Assembly (NCBI GenBank): GCA_012295275.1
Contig: CM022670.1
Location: 36,591,768 to 36,655,767, forward strand
DNA length: 64,000 nt
Direction: 5' to 3'
DNA from: Chrysomallon squamiferum
Lineage: Eukaryota > Mollusca > Gastropoda > Neomphalida > Peltospiridae
In this document: positions 1 through 64,000 of the stretch, piece by piece
How positions within the stretch are numbered: position 1 is the first letter of the stretch
How the letters are laid out: the number at the start of each line of letters is the position of its first letter
The notes under the pieces: model-generated
What the model was told of the DNA's origin: nothing
Databases searched by the model: none
What the model saw: only the letters and a program-made list of their open reading frames with translations
Translations under genes and position numbers: made by a program

Positions 1-400
1 ACTACTGTTATTAAGTATATTACAGTCCTTCTACCAATGTTATTAAGTCTATTACAATCCTCCTACTACTACTGTTATTAATTCTAATACAATCCTCCTA
101 CTACTGTTATTAAGTATACTATAATCCTTCTACTGTTGTTAAGTCTATTACAATCCTACTGCAACTATTTTTATTGTATGCTACAATCCTCCTACAACTA
201 GTTATTAAGTCTATTAGAATCATACTACTACTACTACTACTACTGTTACTAACTCTGTTAAAATCCTCCTACTACTACTATTGTTATTGTATGTTACAAT
301 CCCACTACTACTACTGTTATTAAGTATATTACAATCCTGCTATGACTACTGTTATTAAGTATATTACTGTCCTCCTACAACTACTATTATTGCTATTACA
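1..400. repeat. ACT/ATT-rich minisatellite, first copy
   Basis: Imperfect tandem units of roughly 30-40 bp contain the phrase ctattacaatcctcctacta followed by variable (cta)n and tgttattaagt. Unit length drifts and units are diverged. The same array recurs at about 7740-8310 in front of the second HtrL-like exon, so it is part of the duplicated A block. It probably lies in the intron upstream of the exon at 3237. Confidence 0.85.
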
Positions 401-1169
401 TTTTAATTTTACCTACATTTTCATGTTATCTGTTATCTTAATGTTTATTTTTATGTCTATGTGTGTTTATGCATATGCACACAAATGTGTCAGTATGTTG
501 TGTGTAAGTAAACCTAAAGTTTACATGATTTAAGTTTATACATTTATATTTTTAATGTGCTCAGTACTTCTGCTTCTACAGAAAAAGCAAAAAAGCAAAA
601 AAAAAAAAAGCAAAAAGATATAATACAATTACTGCAATGATCAAGGATGTTTATTACTGTTGTAATTCAATATTCTAATGGTCCCATTTTTGTTGTCATT
701 CATTGTTAGCATTCTTTTCACACTGACACAGTGCTAGTTTGTTGTCCTATTAATCCTTAGTTCTCCCCTGCTCAAGATTACTGTCAGTCACCGTAATGAT
801 CTTTGGGAAAAAAGCATGATTACTTTATCTAAATCATCTGTATTTCTTATCCTTGTTGCCAAGAGACACTGCATACTTGACTGCACTGTGCATTCTGACT
901 ATAAACCCACTGTAGTTTTGATTTTTAACTGTTTCAACTGTACTTGCTCCTTGAAAGACAATAAAAATGTATCTGCTGAATATTATTCAAAAATAGCAAA
1001 TCACTTATTTTATCATTGTGTTTATATTATAATTTTTTTGTTTCCATATATGGTGTGTCTGAGCTGCTCATAATGCTTCAGGTATGTGTTCATTACATGT
1101 TAGGTTATCAGATGTGTTAGAGTTTTTTGTCTAGTCATTTTGAAGATCTTTGAGAAAATGAATTTCTTT

Positions 1170-1530
1170 TGTTTGTCTGTCTGTTTATTTATTTATTTAA
1201 TTATTTAATTATTACTTCATTAATTAATTTGTTTATTTTATTTTATTTATTTAGTTTGTTTATTAATTAATTAATTTATTTATTTATTTAATTAATTATT
1301 TGTTCATTAATTATTTATTTACTTATTTATTTGTTTATTTTATTAATTAATTAATTAATTAATTTGTTTGTTTAGTTTATTAATTTATTTATTTATTTAC
1401 TTATTTATTTGTTCATTAATTAATCAATTTATTTATTTGTTTGTTTGTTTACTTGTTCATTTATTTATGTGTTTAATTGTTCATTCATTATTAATTAATT
1501 TGTTTATTTATTTATTTGCTAAACAGATTC
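1170..1530. repeat. (TTTA)n / TTAATTAA low-complexity tract
   Basis: A long run of TTTA, TTAA and TTTG tetranucleotides with no unit longer than about 5 bp. Any open frame through it is rich in Leu, Ile, Tyr and Phe and is not a gene. Confidence 0.9.
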
Positions 1531-2202
1531 ATTCCTTTTTTTTAAGCATATCATTGGCAATGGAGAACATATTAATAAAATGAAATACATGCAAAAATGA
1601 ATTGGTATGAAACTTAATTTTTTTATTCCATATTCAACTTTCAGAAGTATATTTACCCTTTCACCATATTTAGGGAATCAGAGAAGGGAAAATTTAAAAA
1701 TATTGTTCTTAATATATTTATATCATTAGCTTATGGGCAACTAAGGATAAACAGACAGAGATAAACCAGAATATGTACAAATCCTGAATCAAACAATTTA
1801 CCCCCTAGGTATGAGAAAAATTACTCCCTATAGAAACGTGTGTGTGTGTGTGCGTGTGTGTGTGTGTTTATGCATGTGTGTGTGTGTTTATGTATGTATG
1901 TGTGAATGTGTCGGGGGTATGTATATATAAACACATACAAGTATACTGAGCAACATTATTAAATGTTACCTATAATTTCTTGTACAAAGATCATATCTGA
2001 AAGGAAAGCTGTTATCTCCACACAATGATTAATAAATGAATACAAGGGTATGAACTAACCATGGTCTTCTTAACTGTACTCTTTTCTTGGCATCTTTGGG
2101 AAAAATCCCCTCCGGATGTTTTAAAAATATATATGCTTTTTTATTAATCTCATGGTTGTTTGAAAATACCTTTTAAATTATTTTGGTATAATGATTTCTT
2201 TT

Positions 2203-2302
2203 TTTGTGTGTGTGTGCGTCTGTGTTATATATATATATATATATATATATATTCACACACACACGCAAACACACACGCAAACACACACACACACACACAC
2301 AT
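2203..2302. repeat. compound (TG)n(TA)n(CA)n microsatellite
   Basis: TG-rich DNA, then (TA)n, then (CA)n. This dyad-symmetric layout could extrude a hairpin. The corresponding position of the second A block near 8310 lacks it, so the two copies differ by microsatellite expansion or loss. Confidence 0.9.
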
Positions 2303-3236
2303 ATCTGTCATTGTTTTTGTGGTGTTTCTTTATGGATATATTATTTATTTATCTTTCTGGTGATAAATTCAGACTATTTATACACATCTATGTTAAATTT
2401 TATACTTAAAATGGAATGTAATTCATCTTATCTCTCATTTTGCATATTAATTACATTCGATTTTGACTTGTAGTATTTTCACTGAATGTTACTGTTTAGC
2501 TAATAAGATTTGTATTTGATAATTAGTTTATACTAAAGCTATCACAGAAATACGGTATACGGTAAGATAATATTACTTGCATAAAATATTAAAAATAATG
2601 TAATTCGATTATACATGTATATTGAATAATGTCTTATCATTATGAGTGTGTGTGGTTGTATGTCCCTATGTATGTATCTGTAAGTATGGATGTATGTCTG
2701 TGTGTGTGTGGTCTTCGGATTTATTTTCTTTATCTTCAACACAACCTTCAAGAGTTAAAAACCAGAATAGGACCTTGATTAACAGAATAACAAAGGTGTC
2801 TATCAGTTCTAGTTCATTTAACTGCAAAAGTTTTAAACTAATAAGATTGATTGGTACTTATATTCTAACACTGTAAATTTAATGATTTTAATATTGTAAA
2901 ACTGCAGTTGTAATAATTTTAATATTTTTAATGTATCACTCTAATTTTAATAATGTTAATCTTTTGAATATTATATTATAATTTAACTTTTTTTTTGTTT
3001 TGTTTAAATATTATTACACTATAATTTTAATACTTTTAATATCATAATATTGCAACACTGTAATTTTCCTATAATTTTATAACACTCTAGGGTGTTATTA
3101 AATTGAAGGTTACACTTTTTGGAAAATGACAAAAATGTTTTATTTATTTATTTTATTTTATCTTATCTTATCTTATCTTATCTTATCTTATCTTATAAAT
3201 AAAATATATATATATTTATTTATTTATTTATTTCAG

Positions 3237-4012
3237 GTTCCTATACTTTCACTGTTGTCACATCACTCATAGACATAGGACGTGGAAACTGGAGCGCCCA
3301 GAAAAGAACATACAATGACTATCTGATGTTTATGTCTCAGCTGTTAAAACTTGACGTCAACCTCGTTGTGTTCATAGAGACCAAGGGACGACCATTTGTC
3401 GAGTGGATGAGGCGAGGAAGGGAGAACAGGACGTTAATTTTACCAATCCAGCTGCGAGATCTTCCTTACTACAAACACAGAGCAAGAATGGAGGCCATTA
3501 TGAAGAGTCCGGAATACAAACGAGACAACGAACTGCTGTCTAATGGCGACCATTGCGAGGCAACAGTTCCAGAATATGATATCGTCCAGCTTTCAAAAAT
3601 TCATTTAGTCCAGGAGGCAATCCGCCTCAACCCTTTTAATTCGACTTATTTTTTCTGGATTGATGGTGGATACGGCCATGGAAAGGCAGACGTCTATCCG
3701 TCAGACGGTATTTGGAAACCAGCGATCAAATATCACGATAAAGTAATGTTATTACAGCTAAATTCCATAGATGAATGGGAACATGTAGACGATCTTCACA
3801 AGAAAAACATCAATGTTTTGGCTGGGGGAGTTTTCGGTGGAGGAATACGCGTTCTCGTGAGTTATAAAGAACAGCATGTAAAACTGATAGAGGAATGGAT
3901 GAAGAAAGGAATTATCGATGACGACCAAACCGCAAATATGCAGCTGTACTTCCAAAACAGATCTATGTTTCATTTAGTTCGATGTGGGTGGTTTGACTTG
4001 TTCAAATTATGA
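3237..4012 (+). CDS. HtrL/YibB-like protein, terminal exon (copy 1)
   Basis: The exon begins after a tttatttcag acceptor at 3236. Two bases complete a split codon (phase-1 intron), then about 257 codons run to TGA at 4010-4012. The protein opens with TVVTSLIDIGRGNW, the characteristic start of the HtrL/YibB domain. It continues through a basic KRTYNDYL segment, LVVFIETKG, and an acidic/aromatic FFWIDGGYGHG motif in the middle. Near the end it has GGVFGGG and DDDQTANMQLYF. The length fits essentially the whole domain. Enterobacterial yibB/htrL is known from the neighbourhood of LPS-core genes; the animal family has no firmly established activity, and I infer a glycosyltransferase-like fold only weakly. 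The upstream exon carrying the start is not seen here. An internal ATG at 3326 would delete the conserved start motif, so it is not the natural start. The second copy, 5.9 kb downstream, is decayed. Confidence 0.85.
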
Positions 4013-4157
4013 AACCAACAACAAAAAAAACAAAAAACCTTTTTGATCCAGTAGTTACTGTCAGTCAGTTAATGCACAATCAGTTTAGAGAGTATTACTG
4101 ATACTACAAATTTATCAAAGTGGTTTTCTCAGAAGTCACGTTTAAAATCATTTACAA

Positions 4158-4191
<34 letters not shown>

Positions 4192-4196
4192 GGTGG
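4013..4196. other. 3' flank of HtrL-like copy 1
   Basis: Direct repeat of the 3' flank of copy 2 (9724-9838). A (GT)n tract with GGGT units sits at 4159-4202. No gene is seen. Confidence 0.6.
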
Positions 4197-4646
4197 GTGT
4201 GTTTGCCAATCACTTCAATAAGCCATGTTACTGCATAATTGTATCTTTAAAAGTCACGTTTTTCTCTTCATGAACAATCTCCATCTAAGGTCGTAGTTAT
4301 GTTTTGAAGTATCGTTAATACTGTAGTATCTAGCCCCTGGCACGTAAGTGAAACAAAACAAATAAAAGAAAATAAATAAAAAGAAAGAAAGAACAAAAAA
4401 TATCCTTAAAAATATGAAACTTAGCTGCTATCATTTGATAGGACTGAAACATTGAATATGTTGAGATGCATTTGGTTCTCATATTTCGTATTTTTCTAGA
4501 CTGAAATTCAATTCATTTTGCAAGTTATATCTTTCACAATATGGTTTGGGCCTCTTTTCAGATATCAAAGATCCAACCGGCTTCACATTTGAAAAATAAA
4601 TAAAAAAGATTGATGCCGACAGCGACAACAACAAAAACACACCCAA

Positions 4647-4689
<43 letters not shown>

Positions 4690-6290
4690 AACAAAAAGAA
4701 CAAACCATCAATAATAGAAATACACAATAAACGTTTAAAATAACTTTGAAAAATATATTAGTTTTAATAAGCTTACGATTTCATTTTTTAAGTTAGAACA
4801 ACAGAATGACGATAACCATTCTAATAGTTGAAAAATGTTCACAAAAACAATAAAAACAACGACTACATCGACAACAAACAAATTAAATAATAAAGTTGCA
4901 GCAGTACATAATGTTATTTACTGAATTATATTTAAAACTATTTAAAACACGACTATATCCCATAAAGGTTCAAGTCTGGGAAGTCAACAGAAAATACGAT
5001 CAGCGTGATGAAGAATTAATTTCGTTTTCCCAACTAGATTTGGTTGGGAATACGACCCGTAATCTGCGAATTGTAATATAGATGTTTTGACGATTGTGCC
5101 AAATGATTAAGAGTAATTGAATATGCTTACACTTTTGGTTGCTCTAGTGCATACCCAACAACATTAAATAAATTAATCTGCAAATATTTAGCTCGTGTAT
5201 TTATTAAAAAAAAAAAAAAAAAAAAAAAAGAAAAAAGAAAAAAAAAAAGAAGATATTTTTATGAATTCAGAGCGCAGACATTGCTTAAAATAAACAGCTA
5301 TTCATTCAGTAGTCACTCAGTTTCCGACGGGTCACCGATTGTTAAATATACTTAGAACAATAATTATTATTTTCATTTACTCAAACACTCGTTTGTTATC
5401 GCTATAATCATACAGCTTTGTGAATATTTTTATGTTCTGCTTCAGTGAGCAGCAATGTCTGCTTGGGCGAAATAAAACTTTTCGTTTTTACCAGACAGAC
5501 ATGATCAAACTTGTCTTTGCCATAACTATTTCTTTCATAACTAAGGTGTATCTCATTTTATTTATAACTAAAGTGTTTTTTATGATCTATAAGACTTTTC
5601 CCCCTGAACGTGACCTCCCTATTTTTATTTTATTTTATTTATTTATTTATTTATTATTATTTATTTTGTTATGTACATCATCTCGAATTGTACATTAATG
5701 ACGAAAGAACAAACAACATGCAGATATTCAGAAATCCGGTAAGGGCTTAAACTGCAAAGTTGCCATATCAGGTATTGTTTTCTGCATGGTCCGAACTCTA
5801 GGAAAGGTGTTTTGATAAAAAGTACCGGTCGAAATTATATAAAGTATAACTTTTATACGTAATGCGATTGACTTTTCAGTTTTTTTAAAGTTTCACAACT
5901 CAGTATAATTATATGCAATAAAGAGTTACTTCCCATTGCGCTTTTCTTCTCTTTTGGAATTAAAGACGTATGCTTGAGTGATTCGTAACAAAAATTAAAT
6001 TACTGAGTTCCATTGTCAAAAAGGATCAAATTCAAACTGTGAACACGCACACAATAAAGTAAAAATAAATTACAAAATTAAAAATAATTCATCTGACGTT
6101 TATAAAATATTGTTTAAAGATAATGTTATAGACAAATCATCCAAATTCTGTCTTTATAAAATTTACAAGACAGCGTATCAATATTAAGGAGATAAATATT
6201 TTCTAATGATTGTTGCACAATGCTTTTCTGTCTGATGAATTATTTGCTGTAATCAAACAAATGGTGGATTTCGTTCCTTAATGATTATCA
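4197..6290 (+). repeat. left arm of ~2 kb inverted repeat
   Basis: This stretch reappears in reverse complement at about 9862-12296. Anchors: caatcacttcaataagcc-type sequence at the left edge, the block around 4480-4560, 5390-5480 (cagctttgtgaatattttta) and 6180-6287. The arms differ by many substitutions and indels, for example (CA)n at 4651-4685 only here, so the duplication is not recent. No intact gene is seen. Short open frames at 4896-5081 and 5420-5698 end in low complexity or lack family features. Confidence 0.85.
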
Positions 6291-6299
6291 AAATAATAA

Positions 6300-6484
6300 C
6301 TAAATACAAAAGTTCCTTTTATAACTGAGTGATTTCGCCGGATTTTTAAAATGAAATTGGAATATGTAAGGGAGAATATGTTCGTATCAACACAGTTTCG
6401 CATAAACGCTAAACAAACAATAATAATATATAGCAAAAGGAACCTCGGGATAACTTTTTTATTTTTATTTTTATTCTTATTCTT

Positions 6485-6516
<32 letters not shown>

Positions 6517-6840
6517 TATTTTATTAGTAGTATTTTTTATTAAGCTAAAGCATGAGACGTTTAAACTATTAAACATATAAAATATTACCGCTGTAATTTA
6601 TGACTATAGCGATACATAAGAGTTATTTATAGGAAAGTGGCATCAATGAACAGTTTCTGTTAACGACAGATATATGATTTAAAAAAAAAAAAAATCCAAC
6701 TAGAATCTACGATGCACGACGAGAAAGTGATAATGTACGATAACTATAGCATAATTATCTTTTCTAAACTACGAGTGTACTGACAATTATTACAAGAGTC
6801 TGTTGATGTTCTTCTGAAACCTTGGAAACGGCCGAAAAGT
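6300..6840 (+). repeat. block C, direct repeat (first copy)
   Basis: Contains agttccttttataactgagt at its left edge, a (TTTA)n tract at 6486-6520, and tgagacgtttaaactattaa. The same order recurs directly at about 12303-12720, up to the assembly gap. It lies just upstream of the candidate HtrL-like first exon, so it may include that gene's promoter. I can point to no specific core promoter element. Confidence 0.75.
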
Positions 6841-7145
6841 CCGACGGTCATCAAAGCGTGACAATTGTATTCTTTAGAAATCTCTCAACTGGTAGCGATT
6901 CAGCATTTCCACGTCGCACCGATTTAACCAAATCTTTCATAGCGTTTCCACGTGATATTTGATGGTTTTCTGAAGACCAGGTGCTCGATCAACATCCACA
7001 CAGGCCGTAAAAAATCCAAAACAAAATAAAACAACAGTGATATAAAAAAAAAAGTGCTGTGCTAACACGGCGAGTTTATTCGGGTATCTGTAAATTGACA
7101 TACCTACACGTATTTGTTTTCCAGCGGATCGGAAGGATCTTCAGA

Positions 7146-7254
7146 ATGATTTCGTTTAACCGTTCACGTTTCACTTTAACCACGAAAGTGATGTTCATGG
7201 TCGGGATTGTGTTTGTTTTAGTTACAGCTCTTTACTCGAACAATATTTACCATC
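7146..7254 (+). CDS. candidate first exon of HtrL-like copy 2 (signal anchor)
   Basis: From ATG at 7146 the frame reads a short basic cytoplasmic segment (RSRFTLTTK) followed by a hydrophobic run, VMFMVGIVFVLVTALY, as in a type II signal anchor. Possible donors at 7255, 7261, 7267 and 7270 are all GT dinucleotides in phase 1. That matches the two-base start of the exon at 9145, which begins with the conserved HtrL/YibB opening. I chose 7255 arbitrarily among these weak donors. A membrane anchor followed by a lumenal domain would suit a Golgi/ER-resident enzyme, but the link between the two exons is inference. The downstream exon is broken, so if they were once one gene it is no longer functional. 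Confidence 0.4.
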
Positions 7255-7299
7255 GTTTATGTTGCTGTAGTACTTTTGGTTTAAGAATCTATTCTTATC

Positions 7300-8300
7300 G
7301 TTTTTAATTGGATGTAGTATTATTTGTTCGTTTTATAAAATTTTGTTCAAATCAACTTCTCGGCTCGTCTTGACTACTACTACCTCTGCTGCTGCCACTA
7401 CTATTACTAATGCAACTACTATCTCTATTTGTTGTTATAATACTTCTACTCCTACTATTACAGGTGTTACTAAGTCTACTGCTTCTCTCCATTCTATTGC
7501 TACTACTGTTACTGCTGTTGCTGCTACTTCAACTATTCAGCAACAGCTATTACCATTAGTGAATCTAAAATAATATTAGAATTGTAAATATATACAGGAA
7601 ACGACCTAGTGGTTAGTTCAGCCTTGAAGTAACCACAGAAAACACTTTGACAATTCAGTAACAATACTCTATAGAACATTTATTTTTGAACCTCCAGGAT
7701 CTAAATGGCTAATAGTCCTACTATTACAACTGTTAATTTGATTATTATCCTAAAGTAACAACAGTTATTAAGTCTGTTACACTCCTCCTACTACTACTGT
7801 TATTAACTCTATTACAGTCCTACTTTATTGTCTGTTACAATCCTCCTACTACTACTATTGTTACTGTATGTTACAATCCTACTACTACTACTACTGTTAT
7901 TAAGTATATTACAATACTGCTCTGACTACTGTTATTAAGTATATTATAGTCCTCCTATCAATGTTATTAAGTCTATTACAATCGTGCTACTACTACTGTT
8001 ATTAAGTCTATTACAATCCTCCTACTACTACTGATCTTAACTCTATTACAATCCTTCTACTACTGTTATTGAGTCTATTACAATCCTCCTACTACTGTTA
8101 CTAACTCTATTACAGTCCTCCTACTACTGTTATTAAGTCTATTACAATCCTCCTACTACTACTGATCTTAAGTCTATTACAGTCCTTCTACTGTTGTGAA
8201 GTCTATTACAATCCTACTACTACTATTGTTATTGTATGGTACAATCCTCCTACAACTACAGTTATTAAGTCTATTAGAATCCTTCTACTCTTATTAAGTC
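7300..8300. repeat. ACT-rich tract and second minisatellite array
   Basis: 7343-7573 is threonine/serine-coding ACT/GCT low complexity. 7740-8310 repeats the minisatellite seen at 1-400, with units containing ctattacaatcctcctacta. Beyond about 8310 the sequence rejoins the unique intron also seen at 2310. This supports 7740-9840 being a direct duplicate of 1-4130. Confidence 0.8.
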
Positions 8301-9144
8301 TATTACAATCTCACTGTGATTGTTTTCGTGGTGTTTCTTTATGGATATTTTATTTATTTATCTTTCTGGTGATAAATTCAGACTATTTATACACATCCAT
8401 ATTAAATTTTAAAATGGAATGTAATTCATCTTATCTCTCATTTTGCATATTAGTTACATTCGATTTTGAATTGTATTTTCACTGAATGTTACTGTTTAGC
8501 TAATAAGACTTGTATTTGATAATTAGTTTATACTAAAGCTATCACAGAAATACGGTGTACGGTAAGATAATATTACTTGCATAAAATATTTAAAATAATG
8601 TAATCCGATTATACATGTATATTGAATAATGTCTTATAATTATGAGTGTGTGTGTGCCTATGTATGTATGTGTAAGTATGGATGTACGTGTGTGTGTGTG
8701 GTCTTCGGATTTATTTTCTTTATCTTCAACACAACATTCAAGAGTTAAAAACCAGAATAGGACCTTGATTAACAGAATAACAAAGGTGTCTATGAATGCC
8801 AGTTAATTTAACTGCATATGTTTTAAATTTAATAAGATTGATTGGTATTTATATTGTAACACTGTAAATTTAATGATTTTAATAATATAATATTGTAAAA
8901 CTGCAGTTGTGATAATTTTAATATTTCTAATGTAACACTGTAATTTTAATAATGTTAATCTTTTGAATATTATAATATTGTAAAAAAAAAATTGATTTTT
9001 TCTTAATTTTAATACTTTTAATATCATAATATTGCAACACTGTAATTTTAATATAATTTTATAACGGTGTATGTTTATTAAATTGAATGTTATAGTTTTT
9101 AGAAAATCACAAAAATTATTTACTTATTTATTTATTTATTTCAG

Positions 9145-9723
9145 GTTCCTATACTTTCACTGTTGTCACATCACTCATAGACATAGGACGTGGAAACTGG
9201 AGCGCTCAGAAAAGAACATACAATGACTATCTGATGTTTATGTCTCAGCTGTTAAAACTTGACGTCAACCTCGTTGTGTTCATAGAGACCAAGGGACGAC
9301 CATTTGTCGAGTGGATGAGGCGAGGAAGGGAGAACAGGACGTTAATTTTACCAATCCAGCTGCGAGATCTTCCTTACTAAAACACAGAGCAAGAATGGAG
9401 GCCATTATGAAAACGTCTATCCGTCAGATGGTATTTGGAAACCAGCGATCAAATATCACGATAAAGTAATGTTATTACAGCTAAATTCCATAGATGTAGA
9501 CGATATTCACAAGAAAAACGTCAATGTTTTGGCTGGGGGAGTTTTCGGTGGAGGAATACGCGTTCTCGTGAGTTATAAAGAACAGCATGTAAAACTGATA
9601 GAGGAATGGATGAAGAAAGGAATTATCGATGACGACCAAACCGCAAATATGCAGCTGTACTTCCAAAACAGATCTATGTTTCATTTATTTCGATGTGGGT
9701 GGTTTGACTTGTTCAAATTATGA
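9145..9723 (+). pseudogene. HtrL/YibB-like terminal exon, copy 2 (decayed)
   Basis: This is a near-identical duplicate of the exon at 3237-4012, after the same tttatttcag acceptor. It is disabled by three deletions. One base lost near 9380 turns Tyr-Tyr-Lys codons into TAC TAA, a stop. About 184 bp is missing after the gccattatgaa block at about 9410. This removes the middle of the domain, including the FFWIDGGYGHG segment. A further 12 bp is missing at about 9497. The remaining 3' third is conserved to the same TGA. Total length is 579 bp against 776 bp in copy 1. Loss of the central motif makes a functional product unlikely. Confidence 0.85.
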
Positions 9724-9861
9724 AAACAACAACAAAAAAAACAAAAAACCTTTTTGATCCAGTAGTTACTGTCAGTGAATTAATGCACAATGAATATAGA
9801 GAGTATTACTGATACTACAAATTTATCGCAGTGGTTATAATGTATTTAATTATTATTTTTT

Positions 9862-12296
9862 AGTCATTAAGGAATGAAATCGACCGTTTGTTTTATTACA
9901 TCAAATAATTCATCAGACAGAAAAGCATTGTGCAACAATCATTAGAAAATGTTTTCTAAAATATTTATCTCCTTAATATTGATACGCTGACTTGTAAATT
10001 TTATAAAAACAGAATTTGGATGATTTATTTATAACATTATCGATAAACAACATTAGATAAACGTCAAATGAATTATTTTTGATTCTGTAATTTCTTTTTA
10101 CTTTATTATTGTGCGTGTTCACAGTTTGAATTTGATCCTTTTTGACAACGGAACTCAGTAATTTAATTTTTGTTACGAATCACTCAAGCATACGTCTTTA
10201 ATTCCAAAAGAGAAGACGAAAAGCGCAATGGGAAGTAACTCTTTATTGCATATAATTACACTGAGTTGTGAAACTTTAAAAACTGAAAAGTCAGTCGCGT
10301 TACGTATAAAAGTTATACTTTACGTAATTTCGACTGGTACTTTTTATCAAAACACCTTTCCTAGAGTTCGGACCGTGCAGAAAACAGTACCTGATATGGT
10401 AACTTTGCAGTTTAAGCCCTTACTGAATTTCAGAATAACTGCATGTTGTTTGTTCTTTCGTCATTAATGTACAATTCGAGATGGTGTATATAAAAAAAAT
10501 AATAATAATAAATAAATAAATAAATAAATGAATAAAAATAGCAAGGTCACGTTTATCTTATAAAATCTAGTTTTTATTGTAGACGGTTACTTGAATATGT
10601 CTAGGTTTTTTTTTTGATGGGGTTGGGAGAGATTATTATTTTTTTTATTATTATTATTTTTAAATAAATAGTAAAAATATATTCATCCTACATGTCTGAT
10701 TGCTAACGGTCTTTGAAACAGAATTTACGACTAAAAGAAAAAGTAACAACACAAACACAAAAGATATCTAAGAGGTCAAAAAAAAAAAAAATGAAATAGA
10801 AAAACAAAATAATTATTGTTAGTATGGGTTTTGAAAATCACAACAGAAAATAGTTATTATTTGATATTATTTAAAATTTATTTAGCCATTCTGATCACGT
10901 TTTTTTTTTACCGTCTGTTTTTTTTTTTTTTTTTTTTGGACTTTTCTTTTAACCGCACCAGTATATTATTAATGTAATAAGTTAATTTGGGACCAGTCAA
11001 GTTAATCCGAATCGATCGATTACTTCAGTCGCTGTTTGTCTATTATTTACAGTTCTGCATCATTAATTATACAACACTTTTACCGTAAGCAGCTGTGATA
11101 ATGTCCTTAACAATCTGTTATCGAGGTCAGACAGCTAGATATATAAAATATAGTTACAATAGTTGTATCAGAGGCGGGACGAAGTCTTATAGATCATTAA
11201 AAACACTTTAATTATAAATAAAATGAAATACAACTTAGTTATGATAGAAATAGTTATGCCAAAGACAAGTTTGATCGTATGTCTGGTGCTTAAATACCAT
11301 TAAGATTAGTCGTGCATTTTCAACTAATAATTAACAGTAATAACATAAAAGAGGTTTTATTTCGCCCAAACAGACATTGCTGCTCACTGAAGCAGAACAT
11401 AAAAATATTCACAAAGCTGTATGATTATAGCGATAACAAACGAGTGCTTGAGTAATATACATAACATTTTCCGCTCTAAGTACATTTAACAATCGGTGAC
11501 CCGTCGGAAACTGCGTGACTACCGAATGAATAGGTGTTTATTTTAAGCAATGTCTGCGCTCTGTATTCATAAAAATATCTTCTTTTTTTTTCTTTTCTTT
11601 TTTTTTAAAAGTTTAATAAATACACGAGCTAAATATTTCCAGATTAATTTATTTAATGTTGTTGGGTATGCACAGGAGCAACCAAAAGTGTAGGCATATT
11701 CAATTACTCTTAATAATTTGGCAGAATCGTCAAAACATCTGTATTACAATTTGTAGGTTTCGGATCGTATTCCCAACCAAATCTTTATCACACTGATTGT
11801 ATTTTCAGTTGAATTCCCAGACTTGAACTTTTATGGGATATAGTCGTGTTTTAAATAGTTTTAAATATAATTCAGTAAATAACATTATGTACTGCTGCAC
11901 CTTTGTTATTTAATTTTGATTGGGTGTTTTTGTTGTTGTTGTTGACAGCATCAGTGGTTTTTGTTATTCAGATGTCAAGCCGGTTGGATCTTTGATATCT
12001 AAAAAGAGGTCCAAACCATGTTGTGAAAGATATAACTTTCAAAATGAATTGAATTTCAGTCTAGAAAAATACGAAATATGAGAACCAAATGCATATCAAC
12101 ACAGTTAATGTTTCAGTCCTATCAAATGATAGCAGCTAAGTTTCATACTTTTCGGGTTTTTTATTTGTTTTTGTTTGTTTGTTTCATAACAGACCTTAGA
12201 CGAAGATTGTTCATGAAGAGAAAAACGTGACTGTGAAAGATAAAATTACGCAGTAACATAGACGGATTATTGGAGCGATTGGCAAACACACACACA
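9862..12296 (-). repeat. right arm of ~2 kb inverted repeat
   Basis: Reverse complement of 4197-6290. For example, gaacataaaaatattcacaa near 11393 is the complement of the 5400-5450 block, and the 12000-12110 block mirrors 4480-4560. It is somewhat longer than the left arm because of AT-rich insertions around 10600-11000. No gene is seen. An open frame at 10228-10467 is spurious: it carries no recognisable domain, and its counterpart in the other arm is not open. Confidence 0.85.
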
Positions 12297-12302
12297 AGTG
12301 TT

Positions 12303-12720
12303 TGTAAATACAAAAGTCCCTTTTATTACTGAGTGATTTCGCAGGATTTAAAAAAATAAAATTGGGATAGGTAAGGGGGAATATGTTCGTACCAACACAG
12401 TTATGTATAAAAGCTAAACAAACAATAATAATATATAGCATTTATATTTATTTATTTATATTTATATTTTATTATTATTAGCATTAAGCTAAAGCATGAG
12501 ACGTTTAAACTATTAAACATACAAAATATTACCGCTGTAATTTATGACATAGATAGCGGTAGACGAGAGTTATTTATAGGAAAGGGGCATCAATGAACAG
12601 TTTCTGTTAAAGAGAGATATACAATTTAAAAGAAAAGAAAAAGAATACTACGATTCACACGAGAAAGAGTCCATTGATGTTTTCTGAAACCTTGAAACGG
12701 CCAGAAACGTCCACGTTGTC
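12303..12720 (+). repeat. block C, direct repeat (second copy, cut by gap)
   Basis: Directly repeats 6303-6840, including tgagacgtttaaactattaa, with small indels. It is interrupted by the run of N. A further HtrL-like first exon would be expected shortly to the right if the duplication continued, but that position is gap. Confidence 0.75.
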
Positions 12721-12721
12721 C

Positions 12722-12921
12722 NNNNNNNNNNNNNNNNNNNNNNNNNNNNNNNNNNNNNNNNNNNNNNNNNNNNNNNNNNNNNNNNNNNNNNNNNNNNNNN
12801 NNNNNNNNNNNNNNNNNNNNNNNNNNNNNNNNNNNNNNNNNNNNNNNNNNNNNNNNNNNNNNNNNNNNNNNNNNNNNNNNNNNNNNNNNNNNNNNNNNNN
12901 NNNNNNNNNNNNNNNNNNNNN
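12722..12921. other. assembly gap, 200 N
   Basis: Exactly 200 N. The right edge falls inside what would be an intron of the coil/death/CARD gene A, because the first base after the gap aligns to 48968 in gene D. Round length indicates a placeholder of unknown true size. Adjacency of the HtrL block to the array is therefore not proven by contiguous sequence. Confidence 0.99.
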
Positions 12922-13327
12922 AATAGCAGTACTTATTTAGTTAGTTATTATTATCGCTTTTAATTTTAATAGTCGCAACAGTAACATTATTTATTTGTTT
13001 GTTTGTTTAGTTAGTTACTTTTATTGTACTTCCGGTGCATTTGCATGCACTTATGTTTATCTTGTGCAGATCGGTCAACACTATGTATGATAACGTCATG
13101 AATCTTGTATTCTCGGTTTTGTTATTAATAATAAATATTCAGAAACGGAAACCTTAATCAATAGTATGTAAATCGTTGGAGAATGAAATGAAACAATTTA
13201 GTCATCTGCTGAAGTAAAAATATTATATTTTTTTATCTGTTAATATGTTTTTCCTCGGTAATATGTATATGCGTATGTATGTGCTTCTCTGATTCTGTCT
13301 CAATAAGCTCATAAAGTAACACAAATA

Positions 13328-13726
13328 CAGTAGCATCTCGATTTAACAGACTCACATATTTGAAGTGTTGTCCACTGTTGCCGAAACACTTTAAGTCATA
13401 AACGTTTAAAAAGGATAATATTTTAATGTTATAGTTCTATAAGTTTATTCTTTTCAATTTTATATGCTCACTATTTTTAATGTAAAATTTAATACTTTAT
13501 TTTTCTTTTTGTTTTTTTTGTAAAAGGTCCTTTGCCATAATCAATAGTGATGTTTTATAGAAATGATATACAGTTAGGATCACTAAACAATTACACGATG
13601 AAAGCCTGTACGTGAAATAAATTAGGGACGACACAAACAAAAAAGTTTACTTTAGAACTAATGGAATTAGTATATGCTAAAAATGAAGTCAGTTGACTTG
13701 TTGACTTTTAAACCAATAATTTACTG
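13328..13726. mobile_element. pogo/Tigger-type MITE in intron of gene A
   Basis: Left end CAGTAGCATCTCGATTTAAC preceded by TA. The right end, read in reverse complement, is CAGTAAATTATTGGTTTAAA and is followed by TA. Related inverted ends and TA flanks bound a ~400 bp non-coding stretch. It occupies the same place in all five paralogues, so it inserted before the array expanded. Confidence 0.65.
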
Positions 13727-13874
13727 TATGATGTTACTACAGCAGTAAATAAAGAGAAAAATCTGGAATCAAATATCAGTAATAAAGCATTTATTTTCTA
13801 ACGAAGAAAGCTAGTGGGAGGTTTCCTTTATACAACGGAAAATATTAATTTCATTTGTTCAAATTTAATTTCAG

Positions 13875-14735
13875 GTACACGAAATTAATATATCTTCTGT
13901 TTTGAACAAACAAGACGAATGTGCTAGATTAGTACGTAGTTTGCTGGCATCAACAGAAACTACTAGCAGCAAGTTAACAGAACTGCTGACTTTGGCAAAG
14001 GAGGAAAGTAAACGATCAAATGAGAATCGGAACTATCTGCCTGCACATATTTTAGGATTTGCATATCGAATTGAAAAAAAGTTCGGTATGTTTAGAATCA
14101 GTTACGAAACCAAACGTTTCCATTTCAAAAAAATAAATAAATAAAAAATAAATAAATGTGTGTTACAACTAAACAAATAATAATCAGCAGTAATGGAATC
14201 AAAAGCCATACAGTAATGATAACAACACTATAGATTATTATTACCTTTTCATTTTGATATGTTGCTACATCGTTTCTCTGTATTTGATATAATTTATATT
14301 TATTAATTTGTTTATTGGGTGTTATAAACTCTGTTGCTGTTTGTTCTATTTTGTTTGTTTGTTGTTTTTTTTTCTTTCTTGGTACTTGTCGTTGTTGTTT
14401 ATTTATAATTTTTTCTTTGTTTTAATTAATTATTCACGTGCTTTTCCAGACGACAAAGATAAAGTCATGAAGTTTGGTTTAGCTCTAGGCTTAAACAGCT
14501 GTACAGTGCAGAAAATAGTTAATGAAGAAAATGGAAAAGTTTTCTGGGAGGTGCTGTACGAATGGAACAAAACGTCAGTCCATCGCTGATTTGATTTCCG
14601 CTTGTCAAAGATTATCTATCTACGGTAAGACTTGTTTATTACCAGTGAAATACATTTGTTGCTAGTTTGTCTAATTACTTTCTTTTTTCTTGTGTTATTT
14701 AACATAAATCTGATTATTATTATTATAATTATTAC

Positions 14736-14799
<64 letters not shown>

Positions 14800-15648
14800 T
14801 TTTTTTTTTTTTTTTTGCAAAGATGGTTTAATGCCTTCTGATCACAGCACAGCTATTGAAAAGGCATACAGCAGACTTGCAAAGGACATATTTGTAGAAT
14901 ATGTAGTGATATACCTGCGTGACAAAGCTGTGTTGTCACTTTGTGATGTTGATTACATTCTCAGTCCAGAGACAAGAATAGAAAAGTTTCGACGTCTCGT
15001 CGACACCCTTCCTCTGTTTGGAGAGAAAGCTTTCGACTGCTTGGTGGAAGCTTTGACCAAATCAGGTCAAAATCATCTTGCTAACATACTGTCAGGTAAG
15101 ATTATGCATATTTTTGTTATTATTATTACTTTTTTTTTTTTTATTCTGAAAGGGAATCATGATCTGTTCCACGAGAAGAAAAAAAAAAAAAAAAAAAAAC
15201 ATGAAATTATACATAACTTTTGAGATGACAGAAGCTTCGTTACGACAAAATAACAACAACATAATATTGAGTGGCAAAATGTAAGAGGAAATTGTCATAT
15301 ATGATTTATTTAATTTATTTAATTTTATTATTATTATTTTGTTGAGTTTTTCTTCTTTCACTTCCTAAGTTAAATTTTTGTTTTTGTTTATTTTCTCTCT
15401 GTATGTGTGTTTGTGTGTGCGAAAACACTTTTTTCTTCTTTTTTTCTGTATTTTCTTAAGATGAACTGAACAAACTGACTCCTGTTTCGGACACACTAAG
15501 CAGGGAAGAATATGAGCAACAACTGGAAAGTGAAATACAAAGAACTAAGACCGATTTTGAGCTAAGTTCCTTTATTCTTATGTTATTATTCCTCTTGTCA
15601 CTATTTATTTTCTATAAAATCCGATATATTAATACTGAATTTGTTTAA
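13875..15648 (+). pseudogene. coil/death/CARD paralogue A (5' lost in gap, death exon frameshifted)
   Basis: Four exons are visible: linker 13875-14085, death-like 14450-14624, CARD 14823-15095, tail 15461-15648. The CARD exon is intact (LSLCDVDYILSPET, FGEKAFDCLVEALTKSGQNH). The tail exon ends in a hydrophobic FILMLLFLLSLFIFYKIR segment plus ten residues, a probable tail anchor with basic flank. The death-like exon keeps FGLALGLNSCTVQKIV and FWEVLYEWN. It then has a 2-base deletion relative to genes B and C, giving a stop at 14587-14589. Its normal acceptor (ttattcag in B) reads ttattcac. A ttccag 12 bases further in replaces it, in frame. A further 9-base deletion near the donor distinguishes it from D. 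Skipping this exon would keep frame, since both flanking introns are phase 1. The coil exons are missing at the gap. I call it a probable pseudogene, but a death-less product cannot be excluded. Confidence 0.65.
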
Positions 15649-18600
15649 AGGTTAATGGGCAGTGATCAATTATTCATGTTTAACAGTTTTCAAATTATGG
15701 CTGACTACTAAAAAAAAAATGTTTTTATAGTGTTTTACTAATATGGAATTTTTTATAGATTTGTTTTATTATTATTTATAAAGTATCTTGTATCGTTAAA
15801 GTTTTTGTCTAAAACAATGCTCCTTAATGAGATGAATGAAACTAGATACGTAATATTAAAATGATTAAAAATGAGTCATCGGTGAATTACATTTTGTGAC
15901 AAAGATTCAAAATCAGTGAAGAGAGGTTGAACTTAAAGAGAAAATTTGACTTATGATGGCTTAAAAAGATGAATTTTATAATAAATTATTTTAACTTGTT
16001 GTATAGGTGTTTCAGTTAATCAGAATGCAATGTATTTTTTATAATTATTATTTTTTTCTGAAATGAGAATAAAGAATCAAAAACATGAAATGCCATATAA
16101 AAAAGTTTATTTATAAAAACTATGTATTATGTAAAAGATGCATTTAAAAATGTTAATACAACTATATAATAACATCTGAATATTATAAAAGATACAAAGA
16201 CTAGCCAAATTTTATTACTGTCTTTCTATAAAAAACAAATTAAGTTATTCATAGACCCTACGTTATCAAGTGTGCATGTGAAAAAAGAACAACTTTGACA
16301 TAAAACCAGAGTCAGGTCATTTGATATAGAATGTTATTTTTCTTGTATGTATTTGTAACAATGCCAGTCTAATTACTTCAAACATACTGGATCCTGCAAA
16401 CTGAATCAGCAATTAAGTCACGGTTCATTCATCAAAAAACAAAAATCATAGATTTCATTCTTGAAATAAGAGATTTTGTAAACATAACAAATCAAGCATT
16501 TCTGTTTTTGAAATCAGAAGTCAGCTATGAAAATTCAGCAAACCTTTGCAATTATGCAGAATGTGGCAAAAAGAGTGACAAGCTTAAGACTTAAGAAATA
16601 TCAATGTTTACATAACTCATTATCTCCAAAATGTGAAATGAAAATAGCAGACTGAAGAAATTTGGCCACTTTTTTCGATGATTACCAATATTTAACATAT
16701 CTCTGCAATCAAACAAGCTTTGGAAAATGGAGTGGTGTCAAAATGAAGCTGATGAAATCAGATTTCTTTATAATATTTATATAACTCAATATTCCAAAAA
16801 TGTAAATTCATCTTTCATTCATTGTGCAGTTACAAATATTTTTAAAACAAACTGCTAAAATAACAGATTTGAAAATGTAAATATTAGGCAACTATTAAAC
16901 TAAAATTAAAAGGTTTATTTTTAATGAAATCTACAAATAGTAAATAATCGTGACATAAAAGATATTTTCGAAAATTTAAATATGTAAATATTTTAATCAT
17001 TTCTTCCTTAGAAACTTTACGTTCTAACATTGAAACATTTAATACCAAATACATAAACCTAAATTTATAACAACTTGCAATTTAACCAAACTTTTGGAAT
17101 ATATTAAGAGAAATAATTATTAATATTCACTAATATTCTAATATAAAAACATGATTAGGTTTATCTTTTCAGTGTATATATCATAAAATTAAATAAAATA
17201 TATTTAAAAAAATAAATGGCATTCAAAATTGTAATAAATTTCACTGTTGAATAATCATGTCAAGCATCCTAAATCCAAATAAATAAATAAAAAGTACTAT
17301 TAATTTAAGAATTTTGCAATATCATATAGAAAGTATTAACTATTATATTATTCTGAAAATCTAATATTTCTTTTAAAAATAATACATTTTATCATTTAAT
17401 AATAGTTTTAATTTGTTTTCCCATGATGAAATACAAGAATACAAATGTACATATAAAATGTTTTTAAAAGAATACTTGGCCAAACATCAGGAGAACTGTG
17501 GAATATTAATAGTACCAATTGATGTTAAATCTGTAGTGTTGTTTAAAATTAATATTATTTAGTAATACATATATATGATATCTGACCTGAATATTCTTTT
17601 AGTAACTGATCAACTATTCTGTCTTCTCAAGCAGGATATTATAATATGTGAAAAATATATGATCAATAAAATCACTTCCACCAAAATACGAACATAATAA
17701 AGCAAGAAAGTATCAAAGTTGTATAAATTATTAAAATATAGTAAATTATGATAAATATAAATAAATCTTTAACAATCATTTTAATCACTATACATTATTG
17801 GTGTTTTGTTCTGTCACAACAATTTATGTTTTGTAAATGTGTATATATGTATTCATAAATAACAAATGCATTAAAATAAATAAATATATACTAAAAAATA
17901 TGAACAAACAGTGCAATGTTTGGAATATATTTGATAAAATATTTTGAAATATTAAATTTCTATGTTAATTTTTAAAACGTTTTTTCTAAATTTTTTTTAC
18001 AGTTTAAATCATCTATTAAAAATACTATAAAAATTAAATGCTAATAAAAATAAGTGACCTGATAATTCAGTAATATTAATAAGTTGAAATAATGTTTCTT
18101 TCACTTTGTTCTTTTATGTACAAAATGAATAAAGAATGAAGGTTTAGGGGCATTTAATCACCAAAATACGTAGGCATTAGGAGTCACCTTTTGTGTGATT
18201 CTATTGGTTGGAAGCAGTCAAACATTTTTCCAGTCACTTTTTGTATAAGAACTTTAAAAAAAAAAAAAAAAAACAGCTAAACTATATGCCACTGCTAAAT
18301 TAAAAAATGAAAGTAAAGAAGCATTGCTGAAAATTTTATAAATCAAAAGAGATGTATAAATATGTTTTTTATTCATCTGTCTCCATTTAACACCTGATTT
18401 TAATAATAATGATATAGTAATCACTACAAAATTATAAAATTTACTTGTTATAATTCATCTAAGAAATATAAAATCAACAGGGAGTGATGAATAAAGTTTG
18501 ATTCTCATAATTAAAATTACTAAAACTCTGTAACAAAACGTTCTGCCAGTTGTAACTACTTAACCCTTGGATGTGTGTGTAGAGGATCACAGGATAATTT

Positions 18601-18727
18601 GAGTTCACTGTCTTATTAATGGCTACTTGTTCTCTAAGTAGAAGGGAATTAAAAAAAATTTCATCTCAAAAGAAACTGTTTTTGAAATGTTTTCACATCA
18701 ATGTTATATTTTTTCTTGAACATTCCA
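15649..18727. other. intergenic region between convergent gene A and M6-like copy 1
   Basis: AT-rich, no coding signal. The first part is presumably 3' UTR and termination region of A. The sequence is shared with 51671-54808 downstream of D (near identical) and with 39601-42298 downstream of C (diverged, with deletions). This shows that gene plus convergent M6-like unit was amplified as one block. Confidence 0.7.
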
Positions 18728-21700
18728 TCAACGGCCTAAATAATGTGGAGGTCCCTTCTGACTTCTGTCGTGAATGCTGTTCAGTTCTAGTTCTTCCATT
18801 TCAACAGCATCTCGGTACTCGGTCAACTCCTTTGAAATCTTAATGCGTGTATAGTCTGCTGCAAGACAAGTCATGAAGAGGGTCTAGAAAAAAATGTATA
18901 TATTTAAATTCATTTATATACAGACATGCAACCATGGAAAAACCAGTTATGGTTATCAGCTGAACAGGACCATGAAAAAAAAATGCTAGGCCACATGTGA
19001 GACTATAGTTACTTAACTTAATTTGATAAGATAAATTAAACTCACAATTTAAGATGAAACATTTCTGAATAATTTATTCATCACTAAAAATATGGCTTAT
19101 CTTCAAAGTAATATACAGAAAACTGACTTTTGAAGGTTTTATTTGTTTGTTATTTTCATCTAGAGATTTGTATTTCAAGAAGAAGCCTTTTGAGAATTTT
19201 GAAAGGTTTACCTCTTACATGTATAATATTATATAATTTACTTTATTTCAGTGTACTTTCTTACACCCATCTAAAAGATTAATACTTACATAACACATAT
19301 GAAACAACACTATTGTTTTTAAAAAATACTTATTTTTTAAAATGTAAAATTAAATATTTTTAGAATCTCACCATTCAAAGAACAATGAATAAAGATCCTA
19401 TGGAAGCAACACAAAACAAAGGACCAGCCTCAATCACCTAAAAATATAAATAAATAAAAATAATTTATAAAAGTTTGCTAGGAAATTAATTTCATAAAAT
19501 AACAACATTGCCTATAAAAACTTCTAGTTAGCTCCCTTGAGAGGTTTGGATATTCTCATTATGAACAGAATGTAATTATTAAACTTAAAACTGATATATA
19601 ATTTTAAAATAATAACAATGACAGAAATATGTAACAATCTATACTGTTTAGTTATATATGCTGAAATATTAGTCAATTCAGATCAATATTTATAAATTTC
19701 ATAGTAGTACATAATTTTATAGAGGTTAATTCATTTTAAAATTATCTATATATATTTTAAATAATTGAGAAAGAAAATTATTTTTACAAATAATTACAGC
19801 AATCACAGAGGAACGTAACAATCTGTGTTGTTTGTTTACATTAATATTTAGTGCAGTAAATATGTTTACACGTGTTAATTAACTTACTGTATCACACATT
19901 TGTTTAACTTCATCTTCATTTTAACTTTTCCAGTTGTTGAAAAACTGACTGGATAAAAAGAACCTCAGTACACACCTAAATGTGAAAAAGAAAAAATCAT
20001 TAAAAAAACAATGTATGTAACAGGCCTTAAAAATGACTACTGTTAGTAAATTTAATTGAAATTATCTTCATAAATTTATAAACTGTACAAATTCATGCTC
20101 ATCAGAAATAGGTTTCATGAAACAGTTTGTTATAAAGTAGCATGTTTTTTCATCTTCTCTGATTTGTAAAACTTGAGAATAAATGTAATTTTGTTGTGAT
20201 TATTTTTATTGTTTTTTTGTTTTTGTTTTTTTAAAGTAATATTAAAGTAGGTTTTATAGTATTTTCGGAACTTTACTTTCACTGCATTTTGAAGGAAACA
20301 AAATACATTTTTTAATATGTAAACATAAAGAAAACAATTTTATCATTTATTTACAAAAAAATTCAATCTCTGTTTCAAAAATATATTCGACACAAAAAAT
20401 AAATTGTAAATTATATGAATACAAGACAAACAGAGACAACTGTATAATGTCTTACCAAACTGAGTTAGGTTGAAGCAGTAAGCAAGTGTTTTGTGTTTCT
20501 GTTGTAAACTTCATTGTCACAGATGGAAAAAATAGAAGCATACAGAATAACTGGGATGACAGAAATACACATTATTACAATCCAGCCAAGATTGAGAATG
20601 TACATGATAACAGTGAACTGAAAAAATAAACAGAGATAATTATTAGTATTTCACATTTACATTTATTTTTAGTGGAATTCCTCCCCCAAAACAATCTTTA
20701 CCAAACTTCCACAAACTAAATATAATAATATTTAATTTGCATAAGTGAAAAAAAAAAAAATGAAAAGTAATGTTAACTTTTTAGGGAACATACTACAAGA
20801 AATATAAAAATGTTCAGAATTAGTATGAAATATATGTAAACTTTTAACAATAAAAGAATAAATTTTATAATTCTTATTCTATCATAAAATAACATACATA
20901 CATTAAACATATTCTGATACTTGTAATTAAAAGTTAATACTAATTTTTCTTTCGGGGCAGTGTTATGTTTTGCCTTTTTTAATACTGGATTGACAACATT
21001 TCATAGATTTTATCAATCATGATTCAGTTTTATTATTATAACCAAAAAATACTATATAAACATAAATTCAAAATATTGTAAAAATTTGGACTTTTGCATA
21101 CAAATAAAAACACATTAGATAGATTTAAATAAATATGTTAGATACTAACAAATGCTGCAGACACTCTTTCTCCCATAATGCACTTTGCACCAGAATACAC
21201 ATTCTGTCGTGTTGCACCAGTTGCCAGAAATCCAAATATCAACAAGATAACAGCATACACAGCCATTGCTACAGCAATAACAACAAAAACCACCTGGATA
21301 ACCTCCAGCCTAAATGTCATAAACAAACAGAAAAATTAAAAATTAAATTTAAACATAATCATTTTAATATTTATTTAGAGTACAATTAGCCATTACTGTT
21401 GTTACAGAAATAACCCAGAAGGTATTTCCCTATAATCAATTATTTTGTGTTACATTTTGGTAATTTTCTTAAATTTTCTTATTTATTATATTTTTCCTAG
21501 TCTTTAAAAAAAAATTATACACAACAAGATTTGATACCCTATAAATATTGAACATATTTTTTCTGACTTTATAAAAGTTTATTGGCAATTCTTTACTGAT
21601 TTACTGTTTCAGTAAGCAGAGCTGTAAAATCATACTAAGTTTAATATGAATATTTGTGTACAATACCAACCAGCTAACATTAAACAGAAACAGATCATTC

Positions 21701-21840
21701 AGAATATCTTTAATGATTAGACTGAGGGCTTTGTATGATGTTCCACAAAACACACCAACTCCTGTGATACATATAACTGTTGCCAGTAAAGAAGCAAAGA
21801 GGCATACATTCACAAACATTAATAATCCTTCGATACACAC
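18728..21840 (-). pseudogene. M6/proteolipid-type four-pass membrane protein, copy 1 (non-processed pseudogene)
   Basis: Minus-strand exons in order: 21840-21671 (TM1, GVGVFCGTSYKAL), 21309-21150 (TM2, FLATGATRQNVYSGAKCIMG), 20617-20456 (TM3, YILNLGWIVIMC), 19975-19888, 19437-19372 (TM4, VIEAGPLFCVASIGS) and 18883-18728 (CLAADYTRI, C-terminal tail, stop). The CxxGVGxFCG, FLATGATR and CLAANYxRI-like motifs identify the M6/PLP family, neuronal and epithelial membrane glycoproteins. Split codons match between TM1 and TM2. It is disabled by a 1-base deletion in the TM3 exon before what should read YCFNLTQFG, by stops in the 19.9 kb exon, and by a Gly to TGA change in the TM4 exon. The exon with the true start is absent; an RT remnant lies at that side. 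Introns are retained, so this is a DNA-level duplicate, not a retrocopy. Confidence 0.8.
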
Positions 21841-22329
21841 CTTAAAATATACCATTAATATTGATTTATTTAAAAAACTGGTGATTATCTGCAATCTTTT
21901 GTTTGTAAATTAACTTGCACTAGAGCAATGGTTACTGCATAGGTTTATAAACTAGTTATTGTTTTTATGAGGCACAACATAACATTTCCAGTACAACAAA
22001 CATACACAATATTTATATATTTCAGTGTTTCTGTAATCTTAACCAGTCTAGAGCATAATACTCAGCATATGTCAGAAATTATACCTCCAAAAATAATGTT
22101 TGAGTAATTTTTTAGATTAAACTATAAGATACATACACTTTTTTTACCATATTAATATTATTATATAAATTAATGATAACATCTGTAATTACAAAAGTTA
22201 TTAGATTTGTTGCGAACTTTAATTAAGAAAAGCATAAATATGAACAACAATCATATATTACATATTGGCAGATTGTTAATAAATATTATTCATGTATATG
22301 TGTATATGTGTATGTGTGTGTGTGTGTGC
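21841..22329. other. upstream flank of M6-like copy 1
   Basis: AT-rich sequence between the first recognisable M6-like exon and the RT remnant, ending with a short GT/TG tract at 22290-22330. No gene is seen. Its counterpart at 58723-58920 is shorter by an internal deletion of roughly 290 bp. Confidence 0.6.
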
Positions 22330-23710
22330 GAATATAAATATGTGGCTTAGTAATTCCTCTTGTTCCATCAATTATCTGTCTAATAAAAGCACAGCCTGGT
22401 TGAACTACTTGACAGGCAAAATTTAGGGACCCAGTTAGTGACTGCAATGTTTTTAAAGTAGCCTTTTTTTTCATAAGATTAATCTCTATGAGCTTCCTTA
22501 ATTCAAACAATTTGTTCAGAGGCAGGTGCAATACCATATAATTTGTATCTATTTCAATACCGCGAAAAATTAGAACTGTTCTGAATCCCACAGTTCTCTC
22601 TTCTGCAGTGGGAATTCCCAAATGGCAACACTGTCTGAAAACTTCCCATTACCTTGTGACATTCATTTGAGCCTGCCCCACTCCCCAAAAAAGAAAACTG
22701 TCCAGGTAGTGTAACACAACAGCCAGTCATGGAAACATAGCCTCTCAGCTTCTCACTGAATAAAAGTGGAAAACTTTTCAAATAAAGCACAGCTGACTGA
22801 TGCACCCATGGGTGAACACTTGTAGTTGCACAGATCATCCATTTTAAACCCTAATAAATTGAAATCCCCTGGAAATACTGGTAGTAGCCCGAATGCTGAG
22901 TTTCTATCAGATTTTCCTAACAGGGATCCCTGACCTACCATCTAAATTTTTGCAACATCCATACTGACATAATGTACAGAACAAACACTTGGATCAATAT
23001 GATTATTTACTAAATCTAGGTCTGGATAGGAAAGATGGTGAATATCTCTGAAATCTCCATCATTTTTTGCTAACAATCTCAGAGGGGAAATTCACAGGAA
23101 CTTCAAATGGACGACCTGTTAATGTGCCTGGCACCCCCTCCCTAACAGAATGTCTTTACCTATTTTCACGAAAATCATGAACGCTGACGACCATGCGTGA
23201 ATAGATGTAAAGGAACCGCCCTTTTCCCTATTTTTGACCACCAATTCCCTCCACCCTCCAAAACCAGGTCGCCTACGCCACCCTGACTAGCTTCCATTTC
23301 TTTTCGCTGGACTTACTACCATCCCATAATTTTTGTCGCAATTTTTGTGGTGTATTGACCCCTATTTCCACAAACTGACAAAGGTAATGAAAGCACGATA
23401 TCTACCTATTTCAACATTGGTAATATTCAACTCACCTTTTCCCGCTTGTTCTGCCTTGCCATGCACCCAGTGCGAAGCTGATAGAACTTTAGAAGGGGTT
23501 GGCCGATCAGTTGTGTCGTTCCCTTCGTGAATAATTGTGCAATTGGCCATTACCCTTTTGTCTTGGGCCACGCTGTTGAGGCAGCTCGGTCGTTAGAAAA
23601 CGAGATGGGTCTCCTCTTTGGTCTGCCTACGTTTGTCGCAGAAAAAGAGTTTTGGGGAAGGAAAGAGATGAGATTCTCGTTACGATTATATGACAACTAG
23701 GGTTAATTGC
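22330..23710 (-). mobile_element. degenerate DIRS/Ngaro-like reverse-transcriptase remnant, copy 1
   Basis: Read on the minus strand in shifting frames, this gives FRDIH-type RT blocks (near 23050), LLGFKMDDLCNYKCSPMGAS (22790-22860), HYLDSFLF (about 22700) and GIPTAEERTVGF. At the end comes SLTGSLNFACQVVQPG (22380-22440). The last motif is typical of RT-RNase H proteins of DIRS/Ngaro-type tyrosine-recombinase retroelements. Stops and frameshifts separate the blocks, and the catalytic YxDD box reads YLDS. No LTR, split repeat or recombinase is visible. GC content is higher than in the surroundings, fitting an immigrant element. Class assignment is by motif recall and is moderate. Confidence 0.7.
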
Positions 23711-25500
23711 CTTTCGCCATTACCTCCGCTGCCACCATATACCACTCGCCACCCAACTAGATGTATTTTTTTCCTCGATTTTAAATGGGATTATTAGGTA
23801 TTACGAATAATCTGTATTATATAACTGTTGAATCTTACTAATATGATGAATAATTGAAAAATTAAACTATAATAATAGTATGTAGTGTTTTCGTTGACAA
23901 GTCATGGTAGACAAAACATCTTAGGGACAATTTCAATGTTTTCAGGGCACCTTTTTTTTCTTTTTTCCACCATTAAAAGCAACATAAATAAATAAATAAA
24001 TAAATATTTGAAATAAACATAAATGCAACTAATGTTTTGCTTTAATAAATCAATGGCAAAATATAAACAAATATATTTATTAAATTAATAATACATTTTT
24101 TAAAGTGTTTTTCAGTCTGCTGCTATCATGTAGTTGCTGTAAAATAGGAAAAGAATGAATAAGAATGAATGTGTTAAATACTTAGTACTTTTATACAAAC
24201 TGTTGGTTTAGTTTTATTATTCATTTTATGCCGCCTAATCATGCAGTTTGTTTCAACAACCTACGTGTAGGTATTATTTAAAAAATCAAATAACGGCTTT
24301 TAATGTAACAATAAAATAAAGTAATAAAATTGAATGTGCATAGGATAATTATAAATTATCATTAAAAATTACGAATTCTTAAATAATGATTTAAATAATT
24401 ATCAGAACATCCGAAAAAGTAACAGAATTAATAAGGAGCACTGATAATTCCAGTTCAGATTAGAAATTCACCATCGCCTTATTAAAAGCCAAAGGTACGT
24501 AAAATAACCTTTGTTGTAATCAGGCGCAGTAACTCATGCTGGTCTGAAGCGGGTTTCCTCTATCTGTTATTGTCTACAGAGGAAATTACAACACCTTTAT
24601 AGAAGTCATATCTAATAATTATTAATAGAGAAATACAGTATCATTATAAATTATTTTATTATTATTATTTTTGTTCTTAATTAATATTATTGGTAATCTT
24701 AGCAACAGAAGTAGTTATATATAAAGTGACAATAATAAATTAAATTAATAAAAAAAATTAAAAAAAAATTGTAAAACTGACAGACACGTAAGTAAATAAG
24801 CACTGAAAACAGAATACACAGTTGCTGTATCAGCGCATCAGTTTCTGGTTAGTAACGGTTTATTGTAATATCATATGAAAAGCCCAATAAGGAAATATTT
24901 CTAACAAAGTAAGTTGTGTTGGATTATTATCAAATTATTTAGAGATCAAATAATTAGCAAAATCATAACAGTCATTTTTAAATGCCACACAAAGTAATAT
25001 TTATTTACACGTATATTTTAATTTCAGCTTTTAAACTCGCTAAATATAATTCATCAGCTTTCTATGTAAAATATCATTTGACCTAATTATTACTATATAT
25101 TTTACTTTCATAACGAAAAAAAAAAAGTATTTGCATTTTATAATAATTTTACCTTAGTTTTATATATATAACGCACAATGATTTTTTCTCCATTTTTCCT
25201 TTATTTATTTATTTTGTTAGTTAGTTAGTTAATTATTTTATTTTACTAATTTTAGTAGCTACTAACAAATATAGTATTACAACGTTAATTATTTACTCAG
25301 TTATTTTTATCGCTTTTAATTTTAATAGTCGTAACAGTAACATTTGTTTGTTTGTTTACTTAGTTAGTTACTTAGTTTTTTTTGTTTTATTGTTACCAAT
25401 ATTAATAGCTGCAACAACAAAACTGGTATAGGAATGATATTAGTAATTTATTTATTAACAACAAAAATAATATTCCAATTGATATTCAAATATATAAAAC
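23711..25500. other. 5' flank of gene B, unit shared with E, C and others
   Basis: AT-rich with (TAAA)n at 23980-24005 and (TTA)n tracts. It has no coding signal. Blocks such as ttcagtctgctgctatcatg (24110) and the 24460-24620 segment recur near 31985, 33895, 34645 and 60350-60850. This flank therefore belongs to the amplified unit. Confidence 0.6.
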
Positions 25501-25584
25501 ATTAGCCAGCACTTTTGGTGATGACATGACAGATTATATCAAATATATGTGTTAATATATACTGGTTACTGCGACATGTTATAG
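25501..25584 (+). promoter_or_regulatory. conserved leader block / candidate 5' UTR exon of gene B
   Basis: The block attaining gacagattatatcaaatata and ctgcgacatgttataggtga is conserved at 25529-25590, 35993-36053 and 61779-61840. Each copy lies ~0.3 kb upstream of a paralogue's ATG. A donor-like tag/gtgaga falls at 25584/25585. A tttatag acceptor at 25837 precedes taggaacagctt and the ATG at 25918. I infer a non-coding first exon with a TATA-like stretch upstream. This is unproven. Confidence 0.4.
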
Positions 25585-25917
25585 GTGAGATGCAGTCTGC
25601 CCTAAAGATAAAGTTGAGATATCTCGTAGACGACTACTGTTTTATTCATTCTTAATTATTGGTTATTAGGTTATTTTTATTTACACAGGCAATTTAATTT
25701 CAGTTAAGTTATTGTTATTGTTGTTGTTGTGCTTATTATTAACATCATCATCATTATTATTATTATTATTATTTCATATGAAATCATCTTCATCACCATT
25801 ATTAATATGAATAACATTTCACTTCTTTCTTTTATAGTAGGAACAGCTTAATACATTTCCGGAAATAATGAAGTTTTCAGTATCTTGTACTGATAAATAC
25901 TGTTTCTACCAAATCAA

Positions 25918-28900
25918 ATGAATGTAGTATCTTTTTCCGAAGAAACCAGCGTACCGATGAAACAAGACTTCCTAAACTTTATGACAAAAATCTCGCCGGA
26001 AATACTACAAGGTTTCCATAAGAACTGTAATCTTCAACTGGAAGAACTAAAAACGAAAATATCAGATCTTTCTGCCAGATTGAAAAAAGCTGAAGACGAA
26101 CTCAGAAAGAAGTATGAGTGTTTGTACGACACCGTGAAAGATATGTCCAAGCTCACCAAGAAGTCTTTGGGTGTAACAGAGAGACTGGGCACACAATTTG
26201 ATATAGACCGGGTAAAAAATGACAGATTGAAAGAAATAAAGATGCTGCAGCAAGAAAACAAAGCGCAGAATAAATGTTTGTACGACACCATGAAAGATAT
26301 GTCCAAGGTCATGAGCAAGACTTTAGATATAACAGACAGACTGGATCAGAAATTTGATATAGACATGGTAAGGAATGTCAGATTAAAAGAAATAGAGGTG
26401 TTAAAGCAAAGTATCAAAAGGCTGGAACTGAACTTAGCGACAGAAATGAAATCTTTCAATCGCCTGTTGATTGAAGTAAGGAAAAATTTAGTAGTAACTG
26501 TGAATTTATTTTCATTGTGGTGCATGTGCATTTGCAAGCACTTATACGTATCTTGTGCAAATTGGTGAACGCTATATATGTTAATGGTCACAAATTCAGC
26601 AAAATAATGGCACATATATATTTATTTAGTGATACCGTTATTATATTTCATTAAAACAGGACAGTAATAATAACAAAAACGAAACTTATCTTCAGTAATA
26701 TGTGTATGTATGTGTATGTGCTTCTCTGAGTCTGTGTTACGGATCCTGATTACTGCCTCTTTGCCATACTTGTTTTTATTCATAAATTTGTATTCTATGT
26801 AGTGAATTATAATATTCACAAAACCCATATTTTTATATGACCATTTAAAGCCGAATGTCTGCTACATTTTATCATAAGTATGTTATTATATTAAAATATA
26901 TTTAGCTATCGTGCATAATCATGTTTATAATTGCAGTTCTTAACTGTTTACCTAATTAATGTCAGAAAATGGGGGTAAATACACAAAAACTAAATAGCAG
27001 AGCGTATGCAGACGTAGAAGCTGTATTATATAATTAGGGGAAGTTCCGTTATTTTATAAACTAAGAAACATTGCGATTAACAAACTCAAAATTGGCGTTA
27101 AAGTTGCAAAGTAAATTCAGAAAGGCTGTCTGCAGAGGTGTTTACTGAGCACCCGCGCGATGGTTATATAAGCAGCGGCACGCGTTTTGTTCGAAATCTC
27201 TTTGATCGGTGCCCTGCTTGAGACACGTCTGAGAGCCGTCTGCTAAAGGCAACTGACCACTCAGGCAATGGTAATTATGGTTTAAATGTTGTTCTTCTTC
27301 GTATGTAACATACATGTTGATTGATTGAAGATAGCTAAATCTACTACTGTTGAATTTTATTGCGTTACTCTGTAGTACGTACTTACGCTTAAAAACTAAG
27401 ATAAAGTTTGTTAATAACTAAAAGATTAATTAGAAAGTTAAAGTAACCAACTGGCTTAATTAGTTTAGTATTATCTATCAACGCTCTTAGCTTTTATATT
27501 GTATTGTTCGAATCGCACGATTAAATTATATGTAACCATTGATGGTTAAAGTATGTGAAATATATATATAAAATTTTACTTATATACAATTCTTGTTTCC
27601 GTTATTTTTCTCTGGTGTATATAGAATAGTCTCAGATAATTAACACCTTGTCACGTGCCGCTATTATAGTCTGTTACCCTTAAGACGGGACGAGCCAAAT
27701 TTTAGGTATTAATCCCAATTAGACTAACCACCGTGACATGCTGTCGCAAAAAGCTCTAAAAGTAAAACAAATACAGTAGGATCTCGATTTAACAGACTGA
27801 TAGAGATGACGTTGTGACAGCTGTTGCCGAAACACTTTAGGTTATAAATGTTTTAAAAAATAATGTTTTAATGTTGTATTTCTATAAGTTTATTGTTTTT
27901 AATTTTACATATTTTATGTAGCATCTATTTTTAGTAGAAGCTCCGATGCCGCAATCGATAGTGGCGGTCAAATATAAATTGGCAACTTCTATATTAGAAA
28001 TTGTTACAAACGGAGAGAGAGAGAGGTGTCACGTGTTTACTGGTTCAGTGTTTTATAAAAATGTTATACAGTTAGGATAACACGACGAAAGCCGGTACCT
28101 GAAATACATTATGGATGACACAAATAAAAAGTTTACTTTAGACCTAATGGAATTAGTCTGCTAAAAATAACCGTTTGACCGTTAAACCAAAATTTTACTG
28201 TATAATGTCACTGCAGCAATGGAAACAGATTAGGAATAAAGCATTTATATTCTAACGAAGAAAGCTATTAACAGTTTTCCCCTTCGTTTTTGTAATAGAA
28301 AATATTAATTTCATTTGTTCATATTTAATGAAATGAAAGCATCTTCTATTCTGAACAAACAAGACGAATGTACTAGATTAGTACGTAGTTTGCTAGAATC
28401 AACAATAAATACCAGCAGCAAGTTAACAGAATTGCTGACTTTGGCAAAGGACGGAAGTAAACGATCAAATGTGAATAGCAACAATCTGCCTGCACATATT
28501 TTAGGATTTGCATTTCGAATTGAAAAAGAGTTCGGTACGTTTATAATCAGCTTCGAGTCCAAATTTTAAATTTAAAGTAATAAAAAATGTGTGTCTGTAT
28601 GTGTGCGCGCCCGTGTGTGACAACCAAACAAATAATAATAATCAACAATAATGGAATCATAAGCCATGCAGTTATTATAACGACACTATATTATTACCTT
28701 TTCATTTTGATATTTTGTTACAGCTTTTCTCTGTATTTGATACAATTTATATTTATTCATTTGTATATTTGGTTGCTGTCGACGTTGTTGCTGTTTGTTC
28801 TTTTCTTGTGGGTGCGGTGTCCTTTTTTGATTATTTATAATTTTTTGTTTGTTCAAATTAATTATTCAGGTGCTGCTGCTAACGACAAAGGTAAAGTCAA

Positions 28901-30045
28901 GCAGTTTGGTTTAGCTCTTGGCTTAAACAGCTGTACAGTGGAGAAAATAGTTAAGGAAGAAAGTGGAAAACTTTTCTGGGAGGTGCTGTACGAATGGAAC
29001 AAAACGTCACAGTCTCTCGTTGTTCTGATTTCAGCTTGTCAAAGATTATCTATCTGTCCATTCTCCGGTAAGATTGACTTATTAGCGGCTCGTTTTCATC
29101 TTTTGTGTCTAATTACTGGTTTTCACGTGTTATTTAACATAAATGTGACTATTAGCGTTTTTGTTACTGTTTGTAATATAGAATGTGGAAAGAATGTTCA
29201 CAAATTATTATCGTTTTCTTTTCTTTCCTTTTTAAACAGATTATTATTCTTTTGTAAACTATTTATTATTATTATTATTTATATATTTTACTTTTTTTTA
29301 AAGATGGTTTAATGCCTCCTCATCACACAACAGCTATAGAAAAGGCGTACAGCAGACTTGAAGCAGACATATTTGTAAGCTACGTGGTATCACACCTGCG
29401 TGACCACGCTGTGCTGTCACTTTGTGATGTTGATTACATTCTCAGTCCAGAGACAAGAACAGAAAAGTTTCGACGTCTCGTCGACATCCTTCCTCTGTCT
29501 GGAGAGAAAGCTTTCGACTGCTTGGTGGACGCTTTGATCAAAACTGGTCAACATCATCTTGCTGAAATACTTTTAGGTAAGAATAAATGTACCCTACTCT
29601 GGTATTAATAGAATATTATTTGAATAGATTTATTTTTTCTTCGATTGATCAATTGATTTTATTTATTTATTTTATTTTTAATTGCGAGCTGTTTACGTCC
29701 AGTTTGCCCTTTCGATTAATTGCACAATTTATTAATATTTTTATTTAATTTTTTACTTAATTTTTTATTGTTCTATTATAATTTTTATTATTATTATTAT
29801 TTTTGTTGTTGTTGTTGTTGTTGTATTTTTTTCCATTTTATTCAGATGAACTAAAAGAATTGACGACTCTTACGGGCACACTAAATATGGAATATAAAAC
29901 AGTTGTGGAGCGTTCATTGCAACCCGAATTAACAACTGTTAATGAATCTCTCAGTCTGAATGAGAGCGATGTGGACATTACAAGACTATTGTCCACAATA
30001 CTCACAGGGGTGAACTACAACAAGGAGTTGCTGATGAAAAAATGA
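25918..30045 (+). CDS. coil/death/CARD paralogue B (no tail anchor, linker acceptor lost)
   Basis: Exons: coil 25918-26475, linker ending 28534, death-like 28870-29067, CARD 29304-29576, C-terminal 29846-30045. The coil exon (186 codons, donor gtaagg) encodes a long heptad-rich helix. A ~53-residue unit is tandemly duplicated (CLYDTVKDMSK... then CLYDTMKDMSK...). The start aligns with gene C's ATG. The linker exon has lost the tttcag acceptor found in A, C, D and E. In its place an ATG at 28333 opens the linker frame. From that ATG a 290-residue death-like/CARD protein reads in frame through all remaining junctions (phase 1). The death domain is intact (FGLALGLNSCTVEKIV, YEWNKTSQSL), and so is the CARD (GEKAFDCLVDALIKTGQHHL). 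The last exon has no hydrophobic tail and ends LLMKK. The locus could yield two separate proteins, a coil alone and a soluble death/CARD protein, or be in decay. Confidence 0.65.
26735..27738. mobile_element. probable solo LTR in intron 1 of gene B
   Basis: About 1.0 kb present only in B, splitting intron sequence that is continuous in D and E at the (c)tctgt/ctgtc point. Ends are TGTTACGG and CCGTGACA, short inverted termini with TG...CA as in LTRs. Inside is a GC-richer stretch with a TATA-like tatataag at about 27166 followed by gagacacgtctgagagccgt. No internal coding region is present. A target-site duplication is not clear. Confidence 0.55.
27774..28200. mobile_element. pogo/Tigger-type MITE in intron of gene B
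   Basis: TA followed by CAGTAGGATCTCGATTTAAC at the left. The right end in reverse complement is CAGTAAAATTTTGGTTTAAC, followed by TA. It lies in the same position as in A, C, D and E. Confidence 0.65.
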
Positions 30046-30935
30046 CAATACACTCAGCAGAATATAATATCAAAAAACATTATCACGGTCATCGTTCAAA
30101 AACAAAGAAAAATATTTAAATAATAAAATTAATACTCAGATTACAGCTGATCATTAAGAAGCATAATTATGTGACAGATCCTGAAATGTTAAGCTCATAT
30201 TTGTATGCATTTCAGTGCGGCAAATTGTCTTTCCAAGTTAGTGTATTAGAAATTGTATTAAGTAAAAATAATAACAATTAGGTATTTGTTTTAATAATGT
30301 GATAATGTTCTTTGAGTAAGGGACTCATATAATCAACCATGGAACTAAGGCCGTATACTACGCACTGATGAGATAATTCGATAGACATGGTCTACTTGAT
30401 TTTTGGCGTTATGTCAAAACTACATCTTTAATAATATAGATTTTTATAATGTTTTAAAATGTGTTTTTTTATACTGGTTTTAAATTTTAGTGCATATTTG
30501 TTTTGTTTGTTTGTTGCTTTTTCGTTTTTGGTTTTTTTTAATACTAGCCCTCCCGATATAGATTATCAAAGTATTTTCATCATTGTATTATTAACTGAAT
30601 ATTAAATATTCACGAGAGAATAAGATTATATAGTTGTATATATACATGTACAACTAGAGTAAGAGTTATAACAAAATAAAACACTAAATTGTTATTTTTA
30701 TTATTATTATTATTAAATTTAATCACACACACACACATACGCACACACACAGTAGTGCTTTTTAGGGGTATATTTTTATCCTTTAAAAATTATTTTGCTT
30801 TTTTTAATATTTTCTGGGGATATTTCATTATTTTGTAGTTTATTTATTTATTTATTTACATTTATTCATTTATTTATTTTTAATTATTGTTATTATATAT
30901 ATATGTGTGTATGTATGTGTGTATGTGTGTGTGTA

Positions 30936-30975
<40 letters not shown>

Positions 30976-31140
30976 CACACACACATACAGACATATATTT
31001 CTTGTTTGATGTTGAGTGGGTATAAAATATGTCACTACGTCTTGAGAGTTTTTCTAAAAAAAAGTTTAAAATTTTTAAAAAATTATATATTTCGTTATGA
31101 ACTTATTTTGTAATTATTTTGTATACGTATATAGTATATA
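30046..31140. other. 3' flank of gene B with microsatellites
   Basis: AT-rich. (TTTA)n at 30840-30880 and a (TG)n(TA)n(CA)n compound repeat at 30896-30990. An open frame across it codes only dipeptide repeats. Unlike A, C and D, no M6-like exon is found downstream of B. Confidence 0.6.
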
Positions 31141-32893
31141 TTATGTTTCTATAAAGCCACTATTTAATTATCCTCTACATAATCTGACATGTTTCTGTGA
31201 TACTACTGATAGTTAACTTTAATGGTTAAATATCAAAGGTTAACGACCAATTTTAAGTTATTAATTAATGACAGAATACCAAAACACTGTTTACCGTTTT
31301 ATTATATATTTGACTAATAAAGAAGTGGTTTTTATATTTTTTATTATTTACCAGGATGTATTTTGAATCGACAGACTTTTTACTTAAAACAATGCTCCTT
31401 TATTAAGTGAAAAGAGCTAGATACACAATAGTATTAAAATTATTAAAAATTAATTATGGGTGAATCAAATTTTATGATAAAGATTTAAATAGAGTGACAC
31501 AAACGTGATGTAGAGGTTTATTTAAATTTATCCCAAAATCACTTGCCTCGACATTAATTCAGTCTGATTTAGACTGTCCATACAAAAAATGAAAATAAAT
31601 ATTTTGTGTGTTGCTAAGCTTTCATTGTCAAACTTGAGTAAACTCACTTCTCCTCAAGGTGTCTGAATGACATTGGCCGTTTAGTAAACACCAGCAATCA
31701 AACAATTCAAACACAAATGGGCCTTTGGTTGCATATGTAATAATATATTTCACTGTGATTATAGATAATGCGTGAATAATACATAAGATTAAAACGAACA
31801 ATATAATCAATCATCAAAACCACAAAAAACCAGCACGAACTGGTATTGGCAGACTGTCGTCTGCTGACAGTTTAACATATCACGCGAGTCATTTTTCTTC
31901 TGTAGGCTGGCCCAAAAAAGAGTACCCGACTGGAAGGAAAAAGAAAACGGGATACTAGTTTCAAGGTATTATCAATTTTATTTTCACTCTGCTGCTATAA
32001 TGTAGTACTTGCTGCAATATATAAAAATAATGAATAAGAATGAATGTTCATTTGTCAGTATTTAGTACTTTTATACAAATACTTGGTTTAGTTTTACTGT
32101 TCATTTTATTACGCCATATCATGCAGTTTATTTCAACAACCTATATTTGTTATTGTCCTATTACGAATGTACATAGCTCCAATTACAACATAATTCCCGA
32201 ATATCATTATTACTATCATTATCATCTTTTTTTCTTTTTAAGGAAAACGAATGAAAGATAAATTTAAAGTATTGGAATAAAAACGAAAATGTTTTATGCA
32301 TATAATAAGAAGAAGAAGAAGAAGAAGAAAAAATACAATAAAGAGAAATCTCGTCAACAGCAAACAACAACAGTAATAATAAGAAGAAGAATCCATAAGA
32401 ATACCCAACAAATGGATTTGCTCATTCAAATTTTCATTACAAGAAAAACAGTTAGATGCAAGTTCTTAACCAAATACTTTCTTCTCGTCTATATTACATT
32501 GTGACTGGGCTATTTTATTAGGATGGGATATGCCACAGTGATGATAATAAGAATAATAATAACAACAATCATATCATAGTCGTTATAAAAAGTTCATTTA
32601 ACGAAAACAGTTAAAATTATTTTTATTTACATATAATTATAAGTACATTCAACAAAATACTTGTAAAATTTTATAATAACAACTTTTAACGTAACACTAT
32701 AAAGAAAGTAATAAATTGCAATGATCTCTAAATACTTTTTAAATAAAAAAATAAATTATCATTAAAAATTATTATTTAAATCATTATCAAAACTAACGAA
32801 AAATAACGGAATTAATAAATAATTAAAACATGGCTTCAGGAACAGTTCAGATTAGAAATTCATCATCGCCGTATTAAAACCAAAAGTAACTAG
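31141..32893 (+). repeat. tandem flank repeat, left unit
   Basis: A ~1.75 kb unit starting around ctataaagccactatttaat. It recurs, diverged by perhaps a fifth, at 33000-34680. Shared landmarks are the caatgctcctttat block, the ctgacagtttaacatatcac block near 31864, and the ctgctgctataatgtagta block near 31990. No coding potential. It is the amplified 5'-flank unit of the gene family. Confidence 0.75.
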
Positions 32894-32999
32894 ATGTTTA
32901 GACATTTTCTAAAAAAAAAAAATATATATATATATATTGTGCTCAAGTTAATTATTTTTTGATACGTATATTTACATAAACACACAGGTGCATGTATTT

Positions 33000-34680
33000 A
33001 TTATTTTTCTAAAAAGCCATTATTTAAGTATCCTCTAATAATTTCTGACCTGTTTCTGTGAAGTATATTAATATTTAACTTTAAGGATTAATGGTAAATA
33101 TCAAATGTTAACAACCAGTTGTAAGTTACCAGTTAATGACAGAACACCAAAACACTGTTTACTGTTTTATTATATATTTTACTAATAAAGAAGCTGTTTT
33201 TATTTATTTAATTATTTACTAGGATGTATTTTGTACATTTAGAGTTTTTATTTCAAACAATGCTCCTTTATGGAGTGAAAGGATATAGATATATAAAATT
33301 TTTAAACATTAATTATGAGTGAATTAAATTTTGTCATAAAGTTTTAAAAAGAATGACACAAATGACATTGATTCAGTCTGATTATAGGACTGTCAATACA
33401 ACAGACAAAAATAAATAGTTTTTATGTTGCTAAGCTTTTATTGTTAGCAGTGTAAAACGTGCGTAACCCAATAGTCCGCAGGTATCTGAACCACTGAATG
33501 TTCACTGGGTATTTGATCATGTTCAATCTGACTGTTCCAAGATGTTCACTGACTGCGAGAGCGGAGGTATACGAGGTCAGAAAGATACTTAACAAAAAGT
33601 GCACTGGTTGTTTAGTAAGCACCAACGTTCAAACACGCAAGGGTCTTTGGTCACTTATTTCATTGTGATTATAGATTAACCGTGAATAATATGTAAGATC
33701 AAAACAAAACAGAAAACCATTCGTCATTACCACGAAACCCAGCACGAACAGATTATATCAGACTGTCGTCTGCTAACAGTTTGTTGTATCACACGAGTCA
33801 TTTTTTGTGTGTAGCCTGGCGGTAAAGCAGTACTCCACTGTAAGGAAAAAGAAAACGGAATACTAATTTTAAGGTATAATCAATTTTATTTTCAGTCTGC
33901 TGCTATAATGTAGTAGTTGCTGTAAAATACGAAAAGAATTAATAAGAGTGAATTCTCATTCGTAAATACGTAACACTTTTATACAAATTGTCGATTTAGT
34001 TTTATTGCTCATTTTATGCCGCCAAATTAACCTACGTGTAGGCTACTACACAGCTCGAATTTCAACATGATTCCGGAATGTTATTAGTATTATCATCATC
34101 AACATCACTTTTTTTAAGGAAAACGAATGAAAGATAAATTTAGAGTATTGCAATAAAAATCACGAAAAAGTTGTAATAATAATAATAATTCCGGCAAGAA
34201 GAATCATCAACAGCTCAACAACAGGAAGAACAATAATAACAATAAGAAGAATACAATGGCTGCAATGGATTTGCTCGTTAAAATTTTCATTACAAGAAAA
34301 TCCATTAGATGCAAGTTCTTAAAAAAAATACTTTCCACTGGTTTATATTACATTTTAATTCGGCTATGTTATTAGGATGGAACATATCACGATAAGGATA
34401 ATAAGAATAAGAATAAGAACAATCACATCATAGTCGTTATGAAAATTGTATTTAACGAAAACAGTTAAGATTATTTTTATTTACATATAATTCTAAGTGC
34501 ATTCAACAAAATACTTGTGAAAATTTAAACTAAAAAACAAAATAACGACTTTTAACGTAACAATACAAATAAAGTAATAACAATGAATGTGTGTAGAATA
34601 ATTATAAATTGTCATAATTATCAAAACTAGCCAAAAATAGAAATTCACCATCGCCTCATTAAAAACCAAAGGTATGTAAA
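33000..34680 (+). repeat. tandem flank repeat, right unit
   Basis: Second copy of the unit at 31141-32893, with the same order of landmarks (33250, 33775, 33895, 34650). It merges into the 5' flank of gene C, which also resembles 24450-25600 upstream of B. Confidence 0.75.
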
Positions 34681-36180
34681 ATAACTCATGTGCTGTAACT
34701 CAAGTTGGTCTCAATCGGGTTTCCTCTATCTGTTATTGTCTACAGAGGAAATTACGACACCTTTATAGAAGTCATATCTAATAATTATTAATAGAGAAAT
34801 ACAGTATCATTAAATATTGTTTTATTATTATTATTATTATTATTATTAATTAAAATTAGTGGTCGTCTTAGTAACAGTAGCAGTTATTCATAAAATCACA
34901 ACAATAAATTAAATTAATAACAAGAAAAAATGTTAATTATAAAACTGACAGACACGTAAATAAATCGAATATTTCTTGTTGTTTCATATATCAATTTCTT
35001 AATTGTAACTGGTTTATTTTGTTATCATGTGGAAAGCCCAATAAACACAAGGAAATATTTCTAACAAGGTATATTGTGTCGAATTATTATCAAAATATTT
35101 AGATTATCAAAATAATTAGCAAAATCTCAACAATCGTTTTTAAATGGCATAAAAAATCATATTTATTTGAACCTATATTTTAAATTCAGTTTTTGATCTA
35201 CATTAAGATATAATACATCAGGTTTCTGTGTAAAATATTATTTGACCTGATTTAATTATTACAATATATTTTACTTTCATAACGAAACAAAAATCCTTTG
35301 CATTTTAAAACAATTGTACCTTAGTTTTATAGCTATAACGCATAAGTGAGATTTTTCTTTGGGCTATTTTTAAAAAAATATATATATTTTTGAATGTGAC
35401 GTTATTCTTTGTAGTTGAATGTGTCTCATATTTAACAAATGCAACTGGTAACTCGTATTTTGAGATTCAACGTAGATGATACGATCAATCTTATTAGGTT
35501 GTTGACTTTTGTGGTCAAACCATTTATTGAAAAAATATATTATTCAGAATACTTAAACTGTGTACTCATTATATGCTTTTTCAGTTCAGTTTAGAAGTTA
35601 TTTATACGGCAAGTTAAATAATAAATTATATATGTATTAAAATCCAAGATGGCAGCATTGAGAGCGGAAATAATGTAATTGTTTTTTTCCCATTTTTTCT
35701 TTCTTTTTTTCTTTCTTTCTTTAGTTAGTTAATTATTATTTTTTTACTAATTTTACTAGCTACCAAGACGTATAGTACGTTCATTTTAATAGTTGTGACA
35801 GTAACATTATTTGTTTGTTTGTTTGTTTAGTTAGTTATTTAGTTACTTAGTTATTTTTACTGTTACCAACCTTAATAGCTGCAACATCAAATCTACTACA
35901 AGAATAATAGTAGAAATTTATTTATTGACAGTATTATCCATTTTTATATTAAAATAAACAAAACATTTCCCAGCCCTGTTGGTGATGACATAACAGATTA
36001 TATCAAATATATGTGTTATTAGATTCTGGTACTGCGACATGTTATAGGTGAGATGCAATTTGCAGAAAATATAATGTTGAGATTTCTCCTAGATGAATAT
36101 TGTTTTATTTATTTTAATTATCGGTTATTAGTTTATTTTTATTTACACAGTCGATTTAGTTTTTGTTAAGTTTCAATTAA

Positions 36181-36218
<38 letters not shown>

Positions 36219-36364
36219 CTTCATTATAAATCATCTTCATCATCATTATTAACATGAATAATATTTGACTTCTTACTTTTATAGTAGGAACAGCTTGATA
36301 AACTTCCGGAAATAAACAAGTTTTTAGTTTCTTTGACTGATAAATACCATTTCTACTAAATACA
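34681..36364 (+). promoter_or_regulatory. 5' flank and candidate leader of gene C
   Basis: Shares the conserved leader block (35993-36047, donor-like tag/gtgaga at 36047/36048) and the acceptor tttatag at 36284 that precedes taggaacagcttgataaact and the ATG at 36365. (ATT)n lies at 36183-36220. No coding sequence is seen upstream of the ATG. Confidence 0.4.
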
Positions 36365-37041
36365 ATGGCTTCACCACCTTCACTCGAAGAAATGTACAAA
36401 ACGGCGACACAAAATCTAAACGTTATGAGAACAATCTTTCCGGAATTTATCGAACCTGTCCAGCTGATGTTTGAAGAATTGCTAAAACATTCGGAAACTT
36501 CGCATTCTTTACCTGAAATACAACGAGATGTCCATGAGAACTGTAATATTCAACTGGAAGAACAAAGAAATGAAATATCATATCTTTCTGCCAGATTGAA
36601 GAAAGCTGAAGACGAACTCAGAAAAAAGGATGAATGTTTGCACGACACATTGAAAGAGATATCCGAGGACACGAAGAAGTCTTTGGGTGTAACAGACAGA
36701 CTGGCCATAAAATTTGATTTAGACAGGATAAAGGATGACAGATTGAAAGAAACAGATGCGTTGAAGCAGCAAATCAAAGCGCTGGAAAACTCCTTGGAGA
36801 AAGAAATGAAATTTCGTAGTAACCTGCTGATGAAAGTAAGTAAAAATATAATAATTATTATTATACAGTAACAACAATGAATTTGTTTTCATTTGGTGCC
36901 TGTGCATTTGCACGCACTTTTACTTATCTTGTGCAAATCGCTCAATACTGTGTATGATAATGTCACAATTTCAGCGAAATAATTGCATCCATATATGTTT
37001 TCAGTGGTAGTGTTGTTACAGTTCATTAAAACAGGACAGTA

Positions 37042-37094
<53 letters not shown>

Positions 37095-39600
37095 GTTAAA
37101 AAAATATAAAAATATATTTAGACTATTATCTTCAATAATATGTATATGTGTCTGTTTGTGCTTCTCTGTTTCTGTCTCAAAAAAGCTCAAAAAGTAAACA
37201 CAAATACAGTAGGATCTCGATTTAACGGACTGTTGCCGAAACACATTCTCATAAATAATATTTTAATGCTGTATTTCTATAAATTTATTGTTTTTTAATT
37301 TTACAATGACATATTTTATGTACTCACCATTTTTAATATAATATATAAAAAAAATTGTTTGTAGAAGGTCCTATGCCTCAGTCGATAGTAGTGGTCAAAT
37401 ATAAACTGGCAATTTCTATATTCCAAACTGTAACAAACGGATGGACAGGTGTCACGTTTTTACTGGTTGAATATTTTATAAAAATGTTATACACTTAGGA
37501 CCACTAAACAATTACACAACCATGGACGACACAAATAAAAAGTTTACTTTAGATTTCATGGAATTAGTCTGCTAAAAATGAAGTCCGTTGACTTGTTGAC
37601 CGTTAAACCAAGAATTTACTGTTGAATGTCACTGCAGCAATAGAAACAGATTAGGAATAAAGCACTTATATTTTAACGAAGAAAGCTATTAACAGTTTTC
37701 CTCTTCGTTTATGTAATGGAAAATATTAATTTCATTTATTCATATTTAATTTCAGATAAACAAAATTAACACAACTTCTGTTTTAGAAAAACAAGATGAA
37801 TGTACTGAATTAGTACGTAGTTTAATAGAATCAACAGAAGAAAACAAAAGCAAGTTAACAGATGTGCTGAATTTGGCAGAGGAATGTTTACTGTCAAATA
37901 AGAATAGCGACAGTCTGCCTCCACACATTTTAGGATGTGCAAATCAAATTGAAAAAGACCTCGGTATGTTTATAATCAGCTTCGAGTCCATATTTTAAAT
38001 TTAATTTAAAAAAGTGTGTATGTGTGTGTGTGCGAGCACGTATGTGACAACCAAAGAAATAATAATAATCAACATTAATGGAATCACAAGCCATGCAGTA
38101 ACAATAACAACATTAGATTATTATTACCTTCTCATTTTGATATTTTGCTACAGCGTTTCTTTGTATTTCATATAATTTATATTTATTTATTTGTTTATTT
38201 GGTTGTTGTCGACTTTTTCCCTGTTCTTTTTTTTAAGTGGGTTGACCTTTTCTGATTATTTATAATTTTTTGTTTGTTTTAATTAATTATTCAGGTGCTT
38301 CTGCTAACAACAAAGATAAAGTCAAGGAGTTTGGTTTAGCTCTAGGCGTAAACAGCAGTACAGTGGAGAAAATAGTTGAAAAAAGTGGAAACCCTTTCTG
38401 GGACGTGATACACGAATGGAACAAAACGTCACAGTCTCTCAGTATTCTGATTTCCGCTTGTCAAAAATCATCTATCAGTTCATTTTTCAGTAAGACTGGC
38501 TTATTATCAGTGAAATATATTGTTTGTTTGTGACTAATTGCTGTTTTTCATGTGTTATTTAAAATAAATCGGACCATTTCAGATATATTTTTTTCGTTTC
38601 AATAAAATTGTAATACTGTTTAGAATATGGCAAGAATCGCAGACTGTTCACAAATTATTATCATTTTCCTTTCTGAAACAGAAAATTATTATTTTCTTAA
38701 CTATTTATTTTTTTTATTATTATTATTTTACCTTTTTTTTTTTTTTTTTTTCAAAGATTCTTCGATGCCTCCTCAACACAGCAAAGCTATAGAAAAGGCA
38801 TACAGCAGACTGGTAACAAATATATTGTTTGAACCTGTAGTAACATACCTGCGTGACAACGGTGTGTTGTCACCTTGTGATGTTGATTACATTCTCAGAC
38901 CAGAGACAAGAACAGAAAAGGTTCGACGTCTCATCGAAATCCTTCCTCTGTTTGGAGAGAAAGCTTTCGACTGCTTTGTGGAAGCTTTGACCAAATCAGG
39001 TCAAAATCATCTTGCTGACATACTGAAAGGTAAGATTATAGATATTCTCTTATTATTATTACTTTTTTCTTAATATTCTGATAGATAATCAAGATCTGGT
39101 CCACGATCACTATAAAACGGAATTATACATAACTTTTAAAATGACACAAGCTTCGTTATGACAAAATAACAATAATAAATTATAGACTGGCAAAAATGTA
39201 AAAGGAAATTGTCATAAACGATATATTTAATTAGTTTTATTTTTTTATTATTATTATTTTATTTTTTTATTTATTTTTAATGTATTTAGTTACCTGTTAT
39301 ATTTTGTTTCTACTTTCACTAAATTCATTGTGTGTGTGTGTGTGTGAGCGCACACTTTTTTCTATTTTTTCTGAATTTTGTTCAGATGAACTTAAAAAAC
39401 TGACTCCTGTTTCGGACACACTAAACAGCGAAGGATTGGAGCAAACACTGCAAAGTGAAAGAACAACAGATGATGAATTCCACAGCTTGAATGAAAGATG
39501 TGATGCCTATTTTGTTATCGGCATCCTAATAGCCTTTGTTATTATATTATATACTTATCCTCTACAAAATCTGAATTTTTTTAAAGGTTATTGGCAATAA
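36365..39600 (+). CDS. coiled coil - death-like - CARD - tail-anchor protein, paralogue C (intact)
   Basis: Exons 36365-36835, 37756-37963, 38295-38489, 38757-39029, 39386-39600 give 1362 bases, 453 residues, with GT-AG at every junction. Residues ~50-157 are a charged heptad-rich coiled coil (LEEQRNEISYLSARLKKAED). Residues 158-226 are a helical linker ending ILGCANQIEKD. Residues 227-291 look like a short death domain (FGLALGVNSSTVEKIV, FWDVIHEWNKTSQSL). Residues ~298-382 match a CARD (VVTYLRDNGVLSPCDVDYIL, GEKAFDCFVEALTKSGQNHL). A stalk follows, then a single hydrophobic segment at ~423-442 (YFVIGILIAFVIILY) and a short tail, so the protein is probably tail-anchored with all domains cytosolic. 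Intron 1 is phase 0, the rest phase 1. CARD and death domains nucleate signalling oligomers; a CARD beside a tail anchor recalls MAVS, a death/CARD pair recalls CRADD but in reverse order. A role in innate immunity or cell death is inference. It is the only complete member in the window. Confidence 0.85.
37029..37092. repeat. (ATA)n microsatellite in intron 1 of gene C
   Basis: Perfect run of ataata trinucleotides, about 20 units. Confidence 0.95.
37207..37621. mobile_element. pogo/Tigger-type MITE in intron of gene C
   Basis: Left CAGTAGGATCTCGATTTAAC after TA. Right end reverse complement CAGTAAATTCTTGGTTTAAC, the best match of the five to the left end. About 415 bp, non-coding. Confidence 0.7.
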
Positions 39601-42298
39601 TAAATGATTAACTACCATGTATTGCAGTTTCCAGTTTATGAAAGGTCACCAATACAACATTTTACTTTTGTGTCATGTTTTACTGATATAGAATTTTTAT
39701 AGAAGTTTTATTATCCTTTACCAGGATGTATCTTGTACATAGAGATTTTGTTTAACACAATTCTCCTTAGTGAGGTGAATGAAACTAGATATAGAGTGGT
39801 ATTAAAATTACTAAAAATTAGTCATGGCTGAAGTTTGTGATAAAGATTCAAAATCATTGTGCAATATGGATTTAAATGAAAATTTGTCTTATGATCTCTT
39901 TAAATGATGAATTTTATAATAAATGTATTTTCACGTTGTTGTATGGTTTTTTTAGTTAATCAGATGCAATGGATTTTTTTACAATTATTATTTTTTTCGG
40001 AAAAATAACAAACATGAAATGCCAGATAAAAAAAAGTTTATTTACGAAAACAATGTATTATGTAAAAGATACACTTAAAAATGTTACATAACAATATCTG
40101 AATGTCATAAAAGATACTATGACTAGTCAAACTTTACTATTCTTTTTCTATAAAAGCCAAATTAAGTTATGCATAGGCCCTCCATTACCAATAACAACAA
40201 CTGATATAAAACCAGAGTTAGGTAATTTGATATAGAATGTTATTATTTTTTTTTTTTTTTATGTATTTATAACAGTGTCAGTCTAATTATTTGAAACATA
40301 TTGGATCCTGCAAACTGAATCAGCAATTAAGTTACATACAATAATCATCTTTCGAACTGATTATTTTTTTTTAAATGATACTTTTTCAGTTATCTAACAA
40401 TTCAAACATAACAAATCATGCATTATAATGAATTTGAAAGCAGATGTTAGCTATCAAAATTCAACAAACCTCTGCATTCATATAATTTATGACAAAAGAG
40501 TGATAAGCTTAAGACTTAAGAAATATAGATATTTACATAACTCGTTATCTCCAAAATGTGAAATGAAAATAGCAAACAGAAGATGTTTCTTAAATGTTTT
40601 AACATTCTAATTGAAAAACATGATTAGGTTCATCAATTTAGTGTATTTATAATAAAATTAAATAAGATATATTTAAAAAAATAAATGACATTCAAAATAT
40701 GTTCTAAAAGTCACTGTTGAATAATGATGTCAAGTATCCTAAATACATATAAATAAATAAAAAGTTCCATTAGTTTAAGCTTTTGCAATATTCTATAGAA
40801 AGTACTATATTATTCTGGAAATGTAATATTTCTTCTAAAAATCATACATTTTATCATTTGATGTTCATTTTTTTTTTTTTTTTCACATGATGAAAAATAC
40901 AAGAATACAAATGTATATATAAAATGTTTATAAATAAATAAATAAAAAGAATACAAAAATATGTCTTTTACTTTTAAAATAATACTTGGCCAAATGTCAG
41001 GACAATTGAGGAATATCAGTAGTATCCATTTATGTATTCACAAATAACAATAGCATTAAAGTAAATAAGTATATACTAAAAATTATGAGCAAAAAGTGCA
41101 ATGTTTGGAATGTATTTGATTAAATATTTAGAAATATTAAACTTAAGTGTTAACTTTGTTAAAATTTATATAATTTTTGTTTTCCCCCAAATTTAACACT
41201 GGAATCATCTATTAAAAACAGATGAGGCAAATTAAAAAATAATAAAGATAAGTGACCTGACAATTCAGTCATATTAATAACTAGAAATGATGTTTCTTTC
41301 ACATTTTACTTTTATGTACACAAAATATATTTTTACAAGAAATACATTTAATATAATGAATATATTGGTAGTAAAACATAATACTTACTAATATGTAACA
41401 GTTCATAATAAAATAGTATATTCTGATATGATAATAAAAACATTATGTGTTAGGACTCTATCAACATCAAAAGCACCAAATGATGGACAAATGCTTATAA
41501 AGAAAACATTTACAATTTAACTTTTTAGCCCAGTTTCAGTTAGAACCATCTGTTCTATAAGTTTTCACTTACTAAGGAATAAACAACAACCTTAATGAGA
41601 CTTGTGATTTGTTTAGTGAATTAATGAATACTAAAATGAATAAATGTTTAACAAATCTTAGGAATGAATCTTTCATTGTTAATTGCATTATCAATCAGTC
41701 ATTTAATCTCCAAAATATATAGGCATTAGGAGTCACTTTTTGGGTGGTTCTATTGGCTGGAACCATTCAAACATTTTCCTTGTCACTATCCTACTATTTC
41801 TGTAAAGTAACTTTAAAAAAATCAACCAGCTCAACTACATGCCACTGTCAAATTACAAAATGAAACTAACGAAGCACTCTTGAAAATTTTATAAATCAAA
41901 AAAAAAAAGTATAAATATGTCAATCAAAGACACATTTTTATTCATGTGTCTCCATTTGACACCTGATTTTAATAATAATGATCTCTAATAAATTTACAAA
42001 ATTTACTTTTCACAATTCATCTAAGAAATATAAAATCTACAGGGAGTGATGAATACAGTTTGATTCTCATAATTAATTATTAAAACTGTAATAAAAGGTT
42101 TTGTCAGTTACAACTACTGAACCCGTAGATGTGTGAGTAGATGTTCATACTGATCTTGTTACAGGATAATTTGAGCTAATTGTCTAACTGATGGCTACTT
42201 GTTCTGTAAGTAGAAGGGAATTACGAAATTTTTCATCTCAAAAGAAACTGTTTTCAAAATTATTTCACATAAATGTTATATTTTTCTTGAACATTCCA
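39601..42298. other. 3' flank of gene C / intergenic
   Basis: Diverged copy of 15649-18727, with deletions and insertions. AATAAA-type sequences directly after the stop and near 39918 could serve polyadenylation. No coding signal. The open frame at 40428-40610 is not shared by the sister copies. Confidence 0.6.
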
Positions 42299-42700
42299 TC
42301 AACGGCCTAAATAAGGTGGAGGTCCCTTCTGACTTCTGTCGTGAATGCTGTTCAGTTCTAGTTCTTCCATTTCAACAGCATCTCTGTACTCAGTCAACTC
42401 CTTTGAAATCTTAATGCGTGTATAGTTTGCTTCCAGACAATTATATCATTTATTTTTAAAAAGTTCAATGCCGTATTTCAAAATTCGGTAAATTATATGA
42501 ATAAAGGACAGACAGAGACAACAATAAAATGACTTACCAAACTGAGTCAGGTTGAAGCAGTAAGTAAGGGTGTTTGCATTTCTGTTCTAAACCTCATTGT
42601 CACAGATTGAGAAAATAGAAGCATACAAATAACTGGGATGACAGAAATACACATTGTCACAATCCAGCCAAGACTGAGAATGTACGTGATAATAGTTGAA
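42299..42700 (-). pseudogene. M6/proteolipid-type fragment, copy 3
   Basis: Only two pieces remain on the minus strand. The TM3 exon (42700-42538) has an extra base near its start and a missing base in the TM3 coding region. It has a TAG where copy 1 has a Tyr codon, yet it retains in-frame YCFNLTQF at the end. The final exon starts at about 42440 and runs to the stop at 42299-42301. The intervening exons and introns were deleted, leaving the two joined. No TM1 or TM2 exon is found to the right. It is clearly a relic, but useful for reconstructing the reading frame broken in copy 1. Confidence 0.75.
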
Positions 42701-42709
42701 CTGAAAAAA

Positions 42710-44520
42710 AAAAAAATATTAGTAGTAGTATTTCATATTTACATATATTTTTATTGGAATTTCGCCCGCCCCCAGAAACACTCGTTACCAAACTTCCATA
42801 AACTGAATATAATAAAATTTAATTTGCATAAAAAAAAAAAACCGAAAATCCCCCAAAACAAAACAATTTTGATTGGTCTATGAACTTATTAGGATGGGCC
42901 ATAACATGATGATTATAATAAGAACAACAATAATAATAATCATATCACTGTCGTTATAATAAATGTATTAAACGAATAAATACGTGTTTTCGTTTATATT
43001 TATACAAAACGTGATTATAATTGCATTCAACACAACACTTGTAAAATTTTAGTCTAGAAATCAAAATAATGTCTATTAATATAACAACATAAAGAAATAA
43101 AACTAAATGTGTAATGAATAATTGTAAATAATGTTTACAAATAAAGAATTCACAAATAATTAATCAGGTAATAAAACGCTGGTTCAAGGATGTCTCAGGA
43201 TCAGTTATATTCATCGTTTCCACTGGGCTAATTCCAGTTCCAACCAGTATTTCATCATCGCTTTATTAAAGATCAAAGCTTCGCAAACCATTCACAGTAA
43301 CTCGTGCTGATCTGAAGCGGGTTTTATACATTGTCTAAACAGAAGATTTTACGACTTCTTAAAATAGAAGTTACAACATCTAATAACGTTTAATAAAGAA
43401 ACATTTTCTTCTGCACTTTTTAAATGTTTTATTATTATAATTAGTAATCTTGGCGATAGTAGTAGTTATTGTAAAGGGGTACTACTAAATCAAATAATAA
43501 AATTTGATTTAAAAATAAACACACGTAACTGAAGAAGATTAACATAAAAATTACTCAGAATAGAATATCACCTGTCACTATATAAGCCAATCAAATCAGT
43601 TTCTTATTTCTTTAAGATATGGGAAATCCATGAGATGATTGCGATCAGGAAATGATTGCGACAGGTAAGATATTATCAAAATATTTAAAATAAACAACAA
43701 AAACACAACAGCACTTCATATGCCTCACAAAAAAATTATTTATTTTCACCTGCATTTTAATCCGTTTTTTTGTTTTTTTGTTTTTTTGCTGGCTAAATAC
43801 ATTAGGACATAATATATAAAGTTTCTATGTAAAATGGCATGTGACCTTATATAATCATCTATCTATATATCTATATATTTCCTGCTTATTTTACTTACAC
43901 AACGAACAGCCTTTACATTTTAAAGCAATTTTACCTTAGATTTACATATATTTTTAACGTGGAAAAAACCGTATAACGGGCATTTTTATTTATTGGGGTT
44001 CTTTAAAAATAATTTGATCGGTGCATGGGTGGTTACTCTTTGGAGTCGGAATGTGTGTCGTGTTTAACAACTGTAAGTAGTAACTCGTGTTCAGCGTTTT
44101 GCTAAGGGTCAAACAATCAGTCTTCTTAGGTGCGTTATATAGTTAGTTATTTTTGTTGATAAAATCTTAATAGCTGCATCGTTTATAAATAGTAACATTG
44201 TTTATTTATTTATTTACTTTGTTTATTAATTATTTATTTTATTGACAATTCTATTAACTAACAAGAATAGAAGTAATTATTTATTTATTTATTTATTTAT
44301 TCATTTTTATATTAATTTCGGTAATACCGTAATCACATTGCTTTATTTATTTATTATTTATTTATTTATTTACTGACTTATTTACCTACTTATTTACTTA
44401 GTTTATTATTTACAACCATTTTGCCAAGAAATCTAGTGTTGTAATTTAATTATTTTAATTTTTTTTTTTTAAATTATAATACTTTGCTGAAATAAAGTGT
44501 GTGTGTGTTAAAACACAAAT
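42710..44520. other. diverged 5'-flank sequence upstream of gene D
   Basis: 42880-43700 weakly resembles the flank unit seen at 32500-35100 (ggatgg...catgatgattata, then ctgaagcgggtttt and ggaaatccatgag). (TTTA)n tracts occupy 44195-44300 and 44340-44400. No gene is recognised. Confidence 0.5.
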
Positions 44521-44522
44521 TA

Positions 44523-45226
44523 CAGGGTGGCCCAGAAAAAGTTTCCCTGAGTCCAATCATTCGGAAACCGAGCCTTTTTTCTTCACATTCTTTTCCTTCT
44601 GTATTACAATGACCTTTCTGAACCTTGTCACACTTTGAGGAGCACAATCGGCAAACACTAGAGAGTGACCCAATAAAAGTGTCCCAAACCTGGATAAACT
44701 ATTAGAAACGGAACGTTTTTATGGGGAGAAAGGCATCAAAAGCTAAAACAAGACAAAGATAAAACTTCAAAGTGATTAATTTAGTTACGTTGTATTCTTG
44801 ATAAGTCTACAATGTATCTACTGTTTCAGAGGTGATTATGGTCATTTAAATAAGGCCATGATCTCTCATCCAAGGAAGGTTCCAGATCATTTTGCAGAGC
44901 AAGGCATATTCAGCGTCATCTCTCGCAACACGAGCAAGGTCCATGCAGATTACTTTGCGGAGAGTGTCTTCCCTAATGCTTCATATCTTTCCACACGTCT
45001 AGATAAACTATGGTGCTCTTTTATCCTTGGCATTACTTGGGAAGAGTAGGGTATCCATTTCAAACCTCCTTTCTCTCTGTGTGGCTTATCTACCTGAACA
45101 CATTGGTCGATCTCTACCAACGCCATTTCTGGCCTTAGCTAGTGTTGTTGGATAGACCCGATGATGTTGCAACTTGCCAAACATTTATCTTTCTTTCTTT
45201 TACCTGTGATTGTGGCCACCCCACTG
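44523..45226. mobile_element. Tc1/mariner-like element, non-autonomous
   Basis: Flanked by TA (44521-44522 and 45227-45228). Left end CAGGGTGGCCCAGAAAAAGT; right end in reverse complement CAGTGGGGTGGCCACAATCA. The shared GGGTGGCC core and TA target fit the Tc1/mariner superfamily. A sub-terminal echo, gtgacccaataaaagtgtcc, lies at about 44662. An open frame at 44798-45049 may be a transposase scrap, but I recognise no DDD/E motif. About 0.7 kb, so not autonomous. Confidence 0.6.
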
Positions 45227-45374
45227 TACTTACCAAAGCACTGTAGTGCGGATTCCAGTGCCGAATTTAAATTTCAAAGAATTTGCCTGCTTTATAAATG
45301 TTCTTGAAGGTTTACCAAAATTGTCCTTGTCTTAGGTTCAAGTTGTATTGGCGTCTTTTTCACTTGAACATTGT

Positions 45375-46000
45375 CTAACTCTCACCGGAACGAACGATTA
45401 GCTTTTGGTCAGTCGTGGCACCTGCTTGGCCATGCGGTAGGAACTTTGACTTTCGGGCTCCATTCTGACGGTTATTGCATATGTCTAATAATCGCCGCAC
45501 ATAACAAGCCTCTAGACGTCTAGTCATTAAATCAACAAGCTGGATCACACTATACACTTTTGTTCAATCCAGAATTTGATCCTTGAGCATTGTCGTGATA
45601 GACTGAGCAAAGTTATTAGTGTCATTTTTTCTTATCCGACCCCTCAGATCGAGTCCAAGTGTTTCGTCACACTTTCATACTTCGGCAGTTTTTCATTTCC
45701 TTGAATAAATTGTACATATTTAGCATCAAGTGTTTCTGTTGTTTCTGCATATACCATCACCATCCCCTTGAGTAGAGAGAGAAGCACAGGTCTGTGTTCA
45801 TTACGGACAACATTTTTAGAATCCCATAGAAAAAGCCAGGAGGCTTGCAAAATGTGAAAGGCGCACACAAGTAAAGTAATATCTGGGTAAACATTCTGTG
45901 TGCCTGTCTTTCTGAGGCGCTATCGTCTGCCAAGAACACTGCTGGGCCTAAAGCTGCCCCTCTACCGAAATTGGAGGTTCACAACTCAAGTGCTTCAGTG
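45375..46000 (-). pseudogene. MULE/SWIM-type transposase-derived fragment
   Basis: Minus-strand blocks in different frames, in the order expected for MULE-type transposase proteins common in invertebrates. First comes VFLADDSASERQAHRMF (about 45950-45900), an xDD catalytic-like motif. Next is FHILQASWLFLWDSK (45860-45815), the C-x2-F-H-x-Q-like motif. Last is VYSVIQLVDLMTRRLEACYV with RRLLDICNNR (45555-45480). Frameshifts separate all three, so it is dead. GC content is above the surroundings. No terminal inverted repeats were found. Confidence 0.65.
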
Positions 46001-46344
46001 ATTGTCCTTCACTTTCACTGAGACATGTTTCTGCCAAAAGGCATCGGCGGCTATGCTGGAATTATTGAGATTGTGGTCTAGAATAACAACAGCTGTTTAT
46101 CAGGTACATAACAGAAATTAAATCACCTGGGTAAATAAAAATGACGTAAAAGTAAACCTGGATATTTATCTTTTCTGCAAACACCAATTCACTGATAACA
46201 TGTTATCTGTCACTGTTTTAGGTTTTAGTAACTCGTGTATTTAGTAATCTGTAACGTCATCTACAGCAGAGCCGGTTACTAACTTTGTTAGTTAATTGTT
46301 TTTATTATTACCAATTCTATTAAATACCAACAACAGAAGTAATT

Positions 46345-46389
46345 ATATATTTAGTAATTATTATTATTATTACTATTATTATGTTTATG

Positions 46390-46424
<35 letters not shown>

Positions 46425-46460
46425 GTTTATTTATTTATTTATTTATTTATTTATATATTT
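46345..46460. repeat. (ATT)n / (TTTA)n microsatellite
   Basis: Long ATT trinucleotide run followed by TTTA tetranucleotides. The open frame across it encodes poly-Tyr and Leu and is not a gene. Confidence 0.95.
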
Positions 46461-46533
46461 TTTTTTATTTCTTCTTATTATTTTTTTACTATCATAACAA
46501 CAGTACCACTGAATAAAATACCTGGCTGCCATT

Positions 46534-46686
46534 GTTCATGACGTTATCATACATAGTGTTGACGATTTGCACAAGATAAACATAAGTGCATGCAAATGCA
46601 CCGGCACTACAATAAAAGTAACTAACTAGCTAAACAAACAAACAAACAAACAAATAAATAATGTTACTGTTGCAGCTATTAAATTT
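46534..46686 (-). repeat. inverted copy of gene D intron segment
   Basis: Reverse complement of 49006-49150 (and of the first bases after the gap, 12958-13104). It contains catgacgttatcatacatag and gtgcatgcaaatgcaccggc. With the direct copy it forms inverted repeats ~150 bp long that bracket gene D's coil exons. Confidence 0.85.
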
Positions 46687-46699
46687 ACATTTTAGTACT

Positions 46700-47715
46700 G
46701 TCGTAATCATATTACATCATATTATTTATTTATTTATTTACTTAGTTATTTATGAGTTAATTGTTTACAAAAATATATTGTAACCATTTTGCCATCAAGT
46801 ATATATTTAAAAATAAATAAAAAAATAAAACGTTTATGCTGAAATAAAGTGTGTGTGTTTATGTGTGCGCGTTAAAATGAAATAATTAATAATTACAAAA
46901 ACAAAACAAGAAGAAGAATAATAATTTTCAACATTCATTCAATGCATGTATATTCAAATATATAAACATTAAACGACACAAAATTTGTTTTCCTACGAAC
47001 GTTTTAACATTCGTGTATGTGCATTTAAAGCTTGCCAAGTTATGAATATTGTAATTAAGCAGAGCATTGTTTTAAAGATGGACGAACAATTCATCATTGA
47101 TTGTGCTTGTTCTCCCATCAAATAAAGTTATTTTAGCGCTAGGTATTAAATTAATTCAAGGATCTAATATCAAGTGACATATTTCTACATGCTTGTATAC
47201 ATTCAACACAAAGATGGGTATTGATACAACCCCGACTTTGGCCACGCTTTTGCAGTTCTATTTTTCATACAGCAATAAAAATCAGAAGCAAGCTTGAATC
47301 GAAAGCGCGCTAGAAGTTACACACCGCTGATCCTGTGTATAAAAAATATAAGCAGAAGTGTTAGCGTGTGGTGTGTAGATTTATCTCTTCCGGCAAATTA
47401 CTTTACGGGTATCACTTTCCTTTAACGTGTGTCCGATTGGCTACTCCTCCGTCACTTGCCCCGTCTTTTATCTTTATAGGGGAATGATTTACAACTCAAT
47501 TTAATTTAATTTCTGTTATGTTTCAGTTATTATTATCATATTCATAATCGTCGTCCTCATAATTTTTATAACTATTATCATAATAGAAAATCATCATTGA
47601 CATTATTGATTAAAATAACATTTGATTTGCTATTTTTATAACAGGAAAAAGCTTGATAAATAAGCAAGTTTTCAGTTTGTTTCACTGATAAATACCATTA
47701 CTACGGCATGTTATA
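46700..47715 (+). promoter_or_regulatory. 5' flank of gene D
   Basis: No coding sequence. The leader block of B, C and E is not recognisable here, but aacaggaaaaagcttgataa (47640-47665) aligns with the acceptor and start of the coding-exon leader of B and C. A GC-richer interval at 47230-47480 (cgaaagcgcgctagaag, cttccggcaaattac) has no counterpart in the other units. Gene D may therefore have a different promoter. That is inference. Confidence 0.35.
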
Positions 47716-50700
47716 ATGCCTCGAAGATCATTTCGCAAAAAGAAAAGTAAAAAAGACAATTGTGAAGACGACCAAAGCATTAGTGAATCATCTCACAAAA
47801 CAAAAAATAAACTTGAAAATTACCATGAGGCAGTCCAGCTAGTTCCCACTTTGCAGAGTGAAAACAGAAAACTGAGATTGGAATTAGAATACCTAAAACA
47901 TGCAGCCAGTCCCAGTCAAACAAACCTACCAACAATTGTTTCCGGACCGACGCAGGAAACACGGCGTTCTTTCACTCAAAGCCAAGTCACAACAGAAATA
48001 CAACGAGACGTCCATGAGAACTGCAATCTTCGTTTGCAAGAACAACAAGCGACAATAAGAGATCTGTCTGCCAGACTGAAAGAAACTGAAGACAAACTCA
48101 GAAAGAAGGATGCTGCAGATCAGATTCTGTACGACGCCGGGCACAGTTTGGTTTCAACTATGGAAAACAGATTCGAGAACATGTTATTTGATACATTAGA
48201 GAGACTCGGGAAAAAAATTGATGAGAGTCTGAAAGAAAAACTAGATTATGCAATGAAGATATTGACACAACAACTCAAAGCGGCAGAAGAGTCCCATGAA
48301 AGGAAACAGTACAGTGATCTATTGATGGAAGTAAGTAAAAGTGTAATGATTTTGTTTTATTATTATTGTTTTTTTTGTTATTGTCATGCGCGTGTCTGGT
48401 GCATTTGTAAGTATCTGCATCAAAATAACTTAAAGAGTACATTTGATGGTACGAATAAATGGTCTAAAAATACTTTATGCTTGAAAGTTATTATTTTTGA
48501 CGACCTGTTGTAGCTCGAAACAAAAACTGACAACAAAATAATACTGTGCCAATTATTAGAATAGCGTCAAATCGAAAATTTACTGTATAATTTTTACTAC
48601 AGAAACAAAGAGAAAAATTATTAATAAGTCATATATTTTCTACTGACAAAGGTTGCTGACAAATTTTGTTTTCGTTTATATAATGGAAACTATTCATTTC
48701 ATTTAGATGTTTTGCACCGTGGATGAGTTCAAGAAGAGGTATTTAGATGTTCTCGAGAAAGTAGAAGTACATTTTGCTAGAGACAGGATAGGGAATGACA
48801 GAATGAAAGAAATAGAAATGATGAAGCAACAATGCAAAACACTGGAACAAGTCTTAGCAAGAGAAGTGAAATCTCACAGTCACCTTTGGATGAGAGTAAG
48901 TAAAAATATAATAATTGTCAATTTTTTGACTACTTTTATTTTCTACCAACAAATCAAATACAACGTTAATAGCAGTACTTATTTAGTTAGTTATTATTAT
49001 CGCTTTTAATTTTAATAGCTGCAACAGTAACATTATTTATTTGTTTGTTCGTTTAGTTAGTCAGTTACTTTTATTGTAGTGCCGGTGCATTTGCATGCAC
49101 TTATGTTTATCTTGTTAAGATCGGTCAACACTATGTATGATAACGTCATGAATCTTGTATTCTCGGTTTTGTTATTAATAATAAATATTCAGAAACGGAA
49201 ACCGTAATCAATAGTATGTAAATCGTTGGAGAATGAAATGAAATAATTTAGTTATCTGCTGAAGTACAAATATTATATTTTTTATCTGTTAATATGTTTT
49301 TCCTCGGTAATATGTATATGCGTATGTATGTGCTTCTCTGATTCTGTCTCAATAAGCTCATAAAGTAACACAAATACAGTAGCATCTCGATTTAACAGAC
49401 TCACAGATTTGAAGTGTTGTCCACTGTTGCCGAAACACTTTAAGTCATAAACGTTTAAAAAGGATAATATTTTAATGTTATAGTTCTATAAGTTTATTCT
49501 TTTCAATTTTATATGCTCACTATTTTTAATGTAAAATTTAATACTTTATTTTTCTTTTTGTTTTTTTTGTAAAAGGTCCTTTGCCATAATCAATAGTGAT
49601 GTTTTATAGAAATGATATACAGTTAGGATCACTAAACAATTACACGATGAAAGCCTGTACGTGAAATAAATTAGGGACGACACAAAGAAAAAGTTTACTT
49701 TAGAACTAATGGAATTAGTATATGCTAAAAATGAAGTCAGTTGACTTGTTGACTTTTAAACCAATAATTTACTGTATGATGTTACTACAGCAGTAAATAA
49801 AGAGAAAAATCTGGAATCAAATATCAGTAATAAAGCATTTATTTTCAATCGAAGAAAGCTAGTGGGAGGTTTCCTTTATACAACGGAAAATATTAATTTC
49901 ATTTGTTCAAATTTAATTTCAGGTACACGAAATTAATATATCTTCTGTTTTGAACAAACAAGACGAATGTGCTAGATTAGTACGTAGTTTGCTGGCATCA
50001 ACAGAAACTACTAGCAGCAAGTTAACAGAACTGCTGACTTTGGCAAAGGAGGAAAGTAAACGATCAAATGAGAATCGGAACTATCTGCCTGCACATATTT
50101 TAGGATTTGCATATCGAATTGAAAAAAAGTTCGGTATGTTTAGAATCAGTTACGAAACCAAACGTTTCCATTTCAAAAAAATAAATAAATAAAAAATAAA
50201 TAAATGTGTGTTACAACTAAACAAATAATAATCAGCAGTAATGGAATCAAAAGCCATACAGTAATGATAACAACACTATAGATTATTATTACCTTTTCAT
50301 TTTGATATGTTGCTACATCGTTTCTCTGTATTTGATATAATTTATATTTATTAATTTGTTTATTGGGTGCTATAAACTCTGTTGCTGTTTGTTCTATTTT
50401 TTTTTTTTTTCTTTCTTGGTACTTGTCGTTGTTGTTTATTTATAATTTTTTCTTTGTTTTAATTAATTATTCACGTGCTTTTCCAGACGACAAAGATAAA
50501 GTCATGAAGTTTGGTTTAGCTCTAGGCTTAAACAGCTGTACAGTGCAGAAAATAGTTAATGAAGAAAATGGAAAAGTTTTCTGGGAGGTGCTATACGAAT
50601 GGAACAAAACGTCAGTCCATCGCTGATTTGATTTCCGCTTGTCAAAGATTATCTATCTGTCCATTCTATGGTAAGACTTGTTTATTATTTGTTGCTAGTT

Positions 50701-50768
50701 TGTCTAATTACTTTCTTTTTTCTTGTGTTATTTAACATAAATCTGATTATTATTATTATAATTATTAC

Positions 50769-50822
<54 letters not shown>

Positions 50823-51670
50823 CTTTTTTTTTTCTTTTTTTGCAAAGATGGTTTAATGCCTCCTGATCACAGCACAGCTATTGAAAAGGCATACAGCAGA
50901 CTTGCAAAGGACATATTTGTAGAATATGTAGTGATATACCTGCGTGACAAAGCTGTGTTGTCACTTTGTGATGTTGATTACATTCTCAGTCCAGAGACAA
51001 GAATAGAAAAGTTTCGACGTCTCGTCGACACCCTTCCTCTGTTTGGAGAGAAAGCTTTCGACTGCTTGGTGGAAGCTTTGACCAAATCAGGTCAAAATCA
51101 TCTTGCTAACATACTGTCAGGTAAGATTATGCATATTTTTGTTATTATTATTACTTTTTTCTTTTTATTCTGAAAGGGAATCATGATCTGGTCCACGAGA
51201 AGAAAAAAAAAAAAAAAAAAAAAATGAAATTATACATAACTTTTGAGATGACAGAAGCTTCGTTACGACAAAATAACAACAACATAATATTGAGTGGCAA
51301 AAATGTAAGAGGAAATTGTCATATATGATTTATTTAATTTATTTAATTTTATTATTATTATTTTGTTGAGTTTTTCTTCTTTCACTTACTAAGTTAAATT
51401 TTTATTTTTGTTTATTTTTTCTCTGTATGTGTGTTTGTGTGCGAAAACACTTTTTTCTTCTTTTTTTCTGTATTTTCTTAAGATGAACTAAACAAACTGA
51501 CTCCTGTTTCGGACACACTAAGCAGGGAAGAATATGAGCAACAACTGGAAAGTGAAATACAAAGAACTAAGACCGATTTTGACCTAAGTTCCTTTATTCT
51601 TATGTTATTATTCCTCTTGTCACTATTTATTTTCTATAAAATCCGATATATTAATACTGAATTTGTTTAA
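47716..51670 (+). CDS. coil/death/CARD tail-anchored paralogue D (death exon frameshifted)
   Basis: Exons: 47716-48330, 48707-48895, 49923-50133, death-like 50487-50670, CARD 50848-51120, tail 51483-51670. The first exon starts with a strongly basic stretch (MPRRSFRKKKSKKD) unlike B or C, then coiled coil. A second coil exon of 63 codons, phase 0, resembles the last part of B's coil and occurs only here. The death-like exon is 184 bases rather than 198: the acceptor has slid 12 bases in frame, and a 2-base deletion gives a stop at 50624-50626. Because that exon is flanked by phase-1 introns, skipping it restores a 491-residue frame: coil, linker, CARD, tail anchor (FILMLLFLLSLFIFYKIR). If it is included, the product ends after a partial death domain. 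The CARD is intact. The 3' part is nearly identical to gene A. I keep it as coding because every other exon and splice site is intact, but it may be a pseudogene. Confidence 0.6.
49377..49774. mobile_element. pogo/Tigger-type MITE in intron of gene D
   Basis: Same terminal sequences and TA flanks as 13328-13726, from which it differs by very few bases. Confidence 0.65.
50769..50835. repeat. (ATT)n microsatellite before the CARD exon
   Basis: Pure ATT run followed by poly-T up to the CARD-exon acceptor. The counterpart in gene A is 14735-14815, with a different number of units. It may serve as the pyrimidine-rich tract. Confidence 0.9.
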
Positions 51671-54600
51671 AGGTTAATGGGCAGTGATCAATTATTCATG
51701 TTTAACAGTTTTCAAATTATGGCTGACTACTAAAAAAAAGATGTTTTTATAGTGTTTTACTAATATGGAATTTTTTATAGATTTGTTTTATTATTATTTA
51801 TAAAGTATCTTGTATCGTTAAAGTTTTTGTCTAAAACAATGCTCCTTAATGAGATAATTGAAACTAGATACGTAATATTAAAATGATTAAAAATGAGTCA
51901 TCGGTGAATTACATTTTGTGACAAAGATTCAAAATCAGTGAAGAGAGGTTGAACTTAAAGAGAAAATTTGACTTATGATGGCTTACAAAGATGAATTTTA
52001 TAATAAATGTATTTTAACTTGTTGTATAGGTGTTTCAGTTAATCAGAATGCAATGTATTTTTTATAATTATTATTTTTTTCTGAAATGAGAATAAAGAAT
52101 CAAAAACATGAAATGCCATATAAAAAAGTTTATTTCTGAAAACAGTGTATTATGTAAAAGATGCATTTAAAAATGTTAATACAACTATATAATAACATCT
52201 GAATATTATAAAAGATACAAAGACTAGCCAAATTTTATTACTGTCTTTCTATAAAAAACAAATTAAGTTATTCATAGACCCTACGTTATCAAGTGTGCAT
52301 GTGAAAAAAGAACAACTTTGACATAAAACCAGAGTCAGGTCATTTGATATAGAATGTTATTTTTCTTGTATGTATTTGTAACAATGCCAGTCTAATTACT
52401 TCAAACACACTGGATCCTGCAAACTGAATCAGCAATTAAGTCACGGTTCATGCATCAAAAAACAAAAATCATAGATTTCATTCTTGAAATAAGAGATTTT
52501 GTAAACATAACAAATCAAGCATTTCTGTTTTTGAAATCAGAAGTCAGCTATGAAAATTCAGCAAACCTTTGCAATTATGCAGGTTGTGGCAAAAAGAGTG
52601 ACAAGCTTAAGACTTAAGAAATATGAATGTTTACATAACTCATTATCTCCAAAATGTGAAATGAAAATAGCAGACTGAAGAAATTTGGCCACTTTTTTCG
52701 ATGATTACCAATATTTAACATATCTCTGCAATCAAACAAGCTTTGGAAAATGGAGTGGTGTCAAAATGAAGCTGATGAAATCAGATTTCTTTATAATATT
52801 TATATAACTCAATATTCCAAAAATGTAAATTCATCTTTCATTCATTGTGCAGTTACAAATATTTTTAAAACAAACTGCTAAAATAACAGATTTGAAAATG
52901 TAAATATTAGGCAACTATTAAACTAAAATTAAAAGGTTTATTTTTAATGAAATCTACAAATAGTAAATAATCGTGACATAAAAGATATTTTCGAAAATTT
53001 AAATATGTAAATATTTTAATCATTTCTTCCTTAGAAACTTTACGTTCTAACATTAAAACATTTAATACCAAATACATAAACCTAAATTTATAACAACTTG
53101 CAATTTAACCAAACTTTTGGAATATATTAAGAGAAATAATTATTAATATTCACTAATATTCTAATATAAAAACATGATTAGGTTTATCTTTTCAGTGTAT
53201 ATATCATAAAATTAAATAAAATATATTTAAAAAAATAAATGGCATTCAAAATTGTAATAAATTTCACTGTTGAATAATCATGTCAAGCATCCTAAATCCA
53301 AATAAATAAATAAAAAGTACTATTAATTTAAGAATTTTGCAATATCATATAGAAAGTATTAACTATTATATTATTCTGAAAATCTAATATTTCTTTTAAA
53401 AATAATACATTTTATCATTTAATAATAGTTTTAATTTGTTTTCCCATGATGAAATACAAGAATACAAATGTACATATAAAATGTTTTTAAATAAATAAAT
53501 AAAAAGAATACGAAATTATTTCTTTTATTTTAAAAGAATACTTGGCCAAACATCAGGAGAACTGTGGAATATTAATAGTACCAATTGATGTTAAATCTAT
53601 AGTGTTGTTTAAAATTAATATTATTTAGTAATACATACATATGATATCTGGCCTGAATATTCTTTTAGTAACTGATCAACTATTCTGTCTTCTCAAGCAG
53701 TACATTATAATATGTGAAAAATATATGATCAATAAAATCACTTCCACCAAAATATGAACATAATAAAGCAAGAAAGTATCAAAGTTGTATAAATTATTAA
53801 AATATAGTAAATTATGATAAATATAAATAAATGTTTAACAATCATTTTAATCACTATACATTATTGGTGTTTTGTTCTGTCACAACCATTTATGTTTTGT
53901 AAATGTGTATATATGTATTCATAAATAGCAAATACATTAAAATAAATAAATATATACTAAAAAATATGAACAAACAGTGCAATGTTTGGAATGTATTTGA
54001 TAAAATATTTTGAAATATTAAGTTTCTATGTTAATTTTTAAAAAGTTTTTTCTAATTTTTTTTTTTACAGTTTAAATCATCTATTAAAAAGATATGAGGC
54101 AAAGATAAAAATTAAATAATAATAAAAATAAGTGACCTGATAATTCAGTAATATTACAAAGTTGAAATAATGTTTCTTTCTCTTATTTCTTTTACGTACA
54201 AAAGAATAAAGAATGAAGGTTTAGAGGCATTTTATCATCAAAATGTGTAGGCATTAGGAGTCACTTTTTGTGCGATTCCATTGGTTGGAAGCAGTCAAAC
54301 ATGTTTCCAGTCACTTTTTGTAAAAGAACTTAAAAAAATAAATACAAAAAACCCCAGCTAAACTATATGCCACTGTTCAATTAAAAAATGAAAGTAAAGA
54401 AGCACTGCTGAAAATTTTATAAATCAAAAGAGATGTATAAATATGTTTTTTATTCATGTGTCTCCATTTAACGCCTGCTTTTAATAATAATGGTACTAGT
54501 AATCACTACAAAATTATAAATTTTACTTTTCATAATTCATCTAAGAAATATAAAATCAACAGGGAGTGATGAATAAAGTTTGATTCTCATAATTAAAATT

Positions 54601-54808
54601 ACTAAAACTCTGTAACAAAACGTTCTGCCAGTTGTAACTACCTAACCCTTGGATGTGTGAGTAGATGATCACAGGATAATTTGAGTTCACTGTCTTATTA
54701 ATGGCTACTTGTTCTCTAAGTAGAAGGGAATTAAAAAAAGTTTCATCTCAAAAGAAACTGTTTTCAAAATATTTTCACATAAATTTTGTATTTTTCTTGA
54801 ACATTCCA
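51671..54808. other. intergenic region between gene D and M6-like copy 2
   Basis: Near-identical to 15649-18727, with an extra taaataaataaataaaaaga stretch at about 53490. No coding signal. Confidence 0.7.
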
Positions 54809-57800
54809 TCAACGGCCTAAATAAGGTGGAGGTCCCTTCTGACTTCTGTCGTGAATGCTGTTCAGTTCCAGTTCTTCCATTTCAACAGCATCTCGGTACT
54901 CAGTCAACTCCTTTGAAATCTTAATGCGTGTGTAGTCTGCTGCAAGACAAGTCATGAAGAGGGTCTAGAAAAAAATATATATTAATTTATATACAGAAAT
55001 GCAACTATGAAAAACCAGTTATGGTTATCAGCTGAACAGGACCCAACAAATTTGTTTTCTTCTTTTTATTTAAATACCATGACATAAAATGCTGGGCCAC
55101 AAATCAGACTATAGTTACTTAAGTTAATTTAATAAGATAAATTAAACTGACAACATTAGATGAAACATTTCTGAATAATTTATTCATCACTAAAAATATG
55201 GCTTATCTTCAAACTATAGACAGAAAACTGACTTTTGAAGGTTTGTTTATTATTTTCATCTAGAGATTTTGATATGCCTTATTACTAAAATTTTAAAATT
55301 TACCTCTTACATATATCATGTTATATAGTTTACTTTATTTCATTGTACTTTCTTATACCTGTCTAAAAGGTTAATACTTACAACACATGAAACAACACTG
55401 TTGTTTTAGAAAATACTTATTTAAAAAAAATATAATTATAAATATTTTTATAATCTCACCATTCCAAGAACAATGAATATAGCTCCTATGGAAGCAACAC
55501 AAAACAAGGGACCAGCCTCAATCACCTCAAAAATTAATTAATTACTAAAACTCTGTAACAAAACGTTCTGCCACTTGTAACTACCTAACCCTTGGATGTG
55601 TGAGTAGAGGATCACAGGATATTTTGAGTTCACTGTCTTATTAATGGCTACTTGTTCTCTAAGTAGAAGGGAATTAAGAAACTTTTCATATCAAAAGAAA
55701 CTTTTAGAAACATCTTCACATCAATGTTATATACGGTGGAGGTCCCATCTGACGTCTGTCGTGAATGCTGTTCAGTTCTAGTTCTTCCATTTCAACATCA
55801 TCTCGGTATTCAATCAACTCCTTTGAAATCTTAATGCGTGTATAGTTTGCTGTCAGAGAAAAAAAATTATATATTTAAATTCATTTATATACAGAAAGGC
55901 AACCATGGAAAAACCAGTTATGGTTATCAGTGAACAGGACCATGAAAAAAAAAATGCTAGGCCACATGCGAGACTATAGTTACTTAACTTAATTTGATAA
56001 GATAAATTAAACTCACAATATAAGATGAAACATTTCTGAATAATTTATTCATCACTAAAAATATGGCTTATCTTCAAAGTAATATACAGAAAACTGACTT
56101 TTGAAGGTTTTATTTGTTTGTTATTTTCATCTAGAGATTTGTATATTAACTTTATTTCAAGAAGAAGCCTTTTGAGAATTTTGAAAAGTTTACCTCTTAC
56201 ATGTATAATATTATATAATTTACTTTATTTCAGTGTACTTTCTTACACCCATCTAAAAAAATTAATACTTACATAACACACATGAAACAAAACTATTGTT
56301 TTTAAAAAATACTTATTTTTTAAAATGTAAAATTAAATATTTTTAGACTCTCACCATTCCGAGAACAATGAATAAAGATCCTATGGAAGCAACACAAAAC
56401 AAAGGACCAGCCTCAATCACCTAAAAATAAAAATAAATAAAAATAATTTATAAAAGTTTGCTAGGAAATTAATTTCATAAAATAACAACATTGCCTATAA
56501 AAACTTTTAGTTAGCTCCCTTGAAAGGTTTGGATATTCTCATTATGAACAGAATGTAATTATTAAACTTAAAACTGATATTATATAATTTTAAAATAATA
56601 ACAATGACAGAAATATGTAACAATCTATACTGTTTAGTTATATATGCTGAAATATTAGTCAATTCAGATCAATATTTATAAATTTCATAGTAGTACATAA
56701 TTTTATACAGGTTAATTCATTTTTAAATTATCTATATATATTTTAAATAATTAAGAATGAAAATGATTTTTACAAATAATTACAGCAATCACATGAGAAC
56801 GTAACAATCTGTGTTGTTTGTTTACATTAATATTTAGTGCAGTAAATATGTTTACACATGTTAATTAACTTACTGTATCACACATTTGTTTAACTTCACC
56901 TTCACTTTAACTTTTCCAGGTGTTGAAAAACTGACTGGATAAACAGAACCCCAATACACACCTAAATGTGAAAAAGAAAAAAAATCATTAAAAAAACAAT
57001 GTATGCAAGTGGCCTTAAAAATGACTACTGTTAGTAAATTTAATTGAAATTATCTTTATAAATTTATAAACTGTACAAATTCATGTTCATCAGAAATAGG
57101 TTTCATGAAACAGTATGTTATAAAGTAGCATGTTTCTTCATCTTCTCTAATTTGTAAAACTTGAGAATAAATATAATTTTGTTCTGATTAGTTTTATTGT
57201 TTTTTTGTTTTTGTTTTTTTAAAGTAATATTAAAGTAGGTTTTATAGTATTTTTGGAACTTTACTTTCACTGCATTTTGAAGGAAACAAAATACATGTTT
57301 TTATATGTAAACATAAAGAAAACAATTTTATCATTTATTTACAAAACAATTCAGTGTGTTTCAAAAATATATTTGACACAAAAAATAAATTGTAAATTAT
57401 ATGAATACAAGACAAACAGAGACAACTGTAAAATGTCTTACCAAACTGAGTCAGGTTGAAGCAGTAAGTAAGTGTTTTGTGTTTCTGTTATCAGAATCCA
57501 GCCAAGATTGTGAATGTACGTGATAACAGTGAACTGAAAAAATAAACAGAGATAATTATTAGTATTTCACATTTACATTTATTTTTAGTGGAATTCCTCC
57601 CCCAAAACAATCTTTACCAAACTTCCACAAACCAAATATAATAAAATTTAATTTGCATAATTAAAAAATTGAAAAGTAAAGTTAACTATTTAGGGAACAT
57701 AGTACAAGAAATATAAAAATGTTCAGAATTAGTAATATATGTAAACTTTTAACAATAAAAGAATAAATTTTATAATTCTTATTCTATCATAAAATAACAC

Positions 57801-58722
57801 TACATACATTAAACATATTCTGATACTTGTAATTAAAAGTTAATACTAATTTTTCTTTCGGGGCAGTGTTACTATTTGCCTTTTTGAATACTGGATTGAC
57901 AAAATTTCATAGATTTTATATAAACATAAATTTCATAGACTATATAAACATAAATTCAAAATATTGTAAAAATTTGGACTTTTGCATACAAATAAAAATA
58001 CATTAGATAGTTAGATACTAACAAATGCTGCAGACACTTTTCCTCCCATAATGCACTTTGCACCAGAATACACATTCTGTCGTGTTGCACCAGTTGCCAG
58101 AAATCCAAATATCAACAAGATAACAGCATACACAGCCATTGCTACAGCAATGACAACAAAAACCACCTGGATAACCTCCAACCTAAATTTGTCATTAACA
58201 AACAAAGAAATTAAAAATTAAATTTAAACATAATAATTTTAATATTTATTTAGAGTACAATTAGCCATTACTGTTGTTACAGAAATAACCCAGAAGGTAT
58301 CTCCCTATAATCAATTATTTTGTTTTCCCATTTTGATAATTTTCATAAATTTTATTATTTATTATATTTTTTCCTAGTCTTTAAAAAAATATATACGCAA
58401 CACGATTTCATACCCTATAAATATTGAACATATTCTTTCTGAATTTATAAAAGTTTATTGGCAATTCTTAACTGATTTACTGGTTCAGTAAGTAGAGCTG
58501 TACAATCATACTAAGTTTAATATGAATATTTGTGTACAATACCAACCAGCTAACATTAAACAGAAACAGATCATTCAGAACATCTTTAATGATTAGACTG
58601 AGGGCTTTGTATGATGTTCCACAAAACACACCAACTCCTAATCCTATGATACATATAACTGCTGCCAGTAAAGAAGCAAAGAGGCATACATTCACAAACG
58701 TTAATAATCCTTGGACACACAC
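54809..58722 (-). pseudogene. M6/proteolipid-type protein, copy 2 (non-processed pseudogene)
   Basis: Exons on the minus strand: 58722-58547 (TM1; two codons longer than copy 1, giving GLGVGVFCG), 58182-58023 (TM2, FLATGATRQNVYSGAKCIMG), 57533-57442 (TM3), 56961-56874, and TM4 at both 56420-56355 and 55525-55460. The last exon is at 54964-54809, with a partial duplicate near 55740-55850. The TM3 exon has lost ~70 bases, deleting the membrane segment and shifting frame. The 56.9 kb exon does not read through to the expected VKQMCDT segment in one frame. Both TM4 exons are open here, unlike copy 1. The 3' end is tandemly duplicated, so two TM4 exons and one and a half final exons exist. The exon encoding the true start is not found. 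Confidence 0.8.
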
Positions 58723-58881
58723 CTTAAAATATACCATTAATATTGATTTATTTAAATTAATGATAACATCTGTAATTACAAAAGTTATTAGATTTGTCAC
58801 GAACTTTAAGAAAAGCATAAATATGAACAATAATCATATATTACATATTGGCAGATTGTTGATAAATATTATTCATGTATA

Positions 58882-58916
<35 letters not shown>

Positions 58917-58929
58917 CTCTGAATATAAA

Positions 58930-59990
58930 TATGTGGCTTAGTAATTCTGCTTGTTCCATCAATCATTTGTCTAATGGTTGAACTACTTGACAGGCAAAAT
59001 TCAGGGACCCAGTTAGTGATTGCAATGTTTTTAAAGTAGCCTTTCTTTTCATGAGATTAATCTCTATGAGCTTCCTTAATTCAAACAATACCATATAATT
59101 TGTATCTATTTCAATACCGCGAAAAATTAGAACTGTGCTGAATCCCACAGTTCTCTCTTCTGCAGTGGGAATTCCCAAATGGCAACACTGTCTGAAAACT
59201 TCCTATTACCTTGTGACATTCATTTGACCCTGCCCTGCTCCCCCAAAAAGAAAACTGTCTCACTGAATAAAAGTGGAGAACTTTTCAAATAAAGTACAAC
59301 TGACTGATGCACCCATGGGTGAACACTTGTAGTTGCACAGATCATCCATTTTAAACCCTAATAAACTGAAATCCCCTGGAAATACTGAGTTTGTATCAGA
59401 TTTTCCTAACAGGGCCATCTGGCTTACCATCTGAATGCTTTGCACTGCATCATCCATACTGACATAATGTACAGAACAAACATTTGGATCAATATGATTA
59501 TTTACCAAATCAAGGTCTGGATATGAAAGATGGTGAATATCTCTGAAATCTCCATCATTTTTTGGTAACAATCCCATATTTTTTGCCGCAATTTTTGTGG
59601 TGTATTGACCCCTATTTTGTCAAACGTCACGAAAGGACGATATTTACCAAATCAATTTCAACATTGCTAATATTCAACTCACTTTTTCCCGCTTGTTCTG
59701 CCTTGCCGGGCACCCAGTGCGAAGCTGATAGTGATAGAACTTTAGAAGGGATTGGCCGATCAGTCGTGTCGTTCCCTTCGTGAATAATTGTGGAATCGGC
59801 CATTGCCCTTTTGTCTTGGGCCACGCTGTTGGTGCAGCTCAGTCGTTAGAAAACGAGTTGGGCCTCCTTTTTGGTCTGCCTACGTCTGTCGCAGAAAAAG
59901 AGTTTTGGGGAAGAAAAGAGAAAGGGATTCTCGTTACGATTGCAAGACAACTACGGTTAATTGCCGTTCGCTATTACCTCCCCTGCACCA
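58930..59990 (-). mobile_element. degenerate DIRS/Ngaro-like reverse-transcriptase remnant, copy 2
   Basis: Second copy of 22330-23710 with the same RT blocks (FRDIHHLSYPDLD, LLGFKMDDLCNYKCSPMGAS, SLTGSLNFACQVV). It has lost ~245 bp upstream of the first RT block and ~70 bp around the YLDS box, so the catalytic region is gone. It preserves a longer open RT stretch at 59260-59577. Confidence 0.7.
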
Positions 59991-61750
59991 TATACTACTA
60001 ACCACCCAACTAGTTCTATTTTTTTTTCCTCGATTTTAAATGGGCATATTAGGTATTACGAATAATCTGTATTAAATAACTGTTGAATCTTACTAATATG
60101 ATGAATAATTGAAAAATTAAACTATAATGACAGTATGTAGTACTTTCGTTGATAAGACATGGTAGACAAAACATCTTAGGGGCAATTTCAGCATTTTTAG
60201 GGCACCTTTCTTTTTTCCATTAAAAGCAATAAATAAATAAATATTTGAAATAAACATAAATGCAATTAATGTTTTTGCTTTAATAAATCAATGGCAAAAT
60301 ATAAACAGATATATTTATTAAATTAATAATACATTTTTTAAAGTGTTTTTCAGTCTGCTGCTATCATGTAGTAGTTGCTGTAAAATAGGAAAAGAATGAA
60401 TAAAAATCAATGTGTTCATTTGTAAATGCTTAGTACTTTTATACAAACTGTTGGTTTAGTTTTATTATTCATTTTATGCCGCCTAATCATGCAGTTTGTT
60501 TCAACAACCTACGTGTAGGTATTATTTAAAAAATCAAATAACGGCTTTTAACGTAACAATAAAATAAAGTAATAAAATTGAATGTGCATAGGATAATTAT
60601 AAATTATCATTAAAAATTACGAATTCTTAAATAATGATTTAAATAATTATCAGAACATCCGAAAAAGTAACAGAATTAATAAGGAGCACTGATAATTCCA
60701 GTTCAGATTAGAAATTCACCATCGCCTTATTAAAAGCCAAAGGTACGTAAAATAACCTTTGTTGTAATCAGGCGCAGTAACTCATGCTGGTCTGAAGCGG
60801 GTTTCCTCTATCTGTTATTGTCTACAGAGGAAATTACAACACCTTTATAGAAGTCATATCTAATAATTATTAATAGAGAAATACAGTATCATTATAAATT
60901 ATTTTATTATTATTATTTTTGTTCTTAATTAATATTATTGGTAATCTTAGCAACAGAAGTAGTTATATATAAAGTGACAATAATAAATTAAATTAATAAA
61001 AAGAAAAAAATTGTAAAATTGACAGACACGTAAGTAAACAAGCACTGAAAACAGAATACACAGTTGCTGTATCAGCGCTTCAGTTTCTGGTTAGTAACGG
61101 TTTATTGTAATATCATATGAAAAGCCCAGTAAGGAAATATTTCTAACAAAGTAAGTTGTAAGTTATTATCAAATTATTTAGAGATCAAATAATTAGCAAA
61201 ATCATAACAGTCTTTTTTAAATGCCACACAAAGTAATATTTATTTACACGTATATTTTAATTTCAGCTTTTAATCTCGCTAAATGTATAAAGATATAATT
61301 CATCAGCTTTCTATATAAAATATCATTTGACCTAATTATTACTATATATTTTACTTTCATAACGAAAAAAAAGTCTTTACATTTTATAATAATTTTACCT
61401 TAGTTTTATATATATATATATATATAACGCATAAATGAATTTTTCTCCATTTTTCCTTTATTTATTTATTTAGTTAGTTAGTTATTTTATTTTACTAATT
61501 TTAGTAGCTATCAACAAATATAGTACAACGTTAATTATTTAGTCATTTATTTTTGTCGCTTTTAATTTTAGTAGTTCGTAACAGTAACATTTGTTTGTTT
61601 GTTTACTTAATTAGTTACTTAGTTTTTTTTTTTATATTCATGATACCAATATTAATAGCTGCAACAACAAAACTGGTATACGAATAATATTAGTAATTTA
61701 TTTATTAACAACAAAAATAATATTCCAATTTATATTCAATTATACAAAAC
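59991..61750. other. 5' flank of gene E, copy of B flank
   Basis: Near-identical to 23740-25500. No coding sequence. A (TA)n run at 61407-61425 is longer than in the B flank. Confidence 0.65.
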
Positions 61751-61951
61751 ATTACCCAGCACTTTTGGTGATGACATGACAGATTATATCAAATATATGT
61801 GTTAATAGATACTGGTTACTGCGACATGTTATAGGTGAGATGCAATTTGCAGAAAAGAAAAAGTTGAGATTTCTCCTAGGTGAGTATTGTTTTATTTATT
61901 TTAATTACACAGGCGATTTACTTTTTGTTAAGTTTCAATTAAGTTATTATA

Positions 61952-62005
<54 letters not shown>

Positions 62006-62038
62006 GTTGTTGTTATTGTTGTTATTATTATCATTATT

Positions 62039-62075
<37 letters not shown>

Positions 62076-62221
62076 TCATTATAATTCATCTTCATCATCA
62101 TTATTAATATGAATAATATTTGACTTCTTACTTTTACAGTTGGAACAGCTTGATAAACTTATTATAAACAAATTTTCAGTTTCTTTGACTGATAAATACC
62201 ATTTCTACTAAAAACAGTGCT
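61751..62221 (+). promoter_or_regulatory. conserved leader block of gene E
   Basis: Leader block with donor-like tag/gtgaga at 61834/61835 and acceptor tttacag at 62139 before ttggaacagcttgataaact. Between them lies a long (ATT)n tract at 61950-62070. From about 61840 onward it follows gene C (atgcaatttgcagaaaa) rather than gene B. Confidence 0.4.
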
Positions 62222-63931
62222 TTACCGTCTTTACCCGAAGAAATGGATGAAACAGTGGAACAAACCCTTCTGAGAGTCGCCTCGCCGATCAATCTTTGTT
62301 TGAAGAAAAGCAGAAACAGTCGGAAACTTCGAATTCTTCGCCTGAAATACAACGAGATGACCATGAGAACTCTAATCTTCAACTGGAAGAACAAAAAAAG
62401 GAAATATCATATCTTTCGGCCAGATTGAAGATAGCTGAAGACGAACTCAGAAAGAAGGATGCGTTTTTGTATGACTCCGTGAAAGATATATCCGAGATCA
62501 CGAACAAGTCTTTAGAAATAACAGAGACACTGGATCAGAAATTTGATATAGACCGGGTGAAGAACGACAGATTGAAAGAAATAAAGATGTTACAGCAAGA
62601 AAACAAAGAGCAGAATAATGTTTTGTACGACACCTTGAAAGATATGTCCGAGGTCATGAGCAAGACTTTAGATATAACAGAGAGACTGGGCACAAAATTT
62701 GATATAGACCGGGTAAAGGATCGTAGAATGTAAGAAATAAAGAAGTTGAGGCAAAGTCCTTAGAGACAGAAGTGAAATCTCACAATCGCTTGTTGATGAG
62801 AGTAAGTAAACATTTAGTAGTAACTTTATTTGCACGCAGTTAGACCTATCTTGTGCAAACTGGTCACTACTATGTATGATAATGTGACGAATTCAACAAA
62901 ATAATGGTACCCAGATATTTTTTGTTTTGAGTGGTACAGTCGTTACACTTCATTGAATCTGGAAAGTAAAAATAATAAATAAATAAATAAATAAATAATA
63001 ACAAAAACGAAACTTGCAAATATAAAAATATGCTTAGGCTATTATCTTCAATAATACGTATATGTGTGTGTGTGTGTATGTTCTTCTCTGTGGCTGTCGC
63101 GAAAGCTCAAAAAGTAACACAAATACAGTAGGATCTCGATTTAACGGACTGACAGAGATGAAATGTTGTCCACTCTTGCCGAAACACTTTAAGTCATAAA
63201 CGTTTTTAGAAAATAATGTTATAATGTTTTAATGTTGTATTTCTATAAGTTTATTGTTTTTAATTTTACAGAATGATATATTTTATGTAACATCTATTTT
63301 TAATATAAAATATAACATTTTGTTTGTTTGTAGAAGCTCCGATGCCGCAGTCGATAGTGGCGGTCAAATATAAATTGGCAACTTCTGTATTACAAATTGT
63401 AACAAATGGAGAGAGAGAGAGTTATTTGTTTACTGGTTCAATATTTTAAAAAAAAACACAATGAAAGCCTGTACGTGAAATACATTATGGATAACAGAAA
63501 TAAAAAGTTTACTTTCGGTCTAATGGAAATAGTCTACTAAAAATTAAGTCAGTTGACATGTTGACGTTAAACAAAGAATTTACTACAGCAGTAAATAAAG
63601 AGAAAAATCTGGAATCAAAGATGAGTAATAAATAATTTATTTTCTAACGAAGAAAGCTATTAAAAGTTTCCGTCTACGTGTATATTATGGAAAATATTAA
63701 TTTCATTTGTTCATATTTAATTTCAGCTAAACAAAATTAATACATCTGCTTTGAAAAGTCAAGCAGAATATAAAGAAGCAATACGTAGTTTGATGGAATC
63801 AACTAAAAAAACCACCAGCAAGTTAACAGATCTGCTGACTTTGGCAGAGGAAAGCAAACGATCAAATGTGAATGGCAGCCATCTGCCTGCACACATTTTA
63901 GGATTTGCATTTCGAATTGAAAAAGAGTTTG
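62222..63931 (+). pseudogene. coil/death/CARD paralogue E (coil exon broken; runs off window)
   Basis: The coil exon (to donor at 62801/62802) matches B and C. The start codon aligned to C's ATG is changed (cagtgcttt). An in-frame ATG at 62243 enters a frame shifted from the coil by about 62290. The coil frame (62296-62733) holds the duplicated ~53-residue unit as in B but ends in TAA before the donor. The last ~24 bases of exon homology are deleted. The linker exon (63727-63931) is intact, with a good tttcag acceptor and gtatgt donor, ending ILGFAFRIEKEF in phase 1. Death, CARD and tail exons should lie beyond 64000. It is either a pseudogene or a gene that starts downstream, like the B alternative. 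Confidence 0.6.
63126..63584. mobile_element. pogo/Tigger-type MITE in intron of gene E
   Basis: TA then CAGTAGGATCTCGATTTAAC at the left. The right end is decayed (gttaaacaaagaatttacta). It lies in the same intronic position as in the other paralogues. Confidence 0.6.
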
Positions 63932-64000
63932 GTATGTTTAGAATCAGCTTCGAGACTAAAAAATTTAAACTTAAGAAAACAACAATAAAAAGTGTGTGTG

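Follow-up and report, generated by a model that had tools for sequence, protein, structure and literature searches.

The window analysed here (the whole 64,000-nt stretch of DNA) contains five plus-strand loci, A to E, with homologous exons in one common order, and we put at about one in two the probability that these are copies of one CARD-adaptor gene family, the products of which would form an oligomeric platform that is membrane-bound or soluble depending on the copy. The homology of the exons, a genuine CARD and a predicted C-terminal membrane segment (three of the four visible tails) are all apparent from the sequence; an adaptor function is what the domain type alone would suggest. The DNA is that of an animal, with intron-containing genes and a GC content of 28.7% (from base counts).

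Gene models and layout of the array

All gene models are our own and were built from the sequence alone. The uncharacterised protein encoded by LOC121375424 of Gigantopelta aegis (P0001, 542 aa), used as a tblastn query, matched the exon-2 segment at five of five loci, and the death-like and CARD exons at all four loci that have that part in the window. Because this independent protein matches the pieces, the order of exon 2, death-like exon and CARD exon is supported wherever a locus has them inside the window. Among the 90 columns of the four CARD exons (A to D), 58 do not vary, a likeness beyond chance. Coil, death-like segment, CARD and transmembrane (TM) segment are all open at one locus of the five, gene C, which we modelled as follows.

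36365-36835, plus strand: gene C exon 1, start and coil segment (gene model; heptad periodicity)
37756-37963, plus strand: gene C exon 2, encoding the linker and what is predicted to be helix 1 of the death-like segment (gene model, tblastn)
38295-38489, plus strand: gene C exon 3, encoding the death-like segment (its homologue is residues 297-355 of G. aegis P0001)
38757-39029, plus strand: gene C exon 4, CARD
39386-39600, plus strand: gene C exon 5, encoding the C-terminal tail with its TM segment, and the stop (hydropathy 2.27 over 19 residues, 424-442 of 453)

These five exons have canonical GT donors and AG acceptors and encode a product of 453 aa. From the end of exon 2 through the death-like exon to the CARD exon, all joins are in phase 1; the death-like and CARD exons are each a multiple of three in length.

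Genes D and A resemble each other closely, and the 5′ part of A is cut off by a gap.

47716-48330, plus strand: gene D exon 1, encoding the basic N terminus and the coil (homologous to the G. aegis P0001 N terminus, E = 1.4e-14)
48707-48895, plus strand: additional coil-encoding exon of gene D (related to its counterparts in B, C and E)
49923-50133, plus strand: gene D exon 2, linker (gene model, tblastn)
50487-50670, plus strand: gene D death-like exon, frameshifted to a stop (gene model, tblastn)
50848-51120, plus strand: gene D CARD exon, open (Pfam CARD 3e-9 in the hypothetical form without the death-like exon)
51483-51670, plus strand: gene D transmembrane tail exon (hydropathy 2.40)
12722-12921, no strand: gap of 200 N, which removes the 5′ part of gene A from view
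13875-14085, plus strand: gene A exon 2 (gene model, tblastn)
14450-14624, plus strand: gene A death-like exon, same stop as in D (gene model)
14823-15095, plus strand: open CARD exon of gene A (differs from that of D at one base)
15461-15648, plus strand: gene A transmembrane tail exon, nearly identical to the D tail (gene model, tblastn)

Compared with C, gene D has a longer exon 1 and an additional coil exon. The death-like exons of A and D have in common a small length change that leads to a stop after WNKTSVHR, and in D the shifted remainder of the exon is recognised in another frame (50607-50666). Since exon 2 and the CARD exon of D are both in phase 1 at the death-like exon, skipping that exon would give an open protein of 491 aa, a possible but hypothetical form. 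Exon 1 of gene A lies within or beyond the gap, which sits exactly at the start of the A copy in the A/D duplication, so the repeat probably broke the assembly.

25918-26475, plus strand: gene B coil exon (gene model; heptad periodicity)
28333-28534, plus strand: gene B exon 2, with an in-frame ATG at 28333 (gene model)
28870-29067, plus strand: gene B death-like exon, open (gene model, tblastn)
29304-29576, plus strand: gene B CARD exon (Pfam CARD 3.5e-11)
29846-30045, plus strand: gene B tail exon without a TM segment, its end resembling the G. aegis tail (hydropathy, tblastn)
62206-62799, plus strand: gene E first exon region, start lost (stop in the coil frame at 62731-62733)
63727-63931, plus strand: gene E exon 2, the remaining exons lying beyond the window (gene model, tblastn)

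In gene B, the 400 nt scanned upstream of exon 2 contain no acceptor that would join this exon in frame to the coil exon; the inner ATG opens a hypothetical form of 290 aa. Gene E has gtg at the position of the ATG of C. An earlier note on this DNA described five homologous plus-strand loci with the same exon order and phases. The shared order at five loci holds, as do the phase-1 joins of C, but the uniformity does not: A has no visible exon 1, E ends after exon 2, the death-like exons of A and D are frameshifted, and B has neither the acceptor in the stretch scanned nor a TM segment in its tail.

Domains of the encoded proteins

The proposal of a CARD is strongly supported. Pfam CARD (PF00619) scores 47.1 bits in C, 37.2 in D and 43.4 in B, the three copies scanned (the CARD of A differs from that of D by one residue), all above the curated cut-off of 23.9, and the domain has the six helices of a death fold. 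Its best fits are the general CARD model and Apaf-1, and its best PDB sequence match is CRADD/RAIDD (E = 0.002). Scores for CARD_2, which we take to be the RIG-I/MAVS-type CARD, are 19.8 (C), 15.3 (D) and 22.2 (B) bits, below the cut-off of 28.2. Unlike Apaf-1 and CED-4, C and D show no NB-ARC or WD40 part among their Pfam matches.

Hallmarks of death domains include an LGL turn, then V..I, then a conserved W, and the death-like segment carries these. We lean towards regarding it as a true death domain, as the earlier note had proposed, and the evidence is suggestive only. Pfam Death (PF00531) has no match in the C, D and B sequences. In the G. aegis protein it reaches E = 0.054 over the full length and 0.0072 for the segment alone, where it is the sole Pfam match, at 16.9 bits, under the curated cut-off of 22.6. 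The predicted structure of the death-like exon alone (helix 1 is on another exon) has four helices at low confidence (pLDDT 65.2); a Foldseek search with this low-confidence model placed the death domains of TNFR1 and p75NTR at ranks 2 and 13 of 22, with non-significant E values of 5.3 and 8.3. A three-sequence death profile comparison was not better than shuffles after the G. aegis row was added.

Heptad periodicity points to a coil in C (residues 50-157), where the hydrophobic pattern is equalled by 21 of 1,000 shuffles, and in B (4 of 1,000); in D it does not rise above shuffles (171 of 1,000 equal it). The tails of C and D each have a single hydrophobic segment near the C terminus, as a tail anchor would. 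The best 19-residue hydropathy is 2.27 in C (best windows at 421-442 of 453) and 2.40 in D (462-483 of 491), as against 0.53 in B, which has no TM segment. A membrane anchor, claimed before for the whole array, is thus predicted for A, C and D, with their hydrophobic tails, but not for B; the tail of E is outside the window.

Frame conservation and protein change

Pairwise dN/dS is 0.70-1.71 in the pairs with usable dS; set aside from this range, with dS near zero, were A-D and the death-exon pairs C-A and C-D (7.58 and undefined). Exons are not consistently more conserved than introns: K between B and C is 0.186 for the CARD exon, against 0.144 for intron 2 and 0.278 for intron 3, and between A and C it is 0.141, 0.252 and 0.257, respectively. 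The CARD exon has zero indels among A, B, C and D. Four non-coding comparisons gave 27 indel events per 340 substitutions; at that rate about 4.5 indels would be expected alongside the 57 substitutions of the CARD exon, and the chance of none is 0.011, so the CARD frame is probably guarded while residues change fast. Such a combination would fit diversifying selection or weak constraint, which these counts do not separate. Under neutrality, three CARD branches would stay free of stops with a chance of about 0.15; together with the dN/dS range and with introns that are not clearly more diverged, this makes loss of constraint possible.

The array might therefore consist mostly of decaying duplicates, with one working gene (C or a copy beyond the window) and pseudogenes that are similar to it through recent duplication. 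We consider this unlikely, although it would account for the dN/dS near 1 and for the defects at four of the five loci: a gap, a frameshift, a lost start codon, or the absence of a splice acceptor or of the end of the gene. Against it, all four CARD exons (A to D) are open and free of indels, splicing could omit the frameshifted death-like exon of D and keep the frame, and B has an open form from its inner ATG, although the products of these last two would be hypothetical.

Relatives and known adaptors

The sole relative found was P0001 of G. aegis (E = 2.3e-44; one match among 1187 candidates), and P0001 as query returned only itself among 1901 candidates; these region-limited searches covered 5.77 billion proteins and detect only those that share exact 5-residue words. 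G. aegis, a deep-sea vent snail, belongs to the peltospirid gastropods, and the window probably derives from a mollusc of this family or another neomphaline. Its protein is 52% identical to C over residues 205-388 and has a D-like basic N terminus and coil, a death-like segment, a CARD and a tail that opens with the DEL.KLT motif; it differs in that the death-like exon is open and the tail is B-like, with no evident TM segment. The CARD of B matches it at 64 of 90 positions and those of the other copies at 56-60. As B is nearest to G. aegis in the CARD, the TM-less tail of these two may be older and the anchor derived, judging from this one outside sequence. One relative found by a word-limited search and a recent A/D duplication are consistent with the earlier view of a lineage-specific, expanding family. 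Expanded immune families are reported for the G. aegis and scaly-foot genomes (PMC7736800, PMC7142155, PMC7895826); in the accessible text of these sources, the word CARD is absent from PMC7736800, and the words CARD, caspase and death are absent from PMC7895826. The locus name LOC121375424 is absent from the literature searched.

Among known proteins, CRADD/RAIDD likewise couples a CARD with a death domain. It has the CARD first and then the death domain, without a coil or membrane anchor, whereas C has its death-like segment before the CARD, plus a TM segment. BinCARD/CARD19 has an N-terminal CARD without a death domain. The order of domains had been said to match none known, and the exact order was indeed found only in the G. 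aegis relative, but oyster MAVS already joins the modules: CgMAVS is described as one molluscan signalling protein with a CARD, a Death domain and a C-terminal TM segment (PMC5557890), a combination that C would share if its death-like segment counts. Compared by description, CgMAVS differs in that an N-terminal CARD is followed by Death, and the accessible part of the source describes no N-terminal coil (PMC5557890).

A MAVS-like antiviral adaptor is improbable. The tail-anchored form would sit on mitochondria, where RLR CARDs would nucleate its CARD and the death-like segment would bring in downstream partners, as proposed for oyster MAVS. CARD, TM segment and possible Death domain correspond to the three modules of oyster MAVS (PMC5557890), and a MAVS was not identified in Aplysia, although one may be present but concealed by strong divergence, as the authors of that study propose (PMC9334734). 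A C-terminal TM segment is present in C and D. The CARD of C, however, is at residues 301-383 of 453 rather than at the N terminus, and it falls below the CARD_2 cut-off; because its position and type speak against MAVS, we do not give the array family that name.

Growth of the array and other features of the window

The match between A and D begins at 12922/48968 and continues to 25.5 kb at 91.3-99.8% identity in aligned columns per step (≤500 bases), with large indels; beyond 25.5 kb, upstream of and within exon 1 of B/E, A/D-side identity drops to 81-84%. The CARD exons of B, C and D diverge by about 12-17%, and this greater divergence beside the closeness of A and D implies that the array grew in at least two stages. 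That A and D are one locus falsely assembled twice is very improbable: A does begin exactly at the gap edge, matching D from 48968 onward, but there is no second N run between A and D, and 91-99.8% identity with large indels is unlike a single copy of the same allele.

Further local duplication is visible in a segment downstream of A (18415-18869) that has two copies downstream of D (54497-54950 and 55440-55860), with about 64% ungapped identity between the references of the two D-side copies. Elsewhere, two copies of an HtrL_YibB-family gene lie on the plus strand at 3203-4012 (Pfam 1.2e-46) and 9096-9723, the second 94-99% identical to the first over matching pieces and broken into two ORFs. 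Long inverted repeats (4380-6308 and 9841-12180; 81-91% identity) flank both copies. Minus-strand ORFs at 22286-22850 and 59260-59619, which we take to resemble retrotransposon pieces, have no Pfam match up to E = 0.1, and 45644-45919 (minus strand) has a weak, sub-cut-off match to a MULE transposase (E = 0.087).

Proposed function and significance

If the array does encode a family of CARD adaptors, the coil and death-like segment would hold several molecules together, and the Apaf-1-like CARD would bind a partner CARD, most likely that of an initiator caspase or of an NLR- or Apaf-like sensor. The tail anchor of the C and A/D forms would place the platform on a membrane; B-like copies and the Gigantopelta relative would be soluble. 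Differently placed or decoy variants could then arise by duplication, by changes to the tail, by loss of frame in the death-like exon and by rapid change of the protein, a pattern to be anticipated for an innate-immune or cell-death family when selection shifts, with several copies probably decaying.

A bolder proposal, which we regard as a long shot, is that a membrane-tethered CARD platform of their own, combining an Apaf-1-like CARD with a death-like domain, arose in peltospirid-type gastropods, where it would take the role of MAVS or an inflammasome adaptor and diversify by tandem duplication, swapping of anchored and soluble tails and loss of the death-like exon. In the accessible account of the gastropod Aplysia, neither MAVS nor STING was identified (PMC9334734), and for this gap in gastropod antiviral and death signalling a CARD adaptor family with a variable tail anchor would be a concrete, testable candidate. 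G. aegis is described as housing intracellular endosymbiotic bacteria (PMC7895826), and a relative of the family in such a snail may touch on how cell death is controlled against tolerated bacteria.
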